64,000 nt of DNA from Lachnospiraceae bacterium MD308 (lineage in GTDB: Bacteria > Bacillota > Clostridia > Lachnospirales > Lachnospiraceae): assembly GCA_010206225.2 (NCBI GenBank), contig VIQU02000005.1, positions 2,237 through 66,236 on the forward strand, in the 5' to 3' direction. Below the pieces are notes generated by a model. That model searched no databases. It saw only the letters and a program-made list of their open reading frames with translations, and was not told the DNA's origin. Made by a program: the position numbers and the translations under genes. Shown here one piece after another: positions 1 through 64,000 of this stretch (position 1 is the stretch's first letter; the number at the start of each line of letters is the position of its first letter).

Positions 1-2
1 TT

Positions 3-1562
3 GCTATTTCCGAAAAAATGCGCGCGCAGATCACAGGTCTTAAGACAGCGCAGAAGAATGCCAACGATGGTATTTCTTTGATCCAGACAGCTGAGGGTGC
101 TCTTACAGAAGTTCACTCCATGCTGAACCGTATGGTAGAGCTGGCAAGCCAGTCCGCTAACGGAACATATCAGGATGAGGACCGTGCAAACCTTCAGGCA
201 GAGGTTAAGGCTCTCCAGGACGAGATCAACCGTATTTCCGAAGGAACAAACTTCAACGGAATCAACCTGTTGGATGGTTCTCTTGGCGGAAAGGTAAGCT
301 CTGTCGGAATGACAGATATGGCTGGTAGCTTAACAATTAAAGCGGATGGTCAGTTAGGAAAAGCGCCTCAGGCTGCAATCTACAGCTTTGATTTAAGTCA
401 GGTTAGCATTCAGAGCACTAAAGCTGGTGGTACAATTAAGACTTTTACAGTTGGCGGTCAGGATCTTTTTAAAACAGGTGCTGACAAAACAGTTAGCTCT
501 AGTTCACCGGTTAGCGGTGTGAATCTTGCCGGAAAGATTAAGAATGAAATTACGATTGATACCGTTAAGTATGACGTAAAGGTTACAGGAACAAAAGTTA
601 CGCTGACAGCTCAGAAACCAGCAGATTCTCCGTCTACTACAAAACTTAACGTTGTACTGGAAGCGACTAACGCTACCGTTAATAACGGAGAGCAGATTGC
701 TGTTACGGTAGAGCAGGAAGGTATCGGACCTGCTAACCAGAGAATGTACGGTCAGGCTGAGTTTGCGTTAGACACTACGATTGTAAAAGACGGCGGCGCC
801 CTTAAGATCGGTGATACTACTTACACATTCGCGGTAGGAAAGAACAGTTCCTTCAAGGGCGGCTCCAATGTTATCGACCTGACAGATATGACAGCAACTT
901 CTTCTAATCTGGTAGGTATTGCTGCTGGACGTCTGACTGCTGCTGCTAAGAACAACAAGAACTTCTATGTTGGAACAGATTATGATAAAGCAACTGGTCA
1001 GACAATGATCCGCGTTACGGAGAAAGAAGGCGGTGTAGATTACGAAGTAAATAATCTGGCTGGTGATGATGGTAAAGGTGCTAACGGAACAGTTGGTACT
1101 ATAAATGCTACATCAACACATTGGAGAAACCTGATCCAGAAGGGTGTTGCATCCATATCTGGTTCTAACCTTACACTCCAGATTGGTGATACGTCTGATG
1201 ATTTCAACCAGTTAAAGGTTGCTGTAGGCGATATGAGCGCTTCCGCTCTTGGAATCAGCGGTATCGATATCAGCACACAGGCTGGTGCTTCTGATGCGAT
1301 CAACAGGGTTAAGGCTGCTATCAACTCTGTATCCTCCACTTGTGGTGACCTTGGTGCCCTTCAGAACCGTCTTGAGCACACCATCAACAACCTGAGTGTA
1401 ACAACTGAGAACATGACTGCTGCTGAAAGCCGTATCCGTGACGTTGACATGGCTGAAGAGATGATGGCTTACACCAAGAACAACATTCTGGTTCAGGCTT
1501 CACAGGCTATGCTCGCTCAGGCTAACCAGATCCCGCAGGGTGTATTGCAGTTACTCCAGTAA
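3..1562 (+). CDS. hag: Flagellin (5' end outside window)
   Basis: Frame open from window start (AISEKMRAQITGL); N-terminal D1 motif ELASQSANGTYQDEDRANLQAEVKALQDEINRISEGTNFNG and C-terminal [44 protein letters not shown] are canonical flagellin. Confidence 0.97.
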   Translation, partial: AISEKMRAQITGLKTAQKNANDGISLIQTAEGALTEVHSMLNRMVELASQSANGTYQDEDRANLQAEVKALQDEINRISEGTNFNGINLLDGSLGGKVSSVGMTDMAGSLTIKADGQLGKAPQAAIYSFDLSQVSIQSTKAGGTIKTFTVGGQDLFKTGADKTVSSSSPVSGVNLAGKIKNEITIDTVKYDVKVTGTKVTLTAQKPADSPSTTKLNVVLEATNATVNNGEQIAVTVEQEGIGPANQRMYGQAEFALDTTIVKDGGALKIGDTTYTFAVGKNSSFKGGSNVIDLTDMTATSSNLVGIAAGRLTAAAKNNKNFYVGTDYDKATGQTMIRVTEKEGGVDYEVNNLAGDDGKGANGTVGTINATSTHWRNLIQKGVASISGSNLTLQIGDTSDDFNQLKVAVGDMSASALGISGIDISTQAGASDAINRVKAAINSVSSTCGDLGALQNRLEHTINNLSVTTENMTAAESRIRDVDMAEEMMAYTKNNILVQASQAMLAQANQIPQGVLQLLQ

Positions 1563-1902
1563 TTGGATTCTGATCTGAGACTGTTTTAGCAGTTTTGAAA
1601 ATGTATGAGATATCAAGGCAGGTTGTATTGTTTTGATATGAGGTGTCTGCCCCGTTACTGGGGCAGGCACTTGTTGACATGGCTGAAGAGATGATGGCTT
1701 ACACCAAGAACAACATTCTGGTTCAGGCTTCACAGGCTATGCTCGCTCAGGCTAACCAGATCCCGCAGGGTGTATTGCAGTTACTCCAGTAATTGGATTC
1801 TGATCTGAGACTGTTTTAGCAGTTTTGAAAATGTATGAGATATCAAGGCAGGTTGTATTGTTTTGATATGAGGTGTCTGCCCCGTTACTGGGGCAGGCAC
1901 TT
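1443..1902. repeat. Perfect 230-bp tandem duplication (1443-1672 / 1673-1902) covering flagellin 3' end and terminator
   Basis: Direct read: offset between copies is 230 bp; first mismatches at 1442/1672 and 1673/1903. Confidence 0.97.
1673..1792 (+). pseudogene. Duplicated flagellin C-terminal fragment ([14 protein letters not shown]...VLQLLQ)
   Basis: Identical to the flagellin 3' end; lacks the rest of the gene; internal ATG at 1679 could at most give a 37-aa peptide. Confidence 0.9.
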
Positions 1903-1908
1903 ATTTTT
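1873..1908 (+). terminator. Intrinsic terminator after flagellin (second copy)
   Basis: GTGTCTGCCCC-GTTACT-GGGGCAGGCAC stem followed by TTATTTTT. The first copy (1643-1670) has the stem but lost the T tract. Confidence 0.85.
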
Positions 1909-2012
1909 AATAGAATGATGCTAGAGGCAAAATACCTCTTGACTCCAGCATCACATAATATATTGGGCGGACAACGCGAAAGTTTCACCCCGCTTACAAA
2001 AGGAGGTTTCTG

Positions 2013-3920
2013 ATGGCTAAAGAAATAAGCATATCCCAATGCATGATCGTGAAAAATGAGGAGAAAAATATCCGGCGGGCCCTTTCTTGGGCGAAGGAGA
2101 TTGTACAGGAGCAGGTTGTCGTGGATACCGGTTCTACGGATCGGACGGTGGAGATTGCAGAGAGTATGGGCGCGAAGATCTTTTACTTTGAATGGTGCGA
2201 TGACTTTTCTGCGGCAAAGAACTATGCCATAGAGCAGGCAACCGGAGACTGGATCGCATTTCTTGATGCGGATGAATATTTCACCCCGGAAGATGCAAGG
2301 AAGCTCCCGGAAGTGATCCGGACTGCGGAGAAGAACTTCTCCCAGAATGGAACGCCCGATGTGATCCGCGCTACGTGGGCGCAGTTAAACGATGAGGGCA
2401 AAGTGTTTGCGGTCAGTGAACAAGACCGTATCTTCCGTAACAAAAAGGACGTCCGTTACCGCAAGCCAATCCACGAAGTGTTGGCATCTACCGCGCTGCA
2501 GACGGCGGAAAAGGTACTTGAGAAAGGGCTTCATAAGGCAGAACCGCCGCAGATCAACACGGCGCTGATGACTTGGTTCACCGCGGCAAGCAGCGGCAGA
2601 ACCGGAAGTCCTGAACAGTATAAAGAAAAGGCATACGCGCTTTATGAACGTTATTGCAAAGCCGGATACTCCTATCCCGACATCGAATTCGGCATGGCAT
2701 GCTACCTGCAGAAACTGGGAGATACCGATGGAGTTGTATTATTTTTTGAGGCTGCGCTTCAGAAACTTGAATATTATAAGGGGGTTGACACCCTGAAGAT
2801 GGCCGGACGTTTAGACCATATATACGCTTATCTCGCCCTATATTATTCCGAAAAGAAGGATGCGCAGAAAAGCGTATATTACTGCACCCTGTCTCTGCGG
2901 GTTGATAAATATCAGGAAACTCCCCTCTCCTGTCTTCTGGAACTTTTAAAAGATGACAGAAACACGGAAGCGGCGCAGGCATATGCTTTCCTTGGGAAGA
3001 TCTATGATATTGACAGCCTGAAAGATAAGCTTTTTATTTTAAAGTTGGCAATAAAAACAGGTTACAAGGAACTGGAGGAATTTATCCGGGCGGGCATGTC
3101 AGAAGAAGAAATAAAAGAACTATGGTCTGACAACTGTCAGTCATGGGCAAAAAAACGGGAAGCTTTGAAAGAAGCCTATCCCAATATCTCCATAAGAAAC
3201 CGGACAGATATGAATTTCCTTTCTCTCCTGAACGAGCTTAGGGATATGGATGCCGAAAAGCTTTATGAGAAAGCTCTGATCAGAGGACTGGCAGATATGC
3301 TTAAGGAACACCATAAATCCATAGAGGCATTCTATGAGAAGCTTGCCGATTACCGATCGAAACAATGCCTGTATGGACTGTTGGAAATGTGGCTGCGCAA
3401 AGAGAGCCGTATCATATCCATGGCAAGAGAGAACGGACTGGAGTTCTGGGACATGGATGTCATCCCGACTGCGGAGGGGATGACATGCGCGGATATAGGA
3501 GAACATCAGGCGGAATGCGCAAATGGTTTTCTTTATACCTATGACGACACCTATAAGAAGATTTACTTCTTCACGCAAGAGGGGGCGGAAGGGGAAGAAC
3601 TGGAAAAAAGTTTCTCCGGCTGCCGGGATGTTTCTTTCATAAACACGGAACTGGCAGATCTTGAACTTGATAAAGCAGTGGAGGAGCCGCTGGATCTGAT
3701 CCGCATGGATGTGTCCGCAGGACTTTTGGAACTCCTTGCGGGCTGCCGGGGACACATTGAAAAAAAACAGCCGAAACTGGCGGTCTGTATAGATAGTGAC
3801 TGCAATCATTTATGGCAGGTTCCAAAACTTTTGAAAGAATGGAATCCTAATTATCGGTTCTATCTGCGTTATTATGGTGAGAAGCCGATACCGGACAGGA
3901 TCGTTTTGTTCGCAGTATAA
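2013..3920 (+). CDS. Family 2 glycosyltransferase with TPR-like middle and FkbM-like C-terminal region
   Basis: SQCMIVKNEEKNIRRAL...VVVDTGSTDRTVEIA...DWIAFLDADEYF; RBS aaaggagg upstream of ATG; C-terminus PKLAVCI...LRYYGE...IVLFAV resembles the end of FkbM methyltransferases. Confidence 0.85.
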   Translation: MAKEISISQCMIVKNEEKNIRRALSWAKEIVQEQVVVDTGSTDRTVEIAESMGAKIFYFEWCDDFSAAKNYAIEQATGDWIAFLDADEYFTPEDARKLPEVIRTAEKNFSQNGTPDVIRATWAQLNDEGKVFAVSEQDRIFRNKKDVRYRKPIHEVLASTALQTAEKVLEKGLHKAEPPQINTALMTWFTAASSGRTGSPEQYKEKAYALYERYCKAGYSYPDIEFGMACYLQKLGDTDGVVLFFEAALQKLEYYKGVDTLKMAGRLDHIYAYLALYYSEKKDAQKSVYYCTLSLRVDKYQETPLSCLLELLKDDRNTEAAQAYAFLGKIYDIDSLKDKLFILKLAIKTGYKELEEFIRAGMSEEEIKELWSDNCQSWAKKREALKEAYPNISIRNRTDMNFLSLLNELRDMDAEKLYEKALIRGLADMLKEHHKSIEAFYEKLADYRSKQCLYGLLEMWLRKESRIISMARENGLEFWDMDVIPTAEGMTCADIGEHQAECANGFLYTYDDTYKKIYFFTQEGAEGEELEKSFSGCRDVSFINTELADLELDKAVEEPLDLIRMDVSAGLLELLAGCRGHIEKKQPKLAVCIDSDCNHLWQVPKLLKEWNPNYRFYLRYYGEKPIPDRIVLFAV

Positions 3921-3937
3921 CTAAAAGTTAAATCATC

Positions 3938-3982
3938 GTAACCGGCAGAAGTATAGGCACACCCTATCCGCCTGCCGGTTAC
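3938..3982. terminator. Bidirectional hairpin between convergent genes
   Basis: GTAACCGGCAG ... CTGCCGGTTAC arms with inner ATAGG/CCTAT stem. Confidence 0.6.
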
Positions 3983-4920
3983 ACCGTTTCGACCCGCTCT
4001 GCAAAATACCGCCCGATCTTTGCGATAAACTTAAGCGCCTCCTCCCTCATCTCTTCAGGAAACGAAGACAAGACCGGAGCTGTCTCAAAACTTAACACCT
4101 TATCAAAGTGAATCCTTTTCAGCCCGCCTATAAACCCTTCCCAGTCTGTGGATACTCTATTCTCCCTTGTCTTTGTAAAGGTATATGGTATCTGATGAAG
4201 ATCCGCTATTCCGTCATTGTCATGAATATGAAGCACTTTAAGCCTAAATCCAAGTGTAGTAATGAAATCTTCAAAGTCAATCCCCACCAAATTGGCATGC
4301 CCCGTATCGAAGCAAAATCCCAAAACCTCCGCATGATATTTTTCGTTGAATCGGTCTATCCGTTCTGACGCTTTTTTCGCATCGCAGCAAGGACCTTCCA
4401 CCACATGTCCTGCAATGCTGGTATAAAGATTCTCAATGCACAGAGTAATTCCCATTTCCTTTGCCGCAGGAGCCAGCGTATCCAAGAACTTTTCTGTTTC
4501 CTGCCATTCCAGTTCTTCCGAACCAAGAAAATGCTGCAGCTTAAATCCATGAATCACTATATACGGACACTCTAAATGAGCGCAAATCTTGAGACTTTTA
4601 GGCGCAGCAATATCACGCAGATACTCATTCAGCCGTTTTTTTCCTCCAGGAACATACATTGGATAAGGCATATGCATTTGATTAATTGCGATTCCGCTCT
4701 CCCTCGCAGCATATTTATGTCTCTCAAAATGTCTCTCCAACTCGGTATCTGTCTGATTAAAGAAAGTATTTTTTTCGTTTTGATACAATAAAGTATTTGT
4801 CAAATATGCATTCAAACTAAAATCCGCACATGAAAATCCTGCCTTTTTTAACAGGCGGAATCCTTCTCTCGGCGATGTATCTCCAACTACTCCCTTTGTC
4901 TGTACTCCTATCCTTATCAT
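3979..4920 (-). CDS. Sugar phosphate isomerase/epimerase (xylose-isomerase-like TIM barrel)
   Basis: IRIGVQTKGVVGDTSPREGFRLLKKAGF; CFDTGHANL; LHIHDNDGIADLH metal-ligand motifs. Start placed at internal Met. Confidence 0.8.
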   Translation of the reverse strand: MIRIGVQTKGVVGDTSPREGFRLLKKAGFSCADFSLNAYLTNTLLYQNEKNTFFNQTDTELERHFERHKYAARESGIAINQMHMPYPMYVPGGKKRLNEYLRDIAAPKSLKICAHLECPYIVIHGFKLQHFLGSEELEWQETEKFLDTLAPAAKEMGITLCIENLYTSIAGHVVEGPCCDAKKASERIDRFNEKYHAEVLGFCFDTGHANLVGIDFEDFITTLGFRLKVLHIHDNDGIADLHQIPYTFTKTRENRVSTDWEGFIGGLKRIHFDKVLSFETAPVLSSFPEEMREEALKFIAKIGRYFAERVETV

Positions 4921-5010
4921 CTTCCCATCTCTCCAAACTTTCATATAAAAACAAACTACTCCGCAAGGGCAGCGGACACACTGCCAGTGCAACACTATTC
5001 TTTCAGCTTT

Positions 5011-6261
5011 CTAATCCCGTTGGAAAACATCCCGTGTATATACTTTATCTTCTACATCATCCAGACAACTATCGTACCGGTTTGCAATAATAGCATGAGA
5101 AGAACGCTTAAACTCGCCCAGATCATTTACCACCCTGCTTCCAAAAAAAGTCGTCCCGCTTTTAAGTGTTGGTTCATAAATGATCACTACCGCCCCCTTC
5201 GCTTTGATGCGTTTCATAATACCCTGGATGCTGCTTTGGCGGAAATTATCAGAACTGCTCTTCATGGTCAGGCGATACACGCCGACGATAACCTCTCCTT
5301 CCTTGTCATTGTCCCACTCATCATTGGCCTCATATCCTCCGGCAATCTCAAGAACACGGTCTGCAATAAAATCCTTGCGTGTCCTATTCGATTCTACAAT
5401 TGCATTAATTAGATTCTCAGGAACATCCGCATAGTTTGCCAGCAACTGTTTTGTATCCTTCGGCAGACAATAACCGCCATATCCAAAAGAAGGATTATTA
5501 TAATGCGTTCCAATTCGGGGATCTAGGCAAACACCATCAATAATATGCCGGGTATTAAGACCTTTTATCTCCGCATAAGTATCCAGTTCATTAAAATAAG
5601 AAACCCGAAGCGCAAGATAAGTATTGGCAAACAGCTTTACTGCTTCCGCTTCTGTAAAGCCCATGAACAGAGTAGCAATATCTTCTTTAACCGCTCCCTC
5701 CTGCAAAAGTTCTGCAAATCTACGCGCCGCTTCTACAAGGCAGGCATCCTCCATGTCTGTTCCCACGATAATTCTGCTGGGATACAAGTTATCATAGAGC
5801 GCCTTTGATTCACGCAAAAACTCAGGACAAAAAAGGATATTCCGGCAGCATAACCTCTCACGGACAGCAATCGTATAACCAACCGGAACTGTACTTTTGA
5901 TAACTATAACCGCCTCCGGATTATATCTCATAACCTGCCTGATAACCTTCTCAACAGCAGATGTGTCAAAAAAATTCTTCTTGCTGTCATAATTCGTAGG
6001 CACTGCGATAACAATAAAATCCGCATCTTCGTATGCTTCTTTCTCATCTAATGTCGCCGTCAGGTTAAGATCCTTCTCGATCAAATATTTCTCAATATAC
6101 TCATCCTGGATCGGAGATTTCCGTTTATTGATCATCTCTACTTTCTCAGGAATGATATCCACTGCATATACTTTATTATGCTGGCTTAAAAGCGCCGCAA
6201 TAGAAAGTCCCACATAACCAGTACCTGCAACAGCAATCTTTAATTCCTTCTTGTCCTTCAT
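5011..6261 (-). CDS. ugd: UDP-glucose/nucleotide-sugar 6-dehydrogenase
   Basis: [48 protein letters not shown] aaggag before second Met. Confidence 0.9.
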
Positions 6262-6322
6262 TCTATCTTTCTCCTTTTTCACACTCTAGGGGTAAATCAC
6301 TATTGCTTCCTAATCATCCTGA

Positions 6323-7387
6323 TCACATATAAAATGCTTTATACCATTCAGCAAATTTTCTAAGACCAGTTCTTAAGCTTGTACAAGGTTTAAATCCGAA
6401 ATCACTCTCTAATGCGCTGGTGTCCGCATAAGTCACTGGGACATCACCAGGCTGCATGGGAACAAGGTCCTTATGCGCTTCAAAATCATAATCTCCCGGC
6501 AATACTCCGGCACGAATCAATTCTTGCTGAAGAATGTCTATAAAATCCAATAAGTTTTCTGGATTACTATTACCAATATTATATACTTTATATGGCGGCA
6601 ACGGCAGTCCATCTTCTCCTGTAACCTTATCCGGCGTCTTTCTCATAACACGCAAAAGACCTTCCGTAACATCATCTATATAAGTAAAATCACGCTTACA
6701 ATTACCATAGTTAAAAATCTGAATATTCTCTCCTTTACACAGCTTGTCCGTAAAACCAAAATATGCCATATCCGGCCGGCCGGCCGGACCATATACTGTG
6801 AAGAACCGCAGGCCGGTGGACGGAATATTATAAAGTTTTGAATAAGCATGCGCTAACAGCTCGTCACTTTTTTTAGTGGCCGCATAAAGCGAGACAGGAT
6901 TGTCTACTTTGTCGTCCGTGCTATACGGAACCTTCTTATTAACTCCGTAAACACTGGAAGAGCTTGCGTACACCAAGTGTTCTACACCCGCCGCGCCGTT
7001 ATCGTAAGAATGGCGGCAAGCTTCAAGAATATTGTAAAAGCCAATCAAGTTCGATTCGATATAAGCATCCGGATTAGTAATGGAATATCTGACGCCCGCC
7101 TGCGCCGCAAGATTTACTACAATCTGCGGTTTATACTTTTCAAAAGTCTCTGTGACGAATGCCTTATCAGCAATATTCCCTTTCACAAAGGCAAATGAAG
7201 AAATTGCAGATATCTCTTCCAGCCTTGTCTCCTTCAACCTTATATCATAATAATCATTCATATTATCAATACCTATGACGATTACATCTCCTATATCTGC
7301 ATAAAGATGTTTTACCAGATTTGCTCCAATAAACCCAGCGGCGCCTGTAACCAATATTCTTCTATTTTTTAAATCTATATATCCCAC
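6323..7387 (-). CDS. NAD-dependent sugar-nucleotide epimerase (UDP-glucuronate 4-epimerase-like)
   Basis: ILVTGAAGFIGANLVKHL; SSSVYG...YAATKKSDELLAHAYSKLY; VYGPAGRPDMAYFGFTDKL. Confidence 0.88.
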   Translation of the reverse strand: MGYIDLKNRRILVTGAAGFIGANLVKHLYADIGDVIVIGIDNMNDYYDIRLKETRLEEISAISSFAFVKGNIADKAFVTETFEKYKPQIVVNLAAQAGVRYSITNPDAYIESNLIGFYNILEACRHSYDNGAAGVEHLVYASSSSVYGVNKKVPYSTDDKVDNPVSLYAATKKSDELLAHAYSKLYNIPSTGLRFFTVYGPAGRPDMAYFGFTDKLCKGENIQIFNYGNCKRDFTYIDDVTEGLLRVMRKTPDKVTGEDGLPLPPYKVYNIGNSNPENLLDFIDILQQELIRAGVLPGDYDFEAHKDLVPMQPGDVPVTYADTSALESDFGFKPCTSLRTGLRKFAEWYKAFYM

Positions 7388-7429
7388 CGCTTATTACTCC
7401 TTTATTCCAAAACATTTCATCGCTTGCCA

Positions 7430-8722
7430 CTATTCCTGTTTTTTCAATGGCACTTCTTTCATCGGGAGACGTTCTAAATAAAAAGAAGGCATATATTCAT
7501 CATTGAAATATTCTATCGGGTTCTTAATTCCCATTTCAAGGATCTGTTCTCTTATCTCCTTATAATAGATATTACAGATAAATATCGCACAATCCTCCGG
7601 CAGTTCTTTTAAACACCGCGGATTCTTAACTGTTAACCCGAAAAATTCCGTATCCCATACAGTTCTATCGTTGTCACAGGTAAACAGCGGCGGATATTTT
7701 TTACCATAACATTTCATATAATTTCTGCACATATTCCCTGCGCCGAAAAGCACTCTTGATGAATACTGCTTCAGCCGTATTTCCATTTCTATCTGCCACT
7801 TTAAAAAATCCCCTATCTTTTTGGACAAACGCAAAATTTCAGGACGGAGAAGATGAGAAAATGCCGAAATAGTATCCCTCATATCCATAATCAACTCCCC
7901 GTCAAATCCAATCTCCCTAAGTCCTCGGATCAAGTTCTGCCAATCTGTCTGCGACCGGCCCTGATACACGCTTGTAAAGGGCAGCATGGCGCTTTCCCGA
8001 TTCCCGCTGCAGTCCCGCAAAATCACAGCTTTAAGCCTGTTTCCAAGCTCTGTTATAAAATCATACATATTTTGTCCGCACAGGTTGCATATTCCAACAT
8101 CCAGACAAAATCCGAAGCGCTCTTCTCCTACTGTCTCATTCAGCCAATCAATCCAATTCCTAGCGTCCTCTGTCAGCGAACAGGCTCCGCGAACCAGATG
8201 CCCGTTAAAGTCCTTACATTGATTTTCCAGTAAAATACATACATCCTGCTCTCTTGCCAATTCTGCCAGACCAAGATAATAAGCTTTGTTATGTTTCCAT
8301 AAGTCCTCAGATGATATACCCGCAAATAAAGGGCGTATAACCAGATTCTTACACCCCGCCTGACCGCACACTTTTATACTTTCTTTTGCGAGCTGAAACA
8401 ATAATCCATTTAAATCGTCATGTTTAGTATTTCGTTCCAGATAGGGCGCATACGCTGCCGGCATATGCACTTTCTGGGCCTCACATTGCTTTAACAGGGG
8501 CAGCATTGCTTCACTCATTTTTTCAGGATTCTCGAATACTTTTAACCTGTCGGTCATTTCTTTAATTGCTTCTTTTTTTCCTATCTGCTCCAGTTCGCCG
8601 GATGTACAACACAGCGAAAAGTCTAATAAAATATTCTTGTATCCGGCTGTAAATACATTCCGAAGACCTTTATACGGATTTTTTATACCTACAATATGTG
8701 ATGGCGTACATAATAGATTCAA
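7430..8722 (-). CDS. TIM-barrel sugar isomerase/epimerase-like protein with C-terminal YGAG (Rossmann-like) module
   Basis: Paralogous to 3979-4920 (FCLDVGICNL vs FCFDTGHANL); C-terminal VLFGAGNMCRNYMKCYG. Confidence 0.7.
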   Translation of the reverse strand: MNLLCTPSHIVGIKNPYKGLRNVFTAGYKNILLDFSLCCTSGELEQIGKKEAIKEMTDRLKVFENPEKMSEAMLPLLKQCEAQKVHMPAAYAPYLERNTKHDDLNGLLFQLAKESIKVCGQAGCKNLVIRPLFAGISSEDLWKHNKAYYLGLAELAREQDVCILLENQCKDFNGHLVRGACSLTEDARNWIDWLNETVGEERFGFCLDVGICNLCGQNMYDFITELGNRLKAVILRDCSGNRESAMLPFTSVYQGRSQTDWQNLIRGLREIGFDGELIMDMRDTISAFSHLLRPEILRLSKKIGDFLKWQIEMEIRLKQYSSRVLFGAGNMCRNYMKCYGKKYPPLFTCDNDRTVWDTEFFGLTVKNPRCLKELPEDCAIFICNIYYKEIREQILEMGIKNPIEYFNDEYMPSFYLERLPMKEVPLKKQE

Positions 8723-8738
8723 TTTTTTATCCTCCAGA

Positions 8739-11057
8739 TCAACTGTTATCTCTTTTTCTGCTGATCACATCTTTAATCTCTGTCGAGCTTGTCGTCTGTG
8801 TATAGGGAAAGAAGACCATGTCCGACCCATGCTGCTGCAAAAATACCTTTTTTGCCAGCCAAACCGGATCATCGGCATAATCACTTCCCGAGAACTGAAC
8901 ATCAAAATGATACATATACCATGCATCTTCTGTATTTGGCTTATCGACTGGAATTTCAACTGCTTCGTCTACATATTTGCATGCCTCAACAATCGCAAGG
9001 CGCTCATCAAAAGGAATGTACGGACGTGTTTTTTTGCCCCGTATCACCTGTTCATCAGTCACTACGCCGACAATCAGGTAATCGCACTGCTCTTTTGCCC
9101 GCCTAAATATATTCAGATGTCCTATGTGGAACAGATCAAATACTCCTGCCACATAGCCGATATGGTATCTTTTCGGCGCGCTCTTTTGTGAACCGCCCGT
9201 CAGTTTTAACGGCCTGTCATAATCAAGCCGCGGGTCATATACGGAAATATCTTTGATCATCATCTTTTTCAACTGGAGGAGAACATCCTGAAAAAATTTA
9301 ATACAGATGAATACTTTAAAAGGTTCCTTTATCTCCCCTAAAATTCCCGGTGAAAAGATTTCTATACCTGATAACTGTTCTCCCCATCTGCTTTCATTAT
9401 TGTCAATGATTCCTGCAATATCATAATACCTGCCAAACTGTTCTATAAACTGTTCCGCATACCTCCCTGAGCCAAAAAGATAGATTTTTTTACTTCCCAA
9501 TCCTTTAAAAATATTTGTGAACAAGCGCTCGTATTCTTCCTGGCTATAATCCATCCTGTGTCTGTTAGAAATCATTGTCTGGTTATCTCTTCTGTGGAGC
9601 TTATGATAACCGGAAAGCTCTTTTTCCTTTCTAAGCTCTTCCAAAAAGGCATTGCCTTTTCTTCTCCAAAAATCCCGATACTCATATAAACTAAAATATT
9701 TCAGAATATCATCCCGGGGATATATCTTCTCCAGATCAGGATTATCCCTGTATATAAAATCCACTGTCCTGATGAAAACAGCATTTGCCGGAAAGTCCTT
9801 AATATAAAACTCCTGGTCGAAGAATACAAATCCGTTTCCTGTATGAAAACAGTTAATAGAAACCATATCAATATAGCCTCTTTTTAAGATTACACCGATA
9901 TTTTTTCTCTCTTCCTCCGTTCCAAATGCACGCCTTTGCCACTGATCAATATTCGGATCATCTTTTTTTCGTCTTTCCCAATGAGGTTCAAACTGCCTCC
10001 AGTTCACTTCCTCGTAAGCGGCATGCTCCGACGAAGATAATATAATCTTCCAAAATCTTTCAAGCTCCTGTATAAACTTTTTCCTGTCACTTCGCAGCGT
10101 TTCCCTGAAATATTCTGTAGCAATCTGCCCTTTTATATAGGGCATCACATAAGCATCGCTCTCCCGTTTTCCTTCAACTACAGGAATTTTATGGTTTCGC
10201 AAATAATCCGTATTCTGAAACAGAGCGTCTATTTTTTCTATTCCTTCCCTATATAGGGCTTTTCTGGACACTTTCACCGGATACTTTATGATTGTCGCCA
10301 ATGCTTCCTTGCGTCCCCGGTCTCCCTGAACTGTCACCTGGTCAACTCCCATGAGTTCACCATCAATGGTGCATTCGATCAAAAAAGCATTTGCCATTTG
10401 GTGGAACATATGATTTTCCAGCAATGTTTCGTACAGTCTTTCCTCTTCAAGAAATAATGTTCCCGGGTTCTCATATTGCGGAAATACTCTCACATCAATT
10501 GCTTCATTTGGCACATAATCTTCTGCAATCAGAAGCTGGGGGCGCACAAGTTCCGGCATAACCGCATAAAATCTGTATTTTTGAAAACCTGCCTTGAAAA
10601 ACATTTTTTCATATTCCGCTTTCGAATATGAGCGTCCCCCATTTATTTTCATTCTTTTGTCACTTACTTTTAAATATCCGTCAATCCCATCAAGGACGTG
10701 TCCAGAAAAAGAATCCTTATCGCCGCAAAAATAACGAATCGCCAGACGGTTTTCAGCTCCTATCAGAAGCTTTCCCAAAGGCTTAAGCAAAGGCTTAAGC
10801 GCCGCAAGCATTTCCTCAGGGTTCTCACTTCTTTCAATGATACCCGCTGCCACAATATAATCAAATTTACCGCTGATTGTATGCAGTTTCCCCATATCCG
10901 CCCTAACCGTGTCTATTCTATTTTCTTCCATCGCATCAAAAAGCACTTCGCATTCCGGCCTTCCGCCTGAAATGAAAAGTACTTTTGAACCTGTTTGAAA
11001 ATCATACCAATTGATAAGAGCCTTGGGCAAATCCTTTATGATCTCATCTGAAGCCAT
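8739..11057 (-). CDS. Multidomain: methyltransferase-like, kinase-like region, YGAG module, cytidylyltransferase
   Basis: N-term KFDYIVAAGIIERSENPEEML; middle VIKYPVKVSRKALYREGIEKI...FVFFDQEF; IYLFGSGRYAEQFIEQFG; C-term IGYVAGVFDLFHIGHLNIFRRAKEQCDYLIVGV. Confidence 0.8.
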   Translation of the reverse strand: MASDEIIKDLPKALINWYDFQTGSKVLFISGGRPECEVLFDAMEENRIDTVRADMGKLHTISGKFDYIVAAGIIERSENPEEMLAALKPLLKPLGKLLIGAENRLAIRYFCGDKDSFSGHVLDGIDGYLKVSDKRMKINGGRSYSKAEYEKMFFKAGFQKYRFYAVMPELVRPQLLIAEDYVPNEAIDVRVFPQYENPGTLFLEEERLYETLLENHMFHQMANAFLIECTIDGELMGVDQVTVQGDRGRKEALATIIKYPVKVSRKALYREGIEKIDALFQNTDYLRNHKIPVVEGKRESDAYVMPYIKGQIATEYFRETLRSDRKKFIQELERFWKIILSSSEHAAYEEVNWRQFEPHWERRKKDDPNIDQWQRRAFGTEEERKNIGVILKRGYIDMVSINCFHTGNGFVFFDQEFYIKDFPANAVFIRTVDFIYRDNPDLEKIYPRDDILKYFSLYEYRDFWRRKGNAFLEELRKEKELSGYHKLHRRDNQTMISNRHRMDYSQEEYERLFTNIFKGLGSKKIYLFGSGRYAEQFIEQFGRYYDIAGIIDNNESRWGEQLSGIEIFSPGILGEIKEPFKVFICIKFFQDVLLQLKKMMIKDISVYDPRLDYDRPLKLTGGSQKSAPKRYHIGYVAGVFDLFHIGHLNIFRRAKEQCDYLIVGVVTDEQVIRGKKTRPYIPFDERLAIVEACKYVDEAVEIPVDKPNTEDAWYMYHFDVQFSGSDYADDPVWLAKKVFLQQHGSDMVFFPYTQTTSSTEIKDVISRKRDNS

Positions 11058-11080
11058 AAAAACCCCCCTAAATATCTGCG

Positions 11081-11569
11081 TTATTTATCCAATCCATACA
11101 AGATATCTTTAAGAGATACGATCGGATACATGACTTTATTCTTTAAATTATTATATATATCGTCAAAATAATAAACTGCCGTAACGATCATAACATCTGC
11201 CTTTGGTAAATCATCCTCCGGCAAATACACTTGTAAGTCAGAATAAATAGCCGATGCATTTTTGTCAACCGCATATTTAATCTCAATATCACAGTCCTTT
11301 AATTCTTCCAATAAACATTTCCCCACATGGCTCAATCCATAAACGGCAACAGACTTATAACCCCTTTTTTCTAAGTATTCTTTAATATGTCTGCCTTCCT
11401 GCTTTGTTGTCATCCATTTGTTCATAAGCAAAAATAAGTCAAGATTTTTATCTGTTAATTCTCTGCAGTTATCTAATGCCCTGCCTGAAATCCTTTCAAT
11501 TACCATTCCCCCGGCGACGGCACCAATAACCACGCCTGACAGCACTGAAAAAAAATTATTTTTCTTCAT
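11081..11569 (-). CDS. Membrane-anchored stand-alone YGAG module protein
   Basis: N-terminal hydrophobic segment SVLSGVVIGAVAGGMVI then VAVYGLSHVGKCLLEEL...YAVDKNA...MIVTAVYYFDDI. Confidence 0.65.
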   Translation of the reverse strand: MKKNNFFSVLSGVVIGAVAGGMVIERISGRALDNCRELTDKNLDLFLLMNKWMTTKQEGRHIKEYLEKRGYKSVAVYGLSHVGKCLLEELKDCDIEIKYAVDKNASAIYSDLQVYLPEDDLPKADVMIVTAVYYFDDIYNNLKNKVMYPIVSLKDILYGLDK

Positions 11570-11599
11570 ATGATCCTCCGGTTTACCTCTTCAAAATTC

Positions 11600-12226
11600 T
11601 TATCTTTTTTTACAAACCTGCCAATATTCAATATATCTTTTTGCACCATGGGCGCACGGAATACTATCGCTTCTTCTGGCAAGTTTATACCTGCCGCCAA
11701 ACAAATATTCCCCATCATGAGAATACTTGTACTCAGTACCTTCATTGTCTGCAAATGTATCCAATACAAATAATTTAACCCGATTTTTTTCTAATACAGT
11801 ATCAATTTCTTTTTTTAATTTGTCATGCGGAATCATATGTATAAAATTTAACATGATCAGGCAATTGATATCTCCACAGTCAATATCCGCAAATGTCCCT
11901 TTTCGGAATATGACCTTTGGACACAAAAGGGCGCCCGCTTTCAATGCTTCTGCAGATATATCATACCCTATTTTTTTGAATCTCCACCTTACGCCGCCAA
12001 TAATCTCACCCAGCCCGCATCCCACTTCGACGAACGGCGCATATTTAGAAAATTTATTTTTGCTGATCAGTTTATTGAGTGTCCGGACAACCTCCAAACC
12101 ATAAGGTCTTTCATTAATCGGCGTAAGATGCCATGACCCAAAATTATAATATCGTTGCAGCATTTGATAGATTTTCTTTTTTATTACTCCTGCTTTTTTA
12201 CTCTCAATCCACCATTGTCTCATCAT
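11600..12226 (-). CDS. Class I SAM-dependent methyltransferase
   Basis: FVEVGCGLGEIIGGVRWRFKKIGYDISAEAL. Confidence 0.75.
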   Translation of the reverse strand: MMRQWWIESKKAGVIKKKIYQMLQRYYNFGSWHLTPINERPYGLEVVRTLNKLISKNKFSKYAPFVEVGCGLGEIIGGVRWRFKKIGYDISAEALKAGALLCPKVIFRKGTFADIDCGDINCLIMLNFIHMIPHDKLKKEIDTVLEKNRVKLFVLDTFADNEGTEYKYSHDGEYLFGGRYKLARRSDSIPCAHGAKRYIEYWQVCKKR

Positions 12227-12952
12227 TTATTTTAACCAGTCATCCTTTCTTGCCATAAGCAGCGCCTTAAAAATCTCAATATCTTCCGTTGTGGTAATCT
12301 TAATATTCTTTTCAGAACCGGGGCAAAAATGTACCGTCTCTCCGAGTTCTACCATTAAAGTGCAGGAAGCCGTGGAATTCGTAATCCCTCTTCTCTCAGC
12401 CTCCTCATGCGCCCACAGCAATCTGGATACCGGAAAGGTCTGCGGCGTCTGTGTTCTTGCCAACGCATCCCTTGAGATCAATGCCTTTGCACTTGTCCCG
12501 TTCTCTTCCTCGCGCAGCAGCATTGCTTCAACGCATGGTATGACTGTAATGGCCGAACCATGAAGCCTGCACTCTGCTATGCTGTTGGATATAATCTCCT
12601 GAGACACATTCGGCCTGATTGCATCATGCACCATTATCAGATCATCTTTTTTACATTCCTTCTCTAACTCCGCTAATCCATTGTGGATAGACTCCTGGCC
12701 ATTCTCTCCTCCTGATACAACCCATCTAAGTTTCGTTATATTAAATTGACGCGCATAAGCCTTCAATATCTCCTGCCACCCGTCCAGACATACAACTAAT
12801 ATTGCATCGATCTCCGGATGTTTTTGAAAGGCCTGCATTGTGTATACAATAACCGGTTTGTCATGAATATTAAGAAACTGCTTGGGAATATTCTGATTCA
12901 TCCGTGTTCCTTTTCCGCCGGCGATAATCATTGCTATATTCATCTGCAACAC
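12227..12952 (-). CDS. IspD/TarI-family cytidylyltransferase
   Basis: NIAMIIAGGKGTRMNQNIPKQFL; VHDAIRPNVSQEII; ALARTQTPQTF. Confidence 0.85.
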   Translation of the reverse strand: MLQMNIAMIIAGGKGTRMNQNIPKQFLNIHDKPVIVYTMQAFQKHPEIDAILVVCLDGWQEILKAYARQFNITKLRWVVSGGENGQESIHNGLAELEKECKKDDLIMVHDAIRPNVSQEIISNSIAECRLHGSAITVIPCVEAMLLREEENGTSAKALISRDALARTQTPQTFPVSRLLWAHEEAERRGITNSTASCTLMVELGETVHFCPGSEKNIKITTTEDIEIFKALLMARKDDWLK

Positions 12953-12958
12953 TTCCTC

Positions 12959-14245
12959 TTATATATAATTGAACTTTTCTAAAAAATCTGTCATCTGTAA
13001 ATATTCCTGAATACCTAATCTTTCCATTCCTTCCTGCATATCAAGATATGCTTTTGAACCGGGCGTTACTGCCAGCAGATACAGTGAACCAGGATAACAA
13101 TCACGGGCTTTTTCTATCCTTACCACTCTTTTATCTGCCATGAAACCATCCTTTGGCTCATCAGATACCGCAAAACATCTGATCTTATCATACAATCCTT
13201 CATTATAAAGTATCCGCATTGCAATATCACCCTGCTTACCTGCCCCGTAGATAATAATTCCTTCCGATTCCAGAATCTGCGTCTTCACTCTTCTCTTCTT
13301 TTCTATCAGACTGCCGCAATACTCTTCTGGCGCTCTCAAAAGCTCCCGAATCCAGTTATCTATATATCTGTTGTATTTGATATAAGCCTTATACTTCCCA
13401 TAATCCTCCCGGATCTGCCGGGTAAACTCATACTTATACTTATCGTCAACCCTGAAAAATGTCCCTTTTAACCTGACAAGTCGCAAAGTATAGACATACG
13501 GCAGCAAATATTCCTGTTTTCTTGCTTTTATGATCTCCTCAAGGTATTCATATTCTCTTGTCATGGCCATCATTTTTGACCTGCTTTTTACCGAAGCCTC
13601 AGGATTATCCTGCCTGTAATAATAAAAAGCCTCATTTAACCACATCGCCCTTTTGGCATAGAAACATGTCTGCATCCAAAATCCATTATCCTGATATGAA
13701 GCCCCGGGGCTTTCATTAAAAGAAATATCATTTTGTACCAGAAAATCTTTTTTATAAATCCCTGTCCAGATATTCATAAAAAAATCGAAATAGATATTTC
13801 TTTCATCCTCTCCAAGCACCCGGTCATACCAGGCATTTAAATTATTATCGTGTACCCGTCTTTGGTAATCCAGTTTTTCAAACCAATAGTAAGCGTCTGA
13901 TTTAACAAAATCCAGATTATGATCCACAGCCGCCTTGTATAACGTCTCATACATTTCAGGAGCTATCCTGTCGTCACTCTCGACAATCCCGATATATTGT
14001 CCCGACGCAAGTCTTAATCCCGCATTCATTGCCGCTCCATAACCCTGATTCAATTTATGCAACGCTTTCATACGCCCATCCTCTGCCGCATACTGATCAA
14101 TAATTTCACCTGAGGAATCAGTGGAACCATCGTCAACACAAATAATCTCTATGTCTTTCATGCTTTGAGCCACAATGCTGTCCAGACACCGGCGCAAATA
14201 TCGCTCCATATTATAGACAGGCACAATAATCGATATTTTCGGCAT
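12959..14245 (-). CDS. Family 2 glycosyltransferase with C-terminal YGAG module
   Basis: KISIIVPVYNMERYLRRCLDSI...VDDGSTDSSGEI; C-terminal IIIYGAGKQGDIAMRILYNEG. Confidence 0.88.
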   Translation of the reverse strand: MPKISIIVPVYNMERYLRRCLDSIVAQSMKDIEIICVDDGSTDSSGEIIDQYAAEDGRMKALHKLNQGYGAAMNAGLRLASGQYIGIVESDDRIAPEMYETLYKAAVDHNLDFVKSDAYYWFEKLDYQRRVHDNNLNAWYDRVLGEDERNIYFDFFMNIWTGIYKKDFLVQNDISFNESPGASYQDNGFWMQTCFYAKRAMWLNEAFYYYRQDNPEASVKSRSKMMAMTREYEYLEEIIKARKQEYLLPYVYTLRLVRLKGTFFRVDDKYKYEFTRQIREDYGKYKAYIKYNRYIDNWIRELLRAPEEYCGSLIEKKRRVKTQILESEGIIIYGAGKQGDIAMRILYNEGLYDKIRCFAVSDEPKDGFMADKRVVRIEKARDCYPGSLYLLAVTPGSKAYLDMQEGMERLGIQEYLQMTDFLEKFNYI

Positions 14246-14264
14246 TCTTCTTCTCCTCTTATAT

Positions 14265-15464
14265 TTAACAGATCCAATATGCTTCTATGTTATGTGCTAA
14301 TGTACGCTTCTCTTCGGGCGGCCATTCTTCCCATCCTTTTCCGTAAAGGTTATCCAGATATTCCTGATACCCCTGCGGAATATTCACCATAATATCTTCA
14401 AAAGGCATTCGCAAGGTTTCTTCATAAACGGATCGTGTTGTACAATCCTTTTCATAATATCCTGTGCCTAAAACACCCACATACTCCGAATCGTCAAATC
14501 TGTATGTATCAAAAGACGGTTGCTCCTCATCACAGATCTTTCTGAATTTATTCATATCCCCGCTGCACTTAAAAAACACCTCACGCCTTCTTGCATTTAT
14601 CTTTTCATATCTTCTAATATATGCTATTCTTTCTTTTTCATCATCGGGTAGTCCAACTATCGGTAAGATCTCTACATTTACCCCGACAAAATGATTATAA
14701 AAGGCATATTTCTCTATGAGCATTGTGCGTTTATCTGCCAGACGCGCAAATTTATAATGTCCCCATACATCATTCTCATCATCAACGATCTGACACATGA
14801 TTTTATCATTCTCCTGAAACAGCTCCAAAAACCTTTCATAGTCAACATCCGGCATAAAGACATCAATGTCATCGTCCCACGGTATAAAACCTTTATGACG
14901 AACCGTCCCCAGCATGGAACCTCCGCTCAGCCAGTACCGAAGATTATTCTTTTCACAAAACCGGTCAAAACAGGAAAGAATCTCTTTTTCTACCACTTTT
15001 AATTCGTTCAATGACATTCTCTTAAGCTTTTCAGCCTTTTTCCTGTAGTCAGCATTTTCCCAATCATACAGACAATATATCCCCTCTTTGGAAATATGTG
15101 TGCCATTAACGATCTTGTCTATTTCATCAGAACAATCTTCGGATGCATAAAGAATGATCCAATTTTCGCCTGTCTCCCTTCTCCACTCATCCACGGAATA
15201 AATTCTGATATAGGAATCTGTCTTATTAAAATAGTGAGAAAGCGCATACTTAACGCTTCTCCAAACTCGTTCTCTTCTTTCCTCTTTTTCCGAAATATAA
15301 CATTCAACCCTGTATCCTCGGTTCTCCAGCAACGTCCTGACGGCAAAAGAATGCTCGTCTAAACCCAAAATTGCCAGTTTGTCGGAGCGCTTTATCTTTC
15401 CCTTTTCTATCAAAGACTCCAGCCAATCATCCATCTGCTTTAAAATGCTGTAAAAATATTCCAT
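14265..15464 (-). CDS. LicD-family phosphotransferase with N-terminal Rossmann-like module
   Basis: CEKNNLRYWLSGGSMLGTVRHKGFIPWDDDIDVFMPDVDYERF; N-term LAILGLDEHSFAVRTLLENRGY. Confidence 0.85.
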   Translation of the reverse strand: MEYFYSILKQMDDWLESLIEKGKIKRSDKLAILGLDEHSFAVRTLLENRGYRVECYISEKEERRERVWRSVKYALSHYFNKTDSYIRIYSVDEWRRETGENWIILYASEDCSDEIDKIVNGTHISKEGIYCLYDWENADYRKKAEKLKRMSLNELKVVEKEILSCFDRFCEKNNLRYWLSGGSMLGTVRHKGFIPWDDDIDVFMPDVDYERFLELFQENDKIMCQIVDDENDVWGHYKFARLADKRTMLIEKYAFYNHFVGVNVEILPIVGLPDDEKERIAYIRRYEKINARRREVFFKCSGDMNKFRKICDEEQPSFDTYRFDDSEYVGVLGTGYYEKDCTTRSVYEETLRMPFEDIMVNIPQGYQEYLDNLYGKGWEEWPPEEKRTLAHNIEAYWIC

Positions 15465-15493
15465 TTCTCCGAAATCCCCCCTCTATATGCATT

Positions 15494-16399
15494 CTATTCC
15501 TGTAAATCCGCAAAATTATTATGCAGCATCATATATTCTTCTAATCCAACCCCCATATAATACCGGGATATTTCTTTAAATATAATATACAGATGCTCAT
15601 ATAATCTCTCTATCCCGCCTTCTGTCTTAAACGTCGGGCTTCCTCCGGGCATTAGTTCTGAAGAATGCAGCATGAACATAAGATAATCCTTATCCGATTG
15701 ATAATTCTGCTCTATCACGTAAAGCATTTCTTCCAAATTCCTTCTGTTCGGCCTCAACCAAAGCGCCTTGTTTTTTTCTTCAGACCACAGTGTCGTCACC
15801 GGAATCTCAATTATTCCATTTCGGACAGATATCACCGGCAGTTCTTTTGAATAATCCGGCCCTGCAAAATCCGGAGTTTGTCCTATACTTGTTCTCCAAT
15901 CCACGTATGGAGTCACTGAACAGTCCGCAATGTATCCCTGCTCATGCAACAACTCAAAATATGAATCATTCATCGCCCAGCGCCCCGACCGGTGTGTAAC
16001 AGGTCTTCTCCCAAATTTTTGTTCTATAGCATTTGTCATTGTCATAATTTTTTCTTTCATGATATCTTTCGGATACTCAATCAGATAGGGAAGACCCACA
16101 TTCTCTCCTCTTGGCAATTCGTAAAAGGGCGGCGTATTCCATGCGTGCAGATGCATACCGATTTCGCACTCTTTTTTTTCTAAATGATCCCTTGCAAAGT
16201 CGACAAACCTGTCGTCATTTATCATTTCCCAGTTAGACATCCACGTCGGCTTAAACCGATATTGGCTGCAAAGCTCTTGGAATCTGGAAAGATACTTCAC
16301 ATTTTCTGTTCCAATCGGAGTCCCTTCTTTCCATTCCCATAAATTGTCTCCCTCTGTATCTATTGTGATAATGAAATATTTACTCCTTTTCATAACCAT
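15494..16399 (-). CDS. Polysaccharide deacetylase-like protein
   Basis: YFIITIDTEGDNLWEW...IGMHLHAWNTPP...THRSGRWAMNDSYFELL. Confidence 0.7.
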   Translation of the reverse strand: MVMKRSKYFIITIDTEGDNLWEWKEGTPIGTENVKYLSRFQELCSQYRFKPTWMSNWEMINDDRFVDFARDHLEKKECEIGMHLHAWNTPPFYELPRGENVGLPYLIEYPKDIMKEKIMTMTNAIEQKFGRRPVTHRSGRWAMNDSYFELLHEQGYIADCSVTPYVDWRTSIGQTPDFAGPDYSKELPVISVRNGIIEIPVTTLWSEEKNKALWLRPNRRNLEEMLYVIEQNYQSDKDYLMFMLHSSELMPGGSPTFKTEGGIERLYEHLYIIFKEISRYYMGVGLEEYMMLHNNFADLQE

Positions 16400-16478
16400 A
16401 CCTTCTCCCTACTCAACCTTGAAACTCATACTTCGCTGCCCAACAGGAAATAACTCTTCTTTGGACCGTGAATTTTCT

Positions 16479-18110
16479 TTATCCGTTTTTCATATATCGG
16501 ATGCCGGACTGCTCTATAACTTCAGATAATGATATAACCGGCACAGTTGTTTTCCTTTCCAACTTCTTTTTAATAGATTCTGCATCATACACCGGCGTAA
16601 TAATGATACAGTCCGCTTCCGGTATTTCTTCGTCTCCCGTTATAACAGGAAAATCACTATTCATATTAATTGCGTTTCTATCAATCACACAAACAATGCC
16701 AATACCACTGTCCTTTATATCTTCTAACAGATGATGAGTCATCCTCCCCATACCATAAATAATAATATTTCTTATCTCCTGTTCTTCAAAATATTTGACT
16801 GCGCTCCCGTTTTTTTCATGTAAAAGCATCCATTTTTCCAATAACCGGTAATAAGAAATATACATCTCAATGTTCATTTTTTTTGTTTCCAGCGCTTCCA
16901 TGCTTTTCTGTTTTTCCAAATCGAAGTCTGATAATTTCTTTTTAGGTTTCACAACAATTTTAGATAGTTCTTCCATCCATACGTTCCCTATATGCTCAGC
17001 CGAAAAATATTCTGCTCTTTTTCGCCCCTCTTCTGCCATTTCACATCTCAGTTCATCATTCTTAAGCATGCGAATAATTTCATCCGCCATCAGTTTTTCT
17101 TCTTTTGTGAAATGATCCGTATAATACTCTTTAATATTGGGAACTAGTATTCCGCCTTCTCCCTGTATCGGAACTGTTATATCTTTTTGACGGGTCAAAA
17201 TATTAAGTTCTTCTCTTATACCTCCGGGGCAATCACACGCTACTACAGGCACACCGGCACTAAATGCCTCTAAAACAGCACATGGCATTGCCTCCAAACG
17301 GGATGTCAGGGCAAATACTTTTGCTCTCTCAAGATAATCCTGAACATTGACAACACTTCCAGGCATATCAACATCTTCAGCTAATCCAAGCTCTAATATA
17401 AGCTTTTCTAGTCTGTTCCTTAATTCTCCCTCGCCTAATATTATCAGCTTACTATCCGAACAATTTTCTTTCACCATCTTAAATACTCGTATAATATGCC
17501 ATTGCCGCTTTATACTGTGCATTCTTCCTATCGCGATAATGATATTTTCCTTTTTATCGTCCCCCTCAACAGCCATGGGATGAACGGGATTATATATAGT
17601 TCTTGTAATATGATTCCTGTCGCCGTAATGCTCTATCCAATCTCTTTTGCAATATTCCGATGGAAACGTAATTAAATCTGCAAATTGATATAACTTCTTA
17701 AAAGTATGGTCAGACCACTCAACGGATTGGCAGCATTTCTTATATTCAGATGTTACATTATGCGTTGTAAGAATAACTTTCTCATTCCCTTTTGACATTA
17801 TATTAAGATAGTTTGCAAACTGCATAAAACTAATTGCAATATCAATCTGATACTGCCTCTTTAAACACTCCAATTCTTCAATTTTATTCTCCATTGCACT
17901 CTTTAAAGATGTCTTCCCGTTCAAATATTTTAATGAAAAAGAAAAATCGGCCAGTGTTCCTTTAAATTCATACATTATTCTGCATGACAAATCTGTAAAT
18001 ATAATTACATCGTATCCCTGCTCCTCAAAAAACATACTCAGATCAGCCGCGCATCTCTCTGCACCGCCGGCCTGCAATGAGGTGACAATAATTCCTATTG
18101 TATGATCCAT
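16479..18110 (-). CDS. Family 4-type glycosyltransferase with C-terminal YGAG-type module
   Basis: IGIIVTSLQAGGAERCAADL; VFALTSRLEAMPCAVLEAFSAGVPVVACDCPGGIREEL; IIIYGMGRMTHHLLEDIKD. Confidence 0.87.
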   Translation of the reverse strand: MDHTIGIIVTSLQAGGAERCAADLSMFFEEQGYDVIIFTDLSCRIMYEFKGTLADFSFSLKYLNGKTSLKSAMENKIEELECLKRQYQIDIAISFMQFANYLNIMSKGNEKVILTTHNVTSEYKKCCQSVEWSDHTFKKLYQFADLITFPSEYCKRDWIEHYGDRNHITRTIYNPVHPMAVEGDDKKENIIIAIGRMHSIKRQWHIIRVFKMVKENCSDSKLIILGEGELRNRLEKLILELGLAEDVDMPGSVVNVQDYLERAKVFALTSRLEAMPCAVLEAFSAGVPVVACDCPGGIREELNILTRQKDITVPIQGEGGILVPNIKEYYTDHFTKEEKLMADEIIRMLKNDELRCEMAEEGRKRAEYFSAEHIGNVWMEELSKIVVKPKKKLSDFDLEKQKSMEALETKKMNIEMYISYYRLLEKWMLLHEKNGSAVKYFEEQEIRNIIIYGMGRMTHHLLEDIKDSGIGIVCVIDRNAINMNSDFPVITGDEEIPEADCIIITPVYDAESIKKKLERKTTVPVISLSEVIEQSGIRYMKNG

Positions 18111-18131
18111 ACCTTTACATATCTCCCATAG

Positions 18132-19583
18132 CTATCTGATAATTTGAAAAATGTCTTTCCAGAATTCGAGATGAGACTCGATCCTGCTCTTAGGGTATAC
18201 CACATCATGTGCTGCGTTCCCCATGATACTCAGACGTTCCCGGTGTTTTGACAGATATTCAATCCGCTCTGCCATTGCATGGTAATCACCTATCGGGACG
18301 ATATAGCCGTTCTCATCATCTACGATATCTTCTCTTACACCCGAGGTTGCCGTGACAACCGGAACCGCCCCGTTTCCCATCGCCTCGATAATACTATGGC
18401 TCCTGCCTTCGTAATCTGCAATATTAATACATACATCCTGCTCCTTCCAAAAAGAAGGAATCTCTGAGCGGTCTATTTCCCCTAAAAGCCGCACTTTCTT
18501 TTCCAAATGATTGGCTCTTATAAACTCATCCAACTCTTGGCGTGCCACACCGTCTCCCGCAATATCCATCACAAAGCAAATCTTTCTTTCCACAAGAACT
18601 TGTACTAACTTTATCAGCAAATCCATTCTCTTCTGAGAATACTCCACTCTTCCTGCATAACCGACACGAAGCGGAGATGACTTATCTTCTGTATATTTAC
18701 GCTTAAGTGTTTCTTCACACTCAAACGGAACGCACATAGACTGTACCTTCCCTGACTCTATTCCCATTTCGATCAAAGCTTTCATAATATCCCTGCTCAC
18801 ACCGATAAAAACATCCGGAATCTCTTTATAATCCATATATGCATTATAAATACACTCACTGCCGCCTCTGATTGTTGTAATAATCTTAACCATATCCGGA
18901 TAGCAGCACTTTATCAGATACGGCGCCAGCATTGTATTATCGGGCTGCGTTGTAACTATTTTAAATGGAAGCTTATCTATTAGGGCTTCAATTACATTCA
19001 ATACAGAGTCCGCAGAAAACATTTTCTGCTCATCAATGTATATCATTCTATCCTGCAAAAGCAAAGGAACTTCATAGTCCCCTCGTGTGGCGACAACATA
19101 AATATTATCTGCCCCGTCTTTCATCAAAGCCTCGCAAATATCCTTTGTCCATGCCTCAATACCGCCCAATGAAAATCCATTATATGAAACAAACAATATA
19201 TTTTCCTTTTCACCATGATTGATTTTTACGTTTTTATATAGATACTGCTTTATTTTTTCATCTGCTTTTAAGGCTTCCAGACGCATTTCATTATAGTGTA
19301 CTTCCTTTTTCAGATCATAATTCCATATCTGCTTCAAATCTCTTCTTATATCATTGGAAACTTTTTCGTCTGCAACAGTGATGCATAAATCCACGTCTTT
19401 AAAATCATTTATTCTCTCAGGAGGTTCAACTTTGTATCCTCCCACACGCATTCCCCATTTGCTTGAATCAGTATCTAGAATGGCTGCAATTTTTATATTT
19501 CTGCATTGTTCTAATAATTTACACAATGTTTTACAGCGTTTTCCTGCGCCGTAAAAAATCAGTTTCCGCACGTCCCTTTCCAT
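18132..19583 (-). CDS. Family 4-type glycosyltransferase with N-terminal YGAG module
   Basis: KLIFYGAGKRCKTLCKLLEQ; YSQKRMDLLIKLV...VCINIADYEGRSHSIIEAMGNGAVPVVTATSG. Start placed at internal Met to avoid overlap. Confidence 0.85.
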   Translation of the reverse strand: MERDVRKLIFYGAGKRCKTLCKLLEQCRNIKIAAILDTDSSKWGMRVGGYKVEPPERINDFKDVDLCITVADEKVSNDIRRDLKQIWNYDLKKEVHYNEMRLEALKADEKIKQYLYKNVKINHGEKENILFVSYNGFSLGGIEAWTKDICEALMKDGADNIYVVATRGDYEVPLLLQDRMIYIDEQKMFSADSVLNVIEALIDKLPFKIVTTQPDNTMLAPYLIKCCYPDMVKIITTIRGGSECIYNAYMDYKEIPDVFIGVSRDIMKALIEMGIESGKVQSMCVPFECEETLKRKYTEDKSSPLRVGYAGRVEYSQKRMDLLIKLVQVLVERKICFVMDIAGDGVARQELDEFIRANHLEKKVRLLGEIDRSEIPSFWKEQDVCINIADYEGRSHSIIEAMGNGAVPVVTATSGVREDIVDDENGYIVPIGDYHAMAERIEYLSKHRERLSIMGNAAHDVVYPKSRIESHLEFWKDIFQIIR

Positions 19584-19588
19584 CCTTC

Positions 19589-20836
19589 CTAAAGAGTCCC
19601 TTTGTTTGTTATTTTCTCCAAAAGCATGATATCTGAATAAGGTATATAACAAACATTTTGAAATTGCAGTAATTTTATATTTTCAAGTATTTCTTTTGCG
19701 TATTTTTTACCAACTGCAACAACCACAAATGCTTCCCTACTATAACTTCTAATATCCTTAACCGCATAGTTTTCGATCAGACGATTCGATTCGTCCTGTC
19801 TGGTCACGGCAAAGCCGGCTATATGCTTACATTCTCTTCCGTATTTCTCCAGAAAAAGTTTTCCTATTATCCCTGCTCCATAAATAACGGTCTCATTTTC
19901 TTTACGGCATTTAGACAGCATATCATTAAATTCTTCCTTTATTTTATTTATGTATGCATTCATATGCTCTTTGTCTGAGAATATTTCATTATGTTCTCCC
20001 ATCCACTCCTGACTGATCTGATTAATTTCTTTAATTATGTTCCATAACTTTTCGTTGTTTTGTACCAAGTTAGGATAGAAATACGGCAGAAAATTTATCA
20101 AGGTATTTTTTAAATGTTCCTTATATACCTTTACAAAATCCATTTTATATGCTATTCGGAAACAATCCCTTATCCCCTGCAGAATATCCCCTGCTATCTC
20201 AGACGTGTAAATTAATTCTTTATGTCCCACACGATACATATATACAGTTTCATTTATTGCGTAGAATTCTTTTATATGCGCCATAACCTTCAGCAAAAAC
20301 GGCGGATCCTCGTATCTTCTGTATGACGGGAACAATATATGATTTTCACGAATCATTTCCAGATTAAATAGATAGCATGTATAGTTGCAAAAACATCCAT
20401 AATCTTGAAACAAAACTTTCCCGTTTTCATCAAACCAGTCTGTACGCTTCCCTATAGCCCCGTTCTCATCAAAAGGCAGCAAATTCCCCCCGCATGCCAA
20501 AACATTATTCTTTTCAGCATAGTAATATAATTTTTCTAATATTTCATTACATGCGTAATAATCATCCGGATCCATAAATGCTATATACTTCCCGTTCGCA
20601 CTCATTATGCCTCGGTTCTTTGCCGATCCAGCGCCTTGGTTTTCCTGACAGATAAATATAATATTTTTATACTCTTTACAATATTTTTTTAAAATATTAA
20701 GCGAATCGTCTGTTGATCCATCATCAATACAAATAATCTCTATTTCATTTAGAGTCTGGTTCAATATACTGTCCAAACATTCCCCAATATATTTTCCCAT
20801 ATTATATATCGGAATAATTACACTGATTTTTGTCAT
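19589..20836 (-). CDS. Family 2 glycosyltransferase with C-terminal YGAG module
   Basis: KISVIIPIYNMGKYIGECLDSIL...IDDGSTDDS; VIYGAGIIGKLFLEKYG. Confidence 0.88.
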   Translation of the reverse strand: MTKISVIIPIYNMGKYIGECLDSILNQTLNEIEIICIDDGSTDDSLNILKKYCKEYKNIIFICQENQGAGSAKNRGIMSANGKYIAFMDPDDYYACNEILEKLYYYAEKNNVLACGGNLLPFDENGAIGKRTDWFDENGKVLFQDYGCFCNYTCYLFNLEMIRENHILFPSYRRYEDPPFLLKVMAHIKEFYAINETVYMYRVGHKELIYTSEIAGDILQGIRDCFRIAYKMDFVKVYKEHLKNTLINFLPYFYPNLVQNNEKLWNIIKEINQISQEWMGEHNEIFSDKEHMNAYINKIKEEFNDMLSKCRKENETVIYGAGIIGKLFLEKYGRECKHIAGFAVTRQDESNRLIENYAVKDIRSYSREAFVVVAVGKKYAKEILENIKLLQFQNVCYIPYSDIMLLEKITNKGTL

Positions 20837-20882
20837 TTAATATATGTTCCCCTTATTCAAATTCTGCTTATAAAATTCATAT

Positions 20883-21365
20883 TCAGCAGCAATATGACAT
20901 ATTTAGAAGCATCTGCATAGTAACAAGCGGAAGTCCTGTCTTCTTACGAAGCATGCCGGATATTTCATCATAATAATAAACAGGTGTAATCACAATACAA
21001 TCAACATCCGGCATTTTTGAATCAAGACCTATTACTAACCCATCTTCATTTGGCAAAGCTGCTTTATCCATAACCGCCGCAACTTCAATATCTGTCTGAA
21101 TTAAAGCTTGTTGTAAGCGTTTTCCAATATACCCATTGCCATATATCATAATTCTTTTATATCCCTGATTATGAAAATACTGTTCAATTTTTCCACCGGA
21201 ATACAGAAAATCTAACCAGTCATTAAATAACATCATATTAGAAAAATTTCGTTTCATCCGCCTCTTATAATCATTGACCATGCCAACCAGCACTTTACCG
21301 CCAAGGAAAAATCCCCCTGCAAAAGACGCCATGCTTACCAGCCCTGCAATCATCTTTTTTCTCAT
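20883..21365 (-). CDS. Membrane-anchored stand-alone YGAG module protein (paralog of 11081-11569)
   Basis: MIAGLVSMASFAGGFFLGGKVLVG then IMIYGNGYIGKRLQQALIQTDIEVAAVMDK...IVITPVYYYDEI. Confidence 0.65.
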   Translation of the reverse strand: MRKKMIAGLVSMASFAGGFFLGGKVLVGMVNDYKRRMKRNFSNMMLFNDWLDFLYSGGKIEQYFHNQGYKRIMIYGNGYIGKRLQQALIQTDIEVAAVMDKAALPNEDGLVIGLDSKMPDVDCIVITPVYYYDEISGMLRKKTGLPLVTMQMLLNMSYCC

Positions 21366-21368
21366 CCG

Positions 21369-22031
21369 TTATCTCTCCTTCCTGCAGTAAAATACTACTT
21401 TGGGCGTGTTATAGATGTCTTTATTATGTGTCAGTTCGCGCTCTCCCCAACATTGATAAGACAATCTGTTTCTTTTTAAGAACAACTTCATTCTTGTAAG
21501 CGATATGAAATGCTGTCCATAATTTTCATCTATATCGATTCCTAAGAATTTATAATACTTCTCTTTCACATATTTCCATCGCTGCTTAACGCAAAAAAGA
21601 CTATTTCTATCCATAACATCAAATATGATATGTCCCCCTGGTTTTGTCATGGAAACCATTTTTTTAACAGTACGATAAAAATTCGGTATATACCAGCTTG
21701 CCCTTACGCAGTATACAACATCATAAACTTCCGTATCTCCTTTGTATTCCGATACATCACCGATCCATATCCCGTCTTCATTATTAAGTTCTTCTTTGGC
21801 CAACGCAACAGAACTTTCTGCTATATCACATCCGTCAACAGTTATTCCCTTTTTCTTTAACGCTGCCCCTATGGGCCATCCGGTGCCGATCCCAACCTCG
21901 AAAACTTTTTGGGGAGATGATTTTTTGATTAACCTGACAAGATTTTGTTCATATGGTGCATAACCATATTTCTTTGTCTGCTCCGCCCAATATTTACTGT
22001 ATACCGTTTTATAATACTGTGTTTCCTCCAT
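21369..22031 (-). CDS. Class I SAM-dependent methyltransferase
   Basis: VFEVGIGTGWPIGAALKKKGITVDGCDIAESSVALAK. Confidence 0.8.
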   Translation of the reverse strand: MEETQYYKTVYSKYWAEQTKKYGYAPYEQNLVRLIKKSSPQKVFEVGIGTGWPIGAALKKKGITVDGCDIAESSVALAKEELNNEDGIWIGDVSEYKGDTEVYDVVYCVRASWYIPNFYRTVKKMVSMTKPGGHIIFDVMDRNSLFCVKQRWKYVKEKYYKFLGIDIDENYGQHFISLTRMKLFLKRNRLSYQCWGERELTHNKDIYNTPKVVFYCRKER

Positions 22032-22086
22032 ATCCTTTGCAGTCCTTCCTACCTATATGATTTACATTATTGGGACAGCTAACCGG

Positions 22087-23121
22087 CTATCCCAGAAGAT
22101 ATACTTTTATCTCCTCTGCAGTCATCTGCGCCTTATCCCATCCATAATAAATGGGCGCGCATTTGTGATGCTCTGCCACCCAGTAACTGTTCGGCAATTC
22201 AAGCTTTATCCCCTCTATCTCATTTCCAAAATCTGTGTAATTAAAGACTTTCCCTGTCTCCTCGCTTAAGTTTTGGTCAAACACAATATACTTATAGTAT
22301 CCTGACTGCATCCCTTCCGGAAAAATTACCGTCTTATCGAATATTTGGTCAAATTTGCGCGCCAGCATCCTTTTCCACTCCAGAATAACCGGCATATGTT
22401 CCAATTGTACAACTCCTAATGCTGCTGTAAATTCATTGATTCTGTAATTAAAGCCTTCCTTCATCGGATACGTAACTATCTTACCATTGATGACTTCTTT
22501 CCCGTAATTGCGGAATTTTTTCATCCATGCAATCAAATCCTTATCTCTGCTGACGATCATGCCTCCTTCTCCTAACGGCATGGTTTTAGTCGCGTAAAAG
22601 CTATAGCTTCCCGCCAGCCCGTAACTGCCCGCTGTTTTGCCGTTCCACTGTGCGCCGTGAGCATGCGCGCAGTCTTCAATCAAGGCAATCTTATGTTCTT
22701 CGCAAAACGAAGCGATCTTTTCTATATCAAACGCAATATGCCCGCCGATATGTACCACAATAACTGCCTTTGTGTCCGGCGTCACCTTGCTTACCATATC
22801 TTCATAATTCATACAGAGGTCTTCCCTGTTACAGTCCGCATATACGACTTTAGCTCCCGCCTTTTTTGCCGCCTGCGCGGTCGCCCAGAAGGTATTGGCA
22901 GGTACGATCACTTCTTTTCCTTTAACCCCCGCATATTCCAGTATAGATAACAGCCCCGCGCCCCCGCTTGTTACCGCACAGGAATACAGGCCTGTGAATT
23001 CTTCAAATTTCTCCTCAAAAGTCCTGGTCATTCTTCCGTCAGACCAGAAATTCGACTCAAAAACCTGATCCAATAATTGATAATATCTTTCTCTGTATTC
23101 TTTCTCAAAAGGCAGTACCAT
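22087..23121 (-). CDS. DegT/DnrJ/EryC1 PLP-dependent aminotransferase
   Basis: IVPANTFWATAQAAKKAGAKVVYADC; ALIEDCAHAHGAQWNGK; GSYSFYATKTMPLGEGG. Confidence 0.88.
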   Translation of the reverse strand: MVLPFEKEYRERYYQLLDQVFESNFWSDGRMTRTFEEKFEEFTGLYSCAVTSGGAGLLSILEYAGVKGKEVIVPANTFWATAQAAKKAGAKVVYADCNREDLCMNYEDMVSKVTPDTKAVIVVHIGGHIAFDIEKIASFCEEHKIALIEDCAHAHGAQWNGKTAGSYGLAGSYSFYATKTMPLGEGGMIVSRDKDLIAWMKKFRNYGKEVINGKIVTYPMKEGFNYRINEFTAALGVVQLEHMPVILEWKRMLARKFDQIFDKTVIFPEGMQSGYYKYIVFDQNLSEETGKVFNYTDFGNEIEGIKLELPNSYWVAEHHKCAPIYYGWDKAQMTAEEIKVYLLG

Positions 23122-23136
23122 CTTTTTATCCTCCTA

Positions 23137-24183
23137 TCAAATAAAATGTTTTGAATGCACTTTCTCCAACTGCTCAAATATCATATTAAAACCCGTAACC
23201 CTGCATGCGCTGCAGCCGCTCTGACACTCGGGGCGCAGAAGCTTTTGACTGATCCGCTCCCTAAAAGGTGAAATCCATATATCCTCAAAGGAATTCTCAT
23301 ATACATTCCCCAGAATAATCCCGTCCGTCCTGCGCTTTTCACACAGCGCCACTTCCCCATTGGCATGGATAACGGAAGTCAGGGAATGTGCAATACAGGG
23401 AAGCCCCGCATTTTTATCAACTACCCTGTCTGAAATCGCCAGCATATATTTGATCCTTGTATCCGCCGTCAATTCCGCCAGCTTTTTTCTCAAATCAAGA
23501 AGACTTTCCAGAGAAGGCGTGATATCCCCCGCTTCTTCTACTGGTCTTAAATAGATATAATCGACTCCGATATTTTCAAGCCTTTTTACCAGTTCCATCA
23601 GGCTGCTTTGATTTCTGGTGGTCAGAACATATCCTACTCCAATAAATGTCTCTTCCACTTTTCTCGCTTTGCACATTTTTTCCAGATTGGTCAAAACACG
23701 TTCAAAACAATCTACGCCTTTTTCTTTTTTGTACTCCTCACAGGTGCTGGAATCCAAAGACACTCTTACCCACTTTAATTTATCAATACAGCCCGATATA
23801 TCTACTGTGCCGTTTGTAATAAGCCCCATATCGATGCCGGCATTCATCCCTGCATCCACCACTTCCATAAAATCAGGATGCAAAGCCGGCTCGCCGCCTC
23901 CTTCTAGCGTGACGCCTGTTCCATGATGCCAGAACTCCCGGAATAACTTTTTTATCACCTTCAGATTAAGCACGGCTCTGTTTTGTCTCAATTCTTTATC
24001 GGTACACCACTCACAGTTTAAATTGCAGTTGTCTGTCAAATGAAGTTCCACACTGATCGGGAAACGCTCGTCCATTTTCTTTACACCGTTTCGCACATCT
24101 AATATAGAACTCACTTTCTCCTTATTCAAAAGCAGTTTTAATTTGCTGTATTCAAATTCATCCCAATAATTTGTTTCCTGCAT
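23137..24183 (-). CDS. Radical SAM/SPASM protein
   Basis: LHLTDNCNLNCEWCTDKEL (CxxxCxxC); C-terminal CIAHSL...VALCEKRR...CQSGCSAC. Confidence 0.85.
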   Translation of the reverse strand: MQETNYWDEFEYSKLKLLLNKEKVSSILDVRNGVKKMDERFPISVELHLTDNCNLNCEWCTDKELRQNRAVLNLKVIKKLFREFWHHGTGVTLEGGGEPALHPDFMEVVDAGMNAGIDMGLITNGTVDISGCIDKLKWVRVSLDSSTCEEYKKEKGVDCFERVLTNLEKMCKARKVEETFIGVGYVLTTRNQSSLMELVKRLENIGVDYIYLRPVEEAGDITPSLESLLDLRKKLAELTADTRIKYMLAISDRVVDKNAGLPCIAHSLTSVIHANGEVALCEKRRTDGIILGNVYENSFEDIWISPFRERISQKLLRPECQSGCSACRVTGFNMIFEQLEKVHSKHFI

Positions 24184-24212
24184 TTCACACTCTCCAAAAC
24201 TATTCTTTAATC

Positions 24213-25664
24213 TCACTCCCACAGCGCATGCCACCTTGACGCTAACACATCCCATGAAGAATGATTCCACACAATTTCACTGTTCTTTTTGCATTTTCCT
24301 TTATAGTCTTCTATATTGGCGACCACATCCTTCAAGACTGCTGTAACTTCCAAAATCGTATTAACATCAAGGAAATACATCCCCATTTCATGCAGCGGCT
24401 GATAGGGAAGCCAGCTTCCGGCTATCACAAGACTTCCGGCATACATAGCCTCCAGCATCATAGAACTTAATTGGTCGGTTGTCTGTACGCGGATCATAAT
24501 GTCCGAAATCAGCGCATACTCCGCCATTGCCTGAAAATCCATAAATTCCGTCATAATAACATAATCAAGTCCGCTTTCTTCAAGCCGTCCTTCAACTTCT
24601 CTGATATAGTCTGTCATATTATCGGGATACGTCATGGGAAATACACATACTATCTCTTGTTTTACCTTATCGGAAAGTTCACTCAAAGTATCTATCAACT
24701 CCAAATGCCGATTCTCCCTGAATGCATTGTGAGCGCATGTGATCACAATTTTGCCCAACGGAATATTATATTTTCTTTTCAGTTCATTCTTATCTCGGTC
24801 TTTGCAGGATTCAATATAATCTAATACCTCTACCCCGAATGGGAGCAGTTCCATTTTTCCTTCCGTTTCTTCTTTGTAATATTCTTTAAATTCCTGTACT
24901 GTTCCCCGAATCTCGGCCGATATCTTGTCCGCGCACGCAATTAATTTTCTTTTAAAATCCCTTTCTTTTTTGTCAGCGCGATAAAAATCACTGCCTCCCA
25001 CATTAAGGTTAAGTTTTTTTGTTCGATTTCTTATTAATTTATAAACAGATGCCCAGTTTCGTTCAATCCATAATAACTGCATAGCATCGTATACCGGCAA
25101 TTGCTCTAAAATACTTCTTAAATCAACCGTAGTTTTAAAGCAATATATGTGTTTCAAATACTTTGAAGCTATTTTTTCTTTATTTTCTTTTGCCCGGGTT
25201 ATCAGACTGAATTCTATATCATCATATCTTTTAGAAATATTTTCAATCAATTGTTTTGTATATACAGAATACCCGTTGCAAAATATCAGTACTTTCCTGC
25301 GATCTGTCGTGCATTCCTCCGCATGAAATAAATCATATTGGATCAATGGTTCCTCTGACGGACATACTTCAAAATTCAATACATTTCCTGTTATACATTT
25401 ATGACAGAAATAGATCCTGTCTCTCGCTATTCCCATATTTTCAAGCTGTTCCGCCATTTCTGCCCCATATCTCGTTGAGGTAATAATTACCTTGCAAGTA
25501 CAGTCTTTTATTTTATCCGGACACTCTATCGTATAGTTTTGAAACACTGTCCCCCATCTCATCTTATCGTTATCCGCCAAAAACAGGATTCGATACTCTC
25601 TCTCCAAAAAGGGGATTGCTTCTATTCCTATCTTTCCTATTCCCAATAGTATTGCATCCTGCAT
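24213..25664 (-). CDS. Glycosyltransferase-like protein with N-terminal YGAG-type module
   Basis: DAILLGIGKIGIEAIPFLE; C-terminal GT-B-like SDIMIRVQTTDQLSSMMLEAMYAGSLVIAGSWLPY. Confidence 0.65.
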   Translation of the reverse strand: MQDAILLGIGKIGIEAIPFLEREYRILFLADNDKMRWGTVFQNYTIECPDKIKDCTCKVIITSTRYGAEMAEQLENMGIARDRIYFCHKCITGNVLNFEVCPSEEPLIQYDLFHAEECTTDRRKVLIFCNGYSVYTKQLIENISKRYDDIEFSLITRAKENKEKIASKYLKHIYCFKTTVDLRSILEQLPVYDAMQLLWIERNWASVYKLIRNRTKKLNLNVGGSDFYRADKKERDFKRKLIACADKISAEIRGTVQEFKEYYKEETEGKMELLPFGVEVLDYIESCKDRDKNELKRKYNIPLGKIVITCAHNAFRENRHLELIDTLSELSDKVKQEIVCVFPMTYPDNMTDYIREVEGRLEESGLDYVIMTEFMDFQAMAEYALISDIMIRVQTTDQLSSMMLEAMYAGSLVIAGSWLPYQPLHEMGMYFLDVNTILEVTAVLKDVVANIEDYKGKCKKNSEIVWNHSSWDVLASRWHALWE

Positions 25665-25720
25665 ATTCTCTTCCTCACTTTAATTAGAACACCGTTTGCT
25701 TTAATAAACATCTCAAACTA

Positions 25721-27064
25721 TTAAACTCTTTCTATAATATCCTCAAGATTAATCACTTCTATTTCCTGATTCTCCAATTCCTTTACCACTTCTCTGTATA
25801 ATTCGAGAGTACATACCAGTACGGCTTTCACTTTCCCTAAAACTTCTTTTGGCTTTTTAATCTCATATCCGCTGATCCTTTTTCCCCATTTTTTTTCATC
25901 CTTGTCAACTACTTCTGACACTTTTAAACCATGGCTCTGCAAAAATCGTAAAAATACTCCGCCGTTTATTCCGGCTCCCCAGAGCGCCGCCTGCATACCA
26001 CGATTCTCGTATAACTGAAACAAAGCGATAACCTTTTGGCAATTCTTATTCAGGTAGTAGGCAAATACATTTTCATACCAATACCAGCCCGAGAAATAAT
26101 CTTCCTTCTTATATTTTTCCGATAATTGATATATATACTGATCGATTTTCTTTCTATAATCGGGAGTTAGCCTTGTCAGCCGGTCTACTCCTTCCTGCTG
26201 CAGAAAATTATAAAATCCCATGGCTTTTTCTTCATCCTTAGTCTTTCGAACGGCAAAAATTAACGCAAAAAAAAGTTTATGATAATAATGTTGAAAAGCT
26301 CTTGGGAAAATTTCCCTTCCTACTAATTCTGTTCCTATTTTTTCCATCGCTTTATATGCGCACATCGGATCCCTGTTGCTCGAAATTCTTGTACTGACAT
26401 TATGTTCTCTGGCATACACCATTACACGCCTGTCATTCAACATAAGAACCTTTTCTGCCAAAAACAGCGCCATGTTTACAAAATACACGTCGTTTGATGA
26501 CGGCAATGACTGAAATTCCAGCCGATTATTAATAATAAAATCCTTTCTATACAGCTTACTCCATGGTGAATCACTCCAATTTAAAAATTCTATCGGTTCA
26601 CACTCACAGACGGAAAATGGAGACATACAGTATTTTTCTATAAATCTGTCATTGCGCGGCACGCTTTGCTTCTCATATATATGTTCACTTGAGACAGTTT
26701 TAATCTCATACATCACAAGATCCAAACTATGCTCGATCATCGCATTGCGGGCTGCATAAAACATATCCTCCTCAAAAATATCATCCCCGTCCAAAAAAGT
26801 AATATACTTCCCCGCCGCTGCCCGTATTCCTCTATTCCTCGAAAATGCAGCTCCTGCATGCTCTGCATTTTTCAATATTCGTATCCGGTCATCTGTCCTC
26901 CGATATCTTTGCAATATATCCCGTGTCGTATCTGTAGACGCATCATCAATACATATAATCTCAAAATCCTTATATGTCTGTTTTAACAGGCTATCCAGCG
27001 TTTCTTCCAAATATTTTTCTCCATTATATATCGGCATAATTACAGAAATATCTGTTTTATTCAT
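25721..27064 (-). CDS. Family 2 glycosyltransferase with C-terminal YGAG module
   Basis: ISVIMPIYNGEKYLEETLDSLL...IDDASTDTTRDIL; AALWGAGINGGVFLRFLQSHG. Confidence 0.88.
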   Translation of the reverse strand: MNKTDISVIMPIYNGEKYLEETLDSLLKQTYKDFEIICIDDASTDTTRDILQRYRRTDDRIRILKNAEHAGAAFSRNRGIRAAAGKYITFLDGDDIFEEDMFYAARNAMIEHSLDLVMYEIKTVSSEHIYEKQSVPRNDRFIEKYCMSPFSVCECEPIEFLNWSDSPWSKLYRKDFIINNRLEFQSLPSSNDVYFVNMALFLAEKVLMLNDRRVMVYAREHNVSTRISSNRDPMCAYKAMEKIGTELVGREIFPRAFQHYYHKLFFALIFAVRKTKDEEKAMGFYNFLQQEGVDRLTRLTPDYRKKIDQYIYQLSEKYKKEDYFSGWYWYENVFAYYLNKNCQKVIALFQLYENRGMQAALWGAGINGGVFLRFLQSHGLKVSEVVDKDEKKWGKRISGYEIKKPKEVLGKVKAVLVCTLELYREVVKELENQEIEVINLEDIIERV

Positions 27065-27155
27065 AACTTTACCACCCTTGTACAGTTCGTTTATTGTTAA
27101 CCTGTCTTCCTCATCTCCCTGTTTTCATAAAGCAATCCTACCGCATTAAAAAGTC

Positions 27156-27944
27156 TCAGCTTTTTGTTTCCGTCTTCCATGCGCCGGTAATCTTCTCCAA
27201 ATACGCAAATAAGCACTTTTCCATTAACGCTAACAGAACTGCCAATACGATGATAGTGATAAATGTGATTTCTGTCTGCGCTGTGCTGCGTCCTAGGTTA
27301 AGTACATAGCCCATCCCATCCGGCACGCCTACCATCTCCGCTGCGATGACCACCCGCCATGCATATCCCAGACCTAACTTAAATCCAGTAATAACATAAG
27401 GAACCGCGCTGGGAATGATTAAGAATCCCATTAATTGCCATCTGGAAGCCTTCAGCATATTCATCATATTTTCCAGATTCGTATCTATAGATTCAATACC
27501 TTGGATTACATTCGTGACAATCGGAGTTATCGCGCTGACCGCAATAATAAAAACAGCAGCGTTATCACCCAGGCCAAACCATAAGATAGATAATGGCACC
27601 CAGGCTACTCCGGGTATCGGCGCCAATATCTTAAATAATGGCTGAATGAACATTTTTGCACTCTCTCTTCTGCCCATAAACACCCCAAGAGGAAAGCCTA
27701 ACAATACCGCTATCAGAAAACCTGTTATAACCCGTTTGAAACTAATCCATATATGTTTTAACAAATAACCATTTGTAATTAACTCTATCAGCCTCACAAA
27801 TACAAATACAGGGCTTGGCAGCATTAATTTCCCTCTGTCTATATCATATTTTCCAAAAATACCAGTATCAGATGCCACCTGCCATACTAACAATAGAAGC
27901 AGTATCATACTGCCGCCCAAAATATATGATTTATATTTTTTCAC
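27156..27944 (-). CDS. ABC transporter permease (SsuC/TauC type)
   Basis: FKRVITGFLIAVLLGFPLGVFMGR...PIPGVAWVPLSILWFGLGDNAAVFIIAVSAITPIVTNVIQGI. Confidence 0.9.
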   Translation of the reverse strand: MKKYKSYILGGSMILLLLLVWQVASDTGIFGKYDIDRGKLMLPSPVFVFVRLIELITNGYLLKHIWISFKRVITGFLIAVLLGFPLGVFMGRRESAKMFIQPLFKILAPIPGVAWVPLSILWFGLGDNAAVFIIAVSAITPIVTNVIQGIESIDTNLENMMNMLKASRWQLMGFLIIPSAVPYVITGFKLGLGYAWRVVIAAEMVGVPDGMGYVLNLGRSTAQTEITFITIIVLAVLLALMEKCLFAYLEKITGAWKTETKS

Positions 27945-27959
27945 AGCTAAAACCCCTTG

Positions 27960-28952
27960 TCACTTTGTTATATATCTTAAATCAAATAAATCCTCTTCCT
28001 TTGGCAATTGAGATAAGTATCCTGATTCATAAGCCCAATTTAATGTCTCCATAGTTGCATCTATATCAACCTCATATGTCAATTGCGAACGCTGCAGCGC
28101 CCGCTCCACTACATCTGTTTTCAGTTCTAATAATTCTGCTATTTTTCCATATGCTTCTTCGGGATTGTTCTCAACGTAGTCCACAGTCTTTTTTATAGTG
28201 TTAAGGATATCCTTAAGCTCGTCTTCATTTTCATCGCAAAATTCTCCTGTTGCCGCCACTGCGTTTACCGGATATAACTCTTCCTTACCTGTATCCGCCG
28301 CCCATTCTTTCGAGGCATCAAACAGAATCTGTATGTTGTCATATGTCAACTCTGCCATAGAGACAAATGGCTCCCATGTCACGATTGCATCTATATCTTC
28401 TGTATTTACTAAAGATGTGACCATATCCGTTCCGCTCATTCCTGTTACAAACGTCATATCATCACCGCTTAATGAATACTTTGGAAGTATATAGTTTCTT
28501 AATAATGTATCTGTAACTGTTCCCGGACTCGGCCCCGCTACTTTCTTTCCCTTCAAGTCTGATACGCTGGAAAATCCGCGCTCTTTTGTAGTTAATATCA
28601 CATGGCCGCCTCCATTGGCGGATGCAACGATCCTCACGTCTAATCCCTTATCACTCCATGTCGCGACAGGGGACACCCCTACAATACCCATATCTAATTG
28701 TCCGGCTGCCATCGCTTCCATTAACGCAGCGCCATCTGAAAACTCAAGAATCTCTATCTCATAGTCTTTATTATCAAAATACCCGAGCGCCTGTGCAAGA
28801 TAAGGCGTTACCGTGCCAATTGCTCTGTTGCTCCCTATCCGGATTTTATTACTTTTTACAGCCTCTTTGCTTTTATCCGCGCACCCTCCTGCCAATAACA
28901 AAGATAAAGTTAGCAGCATGATCCATAATACCCTAAATATTTTCTTTTTCAT
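27960..28952 (-). CDS. ABC transporter substrate-binding lipoprotein (SsuA/TauA-like)
   Basis: Lipobox LLLAGGC; IRIGSNRAIGTVTPYLAQALGYF...EFSDGAALMEAMAAGQLDMGIVGVSP. Confidence 0.88.
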   Translation of the reverse strand: MKKKIFRVLWIMLLTLSLLLAGGCADKSKEAVKSNKIRIGSNRAIGTVTPYLAQALGYFDNKDYEIEILEFSDGAALMEAMAAGQLDMGIVGVSPVATWSDKGLDVRIVASANGGGHVILTTKERGFSSVSDLKGKKVAGPSPGTVTDTLLRNYILPKYSLSGDDMTFVTGMSGTDMVTSLVNTEDIDAIVTWEPFVSMAELTYDNIQILFDASKEWAADTGKEELYPVNAVAATGEFCDENEDELKDILNTIKKTVDYVENNPEEAYGKIAELLELKTDVVERALQRSQLTYEVDIDATMETLNWAYESGYLSQLPKEEDLFDLRYITK

Positions 28953-30456
28953 TATTACTTCCTCGTCTTTCTTTAAATTCGTCTGCCAGTTTTAATCTCT
29001 GAATTTTTCCATTTCCTCCGACTGGCAATTTTTCATAAAATATAATTTTTTGCGGAACTTTGTAATCAGCAAGATATTTTCTGCAAAAATCGATTATTTC
29101 ATCCTCACAGAGACTCGTACTTGGATCCGGGACGCAAAACGCAATTACCTTTTCTCCGTACATCTCATCTGGAACCCCGATAGCTGCCGCCATTTTAATT
29201 CCGCTATACTGATAAAGAATCTCTTCTATCTCTCTCGGCGAGATTTTTTCTCCCCCTCGATTGATCAATTCCTTTTTTCGTCCAACCAAATAAAGATATC
29301 CATCCTCGTCCAGATAACCGACATCTCCGGTTTTCAGCCATCCGCCTGCAAACGTTTGCTCTGTTTCTTCTGTTTTCTTATAATATCCTTCCGATATACT
29401 TGCACCGCAAAATTGGATTTCTCCGGCTTCATGCTCCCGGCATATTTCACCCATATCGTTTACGATACGCATCCGCAATCCATACGGTAGTCCAACCGCT
29501 CCGGGTTTTCTGATTCCCGGCGGAACAGGGTTGGTTGTCAGTTGGCTTCCGCCCTCCGTCATGCCATATGATTCAATAACCGGCACCTGATAACGCTCTT
29601 CAAACTTTTTCAATACCTCAACCGGCAATGATGAAGACGCAGAACGCGCAAACCTAAGTGATTTATGCTGTACATAATCTATGTCAGACAATAAATAAGA
29701 ATAAATTGTCGGCACTCCGCTAAACCATGTAATCTGATACTCGTCTACCCATCTCCAAAAATTATGCCGGCTGAATTTTTCAGCAATAACGATTTCATGG
29801 CCGGCAAGCAAAGGTGTCAGCATTGTAATGACCAAACCATTGATATGAAACCACGGCAATACACATAGTACTTTATCATGGACTGTAAGTTCATGCGCTT
29901 CTTTAATATTTATCATCTCATTTAATAAATTTACATGAGTCAGCATAACCCCTTTTGCTCTTCCGGTTGAACCAGAGGTATATAAAATAATAGCTGTCCC
30001 GTCCACAAGATTATCAAATCTGACATCCTCTGCTGTATGATTGTTGATTTCAATAAAATATGCATCTTTTCCTGATTTATTATTGCTGATGATATCCGCT
30101 GATTCTGTTATTCTGCCCTCGCTGTTATCTGTTAAAATATACCTTAGATCAGCATCTTTTATAATATATTTTAACTCTCTGTTTTTTAGCTTCGGATTAA
30201 TCGGAACCACAATAGCCCGGTTTTCTAAAACCGCGAAAAAACCAACCATAAACTCAATACTGTTTTTATATATTAAGCCCACTTTATCCTGCGCTTCCAA
30301 TCCGCATTGTTTCATAAAACGCGACTGTTTTTGTACCATCTCATAAAACATCGCATAGCTTAACACACTTTTGGAAGCAATCTCTGTAACAAATTGGTCT
30401 TCCCCTCTTATTCTGGCTGTTTCTCTTAATAAATCTGTCAATCTGCTACGTATCAT
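28933..30456 (-). CDS. AMP-forming acyl ligase (acyl-CoA synthetase-like)
   Basis: IILYTSGSTGRAKGVMLTHVNL; ESYGMTEGGSQL; GWLKTGDVGYLDEDGYLYLVGRKKELINRGGEKISPREIE. Confidence 0.9.
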   Translation of the reverse strand: MIRSRLTDLLRETARIRGEDQFVTEIASKSVLSYAMFYEMVQKQSRFMKQCGLEAQDKVGLIYKNSIEFMVGFFAVLENRAIVVPINPKLKNRELKYIIKDADLRYILTDNSEGRITESADIISNNKSGKDAYFIEINNHTAEDVRFDNLVDGTAIILYTSGSTGRAKGVMLTHVNLLNEMINIKEAHELTVHDKVLCVLPWFHINGLVITMLTPLLAGHEIVIAEKFSRHNFWRWVDEYQITWFSGVPTIYSYLLSDIDYVQHKSLRFARSASSSLPVEVLKKFEERYQVPVIESYGMTEGGSQLTTNPVPPGIRKPGAVGLPYGLRMRIVNDMGEICREHEAGEIQFCGASISEGYYKKTEETEQTFAGGWLKTGDVGYLDEDGYLYLVGRKKELINRGGEKISPREIEEILYQYSGIKMAAAIGVPDEMYGEKVIAFCVPDPSTSLCEDEIIDFCRKYLADYKVPQKIIFYEKLPVGGNGKIQRLKLADEFKERRGSNNEKENI

Positions 30457-30466
30457 ATTTTAACGC

Positions 30467-32041
30467 TTACCCCTTCTCTATTATCGTTATGATAGTCTGC
30501 TTCATATTCAAAAATTCCGTACTGCCGCGATTGGTACGGTCCGCAATATTTACAGGCAGAATTGTTTTAATCTCCGCCGGTTTCCCGCACACAATAATTA
30601 CCCTGTCCGATAATGCAATCGCTTCGTCTATATCATGTGTAACCATACATACAGAGAATCCGTTTTCTTTCTGAAGTTTCAGCAAATCTTCCTGAATTTT
30701 AACTCTTGTCACAGCATCTAACGCACTAAATGGCTCATCCATCAATAAAAGTTCCGAATTCAACACCAGACTTCTTGCAATTGCAACTCTCTTTTTCATT
30801 CCTCCGGAGAGCTGGTGCGGATAATATTTTTCATATCCGCTCAAGCCTACTACTTTAGCCGCCCACTTGATCTTCTCTTTTCTTTTCTGCTTGTTCTCTT
30901 TTTGAATTGTCAATCCTATCCCAATATTTTTCTCTACGGTAAACCACGGCAGCAAAGTATCTTCCTGAAATATCATACCGATATTAATTCCATTCTTTTT
31001 CCTGGAAATCAATTCCCCTGCATCTGCCTCCAACAATCCCGCCATGATTTTCAGCAACGTTGATTTACCGCAGCCAGACGGCCCGACAATAGATACAAAT
31101 TCCCCGGCTGCTACTTCAAACGAAATATTATCCAGAGTTTTATCCGAATCCTTCCCGTATGTTTTGTTAATATGGCTTACCTCAAAAAGCTTCTGCTTCC
31201 GTTTATATTCAACAGCCGGATTCCCAAATACGGATTCCATGCCAAATACCGATTCTGTAACAACCGAACCCATTCCAATAAAAACACCGTTATCTATCTT
31301 AATATTATCTCTGATTGTGACTCCGGCGCTTATCATACATCGTTCTCCGACTTCGGCAAAAGCCGATACCGAAGCCTTTGTCGCTATCATAGTGTCATTC
31401 TTAATTAAGACATCATGCGCAATCTGGCACAAATTGGATATCTTGACATTATCTCCGATAACCGTATCTCCATATACGCCTCTGTCAATACAGGTATTTA
31501 CGCCAATCTCTACATTATCTCCAATAATAATCCCGCCCTGTGACGGAATACGGCGCTGTATACCATTATGATCCCTTAAAAATTCGTAACCATCTTCACC
31601 TATAACAGCGCCTGATTTTATAATAACATTTTTACCTATCTTGATTTTTCCTGATAATGTGACGCCGCTTTTAGCTATCCATACATTTTGACCTAATTCC
31701 AGTTCCGCATTTGGGAACCTTTTTTTTATCTCTATTGATGATTCTATTCCTGCGTCAAAAATATCTCCGGAAAGTAGACAGACTATTTTACAATATACCT
31801 CTTCTTTATTGTCCACGACTAAGCACGATGCGTTCCTATATTCTATTTTTTCTTCTGCCACAAACAGAACTTCTTTATTTCCCGCGCATACTGCTTCCGA
31901 GGGATGTGAAATAGTCAGTACCGAATCCGGCAAACACCTTTTTATACACGAATAACTATTAATAATCTGATCATAATCCCCAAAAAATTCATACTTTACA
32001 GATTGTTCGTCCAATTTATTTAAAATACTTTTAATTTTCAT
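30467..32041 (-). CDS. Fusion: LpxD-like hexapeptide acyltransferase + ABC ATPase (SsuB/TauB type)
   Basis: N-term IGEDGYEFLRDHNGIQRRIPSQGGIIIGDNVEIGVNTCIDRGVYGDTVIGDNVKISNLCQIAHDVLI; C-term GPSGCGKST, LSGGMKKRVAIARSL, LLLMDEPFSALD, VTHD; one uninterrupted frame. Confidence 0.88.
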   Translation of the reverse strand: MKIKSILNKLDEQSVKYEFFGDYDQIINSYSCIKRCLPDSVLTISHPSEAVCAGNKEVLFVAEEKIEYRNASCLVVDNKEEVYCKIVCLLSGDIFDAGIESSIEIKKRFPNAELELGQNVWIAKSGVTLSGKIKIGKNVIIKSGAVIGEDGYEFLRDHNGIQRRIPSQGGIIIGDNVEIGVNTCIDRGVYGDTVIGDNVKISNLCQIAHDVLIKNDTMIATKASVSAFAEVGERCMISAGVTIRDNIKIDNGVFIGMGSVVTESVFGMESVFGNPAVEYKRKQKLFEVSHINKTYGKDSDKTLDNISFEVAAGEFVSIVGPSGCGKSTLLKIMAGLLEADAGELISRKKNGINIGMIFQEDTLLPWFTVEKNIGIGLTIQKENKQKRKEKIKWAAKVVGLSGYEKYYPHQLSGGMKKRVAIARSLVLNSELLLMDEPFSALDAVTRVKIQEDLLKLQKENGFSVCMVTHDIDEAIALSDRVIIVCGKPAEIKTILPVNIADRTNRGSTEFLNMKQTIITIIEKG

Positions 32042-32057
32042 CTATATTCTTTCTCTC

Positions 32058-32714
32058 TTATTCAAATACTTTGTAGCTGTCATTCTTACGCAAAACCCTG
32101 GCCGGATTGCCTGCCACCACTGTATTATCCTGTACGTCTTTTGTTACGACACTACCTATCCCGATAATACATCTTTTCCCTATCGTTACTCTGTCCCTGA
32201 TTGCTGCTCCCGCTCCTATAAAACTCTCTTCGCCAATATTGACCCAGCCGCCCACATAAGAACATGCGCTTATCACGGAGTGCTTTCCTACTGTTACATC
32301 ATGTCCCACCATAGCTTTTTTCCCGACAAATACATTTTCCTGAATTAAAGCTCCGGAAGATATGATCGACTGACAATGTATGATACTCCCTTCTTTAATA
32401 ACTGCATCAGAGGCCGACACCGATGAACCAAATATAATCTTGCCCATGCAAAAACCATGTTTTATTACTTTCTGATATAGCTGCTCTCTGTATAACGGCT
32501 CACCATTCAAAATTACAAACTCACAATCATCTTTTTTTCTGTCAAGAAGTTCCTGAAAAGTCAGAACTTTTGTTTGATTAACCACTTTTTCTGTACTGAC
32601 ATCATCAATAAATACTATCTCTTTCCAATGAAGCATATCTTCTGGCTGCATCAGCGCCAAAAGATCTCTTCCAAGCCCTCCCGCGCAATATATACATAAT
32701 ACAGACATCCTCAC
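32058..32714 (-). CDS. NeuD/PglD-type sugar O/N-acetyltransferase
   Basis: N-terminal LCIYCAGGLGRDLLALM; hexapeptide repeats; VTKDVQDNTVVAGNPARVLRK. Confidence 0.85.
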   Translation of the reverse strand: MRMSVLCIYCAGGLGRDLLALMQPEDMLHWKEIVFIDDVSTEKVVNQTKVLTFQELLDRKKDDCEFVILNGEPLYREQLYQKVIKHGFCMGKIIFGSSVSASDAVIKEGSIIHCQSIISSGALIQENVFVGKKAMVGHDVTVGKHSVISACSYVGGWVNIGEESFIGAGAAIRDRVTIGKRCIIGIGSVVTKDVQDNTVVAGNPARVLRKNDSYKVFE

Positions 32715-33820
32715 ATCTCCTTTATTGTATGTATGATCCGATCTACTTGATCGAATTCCAAATCTGGATACAAAGGTAAAACTATTACTTGCGCTGCCAA
32801 ACGTCTTGCTGTTTTTAAATCATTCTTCCTGTATTTATCTCCAAAACATTTTTCATCGGATGTTAAGGGATAAAAATACTTTCGCGGATAAATATTGTTT
32901 TCTTTAAGCTTACTATATAAATCATCCCTGTCCCTGTGAAAGCTTCCATTTACTAAAACCGGAAAATAACTATAGTTTTTTTCTACATTTATATTTTCTT
33001 GAAAAAGCAGAAGTCCTTCTGTTTTTTCAAGATTATTCTTATATAGTTCCCAACATCGTTTCCTCCGGCTGATATTCTCAGCAGTATGCTTCAGATTACA
33101 CAACCCCATAATCGCGGCAAATTCGTTCATTTTGGCATTGGTCCCTACAGATACAACCAGATCTTCCCCACGGATTCCAAAGTTTTTAAGATTATACAGC
33201 CGCTCATATAATTTTTGATCCGAAAAGGCCGCGGCCCCTCCTTCAATGGTGTTGTATATCTTTGTCGCATGGAAACTGAATACCGATGCATCGCCAAAAT
33301 TCCCGATTCCTATTCCCTTGTACTTTACGCCAAAGGCATGCGCGGCATCATATATCACTTTCAATCCGTACTTATCCGCAATCCTCTGAATTTCCTCAAC
33401 ATTACATACGTTCCCATACACATGGACAGGAAGGATCGCCGCTGTCTTCTCTGTGATCAACCCTTCGATCTTTGTCTCATCTATCGTCCCGTCACTGGCT
33501 TTCACGTCACAGAACACCGGTTCCAGACGATTTCTTACAATTGCATGCGTCGTAGATATAAAAGTAAAAGGCGTTGTAATAATCTCTGCTCCCTCTGGGA
33601 AATCAAATGCCTGTATAACAAGTTCAAGCGCCATATGACCGTTCACCATAAGTGAAAGCGCCGGCACGTCCAGATATTCCTTCAGTTTTTTTTCAAGCTC
33701 TTTATGGTAATATCCCATATTTGTGATCCAACGGCTGTCCCATAAAGGCTTAATTGCTTCTATGTATTCTTCATACGGAGGCATAGAAGCTTTTGTTACA
33801 AACACTTTTTCCTTACCCAT
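32711..33820 (-). CDS. DegT/DnrJ/EryC1 sugar aminotransferase
   Basis: IITTPFTFISTTHAIVRNRLEPVFCDV; VIYDAAHAFGVKYKG; SVFSFHATKIYNTIEGGA. Confidence 0.9.
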   Translation of the reverse strand: MGKEKVFVTKASMPPYEEYIEAIKPLWDSRWITNMGYYHKELEKKLKEYLDVPALSLMVNGHMALELVIQAFDFPEGAEIITTPFTFISTTHAIVRNRLEPVFCDVKASDGTIDETKIEGLITEKTAAILPVHVYGNVCNVEEIQRIADKYGLKVIYDAAHAFGVKYKGIGIGNFGDASVFSFHATKIYNTIEGGAAAFSDQKLYERLYNLKNFGIRGEDLVVSVGTNAKMNEFAAIMGLCNLKHTAENISRRKRCWELYKNNLEKTEGLLLFQENINVEKNYSYFPVLVNGSFHRDRDDLYSKLKENNIYPRKYFYPLTSDEKCFGDKYRKNDLKTARRLAAQVIVLPLYPDLEFDQVDRIIHTIKEM

Positions 33821-33868
33821 ATAATAACTCCAAATTTATTTTTGCATAATGTTTGTTTCTTGCGGCGC

Positions 33869-35083
33869 TTATATATCCGCATTTAAAAATATATAATCAC
33901 GAAATCCGTGACGCTCCAATGTCTGTTCTATTACTGGATTATATTTTTTATTAGCCGCTACTATGACAAGCGTCTCTTCGCTGTATTCCTGTAATTCGGC
34001 AATTTCATAAACATGATGCCCAAAAAGCGACTTTGGGTTATTCTCCAATTTTGTTACTGCAATTCCCATAATATCCGCCTGCATTCTCGAAATTACCTGC
34101 AGGACGTCATAGGTAAGATAACCTGCGCCGTACAGTAATATCCTTTTCGCCCGATTTATCATATCCGCCTGCTCCGAAGACAAACGAATATCATAAGACA
34201 TGTCCGATATTAATGTTTTCACCAAATGCCCGGAAAAATCATCTTCAAAATACTGCTTGATTTCTTCGCATTCCTCATAAGACAACGTATTGATACCCGC
34301 TTTGATCTTCGTGTATTGATAATCCAGAAAGAATTTCCACCCTTTCATATTCCCGTCACGCGCAAGTCTCTTTAAAATTTCAATATACTGGTAAATCTGT
34401 CCCAGCAAAATTTTGTTTTTCGCGGTGTCTGCATTGGTCACTGACTCGGGATTATAAGAGTAGTGATAGCATACGCCGTCCATTATGAGAACTTTCTTTG
34501 CACACATTAATGCATGTATGATAAAATCTCCGCCCTCTCCGATTTTTAGCCTAGAAAATTTTATATTATTCCTTTTCAGAAAATCCCGCTCAACAACTGC
34601 GCACCATGCGTAGTAAAAAAATTCTCTGTTAAACAAAAATTGTTCTGCCAATACTCTTCCTTCATAAACACCGGAATATTTCTTTTCAATTCCTTTTCTG
34701 GCCGACTGCTGCCTGCTGTCGTTTTCAAATTTAAAAAAGCACATCTGGGCATTATTACCGCCCGCATATTGATATAAACGGGAAAGAGATCCCGGCAATA
34801 AATAATCATCCGCATCAACAAATTGTATATACCTTCCCGATGCCAGCTCCATGCCTTTATTTCTTGAATAACCAACGCCTTTATTGTTTTCATTCCTTAT
34901 TGCCGTAACATTGAAATACCTTTTCTCATATTTATCTAAAATATCTGCGGTTCTGTCCGTAGATCCATCATCAATGCAAATCACTTCCACTTCCACGCCG
35001 CTTTGGCTAAGTATGCTGTCCATGCACCTTTCCAGATACTTTTCACCGTTGTATATCGGAATGATTACGCTTATATCCGCCAT
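33869..35083 (-). CDS. Family 2 glycosyltransferase with C-terminal YGAG module
   Basis: ISVIIPIYNGEKYLERCMDSIL...IDDGSTDRTADIL; ILLYGAGYLTYDVLQVISR. Confidence 0.88.
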   Translation of the reverse strand: MADISVIIPIYNGEKYLERCMDSILSQSGVEVEVICIDDGSTDRTADILDKYEKRYFNVTAIRNENNKGVGYSRNKGMELASGRYIQFVDADDYLLPGSLSRLYQYAGGNNAQMCFFKFENDSRQQSARKGIEKKYSGVYEGRVLAEQFLFNREFFYYAWCAVVERDFLKRNNIKFSRLKIGEGGDFIIHALMCAKKVLIMDGVCYHYSYNPESVTNADTAKNKILLGQIYQYIEILKRLARDGNMKGWKFFLDYQYTKIKAGINTLSYEECEEIKQYFEDDFSGHLVKTLISDMSYDIRLSSEQADMINRAKRILLYGAGYLTYDVLQVISRMQADIMGIAVTKLENNPKSLFGHHVYEIAELQEYSEETLVIVAANKKYNPVIEQTLERHGFRDYIFLNADI

Positions 35084-35093
35084 ATTTTCTCCT

Positions 35094-35687
35094 TCACCCG
35101 AGACAATCTAAAATACTTTCTGCAACTTTGCCTCCCAGCTTTTCTATTCCAAGGGCTGTCCCAAAGTGTACGCCGTCAGAACGGGCCGTATCCGGCAGAT
35201 TAATTGATATGGTCCACAGATCATTGATAGCATCTGCCCTTTCCTTTAAAATCTGTCTTGCGATATCATTAAACCGAATAATGTCCTCATTACATCTTTT
35301 TCCCACTGACTCTCCCGGAGCAAATCCAGGCTCGACAACGCTGGTAGTTAATGCAAATATTAACTTCGCCGCAGGACACAAAAATCTGATTCGGTCGCAT
35401 AGCCTAACGAGCAGATCCGCATATTCTTTTTCTGACGTAAATGTCCGGTTTTCATTTGACAGCCGCAAAACATCCCAAAGTCCAAAATTAAAATGAACAA
35501 CATCAAAATTTTTGTGATCGTTCTCTGTAAATATACGTACATAATCATGCAGATATCTCAAAGTGAAAGCACAAAACCTTCCATTGTCATCAGGGTAAAA
35601 GACCTCTGCCGTACCGGACAATTTTTCCCGCACATATTCCTGATAATTCTGACGGATAGAATCTCCTAAAAGCAATACTTTCTTCAT
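35094..35687 (-). CDS. SGNH/GDSL-like hydrolase/esterase
   Basis: KVLLLGDSIRQNYQEYV...HFNFGLWDVLR...DGVHFGTALGIEKLG. Confidence 0.75.
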   Translation of the reverse strand: MKKVLLLGDSIRQNYQEYVREKLSGTAEVFYPDDNGRFCAFTLRYLHDYVRIFTENDHKNFDVVHFNFGLWDVLRLSNENRTFTSEKEYADLLVRLCDRIRFLCPAAKLIFALTTSVVEPGFAPGESVGKRCNEDIIRFNDIARQILKERADAINDLWTISINLPDTARSDGVHFGTALGIEKLGGKVAESILDCLG

Positions 35688-38068
35688 GATATATTCCCTA
35701 CTTTTTTTATGGTGTCAGCTAACCTTTCAAAGCCTTTCTCTATAGCAATAAAATCTTCAAAAAGGGCGGTGTCTGGCTGATCTGTCACACGTTCTATACA
35801 CTCAAAGACATTTTCCTCTGTACATTTCTCAATATACGCATTGTTCTTTAGCCAGTTCTTTGCTCCAGAACACTTACCGCTTATGTTATCCAAAAACACA
35901 CATGGTGTTTTAGCCAATGCACAAAAAATCATACCGTGCAGCCTGTCTGTCAAGACTACTTTCGCCGAAGCTATGTTTGATATCATCTCATCCAGATACA
36001 TCTCTCTGTTATTCATGGTAACCTCCCCTTCAATAACCGTCGATATAGATTTTAAGGTTAATGAAAGTTCTTTTGCGATCAACTCTGACTGCAAATCCAC
36101 ATATGCTGTCCGTTCCCTGTCCTCTCTCAGACATGCAAGCAATGTCGGTGTTCTTTTTTTATCCAATTGCGCATATTTATGTCTCAGGAAAAATGCCATG
36201 TCCGGCGCTAATAATTTATTTATATTATCCCCGCTTATTTCATCCAGCCGATCCGCCGATTCTTTATCCCTAACTGCAAAAATCAGTTTCTTATGCGTGT
36301 TTAATATATTTCTAAGTCTCTGTTTCTCCTTTTCCCCAAAATAATTATCTTCATAAAATAACGTCTGCGGAAATACTACTAATACATTACCGCGAAAAGC
36401 TGACGCAATATAACAAAACAAGTCATTCATCCGAAGCCACAGAGTTCCTATATTACCGCCTCCGGTAACCGCGATGATATCATCGCTTTTTACCGCGCTC
36501 TTTATACGGAAATTCTCTTTCATATATTCCGAACACGATATTTCTATGATGTCATATTGGGGAAAATACTCCGACAAAAACAATCTTTCTCCCAAAGCAA
36601 TGGCATGATCTCCTAAATTAGGATAATCAGGGCTGTTAAAAAGAATAACAGCCGGCTTTCTGTTTTTCTCATATAATTTTCCATAATCGTCCCATTTTCC
36701 CAGATGACGATAATTATGATCGGATAATTTTTGAGACATCACTTCTGCCATCTCTGGTTTCAGCCATGCCTTTCCTTTTTTATCTGTACGGTTTCGCATA
36801 TCTAGGTAGCTGCCGCATAAAATATCCGGAACACATCCCCAAGCAAGGAAAGCATGATTATTAAAGCAGTACGAAACTTTGCAGTTATGGTCAACAGGCC
36901 TGACCGGAAACGCTTTCATTTCCCGGTCAAAAATATTTCCGATAACTTCACTGTGGTAGCAAGGTCTTACATTTCCTGAGTTCAAATCTATCAGATAGCT
37001 CCAATTTCCTGCATAGCATTGATATTGCTGCATATTTTTCCCGTACCATTTGCTCTTTAGGTCAAACATCTTAGAATCAAACTGTCCCCAAATCGACCGA
37101 TAATCTTCTATAGAATACTTTGATAACAAATCAAATCCTGCTTTATTTGAATCTCGGGTAAAAGAAACGTGAGGCAATGCCCCGTTCGTTTTCTTCAGCG
37201 CCAGATCTTTCATCTCATCAATGTATTTTACCGAGCCGTCTCCGGGAGTAATTTCTAAAGTGTAAGAGCAACGGCTCCCGCTTATTTCATCAATATTATC
37301 CCAGAATCTTTCTAAAACGCCCAGCCTTTTTAATTCTATATAATGAAATGATATTTTAAAGAACATTCTGCCAAGCAGCTTGTCCGGCAATGATAATATC
37401 TCCTTAATCTTAGAGGTTACCGTACCGTTTGTCACAACTGAGACGTAATGGCCCTCGTCCAGCAAAGCATATATTAATTCTACAATATTCTGAGCCAGCA
37501 AAGTCTCGCCCCTTGCGCATAAATTAATAAAGCAAATGCCTCCAAGCCGTTCTTTTGAAAGCCCTTCCCTAATTTCCTTTACACTGTGTTCCTCTGATAA
37601 TAAATTTCCTTCTTTAAATTCTTCTTTTCTCCACACATAGCAATATTCGCAGTGGAAATTACACGTTGTCGTTCCGCTTATATTAATATCGATAAACCGC
37701 TGAATACTATGATTATGGATCTTTTCCGGCCACTGAATGAAATATTTAAAATCCCGTTCTTCCTTCTGCATAAGAATATCCTTCGCATGGCAGAAAGGAA
37801 CTTCCCACTCTTTCAGCTTTTCTCCTATAGAAGCAACCGCATATTCATCATCAACAGTGATAATTACATACGGATTCTGTAATTTGCGGATTTCATTTAC
37901 GTCTATACATATCCTCTCATCTCCATACACTCTCCTGCCAACATATTTATTGCTGCTGTCCGCAAAGTATAAAATATCTGTATAGATATCCAGTCTTTCA
38001 ATATATGGATAAAAGCTTTTTCCCATGCCATATGCAATAACTGTATATGTCTCTAACACGCTTTTCAC
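35684..38068 (-). CDS. Fusion: N-terminal YGAG-type module + radical SAM + C-terminal polysaccharide pyruvyl transferase
   Basis: TVIAYGMGKSFYPYIERLDI; TTTCNFHCEYCYVW; VILFNSPDYPNLGDHAIALGERLFL...VTGGGNIG...VVLTDRLHGMIFCALAKTPCVFLDN. GTG start. Confidence 0.82.
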   Translation of the reverse strand: MKSVLETYTVIAYGMGKSFYPYIERLDIYTDILYFADSSNKYVGRRVYGDERICIDVNEIRKLQNPYVIITVDDEYAVASIGEKLKEWEVPFCHAKDILMQKEERDFKYFIQWPEKIHNHSIQRFIDINISGTTTCNFHCEYCYVWRKEEFKEGNLLSEEHSVKEIREGLSKERLGGICFINLCARGETLLAQNIVELIYALLDEGHYVSVVTNGTVTSKIKEILSLPDKLLGRMFFKISFHYIELKRLGVLERFWDNIDEISGSRCSYTLEITPGDGSVKYIDEMKDLALKKTNGALPHVSFTRDSNKAGFDLLSKYSIEDYRSIWGQFDSKMFDLKSKWYGKNMQQYQCYAGNWSYLIDLNSGNVRPCYHSEVIGNIFDREMKAFPVRPVDHNCKVSYCFNNHAFLAWGCVPDILCGSYLDMRNRTDKKGKAWLKPEMAEVMSQKLSDHNYRHLGKWDDYGKLYEKNRKPAVILFNSPDYPNLGDHAIALGERLFLSEYFPQYDIIEISCSEYMKENFRIKSAVKSDDIIAVTGGGNIGTLWLRMNDLFCYIASAFRGNVLVVFPQTLFYEDNYFGEKEKQRLRNILNTHKKLIFAVRDKESADRLDEISGDNINKLLAPDMAFFLRHKYAQLDKKRTPTLLACLREDRERTAYVDLQSELIAKELSLTLKSISTVIEGEVTMNNREMYLDEMISNIASAKVVLTDRLHGMIFCALAKTPCVFLDNISGKCSGAKNWLKNNAYIEKCTEENVFECIERVTDQPDTALFEDFIAIEKGFERLADTIKKVGNIS

Positions 38069-38092
38069 CTTTCCTTCAGTATAAGTGTATGG

Positions 38093-39280
38093 TTATATCT
38101 TTACTCTGCATATCTTCTGCCTGTCTGTCCCCAGGCTAACAAGCATTTCCTCTATATCATCCGCAACCGCCGCATTTATAACTGCCAGAATAATCTTATC
38201 AAAGGAATGCTTTTTAATTTGTTCCGGCGAAATTACCGCGCCGCCTTTTACTTTATCCGCCCACGCTGCTATCTCACAATATTCTTCATTTTCCAAAAAT
38301 GATTTTATGGCCTTCCCGAATCTTCCCGCTCCGTAAAGGATGACCCTGTCGCCTTTTTTTATTTCCCTGAATGGAAAAGACTCTTTCGTCTCTGTCCGAA
38401 ACAGATGCCCCGGGTCGGATATACATGCAAAAAAGACCGTTACCTGATATAATTGACCCTTTATATTTTTAATCCTGTCCTCATTTCTGGCGGCACATTC
38501 TGAAAAAATACTGCGCATAATCCCGCCGCTTTTTGTATGCGCCGGCGCTCCCATGAGCGAATCGCCCCGCATTACATAATGATAAAAACAGTCTCCTGAC
38601 ACTGATATATTTTCAGATTCAAAGATATAAGGATATACAACATCCGCATCTTCACCGATCTTCGCCTCATTCGGAACTCGCATCTGATATTTTTCCAACA
38701 TACTTTTTCTGAATATTTTATTTGTTATATGCATGTTGATCCGGGAATCGAAAAAATGGTCTGTATTAATAATATGTCCTTTTAAATCATCCAGCGATTT
38801 GCCCTCATATCTGCCTGCGGGTATTTTTTCTTTCTCGGACACAGAATGATTTTCATAGTCACGTATCAGCCCGCTGGTCACTATATCGGAATGATTGCAT
38901 AACATCAATTCCATCATGCGCTCATACATGTTCTCTTCTATCCAGTCATCGCTGTCAACATACGCTATATACTGACCCGATGCTGTCTTTAATCCGGCTT
39001 TTCTGGCGCTGACGAGGCCGCCGTTTTTTTTATGGAATACTTGAATCCTGATGTCTTTTCGGCTCCATTCGTCACAGATCTCTCCGCAATGATCCGTAGA
39101 ACCATCATCTACAAGAATAATCTCCAAATTCGTATAAGTCTGCCCCGCAATGCTTCTTATGCATCTATCAAGATATTTCTCTACGTTGTAAACCGGGACA
39201 ATGACTGATAACGCAGGCTGCTTTTGCTTCATATGATCCGGCATAATGGCATTCCCCTCCATAAAGTTAATGATCGACAT
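38093..39280 (-). CDS. Family 2 glycosyltransferase with C-terminal YGAG module
   Basis: LSVIVPVYNVEKYLDRCIRSI...VDDGSTDHCGEI; VILYGAGRFGKAIKSFLEN. Start uncertain. Confidence 0.87.
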   Translation of the reverse strand: MSIINFMEGNAIMPDHMKQKQPALSVIVPVYNVEKYLDRCIRSIAGQTYTNLEIILVDDGSTDHCGEICDEWSRKDIRIQVFHKKNGGLVSARKAGLKTASGQYIAYVDSDDWIEENMYERMMELMLCNHSDIVTSGLIRDYENHSVSEKEKIPAGRYEGKSLDDLKGHIINTDHFFDSRINMHITNKIFRKSMLEKYQMRVPNEAKIGEDADVVYPYIFESENISVSGDCFYHYVMRGDSLMGAPAHTKSGGIMRSIFSECAARNEDRIKNIKGQLYQVTVFFACISDPGHLFRTETKESFPFREIKKGDRVILYGAGRFGKAIKSFLENEEYCEIAAWADKVKGGAVISPEQIKKHSFDKIILAVINAAVADDIEEMLVSLGTDRQKICRVKI

Positions 39281-39293
39281 ACATAAATTAAAC

Positions 39294-40781
39294 CTATAAT
39301 CTATTAATGTATTTTATCTGTTCCGCAATATCCCCATCGCCAATAATATCCCAAACAGGTATTCTTTTTCCATATATACCATATTCAGTTAATGTCTCAT
39401 ACACTCTTTTTATGCCTGTGACAGGCGTCACTATAACAGAAACTTCCTTACCTTCCAGCCCCTTTACTTCCTTTATGTTATACACTGGAATTCCTTCAAA
39501 TTTTCCGCTTTCTTTATATGCATCTACAATACATAAGGGCGAAACATTCCGTAAATTCATTTCTCTCACAAGCGCGACAGTTAAATTCCCCATTCCATAA
39601 ATTATCAGATTGTTTAACTTAGAAACTTCTTCTATAATTTTATCCGGATTATCTAATATCCGGGTCAGAATCTTCCATTTTATATCTGACAATTCAAAGG
39701 GAACCGTTCTTGACCCGACAGCATATAGCACTGTTTCAGGCGATAGGACACTGTAATGTCTTATAAATAACTCATATTGCGGATTTAATTCTAAAATATA
39801 TTTGGGGATTTCTATAATATCTTCTTTCTTGTGATAAATACAAATTGCCAGATCCGGCTTGTCCCTCATAATAATTTCTTTTGCGCCCCTTAATGCCTTT
39901 AATTCCGCCCCCTCGATATCCATCTTAATAAAAGTAACTCGTTCTTCCTTATGCCTGAAAAATTCATCAATAGAAGTAAGGTTAACAGTTATGTCCCCGT
40001 CCTCAGCCAAATGCGATGCTGTGGTTTTTCCTCCGGCAAAATTTAGTCTTTCATCCTTTTCCCATAAACCTTTATTGATTAATTCTATCCTTTTATCATC
40101 ATTGAAAAGATTTTTCTTGTTCTCTAACATCATGTTGTAATTTGAACAATCCGGTTCAAACGCATAAACTTTTTCAAAATTCGGGTACATATTAATAAAA
40201 TGACCTGTGTCACGCAAATCAAAGCTTCCGCCGTCAATAAATACTTCTCTTCCAGAATGCTTCCTAATGATTCTTGGCTCAAAATATTGCGTTCTATAAA
40301 TTTCTTTTTCATGTGAAAAATCAAAGATACGCTCTTTCTCCACTCCAAGTCTCTCTAATTGTTCTTTCATTTCTTTTCCAGATTTTCTACTGGCTAATAC
40401 AAATAACGCAGTCGTATTCTGACAGCAGGCCTCTTCTACCGACAATACCGGGAGTCCTTCGCAAAGCGTACCTTGCAGCTCTTTTTTATTATCACAATAA
40501 GCAATCAAGTCCCCCACTTTATATCTTTCACTGAAATTTTTATATATTTTTCCCAGATGTCCGGCGCCAAACATAATAATTGGCTGGTCTTCAGAATAAT
40601 GGTCTCTGTTTTTTATAAGCGAATAAAGGCTATGTCCTCCATTATCATTCCTATGAATCGCCAATGAATATAAACTTTCCAAATTCCTATGGCCTAAATT
40701 TAATTCCAGCCGCTTCATAAATATAAATCTGGATTCTTCATCCTGTAACCTGTCATAAACTTTCTGTAAATCTGACCACAT
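39294..40781 (-). CDS. FkbM-family methyltransferase flanked by YGAG modules at both ends
   Basis: PIIMFGAGHLGKIYKNF; EVFIDGGSFDLRDTGHFINMYPNFEKVYAFEPD; FIKMDIEGAELKALRGA; LIIYGMGNLTVALVREMN. Start placed at internal Met with RBS. Confidence 0.85.
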   Translation of the reverse strand: MWSDLQKVYDRLQDEESRFIFMKRLELNLGHRNLESLYSLAIHRNDNGGHSLYSLIKNRDHYSEDQPIIMFGAGHLGKIYKNFSERYKVGDLIAYCDNKKELQGTLCEGLPVLSVEEACCQNTTALFVLASRKSGKEMKEQLERLGVEKERIFDFSHEKEIYRTQYFEPRIIRKHSGREVFIDGGSFDLRDTGHFINMYPNFEKVYAFEPDCSNYNMMLENKKNLFNDDKRIELINKGLWEKDERLNFAGGKTTASHLAEDGDITVNLTSIDEFFRHKEERVTFIKMDIEGAELKALRGAKEIIMRDKPDLAICIYHKKEDIIEIPKYILELNPQYELFIRHYSVLSPETVLYAVGSRTVPFELSDIKWKILTRILDNPDKIIEEVSKLNNLIIYGMGNLTVALVREMNLRNVSPLCIVDAYKESGKFEGIPVYNIKEVKGLEGKEVSVIVTPVTGIKRVYETLTEYGIYGKRIPVWDIIGDGDIAEQIKYINRL

Positions 40782-40828
40782 AATAATTCTTCTCCCTTGA
40801 TACATTTTATTTGCTTTTTATTCATTTA

Positions 40829-42067
40829 TCAGCATATCCGGCATAATGGCATTTCCCCCAAAATATTTAATACCTCTTCTCTTCCGTCAATTAAACATGG
40901 CCACACAAACATATGGCTATCCGGCTCGATTTCGTTTATTGAATAAATCGTATATCCTAATAATGTATTAACTCCTGCTTTTTTCTTTGAAACAAGAAGA
41001 CCTGTTATACGGACATTATGGCTGCACAACGCAACGATCGCTTTTATTGCTTCCGCTCCGGCTCCGTAAATATATATTCTTTCCCCGTGAAGAACTAAAT
41101 CTTTTATCTTATTAATTACCGTAAAAGTATAATAATCAACACTGCGGACAATGTATTCATCGTGAAATGCATCGATGATACGATCGGCTTTATGATCTGA
41201 TAACCGCTTTAATGCGCTCAATTCATCTTCAAATTGTTCCACCGTATACCCGTCCGGGTAGTTAACCCTGAATAACCTTCTCACAGAAGCTATATAAACT
41301 GTATGCAGATATTCGGAAAACCTTCTTTTTGAATAAACGTCAAACTTCGTAAAATAATTGACTGTATCGATAATATATCGGGCAGCTATCTTTTTGTCCT
41401 GCCGATATTTTTCATTCCAGGATCCCTGGGAAAAATCCCTGTATACACTCCATGCTCTGTTGATAAAATACAGTTTCCCCCGGCAAGCCATACATGTCCG
41501 CCAAACCACATCGCCTGTGGCTCCTTTAAAGTCCGGCAATTCTTTAAATAAATCCGTACGGCAAAACAGAGAAGCCGTCGGATACCATCCCTTTGACGCA
41601 CATATAATATCTTTGTCTTCTATATATCCCGACGGATGGTTCTGCACATTTAATCTCAACGTATCCTTTTCTTCGCCATATACTAACGCATTATGATAAC
41701 ATAAAGAAATTTCCTGATCTGATTCCATTAATTCATACTGCTTCTGCAGCTTACCGCTGTAAATCCAGAAATCATCACCTTCACAGTAAGCCATATACTT
41801 TCCCTTTGCGTGAAGAACCATCTTCCGGGCGATACTTACTCCTTTTGAATACTGATTTTCCTTTTCCAGAAACAAACGGATTTTGTCCGAATATTGTTTT
41901 TCGTATTTTTTGAGGATTTCTGTTGTACCGTCTGTCGAAGCGTCGTCATGAACCAGAATTTCATATGTAAAATTTGTTTCCTGCGTTACAAATCCTTCAA
42001 GAGCATCTTTTATATAATCCCTCTGATTATATGTAAGACATATAATTGATACGGCTATTTCATTCAT
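40829..42067 (-). CDS. Family 2 glycosyltransferase with C-terminal YGAG module
   Basis: VSIICLTYNQRDYIKDALEGFV...HDDASTDGTTEIL; IYIYGAGAEAIKAIVALC. Confidence 0.87.
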   Translation of the reverse strand: MNEIAVSIICLTYNQRDYIKDALEGFVTQETNFTYEILVHDDASTDGTTEILKKYEKQYSDKIRLFLEKENQYSKGVSIARKMVLHAKGKYMAYCEGDDFWIYSGKLQKQYELMESDQEISLCYHNALVYGEEKDTLRLNVQNHPSGYIEDKDIICASKGWYPTASLFCRTDLFKELPDFKGATGDVVWRTCMACRGKLYFINRAWSVYRDFSQGSWNEKYRQDKKIAARYIIDTVNYFTKFDVYSKRRFSEYLHTVYIASVRRLFRVNYPDGYTVEQFEDELSALKRLSDHKADRIIDAFHDEYIVRSVDYYTFTVINKIKDLVLHGERIYIYGAGAEAIKAIVALCSHNVRITGLLVSKKKAGVNTLLGYTIYSINEIEPDSHMFVWPCLIDGREEVLNILGEMPLCRIC

Positions 42068-42107
42068 TCCATTGATTCCCTTCTGAAATAAAATATCACA
42101 AATTGAA

Positions 42108-43529
42108 TCACAATCTATTAATGTATTTTAATCGTTCCGCGGTTTCTCTATCGCCAATGATATCCCAGATAGGTATCCTCTTCCCATGTATGCCATATTT
42201 GTTTAACGTTTCATATAATTCCTGCACATCTGCGACAGGCGTTACTATGACGGAAACTTCTTTTTCTTCCAACCCCTTAACTTCCTTTATATTGTACACT
42301 GGAATTCCTTCAAAATTACCGCTTTTCTTATACGCATCTATGATACATAAAGGCGGCATATTCCGTAAATTCATCTCTCTGACAAGCGCAGCGGTTAAAT
42401 TGCCCATTCCATAAATTACCGGGTTATTCATTTCAGATAGCTTTTGGATTATCTGATTCGGATTGTTTATTATTTCCGTTAATATCCTCCATTTTAAATC
42501 CGACAATTCATAAGGGACAGTCCGCATTCCATACGAATTTTCCCCGCCGCTTTGATCATGTACTTTCGGATGGGAAAGATATGGATGCTTCATGGTCTCT
42601 TTATATTCCTGATGCCAGGGATGCTTCGGATTCCTTATATTCATAAAGAACTCCTCCATTTCATTCTGGCCGCCCCAGTTATCATATGGCCGAAGCCGAA
42701 CAAAATCCGCGCCGAATTCCTCGATACACCTATACGCAAACTGAGGGAGAGTCCTGAAGTTTTCTGCCTGTACGACCGTCGCTATTGTAAGGAAATCTAT
42801 AATCCCTTTCTCGCGAAGTTTTTTTACATACCTGAGGTTATTTTCTATCTTCTCAATCGGATAATTCACTCCCGAAAGATGTTGATACACAGATTCTTCA
42901 AAACTCATGATTGTAATAGCCACATTTAATTTATATTTCCCAAGATTTTCAATTTGCTTCCAATGTTCTTCATCAAATAAAGAGCCGTTTGTTTCCAACA
43001 TAACTGAACATTCCGCTGCCGGCGCTTTTGGTCTCCATTCAGATAACAATTTTAAGATTCTTTTACTTACAAATAATTCTCCCAATCCATTTGCAGAAAT
43101 CCTTTTTACATATGGCATTGCCTGACGTACCCGATCTTCTATGATGTCATAATTTTGTTCCAATTCCTCTTTTGTTTTTTCTGCGTTCATGCGGCATATC
43201 GTACAGCTCTTACATCTATAATTACAAATATTTTCAAATGCCAAATATAATTCTTCCGGATACTGCGGAAGATTTCCCAACTCTGTTTGAAGATCATTAA
43301 TTTCACCTGTCATTAAATATGGACATTCGTCAACACGGCATTGTGAATAGTCCTGCCTTAATAAACATTGTCTTAATCTTTTTGCTTTTTCTCCATGGAA
43401 AACCTCAGGCAAAGAATTGTCAATCAAATTTCCAACGCAGCCATCTTTTATCCAACTACATAATCTGACCGCTCCTTCAGCATTATACACTTGCACAAAG
43501 TCTCTGCCTCTTTTACACATCCGTTCCAT
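42108..43529 (-). CDS. Radical SAM protein (N-terminal SPASM-like Cys region) with C-terminal YGAG-type module
   Basis: LAFENICNYRCKSCTICRM (CxxxCxxC); C-terminal PVIYGMGNLTAALVREMNLRN nearly identical to that of 39294-40781. RBS ggaggtaag before 43529. Confidence 0.82.
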   Translation of the reverse strand: MERMCKRGRDFVQVYNAEGAVRLCSWIKDGCVGNLIDNSLPEVFHGEKAKRLRQCLLRQDYSQCRVDECPYLMTGEINDLQTELGNLPQYPEELYLAFENICNYRCKSCTICRMNAEKTKEELEQNYDIIEDRVRQAMPYVKRISANGLGELFVSKRILKLLSEWRPKAPAAECSVMLETNGSLFDEEHWKQIENLGKYKLNVAITIMSFEESVYQHLSGVNYPIEKIENNLRYVKKLREKGIIDFLTIATVVQAENFRTLPQFAYRCIEEFGADFVRLRPYDNWGGQNEMEEFFMNIRNPKHPWHQEYKETMKHPYLSHPKVHDQSGGENSYGMRTVPYELSDLKWRILTEIINNPNQIIQKLSEMNNPVIYGMGNLTAALVREMNLRNMPPLCIIDAYKKSGNFEGIPVYNIKEVKGLEEKEVSVIVTPVADVQELYETLNKYGIHGKRIPIWDIIGDRETAERLKYINRL

Positions 43530-43574
43530 CTTTCTTACCTCCATACACATTTATTACCAGAACTGCTGATTATC

Positions 43575-44393
43575 CTATCTGTACTCCAATAATCTAATAT
43601 CACTCACAGGATGTGTTTTTCGCTCTTCTGCCGGAGGAAGTTTTTCATACTCTCCAAATTTAAAATGTAAATAACCATCATAGTCTCTTATCCCCTGTAG
43701 TATCTTTCCTTCAAATATAATGTCCGACGTATCTTCATACCAATACCGATAATATCCATACTCCCGGTTCGGCGTCGGAAACATCAGGATTCTTACCATC
43801 TTTGTCTTCTTTCTGTTTGCGCCGGCGACCATTCTCTTATAATATCTCCGGATTTTGTCTTCCGGTATCTTCGCCAACAGACTATATACCTGCCGTTTTA
43901 TATGGCTTTGATCCGCAATCTGCCCAACCTTAGACCATAAAACCTTTCTGACGCAAAAACACTCAAAATTTTTCATACACCGCAGAAAATAATTGTCAGG
44001 TACTCCGTCAAGAGGGAAGATGTCGATAAAAACACCTTGCGCATACGGCATATGCTCTTGATACTCCCTGAGAAACAGCGTCTGTTTTCTCCTGAGTTTG
44101 CCATATCCCCAACGGTATCCTCTCGTTCTCCGATGATCCTGAAAGTAAAACCGTGACGCATCCAGTTCTGTCTTTACCACATGCCGGAATCTTTCATATT
44201 CTTCTCTTAACAATGCCACATCCGCGTCATCATCCCATGGGATATATCCCCCATGCCTTACAGCGCCAAGCATAGTTCCTGCAATAATACTATATTGAAT
44301 TTTACATTTTTTACATATTCGATCTACTTCTTCCAAAAGTTCCAGTTGGATCATCTGTATCTGCCGAAGCATATGATCATCTATCTGTACCAT
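43575..44393 (-). CDS. LicD-family phosphotransferase
   Basis: CKKCKIQYSIIAGTMLGAVRHGGYIPWDDDADVALLREEYERF. Confidence 0.88.
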   Translation of the reverse strand: MVQIDDHMLRQIQMIQLELLEEVDRICKKCKIQYSIIAGTMLGAVRHGGYIPWDDDADVALLREEYERFRHVVKTELDASRFYFQDHRRTRGYRWGYGKLRRKQTLFLREYQEHMPYAQGVFIDIFPLDGVPDNYFLRCMKNFECFCVRKVLWSKVGQIADQSHIKRQVYSLLAKIPEDKIRRYYKRMVAGANRKKTKMVRILMFPTPNREYGYYRYWYEDTSDIIFEGKILQGIRDYDGYLHFKFGEYEKLPPAEERKTHPVSDIRLLEYR

Positions 44394-44404
44394 AGTTCTT
44401 CCTC

Positions 44405-46930
44405 TCACAGCTTACTTACAAATTCGTGTACCTTTGCGCCGCATGTCCCATCGGCGTTTGAAATGATTTCCCGATATACTTCCATCTGCTTTTCTTTATC
44501 AAAAGGCGTTCCAGCCATATCTCCATCCAATAGGTTGTCAACAGAATTGAAAGAATTTTCACGACAGCAATATCTCAGATTCTCCGAATAATAACAAAAA
44601 CCTTTTTCATGCTCTTTTAACTCATCTATATCAAACCGAATTATTATTTCCCTGTATTCATCTGTTTCCGGATTTATTTCATATAATTTTCTATCAGGAT
44701 ACGAAAAAATCTTTACTTTCCCCATTGCATCAGACGTTTTCCACAAAAAAAGACTTTTCGAAGATGAATAAGGATATTTTTCTTTCACATTTTTCACAAA
44801 GCCTGGCAGCCATTCCGTCATTTCTCCAGTAATCATATCCAGCTTAATATACATATTGGCATGAAAAGGCGCTAGATACAGATAGTTTCCATAAAATGTT
44901 CCGTTAGAAAAGGGATGGCTAAACTGTTCTGTCGGGGAGGCCGAATTTATGCATTTAAATTTTTCGGGAAACTGATCATACACCCGGACTTCATCGGTAT
45001 CGGGATTCCAGCGCACAATCTCCATGCGTTCGCCGCCGCATGATAACATCCAAATCCAGCCCTGAAACGACCACATTACCTTATACCCGCATCCTGACCG
45101 CACCGGCAGCATAGTAATAGTATGCTCCATTGTTTCTATATCAAATGAAAATATCTTGCCATCTGTCGGCGAAGACATATAAATCTTCCCGTTCCTAATA
45201 ACGTTTCCTCCTATTTTTGCTATACCGCTGTTCATCTCAATTATGACATCAACATCATCTGATATATATTTTATTTCTCCAATAGCCGTATCATATCTTA
45301 CAATAGCCGGATACTTATCCGGCATCAATATAATATATTTTCCATACCTGACCGCCCAGTTAAAAGCCTCCGTTATTCCCTCTACCTGTTCTAATTCTAT
45401 TTTCTTCTGATCGCCGTTTTCATCAATAATCAAAATATCCTGTTTTGCCCGAGGACAGACATAGAACTTTTTATCTATCTCGTAAACCGTACCATAATTT
45501 CCATCATACATATCTTCCGGCAGATCGCACAAATATCTATAATCATACGCAAATGGCTCAGATACATATAACTTATTTCCCTGTGCGATAACAAATCTGT
45601 CTTCTGCCCTATAATTAAATCCTACTTTAATCTCTCCCCGCCAGCTTTCTTCATCCGGAGCGCTATGCAGACGGTTATCCAGGATAAAGATCGGTTTGCC
45701 CGCAATCCCAAACAGAGAGGTCAGCGAGGAACCTGCATCTCCTATATAAACATCACTCATCGCAACCGCATCCGTCGCGTCCGGCGACGTATCATATATT
45801 CCCAGCCCTTTTGCGATAAACTCTCTTTTCAGCGACAGATATTCCTCCTTATACTGTATTCTCATAGAGCTAAATGTCGCCTCCATCAGCGGATGCGGGC
45901 GCCATAGAAGACATACGTCCTCTCTTCCTTCAAAGCATGAAAATACATACCTTATCTTTTTCAGAAAGCTTTCCGTATCCGCAAGCATCCCGTTAAGGCT
46001 TGTATTATAAAAATATATTTTTTTCCCAGCTATTTTCTCTCTCCATTCTGTATATGGAATCTCCGGATTCTTACATTTTTTTATAATCTTATCAAATTTA
46101 GGGCTTCCTAACTGCAAAAATTTGTTCTCCGGAATCCTCTCATCAAAATATTTCCTAAGCTTCGGGGACTGGATTACGATATAATCTGCATGAAAATACA
46201 CCGGGCATAATCTCTGTCCCTCGCTCATACCTCCTGATGTACTGTAATATGGGATATACACTAAAGTTTTGGTATATTTTTTCAGATTTTCTGAATAGTA
46301 TCTAGGATGCACGCTTGTAACATAGTTCCAGTCGTCGTAAGGATTATGAATATAGATTACATCTGGCTCTCTCTCCTCAAAATGATAGCTTTGCCAGTCG
46401 ATCACCTCTATATCCGGCGGGTATTGGTCTCCCTCGTAATGGAACTTTCCCAAGCTTCGATCCGGATTAATATCATAATAAGGGATGGGAACACAGTAAA
46501 CATCGCAGTTCAGATCTTCTTTTGCCGCAAAATATACACTCTCAAGACTGTCCCACATAGAAGCCTTGTAGGGAAAAAACGCAATCTCTTTTCTGGCCGT
46601 AATATCATTTTTCGCGCTGCTCTCAACCTTCAACATCTGTTTTTTCAGCCGCTTATATACTTTAGCCGCATTAGGCCAGACATTCGCCGTCTCCCTATAA
46701 ATTTGGAAAAGCACCTCACAATATTCTTCCAGCAAGGATATTGTAATGTGCCCTTCCCCCTCCTGCTTCTCAATAAAGTCCCCAAGTTCATAAGCAAACT
46801 GCTGACATTCATCAAGCATCTTAGGAACTGATTCAGCGTTTTTTTCTTCCAATGCCTTTTTTATCTCCTCATGAGCCTGATGCAGGCTGCCTATAAAATC
46901 TAAAACTTTCTGTTTTTGAACATATCTCAT
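44405..46930 (-). CDS. CDP-glycerol glycerophosphotransferase-like protein with C-terminal beta-propeller-like region
   Basis: IAFFPYKASMWDSLESVYFAAKED...LLWRPHPLMEAT...DVYIGDAGSSLTSLFGIAGKPIFILDN; then repeated IIDENG/ARYD/FSFDIETME/RWNPDTDEV strand-turn blocks. Confidence 0.75.
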   Translation of the reverse strand: MRYVQKQKVLDFIGSLHQAHEEIKKALEEKNAESVPKMLDECQQFAYELGDFIEKQEGEGHITISLLEEYCEVLFQIYRETANVWPNAAKVYKRLKKQMLKVESSAKNDITARKEIAFFPYKASMWDSLESVYFAAKEDLNCDVYCVPIPYYDINPDRSLGKFHYEGDQYPPDIEVIDWQSYHFEEREPDVIYIHNPYDDWNYVTSVHPRYYSENLKKYTKTLVYIPYYSTSGGMSEGQRLCPVYFHADYIVIQSPKLRKYFDERIPENKFLQLGSPKFDKIIKKCKNPEIPYTEWREKIAGKKIYFYNTSLNGMLADTESFLKKIRYVFSCFEGREDVCLLWRPHPLMEATFSSMRIQYKEEYLSLKREFIAKGLGIYDTSPDATDAVAMSDVYIGDAGSSLTSLFGIAGKPIFILDNRLHSAPDEESWRGEIKVGFNYRAEDRFVIAQGNKLYVSEPFAYDYRYLCDLPEDMYDGNYGTVYEIDKKFYVCPRAKQDILIIDENGDQKKIELEQVEGITEAFNWAVRYGKYIILMPDKYPAIVRYDTAIGEIKYISDDVDVIIEMNSGIAKIGGNVIRNGKIYMSSPTDGKIFSFDIETMEHTITMLPVRSGCGYKVMWSFQGWIWMLSCGGERMEIVRWNPDTDEVRVYDQFPEKFKCINSASPTEQFSHPFSNGTFYGNYLYLAPFHANMYIKLDMITGEMTEWLPGFVKNVKEKYPYSSSKSLFLWKTSDAMGKVKIFSYPDRKLYEINPETDEYREIIIRFDIDELKEHEKGFCYYSENLRYCCRENSFNSVDNLLDGDMAGTPFDKEKQMEVYREIISNADGTCGAKVHEFVSKL

Positions 46931-46953
46931 ACTATTTCTCCGCTTATTCTGTT

Positions 46954-47682
46954 CTACAAGTATACTTCCGGCTCATTCAAAAAGATATCTGTAATCCCCT
47001 GATGTTCTAACAGCTCCATATCCAATCTTGTTCCTGTAGGCTTCTCCGGATAAAGATGCCCTGTCATCCATGCGCGCACTGTATATCCATTCAAAACCTC
47101 CGACGGCAAATCCATCGCACGCCAGTATGGATGGATGGCAGCCGCTCCGCACCCGCCCTTTAATTTGTACAGGCAATCCGAACATTTCGTGTCTAAAATC
47201 CCCAGTTCTACTTCTGGGTCAAGCAGTCTTATCTTTTCTAAAGACCGCGCGTAAAAACTGGAATATATAACACTTTTTTCCAAATTCCGCCCGTGTATCA
47301 GACTGACAATCCTGCTCTCCATCCCTTCGTACGGATAGATACTGTTTTTTAATTCTATATTTAACTTTAATTTCTTATCCCGCAGCTTACCCTGCAATAT
47401 ATCTAAAACTTCTTCTATTGTAGGAATACGCTCTGTCTTTCCGTGACCGGCGGCAATTTTAAACCTTTTCAACTCCGCCAGTGTATAATCCTTTACATAC
47501 CCTGTCCCGTCTGTCGTCCGGTCAATTCTTTCATCGTGAATAACTACCATATGCCCGTCTTTAGAAAGCTGGATATCCAGTTCTATACCTGTAAGGCCTT
47601 TTATTTCTGATGCTTTTGTAAATGCAGATACGGTATTCTCTGGATACCTCTGGCTGCATCCTCTGTGTGCCCATATCCTCAT
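46954..47682 (-). CDS. Glycerophosphodiester phosphodiesterase family protein
   Basis: IWAHRGCSQRYPENTVSAFTKA...IELDIQLSKDGHMVVIHDERIDRTTDGTG. Confidence 0.92.
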   Translation of the reverse strand: MRIWAHRGCSQRYPENTVSAFTKASEIKGLTGIELDIQLSKDGHMVVIHDERIDRTTDGTGYVKDYTLAELKRFKIAAGHGKTERIPTIEEVLDILQGKLRDKKLKLNIELKNSIYPYEGMESRIVSLIHGRNLEKSVIYSSFYARSLEKIRLLDPEVELGILDTKCSDCLYKLKGGCGAAAIHPYWRAMDLPSEVLNGYTVRAWMTGHLYPEKPTGTRLDMELLEHQGITDIFLNEPEVYL

Positions 47683-47692
47683 ATAACTTCCC

Positions 47693-49027
47693 TCAACTAC
47701 GGTTTTCTTTTATAAACTGTTCCATGATCCCAGCCAGCGCAACAGATTCTCCCCGCGTCAGTTTAAAATCATTCTTTTCAGTCTGATTGATCAGGGCGAG
47801 CAAATCACTGATTTCGTACCGAAGTCCGTCGCCCAAAAAAGTCTCCGAATATTTATCTACTTTTTCAACCTGTTCATAATGCACTTCAAAATATGTCGTT
47901 TTCCACCATGGAGCATTCACAACAATATAGCCCTTTGTGCCGGATATCAAAAGTCTTCCGTCCGACTTAACACCCAGGCCGCAAGTCGCTGTCCCCAGTC
48001 CGTTTTTATATCTCAGCGTCACTCTAGTAAACAAATCCAAACCCTTTTCGTCCTTAATGGAATCAAACACAATATTCTCATAATTCGTTCCCAATAATTT
48101 AAGAATCGGAAGCATAATATAACTTCCAAGCTCAATAAAACTGCCGCCATACTTCGTATCCGTCAATTCTCTGCTGTCTAAGTCTTCCAGCTTAGTAAAA
48201 CAGGCCTCCACGTTACGGATACTTCCAATCATCCCGCTGCAGGCAATACCCAGCAGCTTCTGGAATCCCGGGCAATAAGACGTCTTGATTCCTTCAAACA
48301 GAACCAGCCCCTGTTCTTTCGCGTATCCAAACAATTCTTCTGCCTGTTTCTTCTCCAAAACTATAGGTTTTTCACACAATACATGTTTACCATGCTGCAA
48401 TGCGCATTTGACATATCCATAGTGTGTCTCATGGGGTGATGCGACATATACGATATCTATCGCGTCAAAAAATTGTTCTATATCTTCATATACCTCTATT
48501 TCCCATTTTTCCGCAAACTGTCTGGAACTATGAATATGGGGATTATACACACCCTGAGTACTGATACCGCTGACCAGCTTCGCTTCCGGCACAAAACGAT
48601 TCGCAATTCTTCCCGTCCCGATAATCCCTACTCTCTGAATGCGCTGTCTTTGCGCCCGCAGCATCGTACTGGAAATATTCTTTGTTCTTTCCAGATATAC
48701 TACCTTACAGTAATCATTCAAATAATCAAATGTCCCTGTCCAGTCAGAGCCAACCGTAAAGATATCTATATCGTATTTTTGAATATCATTAAATTTCTGT
48801 CCGGATGCTTCCTCAATAATAATTTCATCCGCAAACCCGGTTTTTTTTACATTTTCAATACGAGTCAAGATGGGATCTATAATCCCAATCTTCCCCCTCG
48901 ATTTATCATAATTCTCTGTCGTTACTCCTACAATCAGATAATCACCCAGCGCCTTCGCTCTTTGAAGCAGGCGGTAATGTCCTTCATGGAAGAGGTCAAA
49001 TGTCCCATATGTAATTACTTTTACCAT
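47693..49027 (-). CDS. Fusion: TagD-like cytidylyltransferase + Gfo/Idh/MocA-type oxidoreductase
   Basis: VITYGTFDLFHEGHYRLLQRAKALGDYLIVGV; then RVGIIGTGRIANRFVPEAK...HGKHVLCEKPIVLEKKQAEELF. RBS aaggaggagg. Confidence 0.9.
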   Translation of the reverse strand: MVKVITYGTFDLFHEGHYRLLQRAKALGDYLIVGVTTENYDKSRGKIGIIDPILTRIENVKKTGFADEIIIEEASGQKFNDIQKYDIDIFTVGSDWTGTFDYLNDYCKVVYLERTKNISSTMLRAQRQRIQRVGIIGTGRIANRFVPEAKLVSGISTQGVYNPHIHSSRQFAEKWEIEVYEDIEQFFDAIDIVYVASPHETHYGYVKCALQHGKHVLCEKPIVLEKKQAEELFGYAKEQGLVLFEGIKTSYCPGFQKLLGIACSGMIGSIRNVEACFTKLEDLDSRELTDTKYGGSFIELGSYIMLPILKLLGTNYENIVFDSIKDEKGLDLFTRVTLRYKNGLGTATCGLGVKSDGRLLISGTKGYIVVNAPWWKTTYFEVHYEQVEKVDKYSETFLGDGLRYEISDLLALINQTEKNDFKLTRGESVALAGIMEQFIKENRS

Positions 49028-49122
49028 AACAGCCTCCTCCTTGACAATTAATATAATAAGATATATATACTTAATTTAATCCAAAACCCCTTATTTGGGC
49101 AATACAAAGCTTTTCAGTATTA

Positions 49123-49130
49123 TTATCGGC
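49123..49130 (-). promoter_or_regulatory. Candidate sigma-28/SigD -10 element (GCCGATAA) upstream of the island
   Basis: Minus strand reads GCCGATAA about 96 nt upstream of the first cluster gene; no good TAAA -35 found. Confidence 0.35.
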
Positions 49131-49386
49131 TGAATACAGAAAAAAATAATGTCGGCCGGATATTAACATGAATCTTCATGGGACAACAAATGACTTCCTG
49201 CTGGGAATTCTCTTATCCTTTCCACCTAACTGACATAATAGGACCGATTTGATAAGAAAAGTAAACCATTAAATAAATCCAGTACCTATTATAAAATACG
49301 GATAACTTCAATAGATGAATTATATGATAAATTCTACGAAACCGCAAGAGAAACGTATAAAGAAATAACTATATACATCTGCTGTT

Positions 49387-49448
49387 ACACAATAAAATAT
49401 GGGAGCCGTAACCTTCCATAAGGCTACAGCTCCCATATTTTATTGTGT
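49387..49448. terminator. Long hairpin (20-bp perfect arms), probable terminator of the secreted-protein gene
   Basis: ACACAATAAAATATGGGAGC ... GCTCCCATATTTTATTGTGT with inner GTAACCTT/AAGGCTAC imperfect stem. Confidence 0.75.
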
Positions 49449-49469
49449 GACAAATTAACCAGACATATT

Positions 49470-50597
49470 TTAAGCCGCTACTTTAACAGTCACTTTTATT
49501 ACCGTATCATCATCCAGTGTAATGATAAGACAACGAAATTTGCGAACGCCGCCTGCACCTTCATACCATTAGCTGCACCATTTATAGTCAGAACTGTCTT
49601 CTCTGCATTTACAGAATAAGCACTCTTTGGCAGCGCACCATATACCTGCCCGCCTTCAGCGTTCTCCGCTGCCTCAATGCTCTTAATTCCCTTTGTTACG
49701 TTTTTAAGTGCAAACGTATTATTTTTGCTGACACTAAAATCGCCATCAGCAGTAATGCTCGGACCTGTCGGAGTAAGTTCTACCGACTTCACACTGCCAA
49801 GATCCCTCAAACCATGAGCTGAATAATCAGTTCCTGCAACATCTGCCTCAGCAGCATCTGCTACAGAGAATACAGCATTAACACCAATTTCCTTTTTGCT
49901 TGCTCCCGTATAAGCAGACCAATCCGCCTTTCTGTTAACCTTTCCGCCTAATTTGAAAGCTACAGCATCGTAATTATCCTCTGCTTCGTCTTTTGCATAA
50001 CTGAGAGTACCATCTTCACCCTTCTGAATGGAATATGATGCTTTGTCTAAAACAAAACTCTGTTGGATTATTTGCATCTACACTGTCAATAACAATACCC
50101 CGAGAAGAAGCTTCATAACTTGCAATATCAACCGGTGAATTAGTTCCCGGTATAGCCAGAAGACAAATATTTGTAGTATTATCTGCCGTTACAGCCTCCA
50201 TTGTATCAACCGGTGTCGCCCTAGTATCATTCGTGTCTGTTATGTTCATCTTAGCGGTTACTTTTACTCCAACACTGCTTTCATTCTTGACATAAGCGTC
50301 TGCACCCTCTTTGGATACGATACTGCTGCTATCAAGAAGATCCTCTAATTTTGCGCTCTCACCATTCTTTAATGATGTAAGACCCTGTGGATCAACCACA
50401 AATTCAAGCGCTCCTGCAGTAGGAAGCGTAACTTCATACACCGTAGACGTGTCAACATAATCGAGATCACCGCCACCTGTAATCGTTGAATCAGCCGGTG
50501 CAGTAGTTGCAGCCATTGCTGTAATCCCTGAACCCAGAGTCACCGTTGCGGCTGTTACAACAGCCATAATTCTTTTTGCATTTTTTCTCATGTTCAT
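49470..50597 (-). pseudogene. Secreted/surface protein gene with two compensating 1-nt frameshifts
   Basis: Signal peptide MRKNAKRIMAVVTAATVTLGSGITAMAA; ORFs 50016-50597 and 49499-50077 are successive parts of one protein; C-terminal ITLDDDTVIKVTVKVAA is back in the initial frame, ending at 49470. Confidence 0.75.
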
Positions 50598-50813
50598 CCT
50601 CCTAAATATAATATTTGTAACTAATTCAAAGTTCTTATATCAATTCTAATATTTTAGGCAATTGCGAAACAAGTTCAAAATCTTGATTCCAATAGGGTAA
50701 AGGTCCGGTTGAGCCGGACTTACAGGAGGTGGATGTGGATAACAAGGATTTTAAGACATGAAAACAAAGCAGATAAGGATATCAGCCCGTGAAATGGTAT
50801 GCGGTATGTAAGG

Positions 50814-51880
50814 TTATGCAATCAGAGGTTTTAATCTGCGGATATATTGATGCCTGTGCAGTTTATCAGCCGCCATTACAGTAAGAAGCTGGGTAATCCT
50901 GGCGAGAAGCAGGTCGGCATGAAGCTTTTTTATTCTGTGTTTTACGCCCGGCAACACAGAAACTGTTCTTGAAATGGTTGATTGATTTCTCAACATTTAC
51001 CCTGATCTTATAGGTAGAATTCCATTCGGCCGTACCACGGAGCGTACCAGGATAGGCGCGCAGGTTTTTCTCGGGATAAATATAAAACATCCTGCCGCAG
51101 GGGGATTCCGTACAGGGATATTCACAGTGGCAGACGCATTTGCTTTTACCGGTTGTTTTATCATATTCCCATTTCATTTTCGGGCATACAAACTTCATGG
51201 TTGGCAGCCCGCAGCGGAGATGGGATTTGTTCCTTCCCGTTTCATTGGAAGGGATGGGGCTTTGGGGCAACAGGGGATGCCGTCCTTATTCAGCGGGCAG
51301 TCGGATTCCGGAAGGGAGACTCTGCCGTTGAGGGAATGTATGCTTTCTCAAAGAAAGCTTCCTGTAACAGGTATTTGTAGATTTCAATGGAATCAAATGC
51401 GGCATCCCCCAGAAAAGCTTTCGAATTGATAAGCGGATGCTTCCGGAAGAAATCCCTTAAAGTGGGAATCAATGCCTTGGAATCGGCAAGACTCTTATCT
51501 TCATCCGGGGAATCGGATTTTTTTCCAACAATGATGTCAGGATGGGCATCAAGAAAGCCCTTGTTATAAAAGGAAATATCCCGGACAATGCCGAGTCCGT
51601 TGGTAATAATACCGAATTTATAAGCATAACAGAAATGCCCGTTAATGTACATCTGCCGAATGGCTGGATTGGCGGCAGCATGGGAAGGCATGGAGCCATA
51701 GGCGGCTTTATAAGGGTCAAAGGGATTGTCCATCTCTTTTGCTTTTTTGAAGGCTTTAAGTTGTCTGATGATACGGTTGGCATATTTGGGATTGTGTTCT
51801 GTAACCCATGCCTCAATACCGGATGTGTCAAATAAAACCATGGCAACCCTGTCGGCATCAATCCGTTGGCATATCGGTTC
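50814..51880 (-). pseudogene. Degenerate DDE-type transposase remnant (insertion sequence)
   Basis: MVLFDTSGIEAWVTEHNPKYANRIIRQLKAFKKAKEMDNPFDPYKAAYG...CYAYKFGIITNGLGIVRDISFYNKG and KIRVNVEKSINHFKNSFCVAGRKTQN in different frames; upstream in-frame stop and missing N-terminus. Confidence 0.7.
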
Positions 51881-52108
51881 TTAATCCTCAATTTTGCTCC
51901 ACAAGACTCTTTCCATTATGAAATCCCTGTATATAATCTTTTAGAACATACTCCCAAAGAATTAAGCCAGCATAAAATGATTATTTTAATCCCTTTTATA
52001 ATCCTGAAACCAAAGGATAATATCCGAAAAAAACGAACTCCTGAAAACATGGAAGCCTTGCGAACACTGATTCTGGATGATATAATTAACTTGATTCAGG
52101 ATAAACGG
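51866..52108 (+). pseudogene. Fragment of an Rpn/PD-(D/E)XK nuclease family transposase-like protein
   Basis: FHYEIPVYNLLEHTPKELSQHKMIILIPFIILKPKDNIRKKRTPENMEALRTLILDDIINLI resembles the C-terminal half of Rpn-type proteins; both ends missing. Confidence 0.45.
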
Positions 52109-52125
52109 GATATAGGAGGGCCCCA

Positions 52126-52389
52126 ATGTTAAACATATCATCTATTCTCAACAACGACGCATTTACCCGAGAGGAACAGCTGGAGATCGTCAGATATATG
52201 GATGCCCAGTTAGCGCAGATGGAACTTCTGCTCTGTCGCTTAGACCAGCTTGCCAGACAGGCTTCAGAGGATGACACGTTAGACGCTGAGCGCCGGCGTC
52301 TTCAGACAACGGCAAATCAGATTCAAAGGGAGATCGACCGTATCTCAGAACGGCTCCCCAAAACTTTTATAATGGAAAACAGCCTCTGA
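52126..52389 (+). CDS. Small protein resembling the flagellin N-terminal D1 helix
   Basis: LLCRLDQLARQASEDDTLDAERRRLQTTANQIQREIDRISE aligns with flagellin MLNRMVELASQSANGTYQDEDRANLQAEVKALQDEINRISE; RBS ggaggg. Confidence 0.65.
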   Translation: MLNISSILNNDAFTREEQLEIVRYMDAQLAQMELLLCRLDQLARQASEDDTLDAERRRLQTTANQIQREIDRISERLPKTFIMENSL

Positions 52390-52427
52390 ATTTCTGTCAG
52401 AACAATATTCATGAAAGGAGTTTACAC

Positions 52428-54650
52428 ATGAAATCGTTAGTTCTCGCCGAAAAGCCTTCGGTAGCAAGGGATATCGCCCGTGTTTTAAACTGTCATAAGA
52501 ATATTTCCGGCGCTGTCGAAGGGGATCATTATATTGTAACATGGGCGCTCGGACATCTGGTCACTCTCGCGGATCCTGAAGAGTATGATAAAAAATATAA
52601 AGAATGGGACATGTCCTGCCTCCCTATGATTCCGAAAAAATGGGAGCTTGTAGTAATCAGGCAGACTACAAAGCAGTATCATAATGTAAAAGTGCAGCTT
52701 TTCCGTAAGGATGTAGACCAGATCATCATTGCCACAGATGCCGGACGGGAAGGGGAACTGGTTGCCCGGTGGATTCTTGAGAAATCCGGCTGCCGCAAAC
52801 CGATCAAAAGACTCTGGATCTCTTCTGTCACCGACAAGGCAATCCGTGAAGGTTTCGCCCATCTAAAAGACGGACGGATGTACAATCCTCTATACCACGC
52901 GGCCAAAAGCCGCGCCGAAGCTGACTGGCTGGTAGGCATCAACGCTACGCGCGCACTGACCTGCAAGTACAATGCGCAGCTTTCCTGCGGCCGTGTGCAG
53001 ACGCCGACTCTTGCGATCATTGCCAGAAGAGAGGACGAAATCCGTTCTTTTCAGCCAAAGGACTACTATGGTCTTACTTGTAATGCTGGCGGCGTGACAT
53101 GGACCTGGCAGCATAAGACAAGCGGAAGACTTTACTCCTTCCAGAAGGATGATATTGAAAATATAAGAAATTCTCTGAAAAACCAAAAGTTGACTATCAC
53201 CGAGATTGCAAAGTCTGCGAAAAAAACATTTTCACCGGGGCTTTATGACTTGACAGAACTTCAGCGAGACGCCAATCAGCGTTTTGGCTTTTCCGCAAAG
53301 GAGACACTGAATATCATGCAGCGTCTCTACGAGAACCACAAGGTTCTTACTTACCCCCGGACAGATTCCCGTTACATCGGGACAGACATCGTCCCTACGA
53401 TTAAAGAGCGTCTGAAGGCTTGCAACATCGGTCCGTACAGGCAGTTTATCCCAGAGCTTTTAAAGAACCCGCTTAGAACAAGCAAAGCATTTGTTGACGA
53501 TAAAAAAGTCAGCGACCATCATGCAATCATTCCGACAGAAGAATACGTACAGCCAGAGCATATGACAAATGATGAGAGAAAGATTTACGACCTTGTTGTA
53601 CGGCGGTTCATCAGCGTTCTCTATCCGGCATTTGAATACGAGCAGACTACCCTGAAAGCCTCCGCCGCCAACGAGATGTTCACCGCAAAAGGGAAAGTCA
53701 TCAAGGCTGTCGGCTGGAAAGCCGTCTATAGCGCAGCTGCTTCCGGTTCTGAAAGCAGCACAGAAAAAGATTCGGGATACCATTTTGAAAGTGACTCTGA
53801 GGACGGTCAGACAGATCAGTCTCTTCCGACTTTTAAGCAGAGTGCTTTCCTCTCCATCAGTCATATATCCATAACATCAGGAAAGACAAAGGCTCCGGCA
53901 AGATTCACGGAAGCAACGCTTCTATCCGCCATGGAGAATCCGATAAAGTATATGGAATCAACAGATACGAAAGCCCGAAAGACTCTGGGCGAGACCGGCG
54001 GTCTTGGCACAGTCGCCACAAGAGCTGATATCATCGAAAAGCTCTTTAACTCCTTCCTGATCGAAAAAAAGGACAGGAATATCTTGCTTACCTCCAAGGG
54101 CAGACAGCTTCTTTCGCTTGTCCCGGAGGATTTGAAAAAGCCGGAACTGACCGCCCGGTGGGAAATGAAGCTTTCTGATATCGCAAAAGGCTCTCACAAG
54201 GATTCTGAATTTATGAAAGAGATCCGAAGCTACACGCAGACTCTTGTCGAAGAAATCAAATCCGCTGACGGTACTTTCCGTCACGACAATCTTACAAACA
54301 CAAAATGTCCGCGCTGCGGAAAACGAATGCTTTTGGTCAAAGGAAAGAACGCCCGCCTTCTCGTCTGTCAGGACAGGGAATGCGGATACCGGGAGACAAT
54401 CTCCCGAACGAGCAATGCGCGCTGCCCGAACTGCCACAAAAAGATGGAACTTATAAAAAAAGGGAACGAGGAAACCTTTGTCTGCTCCTGCGGTCATAAA
54501 GAAAAGCTGTCCGCTTTTAAGGCAAGGCGGGAAAAAGAAGGCGCGGGAGTCACTAAAAAAGACGTACAGAGATATCTGAAAAACCAAAAAGAAGAACCCC
54601 TTAACAATGCATTTGCAGCCGCTTTATCCGGGATTAAGCTTGACAGTTAG
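52428..54650 (+). CDS. topB: DNA topoisomerase III
   Basis: KSLVLAEKPSVARDIARVL; ATDAGREGELVARWI; LTYPRTDSRY; C-terminal Cys4 zinc motifs. Confidence 0.95.
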   Translation: MKSLVLAEKPSVARDIARVLNCHKNISGAVEGDHYIVTWALGHLVTLADPEEYDKKYKEWDMSCLPMIPKKWELVVIRQTTKQYHNVKVQLFRKDVDQIIIATDAGREGELVARWILEKSGCRKPIKRLWISSVTDKAIREGFAHLKDGRMYNPLYHAAKSRAEADWLVGINATRALTCKYNAQLSCGRVQTPTLAIIARREDEIRSFQPKDYYGLTCNAGGVTWTWQHKTSGRLYSFQKDDIENIRNSLKNQKLTITEIAKSAKKTFSPGLYDLTELQRDANQRFGFSAKETLNIMQRLYENHKVLTYPRTDSRYIGTDIVPTIKERLKACNIGPYRQFIPELLKNPLRTSKAFVDDKKVSDHHAIIPTEEYVQPEHMTNDERKIYDLVVRRFISVLYPAFEYEQTTLKASAANEMFTAKGKVIKAVGWKAVYSAAASGSESSTEKDSGYHFESDSEDGQTDQSLPTFKQSAFLSISHISITSGKTKAPARFTEATLLSAMENPIKYMESTDTKARKTLGETGGLGTVATRADIIEKLFNSFLIEKKDRNILLTSKGRQLLSLVPEDLKKPELTARWEMKLSDIAKGSHKDSEFMKEIRSYTQTLVEEIKSADGTFRHDNLTNTKCPRCGKRMLLVKGKNARLLVCQDRECGYRETISRTSNARCPNCHKKMELIKKGNEETFVCSCGHKEKLSAFKARREKEGAGVTKKDVQRYLKNQKEEPLNNAFAAALSGIKLDS

Positions 54651-55849
54651 TCAGGCACCCTTTTATATGCAACGATCAGATCCACCATCCTGTTATAGCT
54701 TTCTACTCCCTCGGACTGGTCGTTTGCTTTTAGATATGTATCATTTACCTTATTTGCAGCCCTGGCAATTCTACCGTCATATCTATCCCAAAAGTCACGG
54801 TTTGCTATAAAATCCGGCTCAACCCTCTCTGACAGTTTCCCTCTGATCTCCTCCCATGACTCATAATCAACCTGATACAGCACATTCATACAGTATCTCC
54901 ACCCCATAAGATAGCCGCTGTACTGGAAATCAATATTTTCCGAACCTGTGCTTGCCAAAAACGCGATAAAGTTCGCCTCTTCTTCCTGCATGAACCCTCT
55001 CAGATGAGAAAGCTCATGACACGCAGTAAAAGGTATATTATAATCCGCCATACCGCTATTATAATTGGCTTCAACTGTAAACGGCGAATAGATGCCTGTA
55101 AGCTGCTGCACTGACAATATCCACGGAACCAGAAGCGCTTTCGGCTTCGGATAATAGCCCGAAAGTTCCGGGTATCGCTCTCCCAGATGCTCCATTGCCC
55201 GTACAGCCTCTTTATTCAGTATTTTCACAGGCGATGCTTGAACATTTTCTTGTGCCATGGGCATCTTTTGCCCGCCAATCTTCATCACGCCATATGTGTT
55301 CCGCGGCACTTCTTTGCTCCGGCTGTTCACTTCCTCTGTCAGCCACATACATACCTCTTCAAGCTCCTCTGCCGAATACTTTTCTATCCGTATTCCCGAA
55401 CTTTCCGAAAATGATTCTCTATGATAATTGATTCCGCAATTTACTACATATAGAAAAAACATCACTCCTGCAAATACATACAGACGACTGCCCAATAAAA
55501 GAAACTCCCCTTTTCCTGCGCATTTCCTTACAGCTCTTATTATAAGTCTCAAAAATGTCAGAACTGCCGCAAGCAGCACCGTATACAGCAGCACCTCTGA
55601 TACCGAAAAGGGAAACACACTCATAAGTCTTCCGGTTACATTTACCCATATAGGATAAATGCGTGTACTATACCAGTGGGCGAATGTGCGGGAAATCCGG
55701 GAAATACACATCAGACTCAGACCAGCGCAGAGCAGAACGCTCCCGGTGATACATCTTCCTCTATCTGTACTTGCCGTCAACCTTTTCTTCCTATTCAAAT
55801 ACATCCTATCACTACCGCTTGATATAACTTTTATTTTTGCATGATTCAT
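54647..55849 (-). CDS. DUF3810-like membrane protein with HExxH-like motif
   Basis: N-terminal TM segments; YNIPFTACHELSHLRGFMQEEEANFIAFLA. Confidence 0.75.
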   Translation of the reverse strand: MNHAKIKVISSGSDRMYLNRKKRLTASTDRGRCITGSVLLCAGLSLMCISRISRTFAHWYSTRIYPIWVNVTGRLMSVFPFSVSEVLLYTVLLAAVLTFLRLIIRAVRKCAGKGEFLLLGSRLYVFAGVMFFLYVVNCGINYHRESFSESSGIRIEKYSAEELEEVCMWLTEEVNSRSKEVPRNTYGVMKIGGQKMPMAQENVQASPVKILNKEAVRAMEHLGERYPELSGYYPKPKALLVPWILSVQQLTGIYSPFTVEANYNSGMADYNIPFTACHELSHLRGFMQEEEANFIAFLASTGSENIDFQYSGYLMGWRYCMNVLYQVDYESWEEIRGKLSERVEPDFIANRDFWDRYDGRIARAANKVNDTYLKANDQSEGVESYNRMVDLIVAYKRVPD

Positions 55850-56028
55850 GCAGTAATCTTTTTATACTGTCTTGATTCATTTTATGAACACTTTATTTGC
55901 AGTCTGCATAATTTTATGATAACATTTTATAAAACCGAGGTCAAAAGGTAATTTCCCCCATAATCTCTGCAGATGATTCTGCACTTTATATTCCCGATAA
56001 CAAACACATATTTTTATAACTGGAGGCT

Positions 56029-57045
56029 ATGGAATTGAACATTTTACGGAAAAAAATAGAAACTTTGATTTTAAAAGACGAAACTTATGCATCTCAGATG
56101 GAGCACCTCGTCCTCCCCTTTCTTATCAGCCGGAAAGAGGGATTTTGGCTGGCAAGAGAGGATAATCCAAAGCAGAAGATCTACTGTGCCAAATATACCT
56201 CTGACTGCTCAGGAGAAAAGTGCCGCGGTATCGTAATCATTTCTCACGGATATACAGAAAATTCCGAAAAATACCGGGAGGTTATCTACTACTTCCTGAA
56301 AATGGGTTATCATGTCTATATTCCCGACCATTGCGGCCACGGACGAAGCTACCGTCTTACCGATGAGTTATTTCTGGTCCATATCGACAAGTACGAAAGA
56401 TATGTGGAAGACCTCTTAAGCGTTGCTTATCATGCAAAATCTGACTATGGGACACTTCCGATCTATCTGTACGGTCATTCCATGGGCGGCGGGATTGCCG
56501 CTGCCGCTGTTGCTGCCAGCCCGAATCTGTTCAGAAAAGTAATTCTTACCTCTCCTATGATCCGACCGGACACCCATCCCCTGCCGTGGAATTTCGCATC
56601 ACTCGCCGCCAGGATTGCCTGTCTTTTCGGAAAGTCGATTCACCATCTTCCGGGAGGGCACCCATTTGATGACACAGAGAGCTTTGAACAGAGCAGTTCC
56701 ATGTCACAAATACGCTTTGACTACGAGCAGACAATCCGAAGAACCGAGCCGCTGTTCCAGAATACCTGCGGCACCTACCGCTGGATCTTAAGCGCCGCGA
56801 AGCTCCATCGCTTTCTCATGCGCACCGCATGGAAACGGATTCATATTCCATTACTTCTGTTTCAGGCGGAAAACGATCATATCGTATCCGGTAAGGCGCA
56901 ATATCAATTTATCCAAAAGATCAACCGCCGTCATGCGGCCCCCACATGGCTGATCAAAGTACCTGACAGTAAGCACGAAATCTATAACGCCGAATATAAG
57001 ACGTTATTAAAATACTGGACAAAAATTTTCAGGTTTCTTGGCTGA
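56029..57045 (+). CDS. Alpha/beta hydrolase (lysophospholipase-like)
   Basis: IVIISHGYTENSEKYREVIYYFLKMGYHVYIPDHCGHGRS; LYGHSMGGGIAA. Confidence 0.88.
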   Translation: MELNILRKKIETLILKDETYASQMEHLVLPFLISRKEGFWLAREDNPKQKIYCAKYTSDCSGEKCRGIVIISHGYTENSEKYREVIYYFLKMGYHVYIPDHCGHGRSYRLTDELFLVHIDKYERYVEDLLSVAYHAKSDYGTLPIYLYGHSMGGGIAAAAVAASPNLFRKVILTSPMIRPDTHPLPWNFASLAARIACLFGKSIHHLPGGHPFDDTESFEQSSSMSQIRFDYEQTIRRTEPLFQNTCGTYRWILSAAKLHRFLMRTAWKRIHIPLLLFQAENDHIVSGKAQYQFIQKINRRHAAPTWLIKVPDSKHEIYNAEYKTLLKYWTKIFRFLG

Positions 57046-57052
57046 AAATCTA

Positions 57053-57081
57053 TTGACAAACATATTTATAAGCGGTACTAT
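57053..57081 (+). promoter_or_regulatory. Sigma-A type promoter for aroF
   Basis: TTGACA (57053-57058), 17-nt spacer, TACTAT (57076-57081). Confidence 0.8.
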
Positions 57082-57144
57082 ATTGTTAGTTTTCGCACTT
57101 TAAACAGTTAAAATTTTACAGTGCGACTATGGAGGATTGATACT

Positions 57145-58161
57145 ATGATTATCGTACTGAAACCACGTACAAAGCAGCAGGAGATTGACCGTGTTCTGAA
57201 CCTGATCAAAAGCAAGGGCCTGGATACACATATTGTAGAAGGTTCCGAGATGACGATCATCGGTTGTATCGGTGATACAACCCGGATTGATGCAAAATTA
57301 TTTGAAGTCAATCCATCCGTAGATAAGGTTATGCACGTACAGGAGCCATATAAGCTCGCGAACCGCGCGTTTCATCCGGAAGATTCAATCATCGATGTAT
57401 CCGGCGTCAGAATAGGCGGTACTAATCTGGCGATGATCGCCGGTCCCTGTTCCGTAGAATCCACGGAACAGGTGCTTGAGATTGCTCTTGCCGCCAAAGC
57501 CTCCGGAGCGAATCTGCTGCGGGGCGGCGCTTTCAAGCCAAGAACCAGCCCATATTCTTTTCAGGGCCTTGGCCTTCAGGGTTTAGATATTTTATGCGAA
57601 GTCCGGGAGGAGACAGGGCTTCCTATCGTAACAGAATTGATGTCTCCGGAATATCTGGACCTTTTCAATGAAAAGGTCGATTTAATCCAGATCGGCGCGC
57701 GTAATATGCAGAATTTTGATCTTTTAAAGCAATTAGGACAGCTTGACCGCCCGATTCTCCTTAAACGAGGTCTTAACGCTACTTATGAAGAATGGGTCAT
57801 GTCCGCAGAATACATCATGGCATCCGGCAATGAGAATGTCATTCTCTGCGAGCGGGGAATCCGTACATTTGAGAGCTATACGAGAAATACGCTGGACCTT
57901 CAAAGTATTCCGGTACTTAAGAGATTGACTCATCTTCCAGTGATCGTTGATCCAAGCCATGCAGGGGGGAAATGGTGGCTGGTTGATTCCATGTCCAGAG
58001 CCGCTGTAGCTGCAGGTGCGGACGGCCTGATGATAGAAGTACACAACAATCCGGAATGCGCACTGTGCGACGGCGCACAGTCTTTAAAGCCCGAAAAATA
58101 TGGCGAACTGATTCAGGACGTTGCACAGATTGCCAAAGTTTTAGGCAAGACACTTCCATAA
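57145..58161 (+). CDS. aroF: 3-deoxy-7-phosphoheptulonate synthase
   Basis: AMIAGPCSVESTEQ; LLRGGAFKPRTSPYSFQGLG; PVIVDPSHAGGKW; RBS tggagg before ATG at 57145. Confidence 0.93.
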   Translation: MIIVLKPRTKQQEIDRVLNLIKSKGLDTHIVEGSEMTIIGCIGDTTRIDAKLFEVNPSVDKVMHVQEPYKLANRAFHPEDSIIDVSGVRIGGTNLAMIAGPCSVESTEQVLEIALAAKASGANLLRGGAFKPRTSPYSFQGLGLQGLDILCEVREETGLPIVTELMSPEYLDLFNEKVDLIQIGARNMQNFDLLKQLGQLDRPILLKRGLNATYEEWVMSAEYIMASGNENVILCERGIRTFESYTRNTLDLQSIPVLKRLTHLPVIVDPSHAGGKWWLVDSMSRAAVAAGADGLMIEVHNNPECALCDGAQSLKPEKYGELIQDVAQIAKVLGKTLP

Positions 58162-58207
58162 AAATAATCTTGGTGCTGCACATAGCCGCACCATTACGGA
58201 GAATCGA

Positions 58208-59272
58208 ATGAAATTAACTGTAAATTTAGGAAAAAACAGCTATCCGATCCATATCGAAAATTACATACTTAGAAAGGCCGGCGATATCATCGCAGAGACA
58301 TTCTCAGGAAAACGGATTATGATCGTTTCTGATGATAACGTCTACCCACTATACGGAGATATTATAGAAAAGAATCTTTGCAGCTCATATGAATGCCATC
58401 ATCTCATATTGCCGCATGGCGAAGCCACCAAAAGCTTCCGCTCCCTTCCGGAAATCTACAGCGCCATGCTGAAAGCAAAGATTTCCCGAAGCGATGCCGT
58501 CATCGCACTGGGCGGCGGCGTTATCGGTGATCTGGCAGGATTTGCTGCTGCAAGCTTTCTTCGCGGCGTAAAATTTATCCAGATTCCGACCTCCCTTCTG
58601 GCGCAGGTAGATTCCTCTGTAGGCGGCAAGGTAGCCGTTGACCTTCCGGAGGGCAAGAATCTTGTAGGAGCTTTCTACCAGCCATCCGTCGTGCTGATCG
58701 ATCCATTTGTACTAAGCACCTTAAACAAACGCTATATCAACGATGGTATGGGTGAAGTTATTAAGTACGGCTGTATCAGAGATAACGAACTGTTTCTGAC
58801 ACTGGAAAAACACGGCTCCTTTGATTCATTAAGAGATCAGCTTGAAACTATCATAAAGCGCTGTGTAGATATTAAAAGAGTCATTGTCGAACACGATGAG
58901 TTTGATACGGGAGAACGGATGCTTTTAAATTTCGGACATACACTGGGACACACCATAGAACAATATTTCCAGTACGGCCGTGAAAGCCACGGCGAGGCCG
59001 TAGCCATCGGTATGTACCAGATCAGTCTCCTTGCGCAGATGAAAGGACTTACGCAAAAGGGGGTCGCCGCGCGTATTTTAGATGTACTGGAAACCTATGG
59101 TCTCCCTTCTGAATGTAATCTTCCTATGAATGCACTGACCGAAGCCATCAGGCTGGACAAAAAAAATCTCGGCGGTCATCTCAACATCGTACTTCTGCAT
59201 GACATCGGAGACAGCTATGTACATCCGACTTCCATAGACTTTTTTGAAAGGTATAACGACTTAATCATATAA
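58208..59272 (+). CDS. aroB: 3-dehydroquinate synthase
   Basis: ALGGGVIGDLAGFAAASFLRGVKFIQIPTSLLAQVDSSVGGKVAVDLPEGKNLVGAFYQP; LNFGHTLGHTIE. Confidence 0.95.
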   Translation: MKLTVNLGKNSYPIHIENYILRKAGDIIAETFSGKRIMIVSDDNVYPLYGDIIEKNLCSSYECHHLILPHGEATKSFRSLPEIYSAMLKAKISRSDAVIALGGGVIGDLAGFAAASFLRGVKFIQIPTSLLAQVDSSVGGKVAVDLPEGKNLVGAFYQPSVVLIDPFVLSTLNKRYINDGMGEVIKYGCIRDNELFLTLEKHGSFDSLRDQLETIIKRCVDIKRVIVEHDEFDTGERMLLNFGHTLGHTIEQYFQYGRESHGEAVAIGMYQISLLAQMKGLTQKGVAARILDVLETYGLPSECNLPMNALTEAIRLDKKNLGGHLNIVLLHDIGDSYVHPTSIDFFERYNDLII

Positions 59273-59310
59273 AAAGCGGAGCAACTGCTTATAATTGGAG
59301 GAATGAACAC

Positions 59311-60054
59311 ATGAAACTCGAAGGAAAAATTGCAATCGTGACCGGCGCCGGCAGAGGAATCGGCAGAGACACCGCACTGGCAATCGCTGCGGAAGGCGCA
59401 ACTGTCGCAGCTGTCGCAAGAACCCAGCCGGATCTTGACGAGACAGTCTCTTTAATAAAGAAAGAAGGCGGGACAGCGGTCTCTCTCTCCCGTGACTTGA
59501 CAGACATCGACCAAGTACAGTCTATGGTTGATACAGTAGTAAAGCAATTCGGGCGTATCGATATTCTGGTAAACAATGCCGGAGGCTATCCATCTGAAAT
59601 TTACGACAGTGTCGGACAGCAGGCAATCAAAATCTGGGAATGGACAGAAGCGCAGTGGGATCAGATTCTTAAGACAAACCTGAAAATCCCTTTTCTCTGC
59701 ATTAACAAAGTCGTTCCGGTTATGATCAAACAAAGAAGCGGCGATATCGTAAGCGTCTCCTCCCGCATGGGCAGAATCGCTTCCCAGATGGGAGGGTATG
59801 CCGTAGCAAAAGCAGGCATTGTAACCCTCACAAAAACTACCGCCATCCAGACGCGGGAGTACGGCATCAAGGCAAACGCTGTGGCTCCTGGAATCGTGGA
59901 TACCCCGGGACAGCGGACTTATAATCATAATGTAGGACAGGATGATGCCGTTATGGGCAGCTCGGCAGCCGTGGCAAAAGGAATCCTCTATCTCCTTGCA
60001 GATTCGCCGGCAGAAATGACAGGACAAGTGATTGACATGTATACAACCGTATAA
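59311..60054 (+). CDS. SDR-family oxidoreductase
   Basis: KIAIVTGAGRGIGRDTALAIAAEGA; ILVNNAGG; YAVAKAGIVTLTK. Confidence 0.92.
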   Translation: MKLEGKIAIVTGAGRGIGRDTALAIAAEGATVAAVARTQPDLDETVSLIKKEGGTAVSLSRDLTDIDQVQSMVDTVVKQFGRIDILVNNAGGYPSEIYDSVGQQAIKIWEWTEAQWDQILKTNLKIPFLCINKVVPVMIKQRSGDIVSVSSRMGRIASQMGGYAVAKAGIVTLTKTTAIQTREYGIKANAVAPGIVDTPGQRTYNHNVGQDDAVMGSSAAVAKGILYLLADSPAEMTGQVIDMYTTV

Positions 60055-60056
60055 AA

Positions 60057-60083
60057 GATGCGGGCGCCGAACGCGCCCGCATC
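60057..60083. terminator. Hairpin between convergent genes
   Basis: GATGCGGGCGC-CGAAC-GCGCCCGCATC, 11-bp perfect stem. Confidence 0.65.
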
Positions 60084-60089
60084 AAAGCA

Positions 60090-60971
60090 TCAAACCCGCT
60101 TCGGATTCACATGTACCATGCAGTGCTTTACATTTCTTTCCTCCCTCTCTATAGCATGATGAACATGTTCTGCTATATCATGGGCTTTTCTCAGCGGAAT
60201 ATTCCCATCCGCCTCTATCTCCACATCCACATAGATCTTTGATCCGAAAATCCGTGTTGTCAGTTTACTGATTCCAAGAACCCCTGTCTGATTCAATATT
60301 ATTTTCCGCAATTTTTTTACTGTATCCTTATCACATGCCTTATCCAGCATCTTGTCAACCGCATCTTTAAAAATATCATATGCCGCCTTGATAACAAACG
60401 CACAGATCACCACACTTGCGACACAGTCAAGAAACGGATATCCCATCCGCGCTCCTGCAATACCGAATAATGCTCCCACGGAAGACAAAGCATCGGAGCG
60501 GTGATGCCATGCGTCGGCCTTAAGCGCCCCGGAATTAATTTTCTTTGCCGCAATAACCGTATACCAGTACATCCATTCCTTTACAGCAATTGATATGACT
60601 GCCGCTGCAAGAGCGAGGATTCCCGGCATCTTTATATCTTTATAACCGCCTCCCAGAAGCTGATCCAATCCATTATACCCAATCGCCAGACCTGTTGCGA
60701 ACAAAACCGCAGACAGCACGATCGCCGCTACACATTCCATCCGTTCATGCCCGTAAGGATGCTCTTCATCCGCCTCCTTGCTTGCCATATGTACCCCGAT
60801 CATGACTACAAATGTGCTGAATACATCCGATGCTGAATGCACTGCGTCCGAAACCATTGCTCCCGAATGCGCAATGATCCCTGCCGCCAGCTTCAACACA
60901 GACAGCAGCATATTAACTGCTACACTGACTACTGATACCCGCATCGCGATCTGCTTTTCATTATTTGCCAT
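60090..60971 (-). CDS. Cation diffusion facilitator transporter
   Basis: SGAMVSDAVHSASDVFSTFVVMIG; DEEHPYGHERME; ADAWHHRSDALSSVGAL. Confidence 0.93.
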   Translation of the reverse strand: MANNEKQIAMRVSVVSVAVNMLLSVLKLAAGIIAHSGAMVSDAVHSASDVFSTFVVMIGVHMASKEADEEHPYGHERMECVAAIVLSAVLFATGLAIGYNGLDQLLGGGYKDIKMPGILALAAAVISIAVKEWMYWYTVIAAKKINSGALKADAWHHRSDALSSVGALFGIAGARMGYPFLDCVASVVICAFVIKAAYDIFKDAVDKMLDKACDKDTVKKLRKIILNQTGVLGISKLTTRIFGSKIYVDVEIEADGNIPLRKAHDIAEHVHHAIEREERNVKHCMVHVNPKRV

Positions 60972-60996
60972 ACTTTCTATTCTGCCTCCTGCTATA

Positions 60997-62886
60997 CTAC
61001 TGCTGCCGAATTGCCGTCAAAAACTTTTCCGCATACTTTTGTACCTTATACTCTCCGACTCCGCTGATTTTAAGCATATCCGCAGCGTTTTTCGGTCTGA
61101 CAAGACACATAAGCACCAATGTCTTATCAGAAAATATAATATATGGCGGCACTTTTTCTTCTGCCGCAATATCCTTACGCACTGCTCGAAGTTCTTCAAA
61201 AAGCTTTAGATCCTGTTCCCTGAGCGCAGACGCTGCTCCCGCCTTCTTTCTTTTTCCTTTGCTTCCCGCGCGTTCTCTTTTTTCCTGCTCTTTCGGAAGC
61301 TTAAGTATCATCGGCGTAGCCTCCGAATCAGACAGCTTCCTTGCTCCCGCACCCAGCTTAAGTACTGGATAAGTCTCTCCCGAAAGCTCCAGATATCCCT
61401 GATACAGCATTTCCTGTATGATCTGCCGGAGTCTGGTCACGGACTGCATACTCAACGCCCCGTACTGCGAATTCTTATCCAGATTCTTACTCAAAATCCT
61501 CTGGCTCTTTGCCCCTCTTAAAATATCAATAACTGTTGAGATCCCATAGGCAGTCCAGTTCTCTTTTATACACCCGATAATCGCTGCTGTCTCCTTCGAT
61601 ATATCTACCTCTTCAAACTGCGTCAGACAGTTAAAACAGTTTCCGCAGTATCCAGAAGCCTCTTCACCAAAATATCTTAAAATATACCGCCTTAAACACT
61701 CTGATGTAAAGCAGTAAAATGTCATCTGCGAAAGACGCCAATGATCCCTCTGCGTAATCAGCGCCTTTGCCGTCTCGTCAAGCATTTCGTTATTTTCATT
61801 ATTTCCGATAAGCATCTGGTTCATCCGTACATCTGACGGTTCATAATAGAGGACACATTCTGCCGGAGCGCCATCCCGTCCGGCACGCCCCGCCTCCTGA
61901 TAATAACTTTCCATATTTTTCGGCATATTATAATGAATGACAAACCGGACGTCCGACTTGTCAATCCCCATCCCAAAAGCATTGGTCGCCACCATGATAT
62001 GACGTCTGTCATAGATAAAATCGTCCTGATTCTTTCTTCTCTCCTCATCCGTAAGCCCGGCATGATAGCGGGTAACCGAAAATCCATCCCGCTGCAGATC
62101 ATAGCAGACATCCTCCACGCTTTTTCTTGTAAGGCAATATATAATTCCGCAGCAGCCAGAGAACTCTTTTTCCTTTTCGCGCAGATATGTAACAAGCTCC
62201 TTATACTTATCCATCGGTTTTTTCACAGCAAAGTAGAGATTATCCCTGTCAAATCCTGTTACTGTAACCACTGGATCACGGAGTTCCAAAAGCTCTATAA
62301 TATCTCCCCGGACTTCTTCTGTCGCAGTAGCAGTATATGCGCTGACCACCGGTCTGTGCGGCAATTTCCGGATAAATTCAGAAATTTTCAGATATCCCGG
62401 CCGAAAGTCCTGCCCCCATTGGGACACACAGTGCGCTTCATCTACTGCAATAAAGGATATCCTGATTCCACTGTTACGCGCAAAATCAAGAAACCCTTCT
62501 GTTGTAAGCCGCTCCGGTGCAACATAGATAATCTTGTACCTGCCTTCCTTCGCGAACCTAAGCGCTTTTACATATTGTCCCTGCGTCAGAGAGCTGTTAA
62601 GATATGCCGCGTGGACGCCTGCCTGATTGAGCGCGCTCACCTGATCCTTCATAAGGGAAATAAGCGGAGATATCACCAGCGTAATTCCCTCCGCCGCAAG
62701 CGCCGGAACCTGAAAACAGATGGATTTCCCCGCGCCTGTAGGCATGATTCCCAAAACGTCCCTGCCCTCAAGGACTGCCTCAATAAGCTTTGCCTGCCCC
62801 TCCCTGAAATCATCATAGCCAAAATACTGCTTTAAAACCTGTTTTGCTTTTTTTATCTTTGTCTGCTTCCTTTCTGTATGTGCCAT
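60997..62886 (-). CDS. recQ: RecQ family ATP-dependent DNA helicase
   Basis: DVLGIMPTGAGKSICFQVPAL; VDEAHCVSQWGQDFRPGY; NMPKNMESYYQEAGRAGRDG; HRDC-like C-terminus. Confidence 0.95.
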   Translation of the reverse strand: MAHTERKQTKIKKAKQVLKQYFGYDDFREGQAKLIEAVLEGRDVLGIMPTGAGKSICFQVPALAAEGITLVISPLISLMKDQVSALNQAGVHAAYLNSSLTQGQYVKALRFAKEGRYKIIYVAPERLTTEGFLDFARNSGIRISFIAVDEAHCVSQWGQDFRPGYLKISEFIRKLPHRPVVSAYTATATEEVRGDIIELLELRDPVVTVTGFDRDNLYFAVKKPMDKYKELVTYLREKEKEFSGCCGIIYCLTRKSVEDVCYDLQRDGFSVTRYHAGLTDEERRKNQDDFIYDRRHIMVATNAFGMGIDKSDVRFVIHYNMPKNMESYYQEAGRAGRDGAPAECVLYYEPSDVRMNQMLIGNNENNEMLDETAKALITQRDHWRLSQMTFYCFTSECLRRYILRYFGEEASGYCGNCFNCLTQFEEVDISKETAAIIGCIKENWTAYGISTVIDILRGAKSQRILSKNLDKNSQYGALSMQSVTRLRQIIQEMLYQGYLELSGETYPVLKLGAGARKLSDSEATPMILKLPKEQEKRERAGSKGKRKKAGAASALREQDLKLFEELRAVRKDIAAEEKVPPYIIFSDKTLVLMCLVRPKNAADMLKISGVGEYKVQKYAEKFLTAIRQQ

Positions 62887-62980
62887 CTGTCTAATCTCAT
62901 TCTTCTGATTTTTTCCTTCTGTTTATCTGTTTGCAGACATTATATTATTTATCCGTATCTGCCTATTGCAGACGGCTATG

Positions 62981-63631
62981 CTACTTATCTGCACCAACCT
63001 TCTTACAGATATCTGCAAGACAGCATTTATCACAATAAGGCTTTGTCCGCGCCGTACAGACATCCCTTCCATGATATACCAGCCTGTGGCAAAAGTCATT
63101 TCCCTCCTTTGGAGGTATGATCTTCCAGAGCGCCATCTCTACTTTTTTCGGCTCTTTGATACCATCTACAAGTCCCATACGATTTACAAGACGGATACAG
63201 TGGGTATCTGTCACGATTGCCGGCTTCCCGAACACATCTCCCATGATCAGATTCGCACTTTTTCTCCCCACGCCAGGCAGCTTTAAAAGAGCGTCAAAAT
63301 CATCCGGAACCCTGCCGTCATATTCCTCCTTCAGCATCTTCATACAGGCGCTGATATCTCTCGCCTTGCTTTTTCCAAGCCCGCAAGGTCTTACGATCGC
63401 CTCGATATCTTCCACATCTGCCGCCGCAAGCGCATCAATATCCGGATATTTTTCATAAAGCCCTTCTACGACCACATTTACTCTTGCATCCGTACACTGC
63501 GCCGCAAGCCTCACACTGACAAGAAGTTTCCACGCTTCATTATAATCCAGCGTACACCCCGCATCCGGATATTCCTTTTTCAGCCGCTCAATGATCTCAA
63601 GCACCCGCTCCTTCTTTCGCATTTCACACAA
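62981..63631 (-). CDS. nth: Endonuclease III
   Basis: LLVSVRLAAQCTDARVN; LPGVGRKSANLIMGDVFGKPAIVTDTHCIRLVNRMGL; 4Cys C-terminus CTARTKPYCDKCCLADIC. Confidence 0.93.
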   Translation of the reverse strand: MCEMRKKERVLEIIERLKKEYPDAGCTLDYNEAWKLLVSVRLAAQCTDARVNVVVEGLYEKYPDIDALAAADVEDIEAIVRPCGLGKSKARDISACMKMLKEEYDGRVPDDFDALLKLPGVGRKSANLIMGDVFGKPAIVTDTHCIRLVNRMGLVDGIKEPKKVEMALWKIIPPKEGNDFCHRLVYHGRDVCTARTKPYCDKCCLADICKKVGADK

Positions 63632-63853
63632 CTCCCTCTATATGTAATATCTCCAAATACACCAAACATTTGTTTACAAGATTAACACATTTTTATTGGG
63701 AGTGCAACTTCATTATTAAGAACAAAAGTAATTTTATATTCTTCATGTTATTATGCACTATACTTCCTGCTTTTTTTCTGACATTCTGAATAAATAATCT
63801 TTCATCCAAATATGTTATAATTTTTCCATTAATATACAAGGAGGCACTTTTTC

Positions 63854-64000
63854 ATGGGAATTGTTTACAACGAGGCAAACAACACCTTTTCTTTACATAC
63901 AAGAAACTCGTCTTATCAGATGAAAATCGGGAATCTCGATTACCTGCTCCACCTTTACTATGGCCCCACACTGCACGATGCTGACTTAAGCTACCAGATC
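63854..64000 (+). CDS. Alpha-galactosidase-like protein, N-terminus (truncated by window end)
   Basis: aaggaggc RBS then MGIVYNEANNTFSLHTRNSSYQMKIGNLDYLLHLYYGPTLHDADLSYQI, typical GH36 start. Confidence 0.7.
   Translation, partial: MGIVYNEANNTFSLHTRNSSYQMKIGNLDYLLHLYYGPTLHDADLSYQI

Follow-up and report, generated by a model that had tools for sequence, protein, structure and literature searches.

A small Rossmann-type module, probably a shared sensor or clamp, on glycan enzymes of Lachnospiraceae bacterium MD308 and of similar islands in related gut bacteria

Why would many glycan enzymes of one locus carry the same small domain? In the stretch of Lachnospiraceae bacterium MD308 DNA analysed here (64,000 nucleotides, hereafter the window), a flagellin ORF at the left edge (18-1562) is followed by approximately 45 kb of glycan genes on the minus strand, and the initial annotation had proposed that about 16-17 proteins of this island share one module. 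We assembled a set of 19 segments, the 18 claimed ones plus that of the NeuD-like protein 32058 (proteins are named by the first coordinate of their ORF), and scored each segment with an HMM built from the other 18, using a search space of 37 proteins. Seventeen of the 18 claimed segments were regained at their own place, in 16 proteins, with E-values of 5e-6 to 7e-22 (7430, 8739, 11081, 12959, 16479, 18132, 19589, 20883, 24213, 25721, 33869, 35684, 38093, 39294 with two copies, 40829, and 42108), and they share 15-29% identity with the first member of the set. Window proteins outside the set, including the Rossmann enzymes UGDH 5011, SDR 6323, and Gfo/Idh 47693, gave a best E-value of 0.056. 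The window segments are one family, far above chance, and are distributed as follows (coordinates, strand, feature, and evidence):

7508..7768, minus: module, C-terminal, on TIM-barrel protein 7430-8722 (AP_endonuc_2); HMM; the paralogue 3979-4995 has no module
9222..9500, minus: module, internal, in 8739-11057 (cytidylyltransferase at the C-terminus); HMM
11081..11569, minus: stand-alone protein with hydrophobic N-terminal segment, helix, and module (module 11084-11365); HMM, AlphaFold2
12971..13273, minus: module, C-terminal, on GT2 12959-14245; V-S type, no strand-2 Asp; HMM
15048..15392, minus: possible divergent module, N-terminal, on LicD 14265-15464; hhalign, missed by leave-one-out
16503..16781, minus: module with upstream helix (stand-alone subtype), C-terminal, on GT4 16479-18110; HMM
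19314..19577, minus: module, N-terminal, on GT4 18132-19652; HMM
19622..19903, minus: module, C-terminal, on GT2 19589-20836; V-T type; HMM
20883..21365, minus: second stand-alone protein with hydrophobic N-terminal segment (module 20898-21167); HMM
25401..25664, minus: module, N-terminal, on GT-B-like protein 24213-25664; HMM
25724..26005, minus: module, C-terminal, on GT2 25721-27064; HMM
32439..32714, minus: PglD_N-type domain, related yet distinct, of NeuD-like acyltransferase 32058-32714; hhalign
33872..34156, minus: module, C-terminal, on GT2 33869-35083; V-T type; HMM
37754..38056, minus: module, N-terminal, on radical SAM + pyruvyl transferase 35684-38068; HMM
38096..38359, minus: module, C-terminal, on GT2 38093-39280; HMM
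39336..39623, minus: module, C-terminal, on FkbM methyltransferase 39294-40805; HMM; 78% identical to the 42108 copy
40311..40595, minus: second module of FkbM 39294-40805, N-terminal part (residues 71-165); HMM
40832..41092, minus: module, C-terminal, on GT2 40829-42067; V-S type; HMM
42147..42437, minus: module, C-terminal, on radical SAM protein 42108-43550; HMM

The N-terminus of LicD 14265, also claimed as a member, was not matched by the leave-one-out HMM, but hhalign aligned it to the module over the full module length with a probability of 42.8% (decoy families at most 5.5%), and by this alignment it is possibly a divergent copy. The NeuD 32058 segment scored weakly in the leave-one-out search (E-value 0.0015), and hhalign gave its N-terminal lobe 97.1% with PglD_N vs 78.7% with the modules; on these profiles we consider it a PglD_N domain, a cousin of the modules but distinct from them. 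FkbM 39294 had been described as bearing a module at both ends, and it does contain two copies, but the first is not at the very end of the protein. A search of the whole MD308 genome returned the 17 window places and about a dozen others; almost all of these lie either on C1 or on contig C135, where they form a second cluster (61-87 kb). This second module-rich island (C135:61-87 kb; L041, L042) has GT32, FkbM, MptE-like, methyltransferase, and GT2 hosts.

Several proteins of the window are composite in other respects. The protein 8739-11057 joins a methyltransferase-like start, a middle part without assignment, the module, and the C-terminal cytidylyltransferase, and 35684-38068 is a single chain of N-terminal module, radical SAM domain, and polysaccharide pyruvyl transferase. 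Within the glycan island, 30467-32041 fuses an ABC-transporter ATPase to an LpxD-like hexapeptide acyltransferase part and has as neighbours a permease (27156), a substrate-binding lipoprotein (27960), and an AMP-forming ligase (28933). A Gfo/Idh/MocA oxidoreductase is fused to a cytidylyltransferase in 47693-49027, and the 841-residue protein 44405-46930 has no Pfam match at E≤1.

Modules were found in N-terminal, C-terminal, internal, doubled, and stand-alone positions. Pfam catalytic domains (GT2, FkbM, radical SAM, pyruvyl transferase, cytidylyltransferase, and TIM barrel) adjoin the modules and never overlap them, and both catalytic lobes are present beside the module in the GT4 hosts. 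The TIM-barrel proteins 3979 and 7430 are paralogues with a 310-residue alignment, and a module follows only in 7430. The idea that the segments are catalytic halves of the domains beside them was ruled out because the GT4 hosts have both lobes and module-free paralogues exist (3979), and profile comparison joined the segments in one family and not in unrelated folds. The FkbM methyltransferase 39294 and the radical SAM protein 42108 end in modules that share 78% identity over 95 residues, and outside the module the two proteins are unrelated, save for approximately 25 residues leading into it. The dS of this pair is approximately 1.4, which indicates that the copy event is old and that both copies were kept. 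The dN/dS values of the modules (0.06-0.26) are close to those of the catalytic parts; modules are under purifying selection, as are their catalytic partners. Module trees partly group by host class (59 changes vs 99 in shuffles), and the number of swaps is uncertain in this poorly resolved tree (14 of 152 inner branches starred). Altogether, these comparisons indicate that the module is one accessory domain of approximately 90 residues with a Rossmann-type fold, separable from its hosts and moved between unrelated enzymes, in line with the separable, non-catalytic-looking module described initially.

We compared the module with known families by profile-profile alignment. With module profile A4, hhalign gave 98.7% for Rex, 97.9% for PglD_N, and 96.6% for PF13727 domains, and at most 5.5% for decoys (SDR, which reached 5.5%, UGDH, Gfo/Idh, methyltransferase, GT4, and GT2), the decoy sets being small (2-41 sequences). 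Against the PDB, the module profile matched 3nkl (E-value 1e-11), Rex 2vt2 (1e-9), 2g6t (4e-7), VioB (1e-4), and, weakly, WbaP (1e-3). By profile comparison, the module belongs to the Rex / PglD_N / PF13727 group, and the likeness to the N-terminal lobe of NeuD/PglD noticed at the outset is borne out at the level of the family. No Pfam or NCBIfam model reaches its cut-off on the modules of the MD308 genome, and we found no description of the module in the literature searched, in line with the initial annotation.

To define its spread, a broader profile built from 74 modules was searched in 150 genomes of the family; Rex and CapD-like proteins should by themselves give one or two matches per genome, and genomes with five or more copies were called module-rich. 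Thirty-one of the 150 were module-rich, with maxima of about 29 copies in MD308 itself and 28 in another genome. With the island-derived profile, more than 20 copies were confined to the genus among 41 relatives. Outside the family, module counts were lower and islands were present nonetheless. From fetched islands we collected 211 modules in 208 hosts of at least 18 catalytic classes, including GT2, GT4, GT8, GT32, RgpF, WbsX, DUF4422, MptE-like, TagF, FkbM and other methyltransferases, radical SAM, HAD, NKWYS, and capsule synthesis proteins (hosts other than those scanned with Pfam received their class labels through BLAST). The module is C-terminal on GT2 (45 of 49), RgpF, WbsX, and GT8 hosts, and N-terminal on GT4, GT32, radical SAM, and most FkbM hosts. 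Among the islands searched, flagellin adjoins the window island, two same-genus counterparts, and one other locus. A flagellin-specific module was rejected because flagellin stands next to just these four loci, and the other module islands look like capsule or rhamnan loci, which argues that flagellin is not the common factor. The module is thus not a feature of a single island, as first described.

Two versions had been reported to stand alone behind a hydrophobic N-terminal segment, and both were confirmed (11081 and 20883). AlphaFold2 predicted a confident Rossmann-type core for 11081 (pLDDT >90 over most of the module), preceded by a long helix and, at the N-terminus, by another helix predicted with low confidence. 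A Foldseek search with this model returned generic Rossmann and methyltransferase matches only, none at E≤0.001. Close relatives of 11081 are 98% and 79% identical to it. The N-terminus of stand-alone copies is Gly-rich and hydrophobic, and 13 of 14 show a small-xxx-Gly pattern there; residues invariant in the 14 aligned proteins include the loop glycines G78 and G83 and the strand-2 Asp (D102). The helix-plus-module subtype occurs either alone with the hydrophobic N-terminus or C-terminally on GT4, GT2, and WbsX enzymes. A stand-alone copy was detected in 10 of the 31 module-rich family genomes (8 with a complete anchor) vs none of the 119 others (Fisher 4e-8) and was not detected in the remaining 21; seven further genomes have helix-plus-module enzyme fusions without any stand-alone copy. 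An anchored copy as universal hub was rejected on these counts (approximately a third of module-rich genomes have one), and the idea of a single membrane hub built on it is weakened.

The residues expected at a nucleotide site are widely conserved. Among the 211 modules, the first, second, and third glycines of the loop are present in 205, 175, and 134, respectively, and the strand-2 Asp in 171, including 22 of 22 stand-alone copies; approximately 18% of modules have no strand-2 Asp. A second type, in which V-S/T replaces this Asp, was found in 8 of 8 RgpF hosts (Fisher 5e-7) and in about a quarter of GT2 hosts; the RgpF hosts of this type are in loci L035, L053, L055, L060, L063, L067, and L070, hinting at a different ligand for the RgpF-linked modules. 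Because the types split by host class, more than one ligand is suggested, and there are likely two ligand types, one for the Asp modules of most hosts and one for the V-S/T modules. This conservation resembles that of a ligand-binding domain, and since purifying selection has kept the glycine loop and the strand-2 Asp, a nucleotide-ligand role appears better supported than pure docking. In related proteins, the domain of the PglD-like Pcryo_0637 holds UDP with Asp40/Asp41 (PMC8040287), and the WbaP domain is stabilised by UMP, UDP, and UTP, full-length WbaP being inhibited by UMP with an IC50 of 4.1 uM (PMC10942596). The PF13727-type domain forms most of the WbaP dimer interface (PMC10942596), and in EpsZ, a myxobacterial WbaP homologue, a partner protein that promotes the dimer was modelled on the same domain (PMC12802240). 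In PglD, a second Asp binds uracil; at this position the modules mostly have Asn, Ser, Lys, or Thr, so UDP binding is not directly implied.

By analogy with the Pcryo_0637, WbaP, and EpsZ domains, we propose that the modules bind a nucleotide without catalysis and regulate the enzyme that carries them, most likely by dimerising in response to the ligand, an explanation that we favour at about even probability. The ligand of each module would be a nucleotide (a uridine nucleotide or another NDP or NMP) or the dinucleotide NAD(H), and control through dimerisation has likewise been proposed for the domain of WbaP. Numerous polysaccharide enzymes encoded at a single locus would then respond to the same nucleotide state. 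The anchored stand-alone copies may be membrane-bound partners for some modules, and docking to them could add to ligand control in some islands. The donors of the hosts are unlike (NDP-sugars, SAM, and PEP), so that their chemistry requires no single shared ligand.

That many enzymes of one island bear a module could also mean that modules bind one another, as well as the anchored copies, and so assemble the enzymes into one membrane-bound complex, nucleotide binding being a relic. The helix-plus-module unit, found both with an anchor and fused to GT4, GT2, and WbsX, the restriction of stand-alone copies to module-rich genomes, and the dimerisation of WbaP via the related domain (PMC10942596) are consistent with this. 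However, most module-rich genomes gave no stand-alone copy, the fused subtype also occurs without one, and the positions most strongly conserved are the nucleotide-site residues, a pattern that docking by itself leaves unexplained; we regard docking as the main role as rather unlikely. Alternatively, the module might grip a nucleotide-linked donor or acceptor by its nucleotide for use by the adjoining active site, like the N-domain of PglD. Pcryo_0637 binds its UDP-sugar on this domain (PMC8040287), a related domain is found on C-methyltransferases acting on nucleotide sugars (4rv9; PF08484), and the Asp and V types track host class. Against such a grip, GT2 and GT4 catalytic domains already bind their own donor, module placement varies, and the window enzymes whose substrates are free nucleotide sugars (5011, 6323, 22087, and 32711) have no module, which makes it unlikely. 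A prediction of a GT2 with its module (pLDDT 65, pTM 0.52) was too weak for placing the module against the active site.

We also considered a structural extension inherited with each enzyme family and lacking a common role. The class-specific position of the module and the partial clustering of trees by host class agree with this reading, but near-identical copies on unrelated enzymes (39294 C-terminus and 42108), module-free paralogues, and conserved stand-alone copies speak against it, and we consider it very unlikely. Altogether, the module is probably a shared sensor or clamp on glycan enzymes in MD308 and in similar islands of related gut bacteria. A fuller version, in which the module, present on most transferases of a locus, is a general means of controlling surface-glycan synthesis in gut Lachnospiraceae and pairs both with itself and with the anchored copy, so that one nucleotide signal switches the whole line and holds it together, seems quite unlikely as a whole. 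If the modules do sense one ligand or pair, surface glycan synthesis and flagellin decoration would come under a common enzyme-level signal in abundant gut bacteria, and because the modules are small and separable the idea is open to test.

Nucleotide sensing by WbaP is a recent finding and a first function for a non-catalytic Rossmann domain on a polysaccharide enzyme; a relative of the WbaP domain is found here on at least 18 enzyme classes, in up to approximately 29 copies per genome, and in a conserved form that stands alone behind an anchor. The WbaP/PglF accessory domain, PF13727 (CoA_binding_3), matches the modules by profile (hhalign E-value 7e-10, 20 domains) and is absent among the Pfam families listed as matching single modules. 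The PF13727 relative 3nkl, the best PDB match, has the IYGAG loop and the DxxxK..G.....P pattern in common with the modules. Like them, PF13727 is non-catalytic and used on polysaccharide enzymes, but it lies behind a four-helix membrane bundle in two enzyme classes (WbaP-type phosphoglycosyl transferases and PglF/CapD-type dehydratases; PDB 8t53), whereas the modules have many host classes, many copies per locus, and stand-alone forms with one hydrophobic segment.

The C-terminal NAD(H)-binding domain of Rex has the top profile-profile score and shares the GxGxxG loop, the strand-2 Asp, and the D-x-(N/D)-x-x-K-x-G pattern; unlike Rex, the modules are on glycan enzymes, and no host or stand-alone copy has a winged-helix DNA-binding domain. 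PglD_N (PF17836; NeuD/PglD/VioB acyltransferases) is likewise a small Rossmann-like domain on sugar enzymes, but its known members are fused only to a beta-helix acyltransferase and have an Asp-Asp pair where the modules have Asp followed mostly by Asn, Ser, Lys, Thr, or Arg. Its model gave no module match in the MD308 genome at E 0.001; window modules scored 20.2 and 14.8 bits or less vs a cut-off of 23.4, which a few modules elsewhere exceed. PF22674 (C2185-like_N), the solved N-terminal domain of PDB 2g6t from Clostridium acetobutylicum, is matched by the module profile at the E-value given above, and its model matches 15 of 74 modules at E≤0.1 (best 6.7e-10) and none in MD308 at 0.01, control genomes being likewise silent; no paper on it was found in the literature searched. 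The PF08484 C-terminal domain of C-methyltransferases (4rv9), an accessory Rossmann-like domain of enzymes acting on nucleotide sugars, weakly matches 10 of 74 modules (best E-value 3.5e-4) and is limited to one enzyme class. Compared with these systems, the fold is not new; what is new is the distribution of the module and the unnamed family that it forms.
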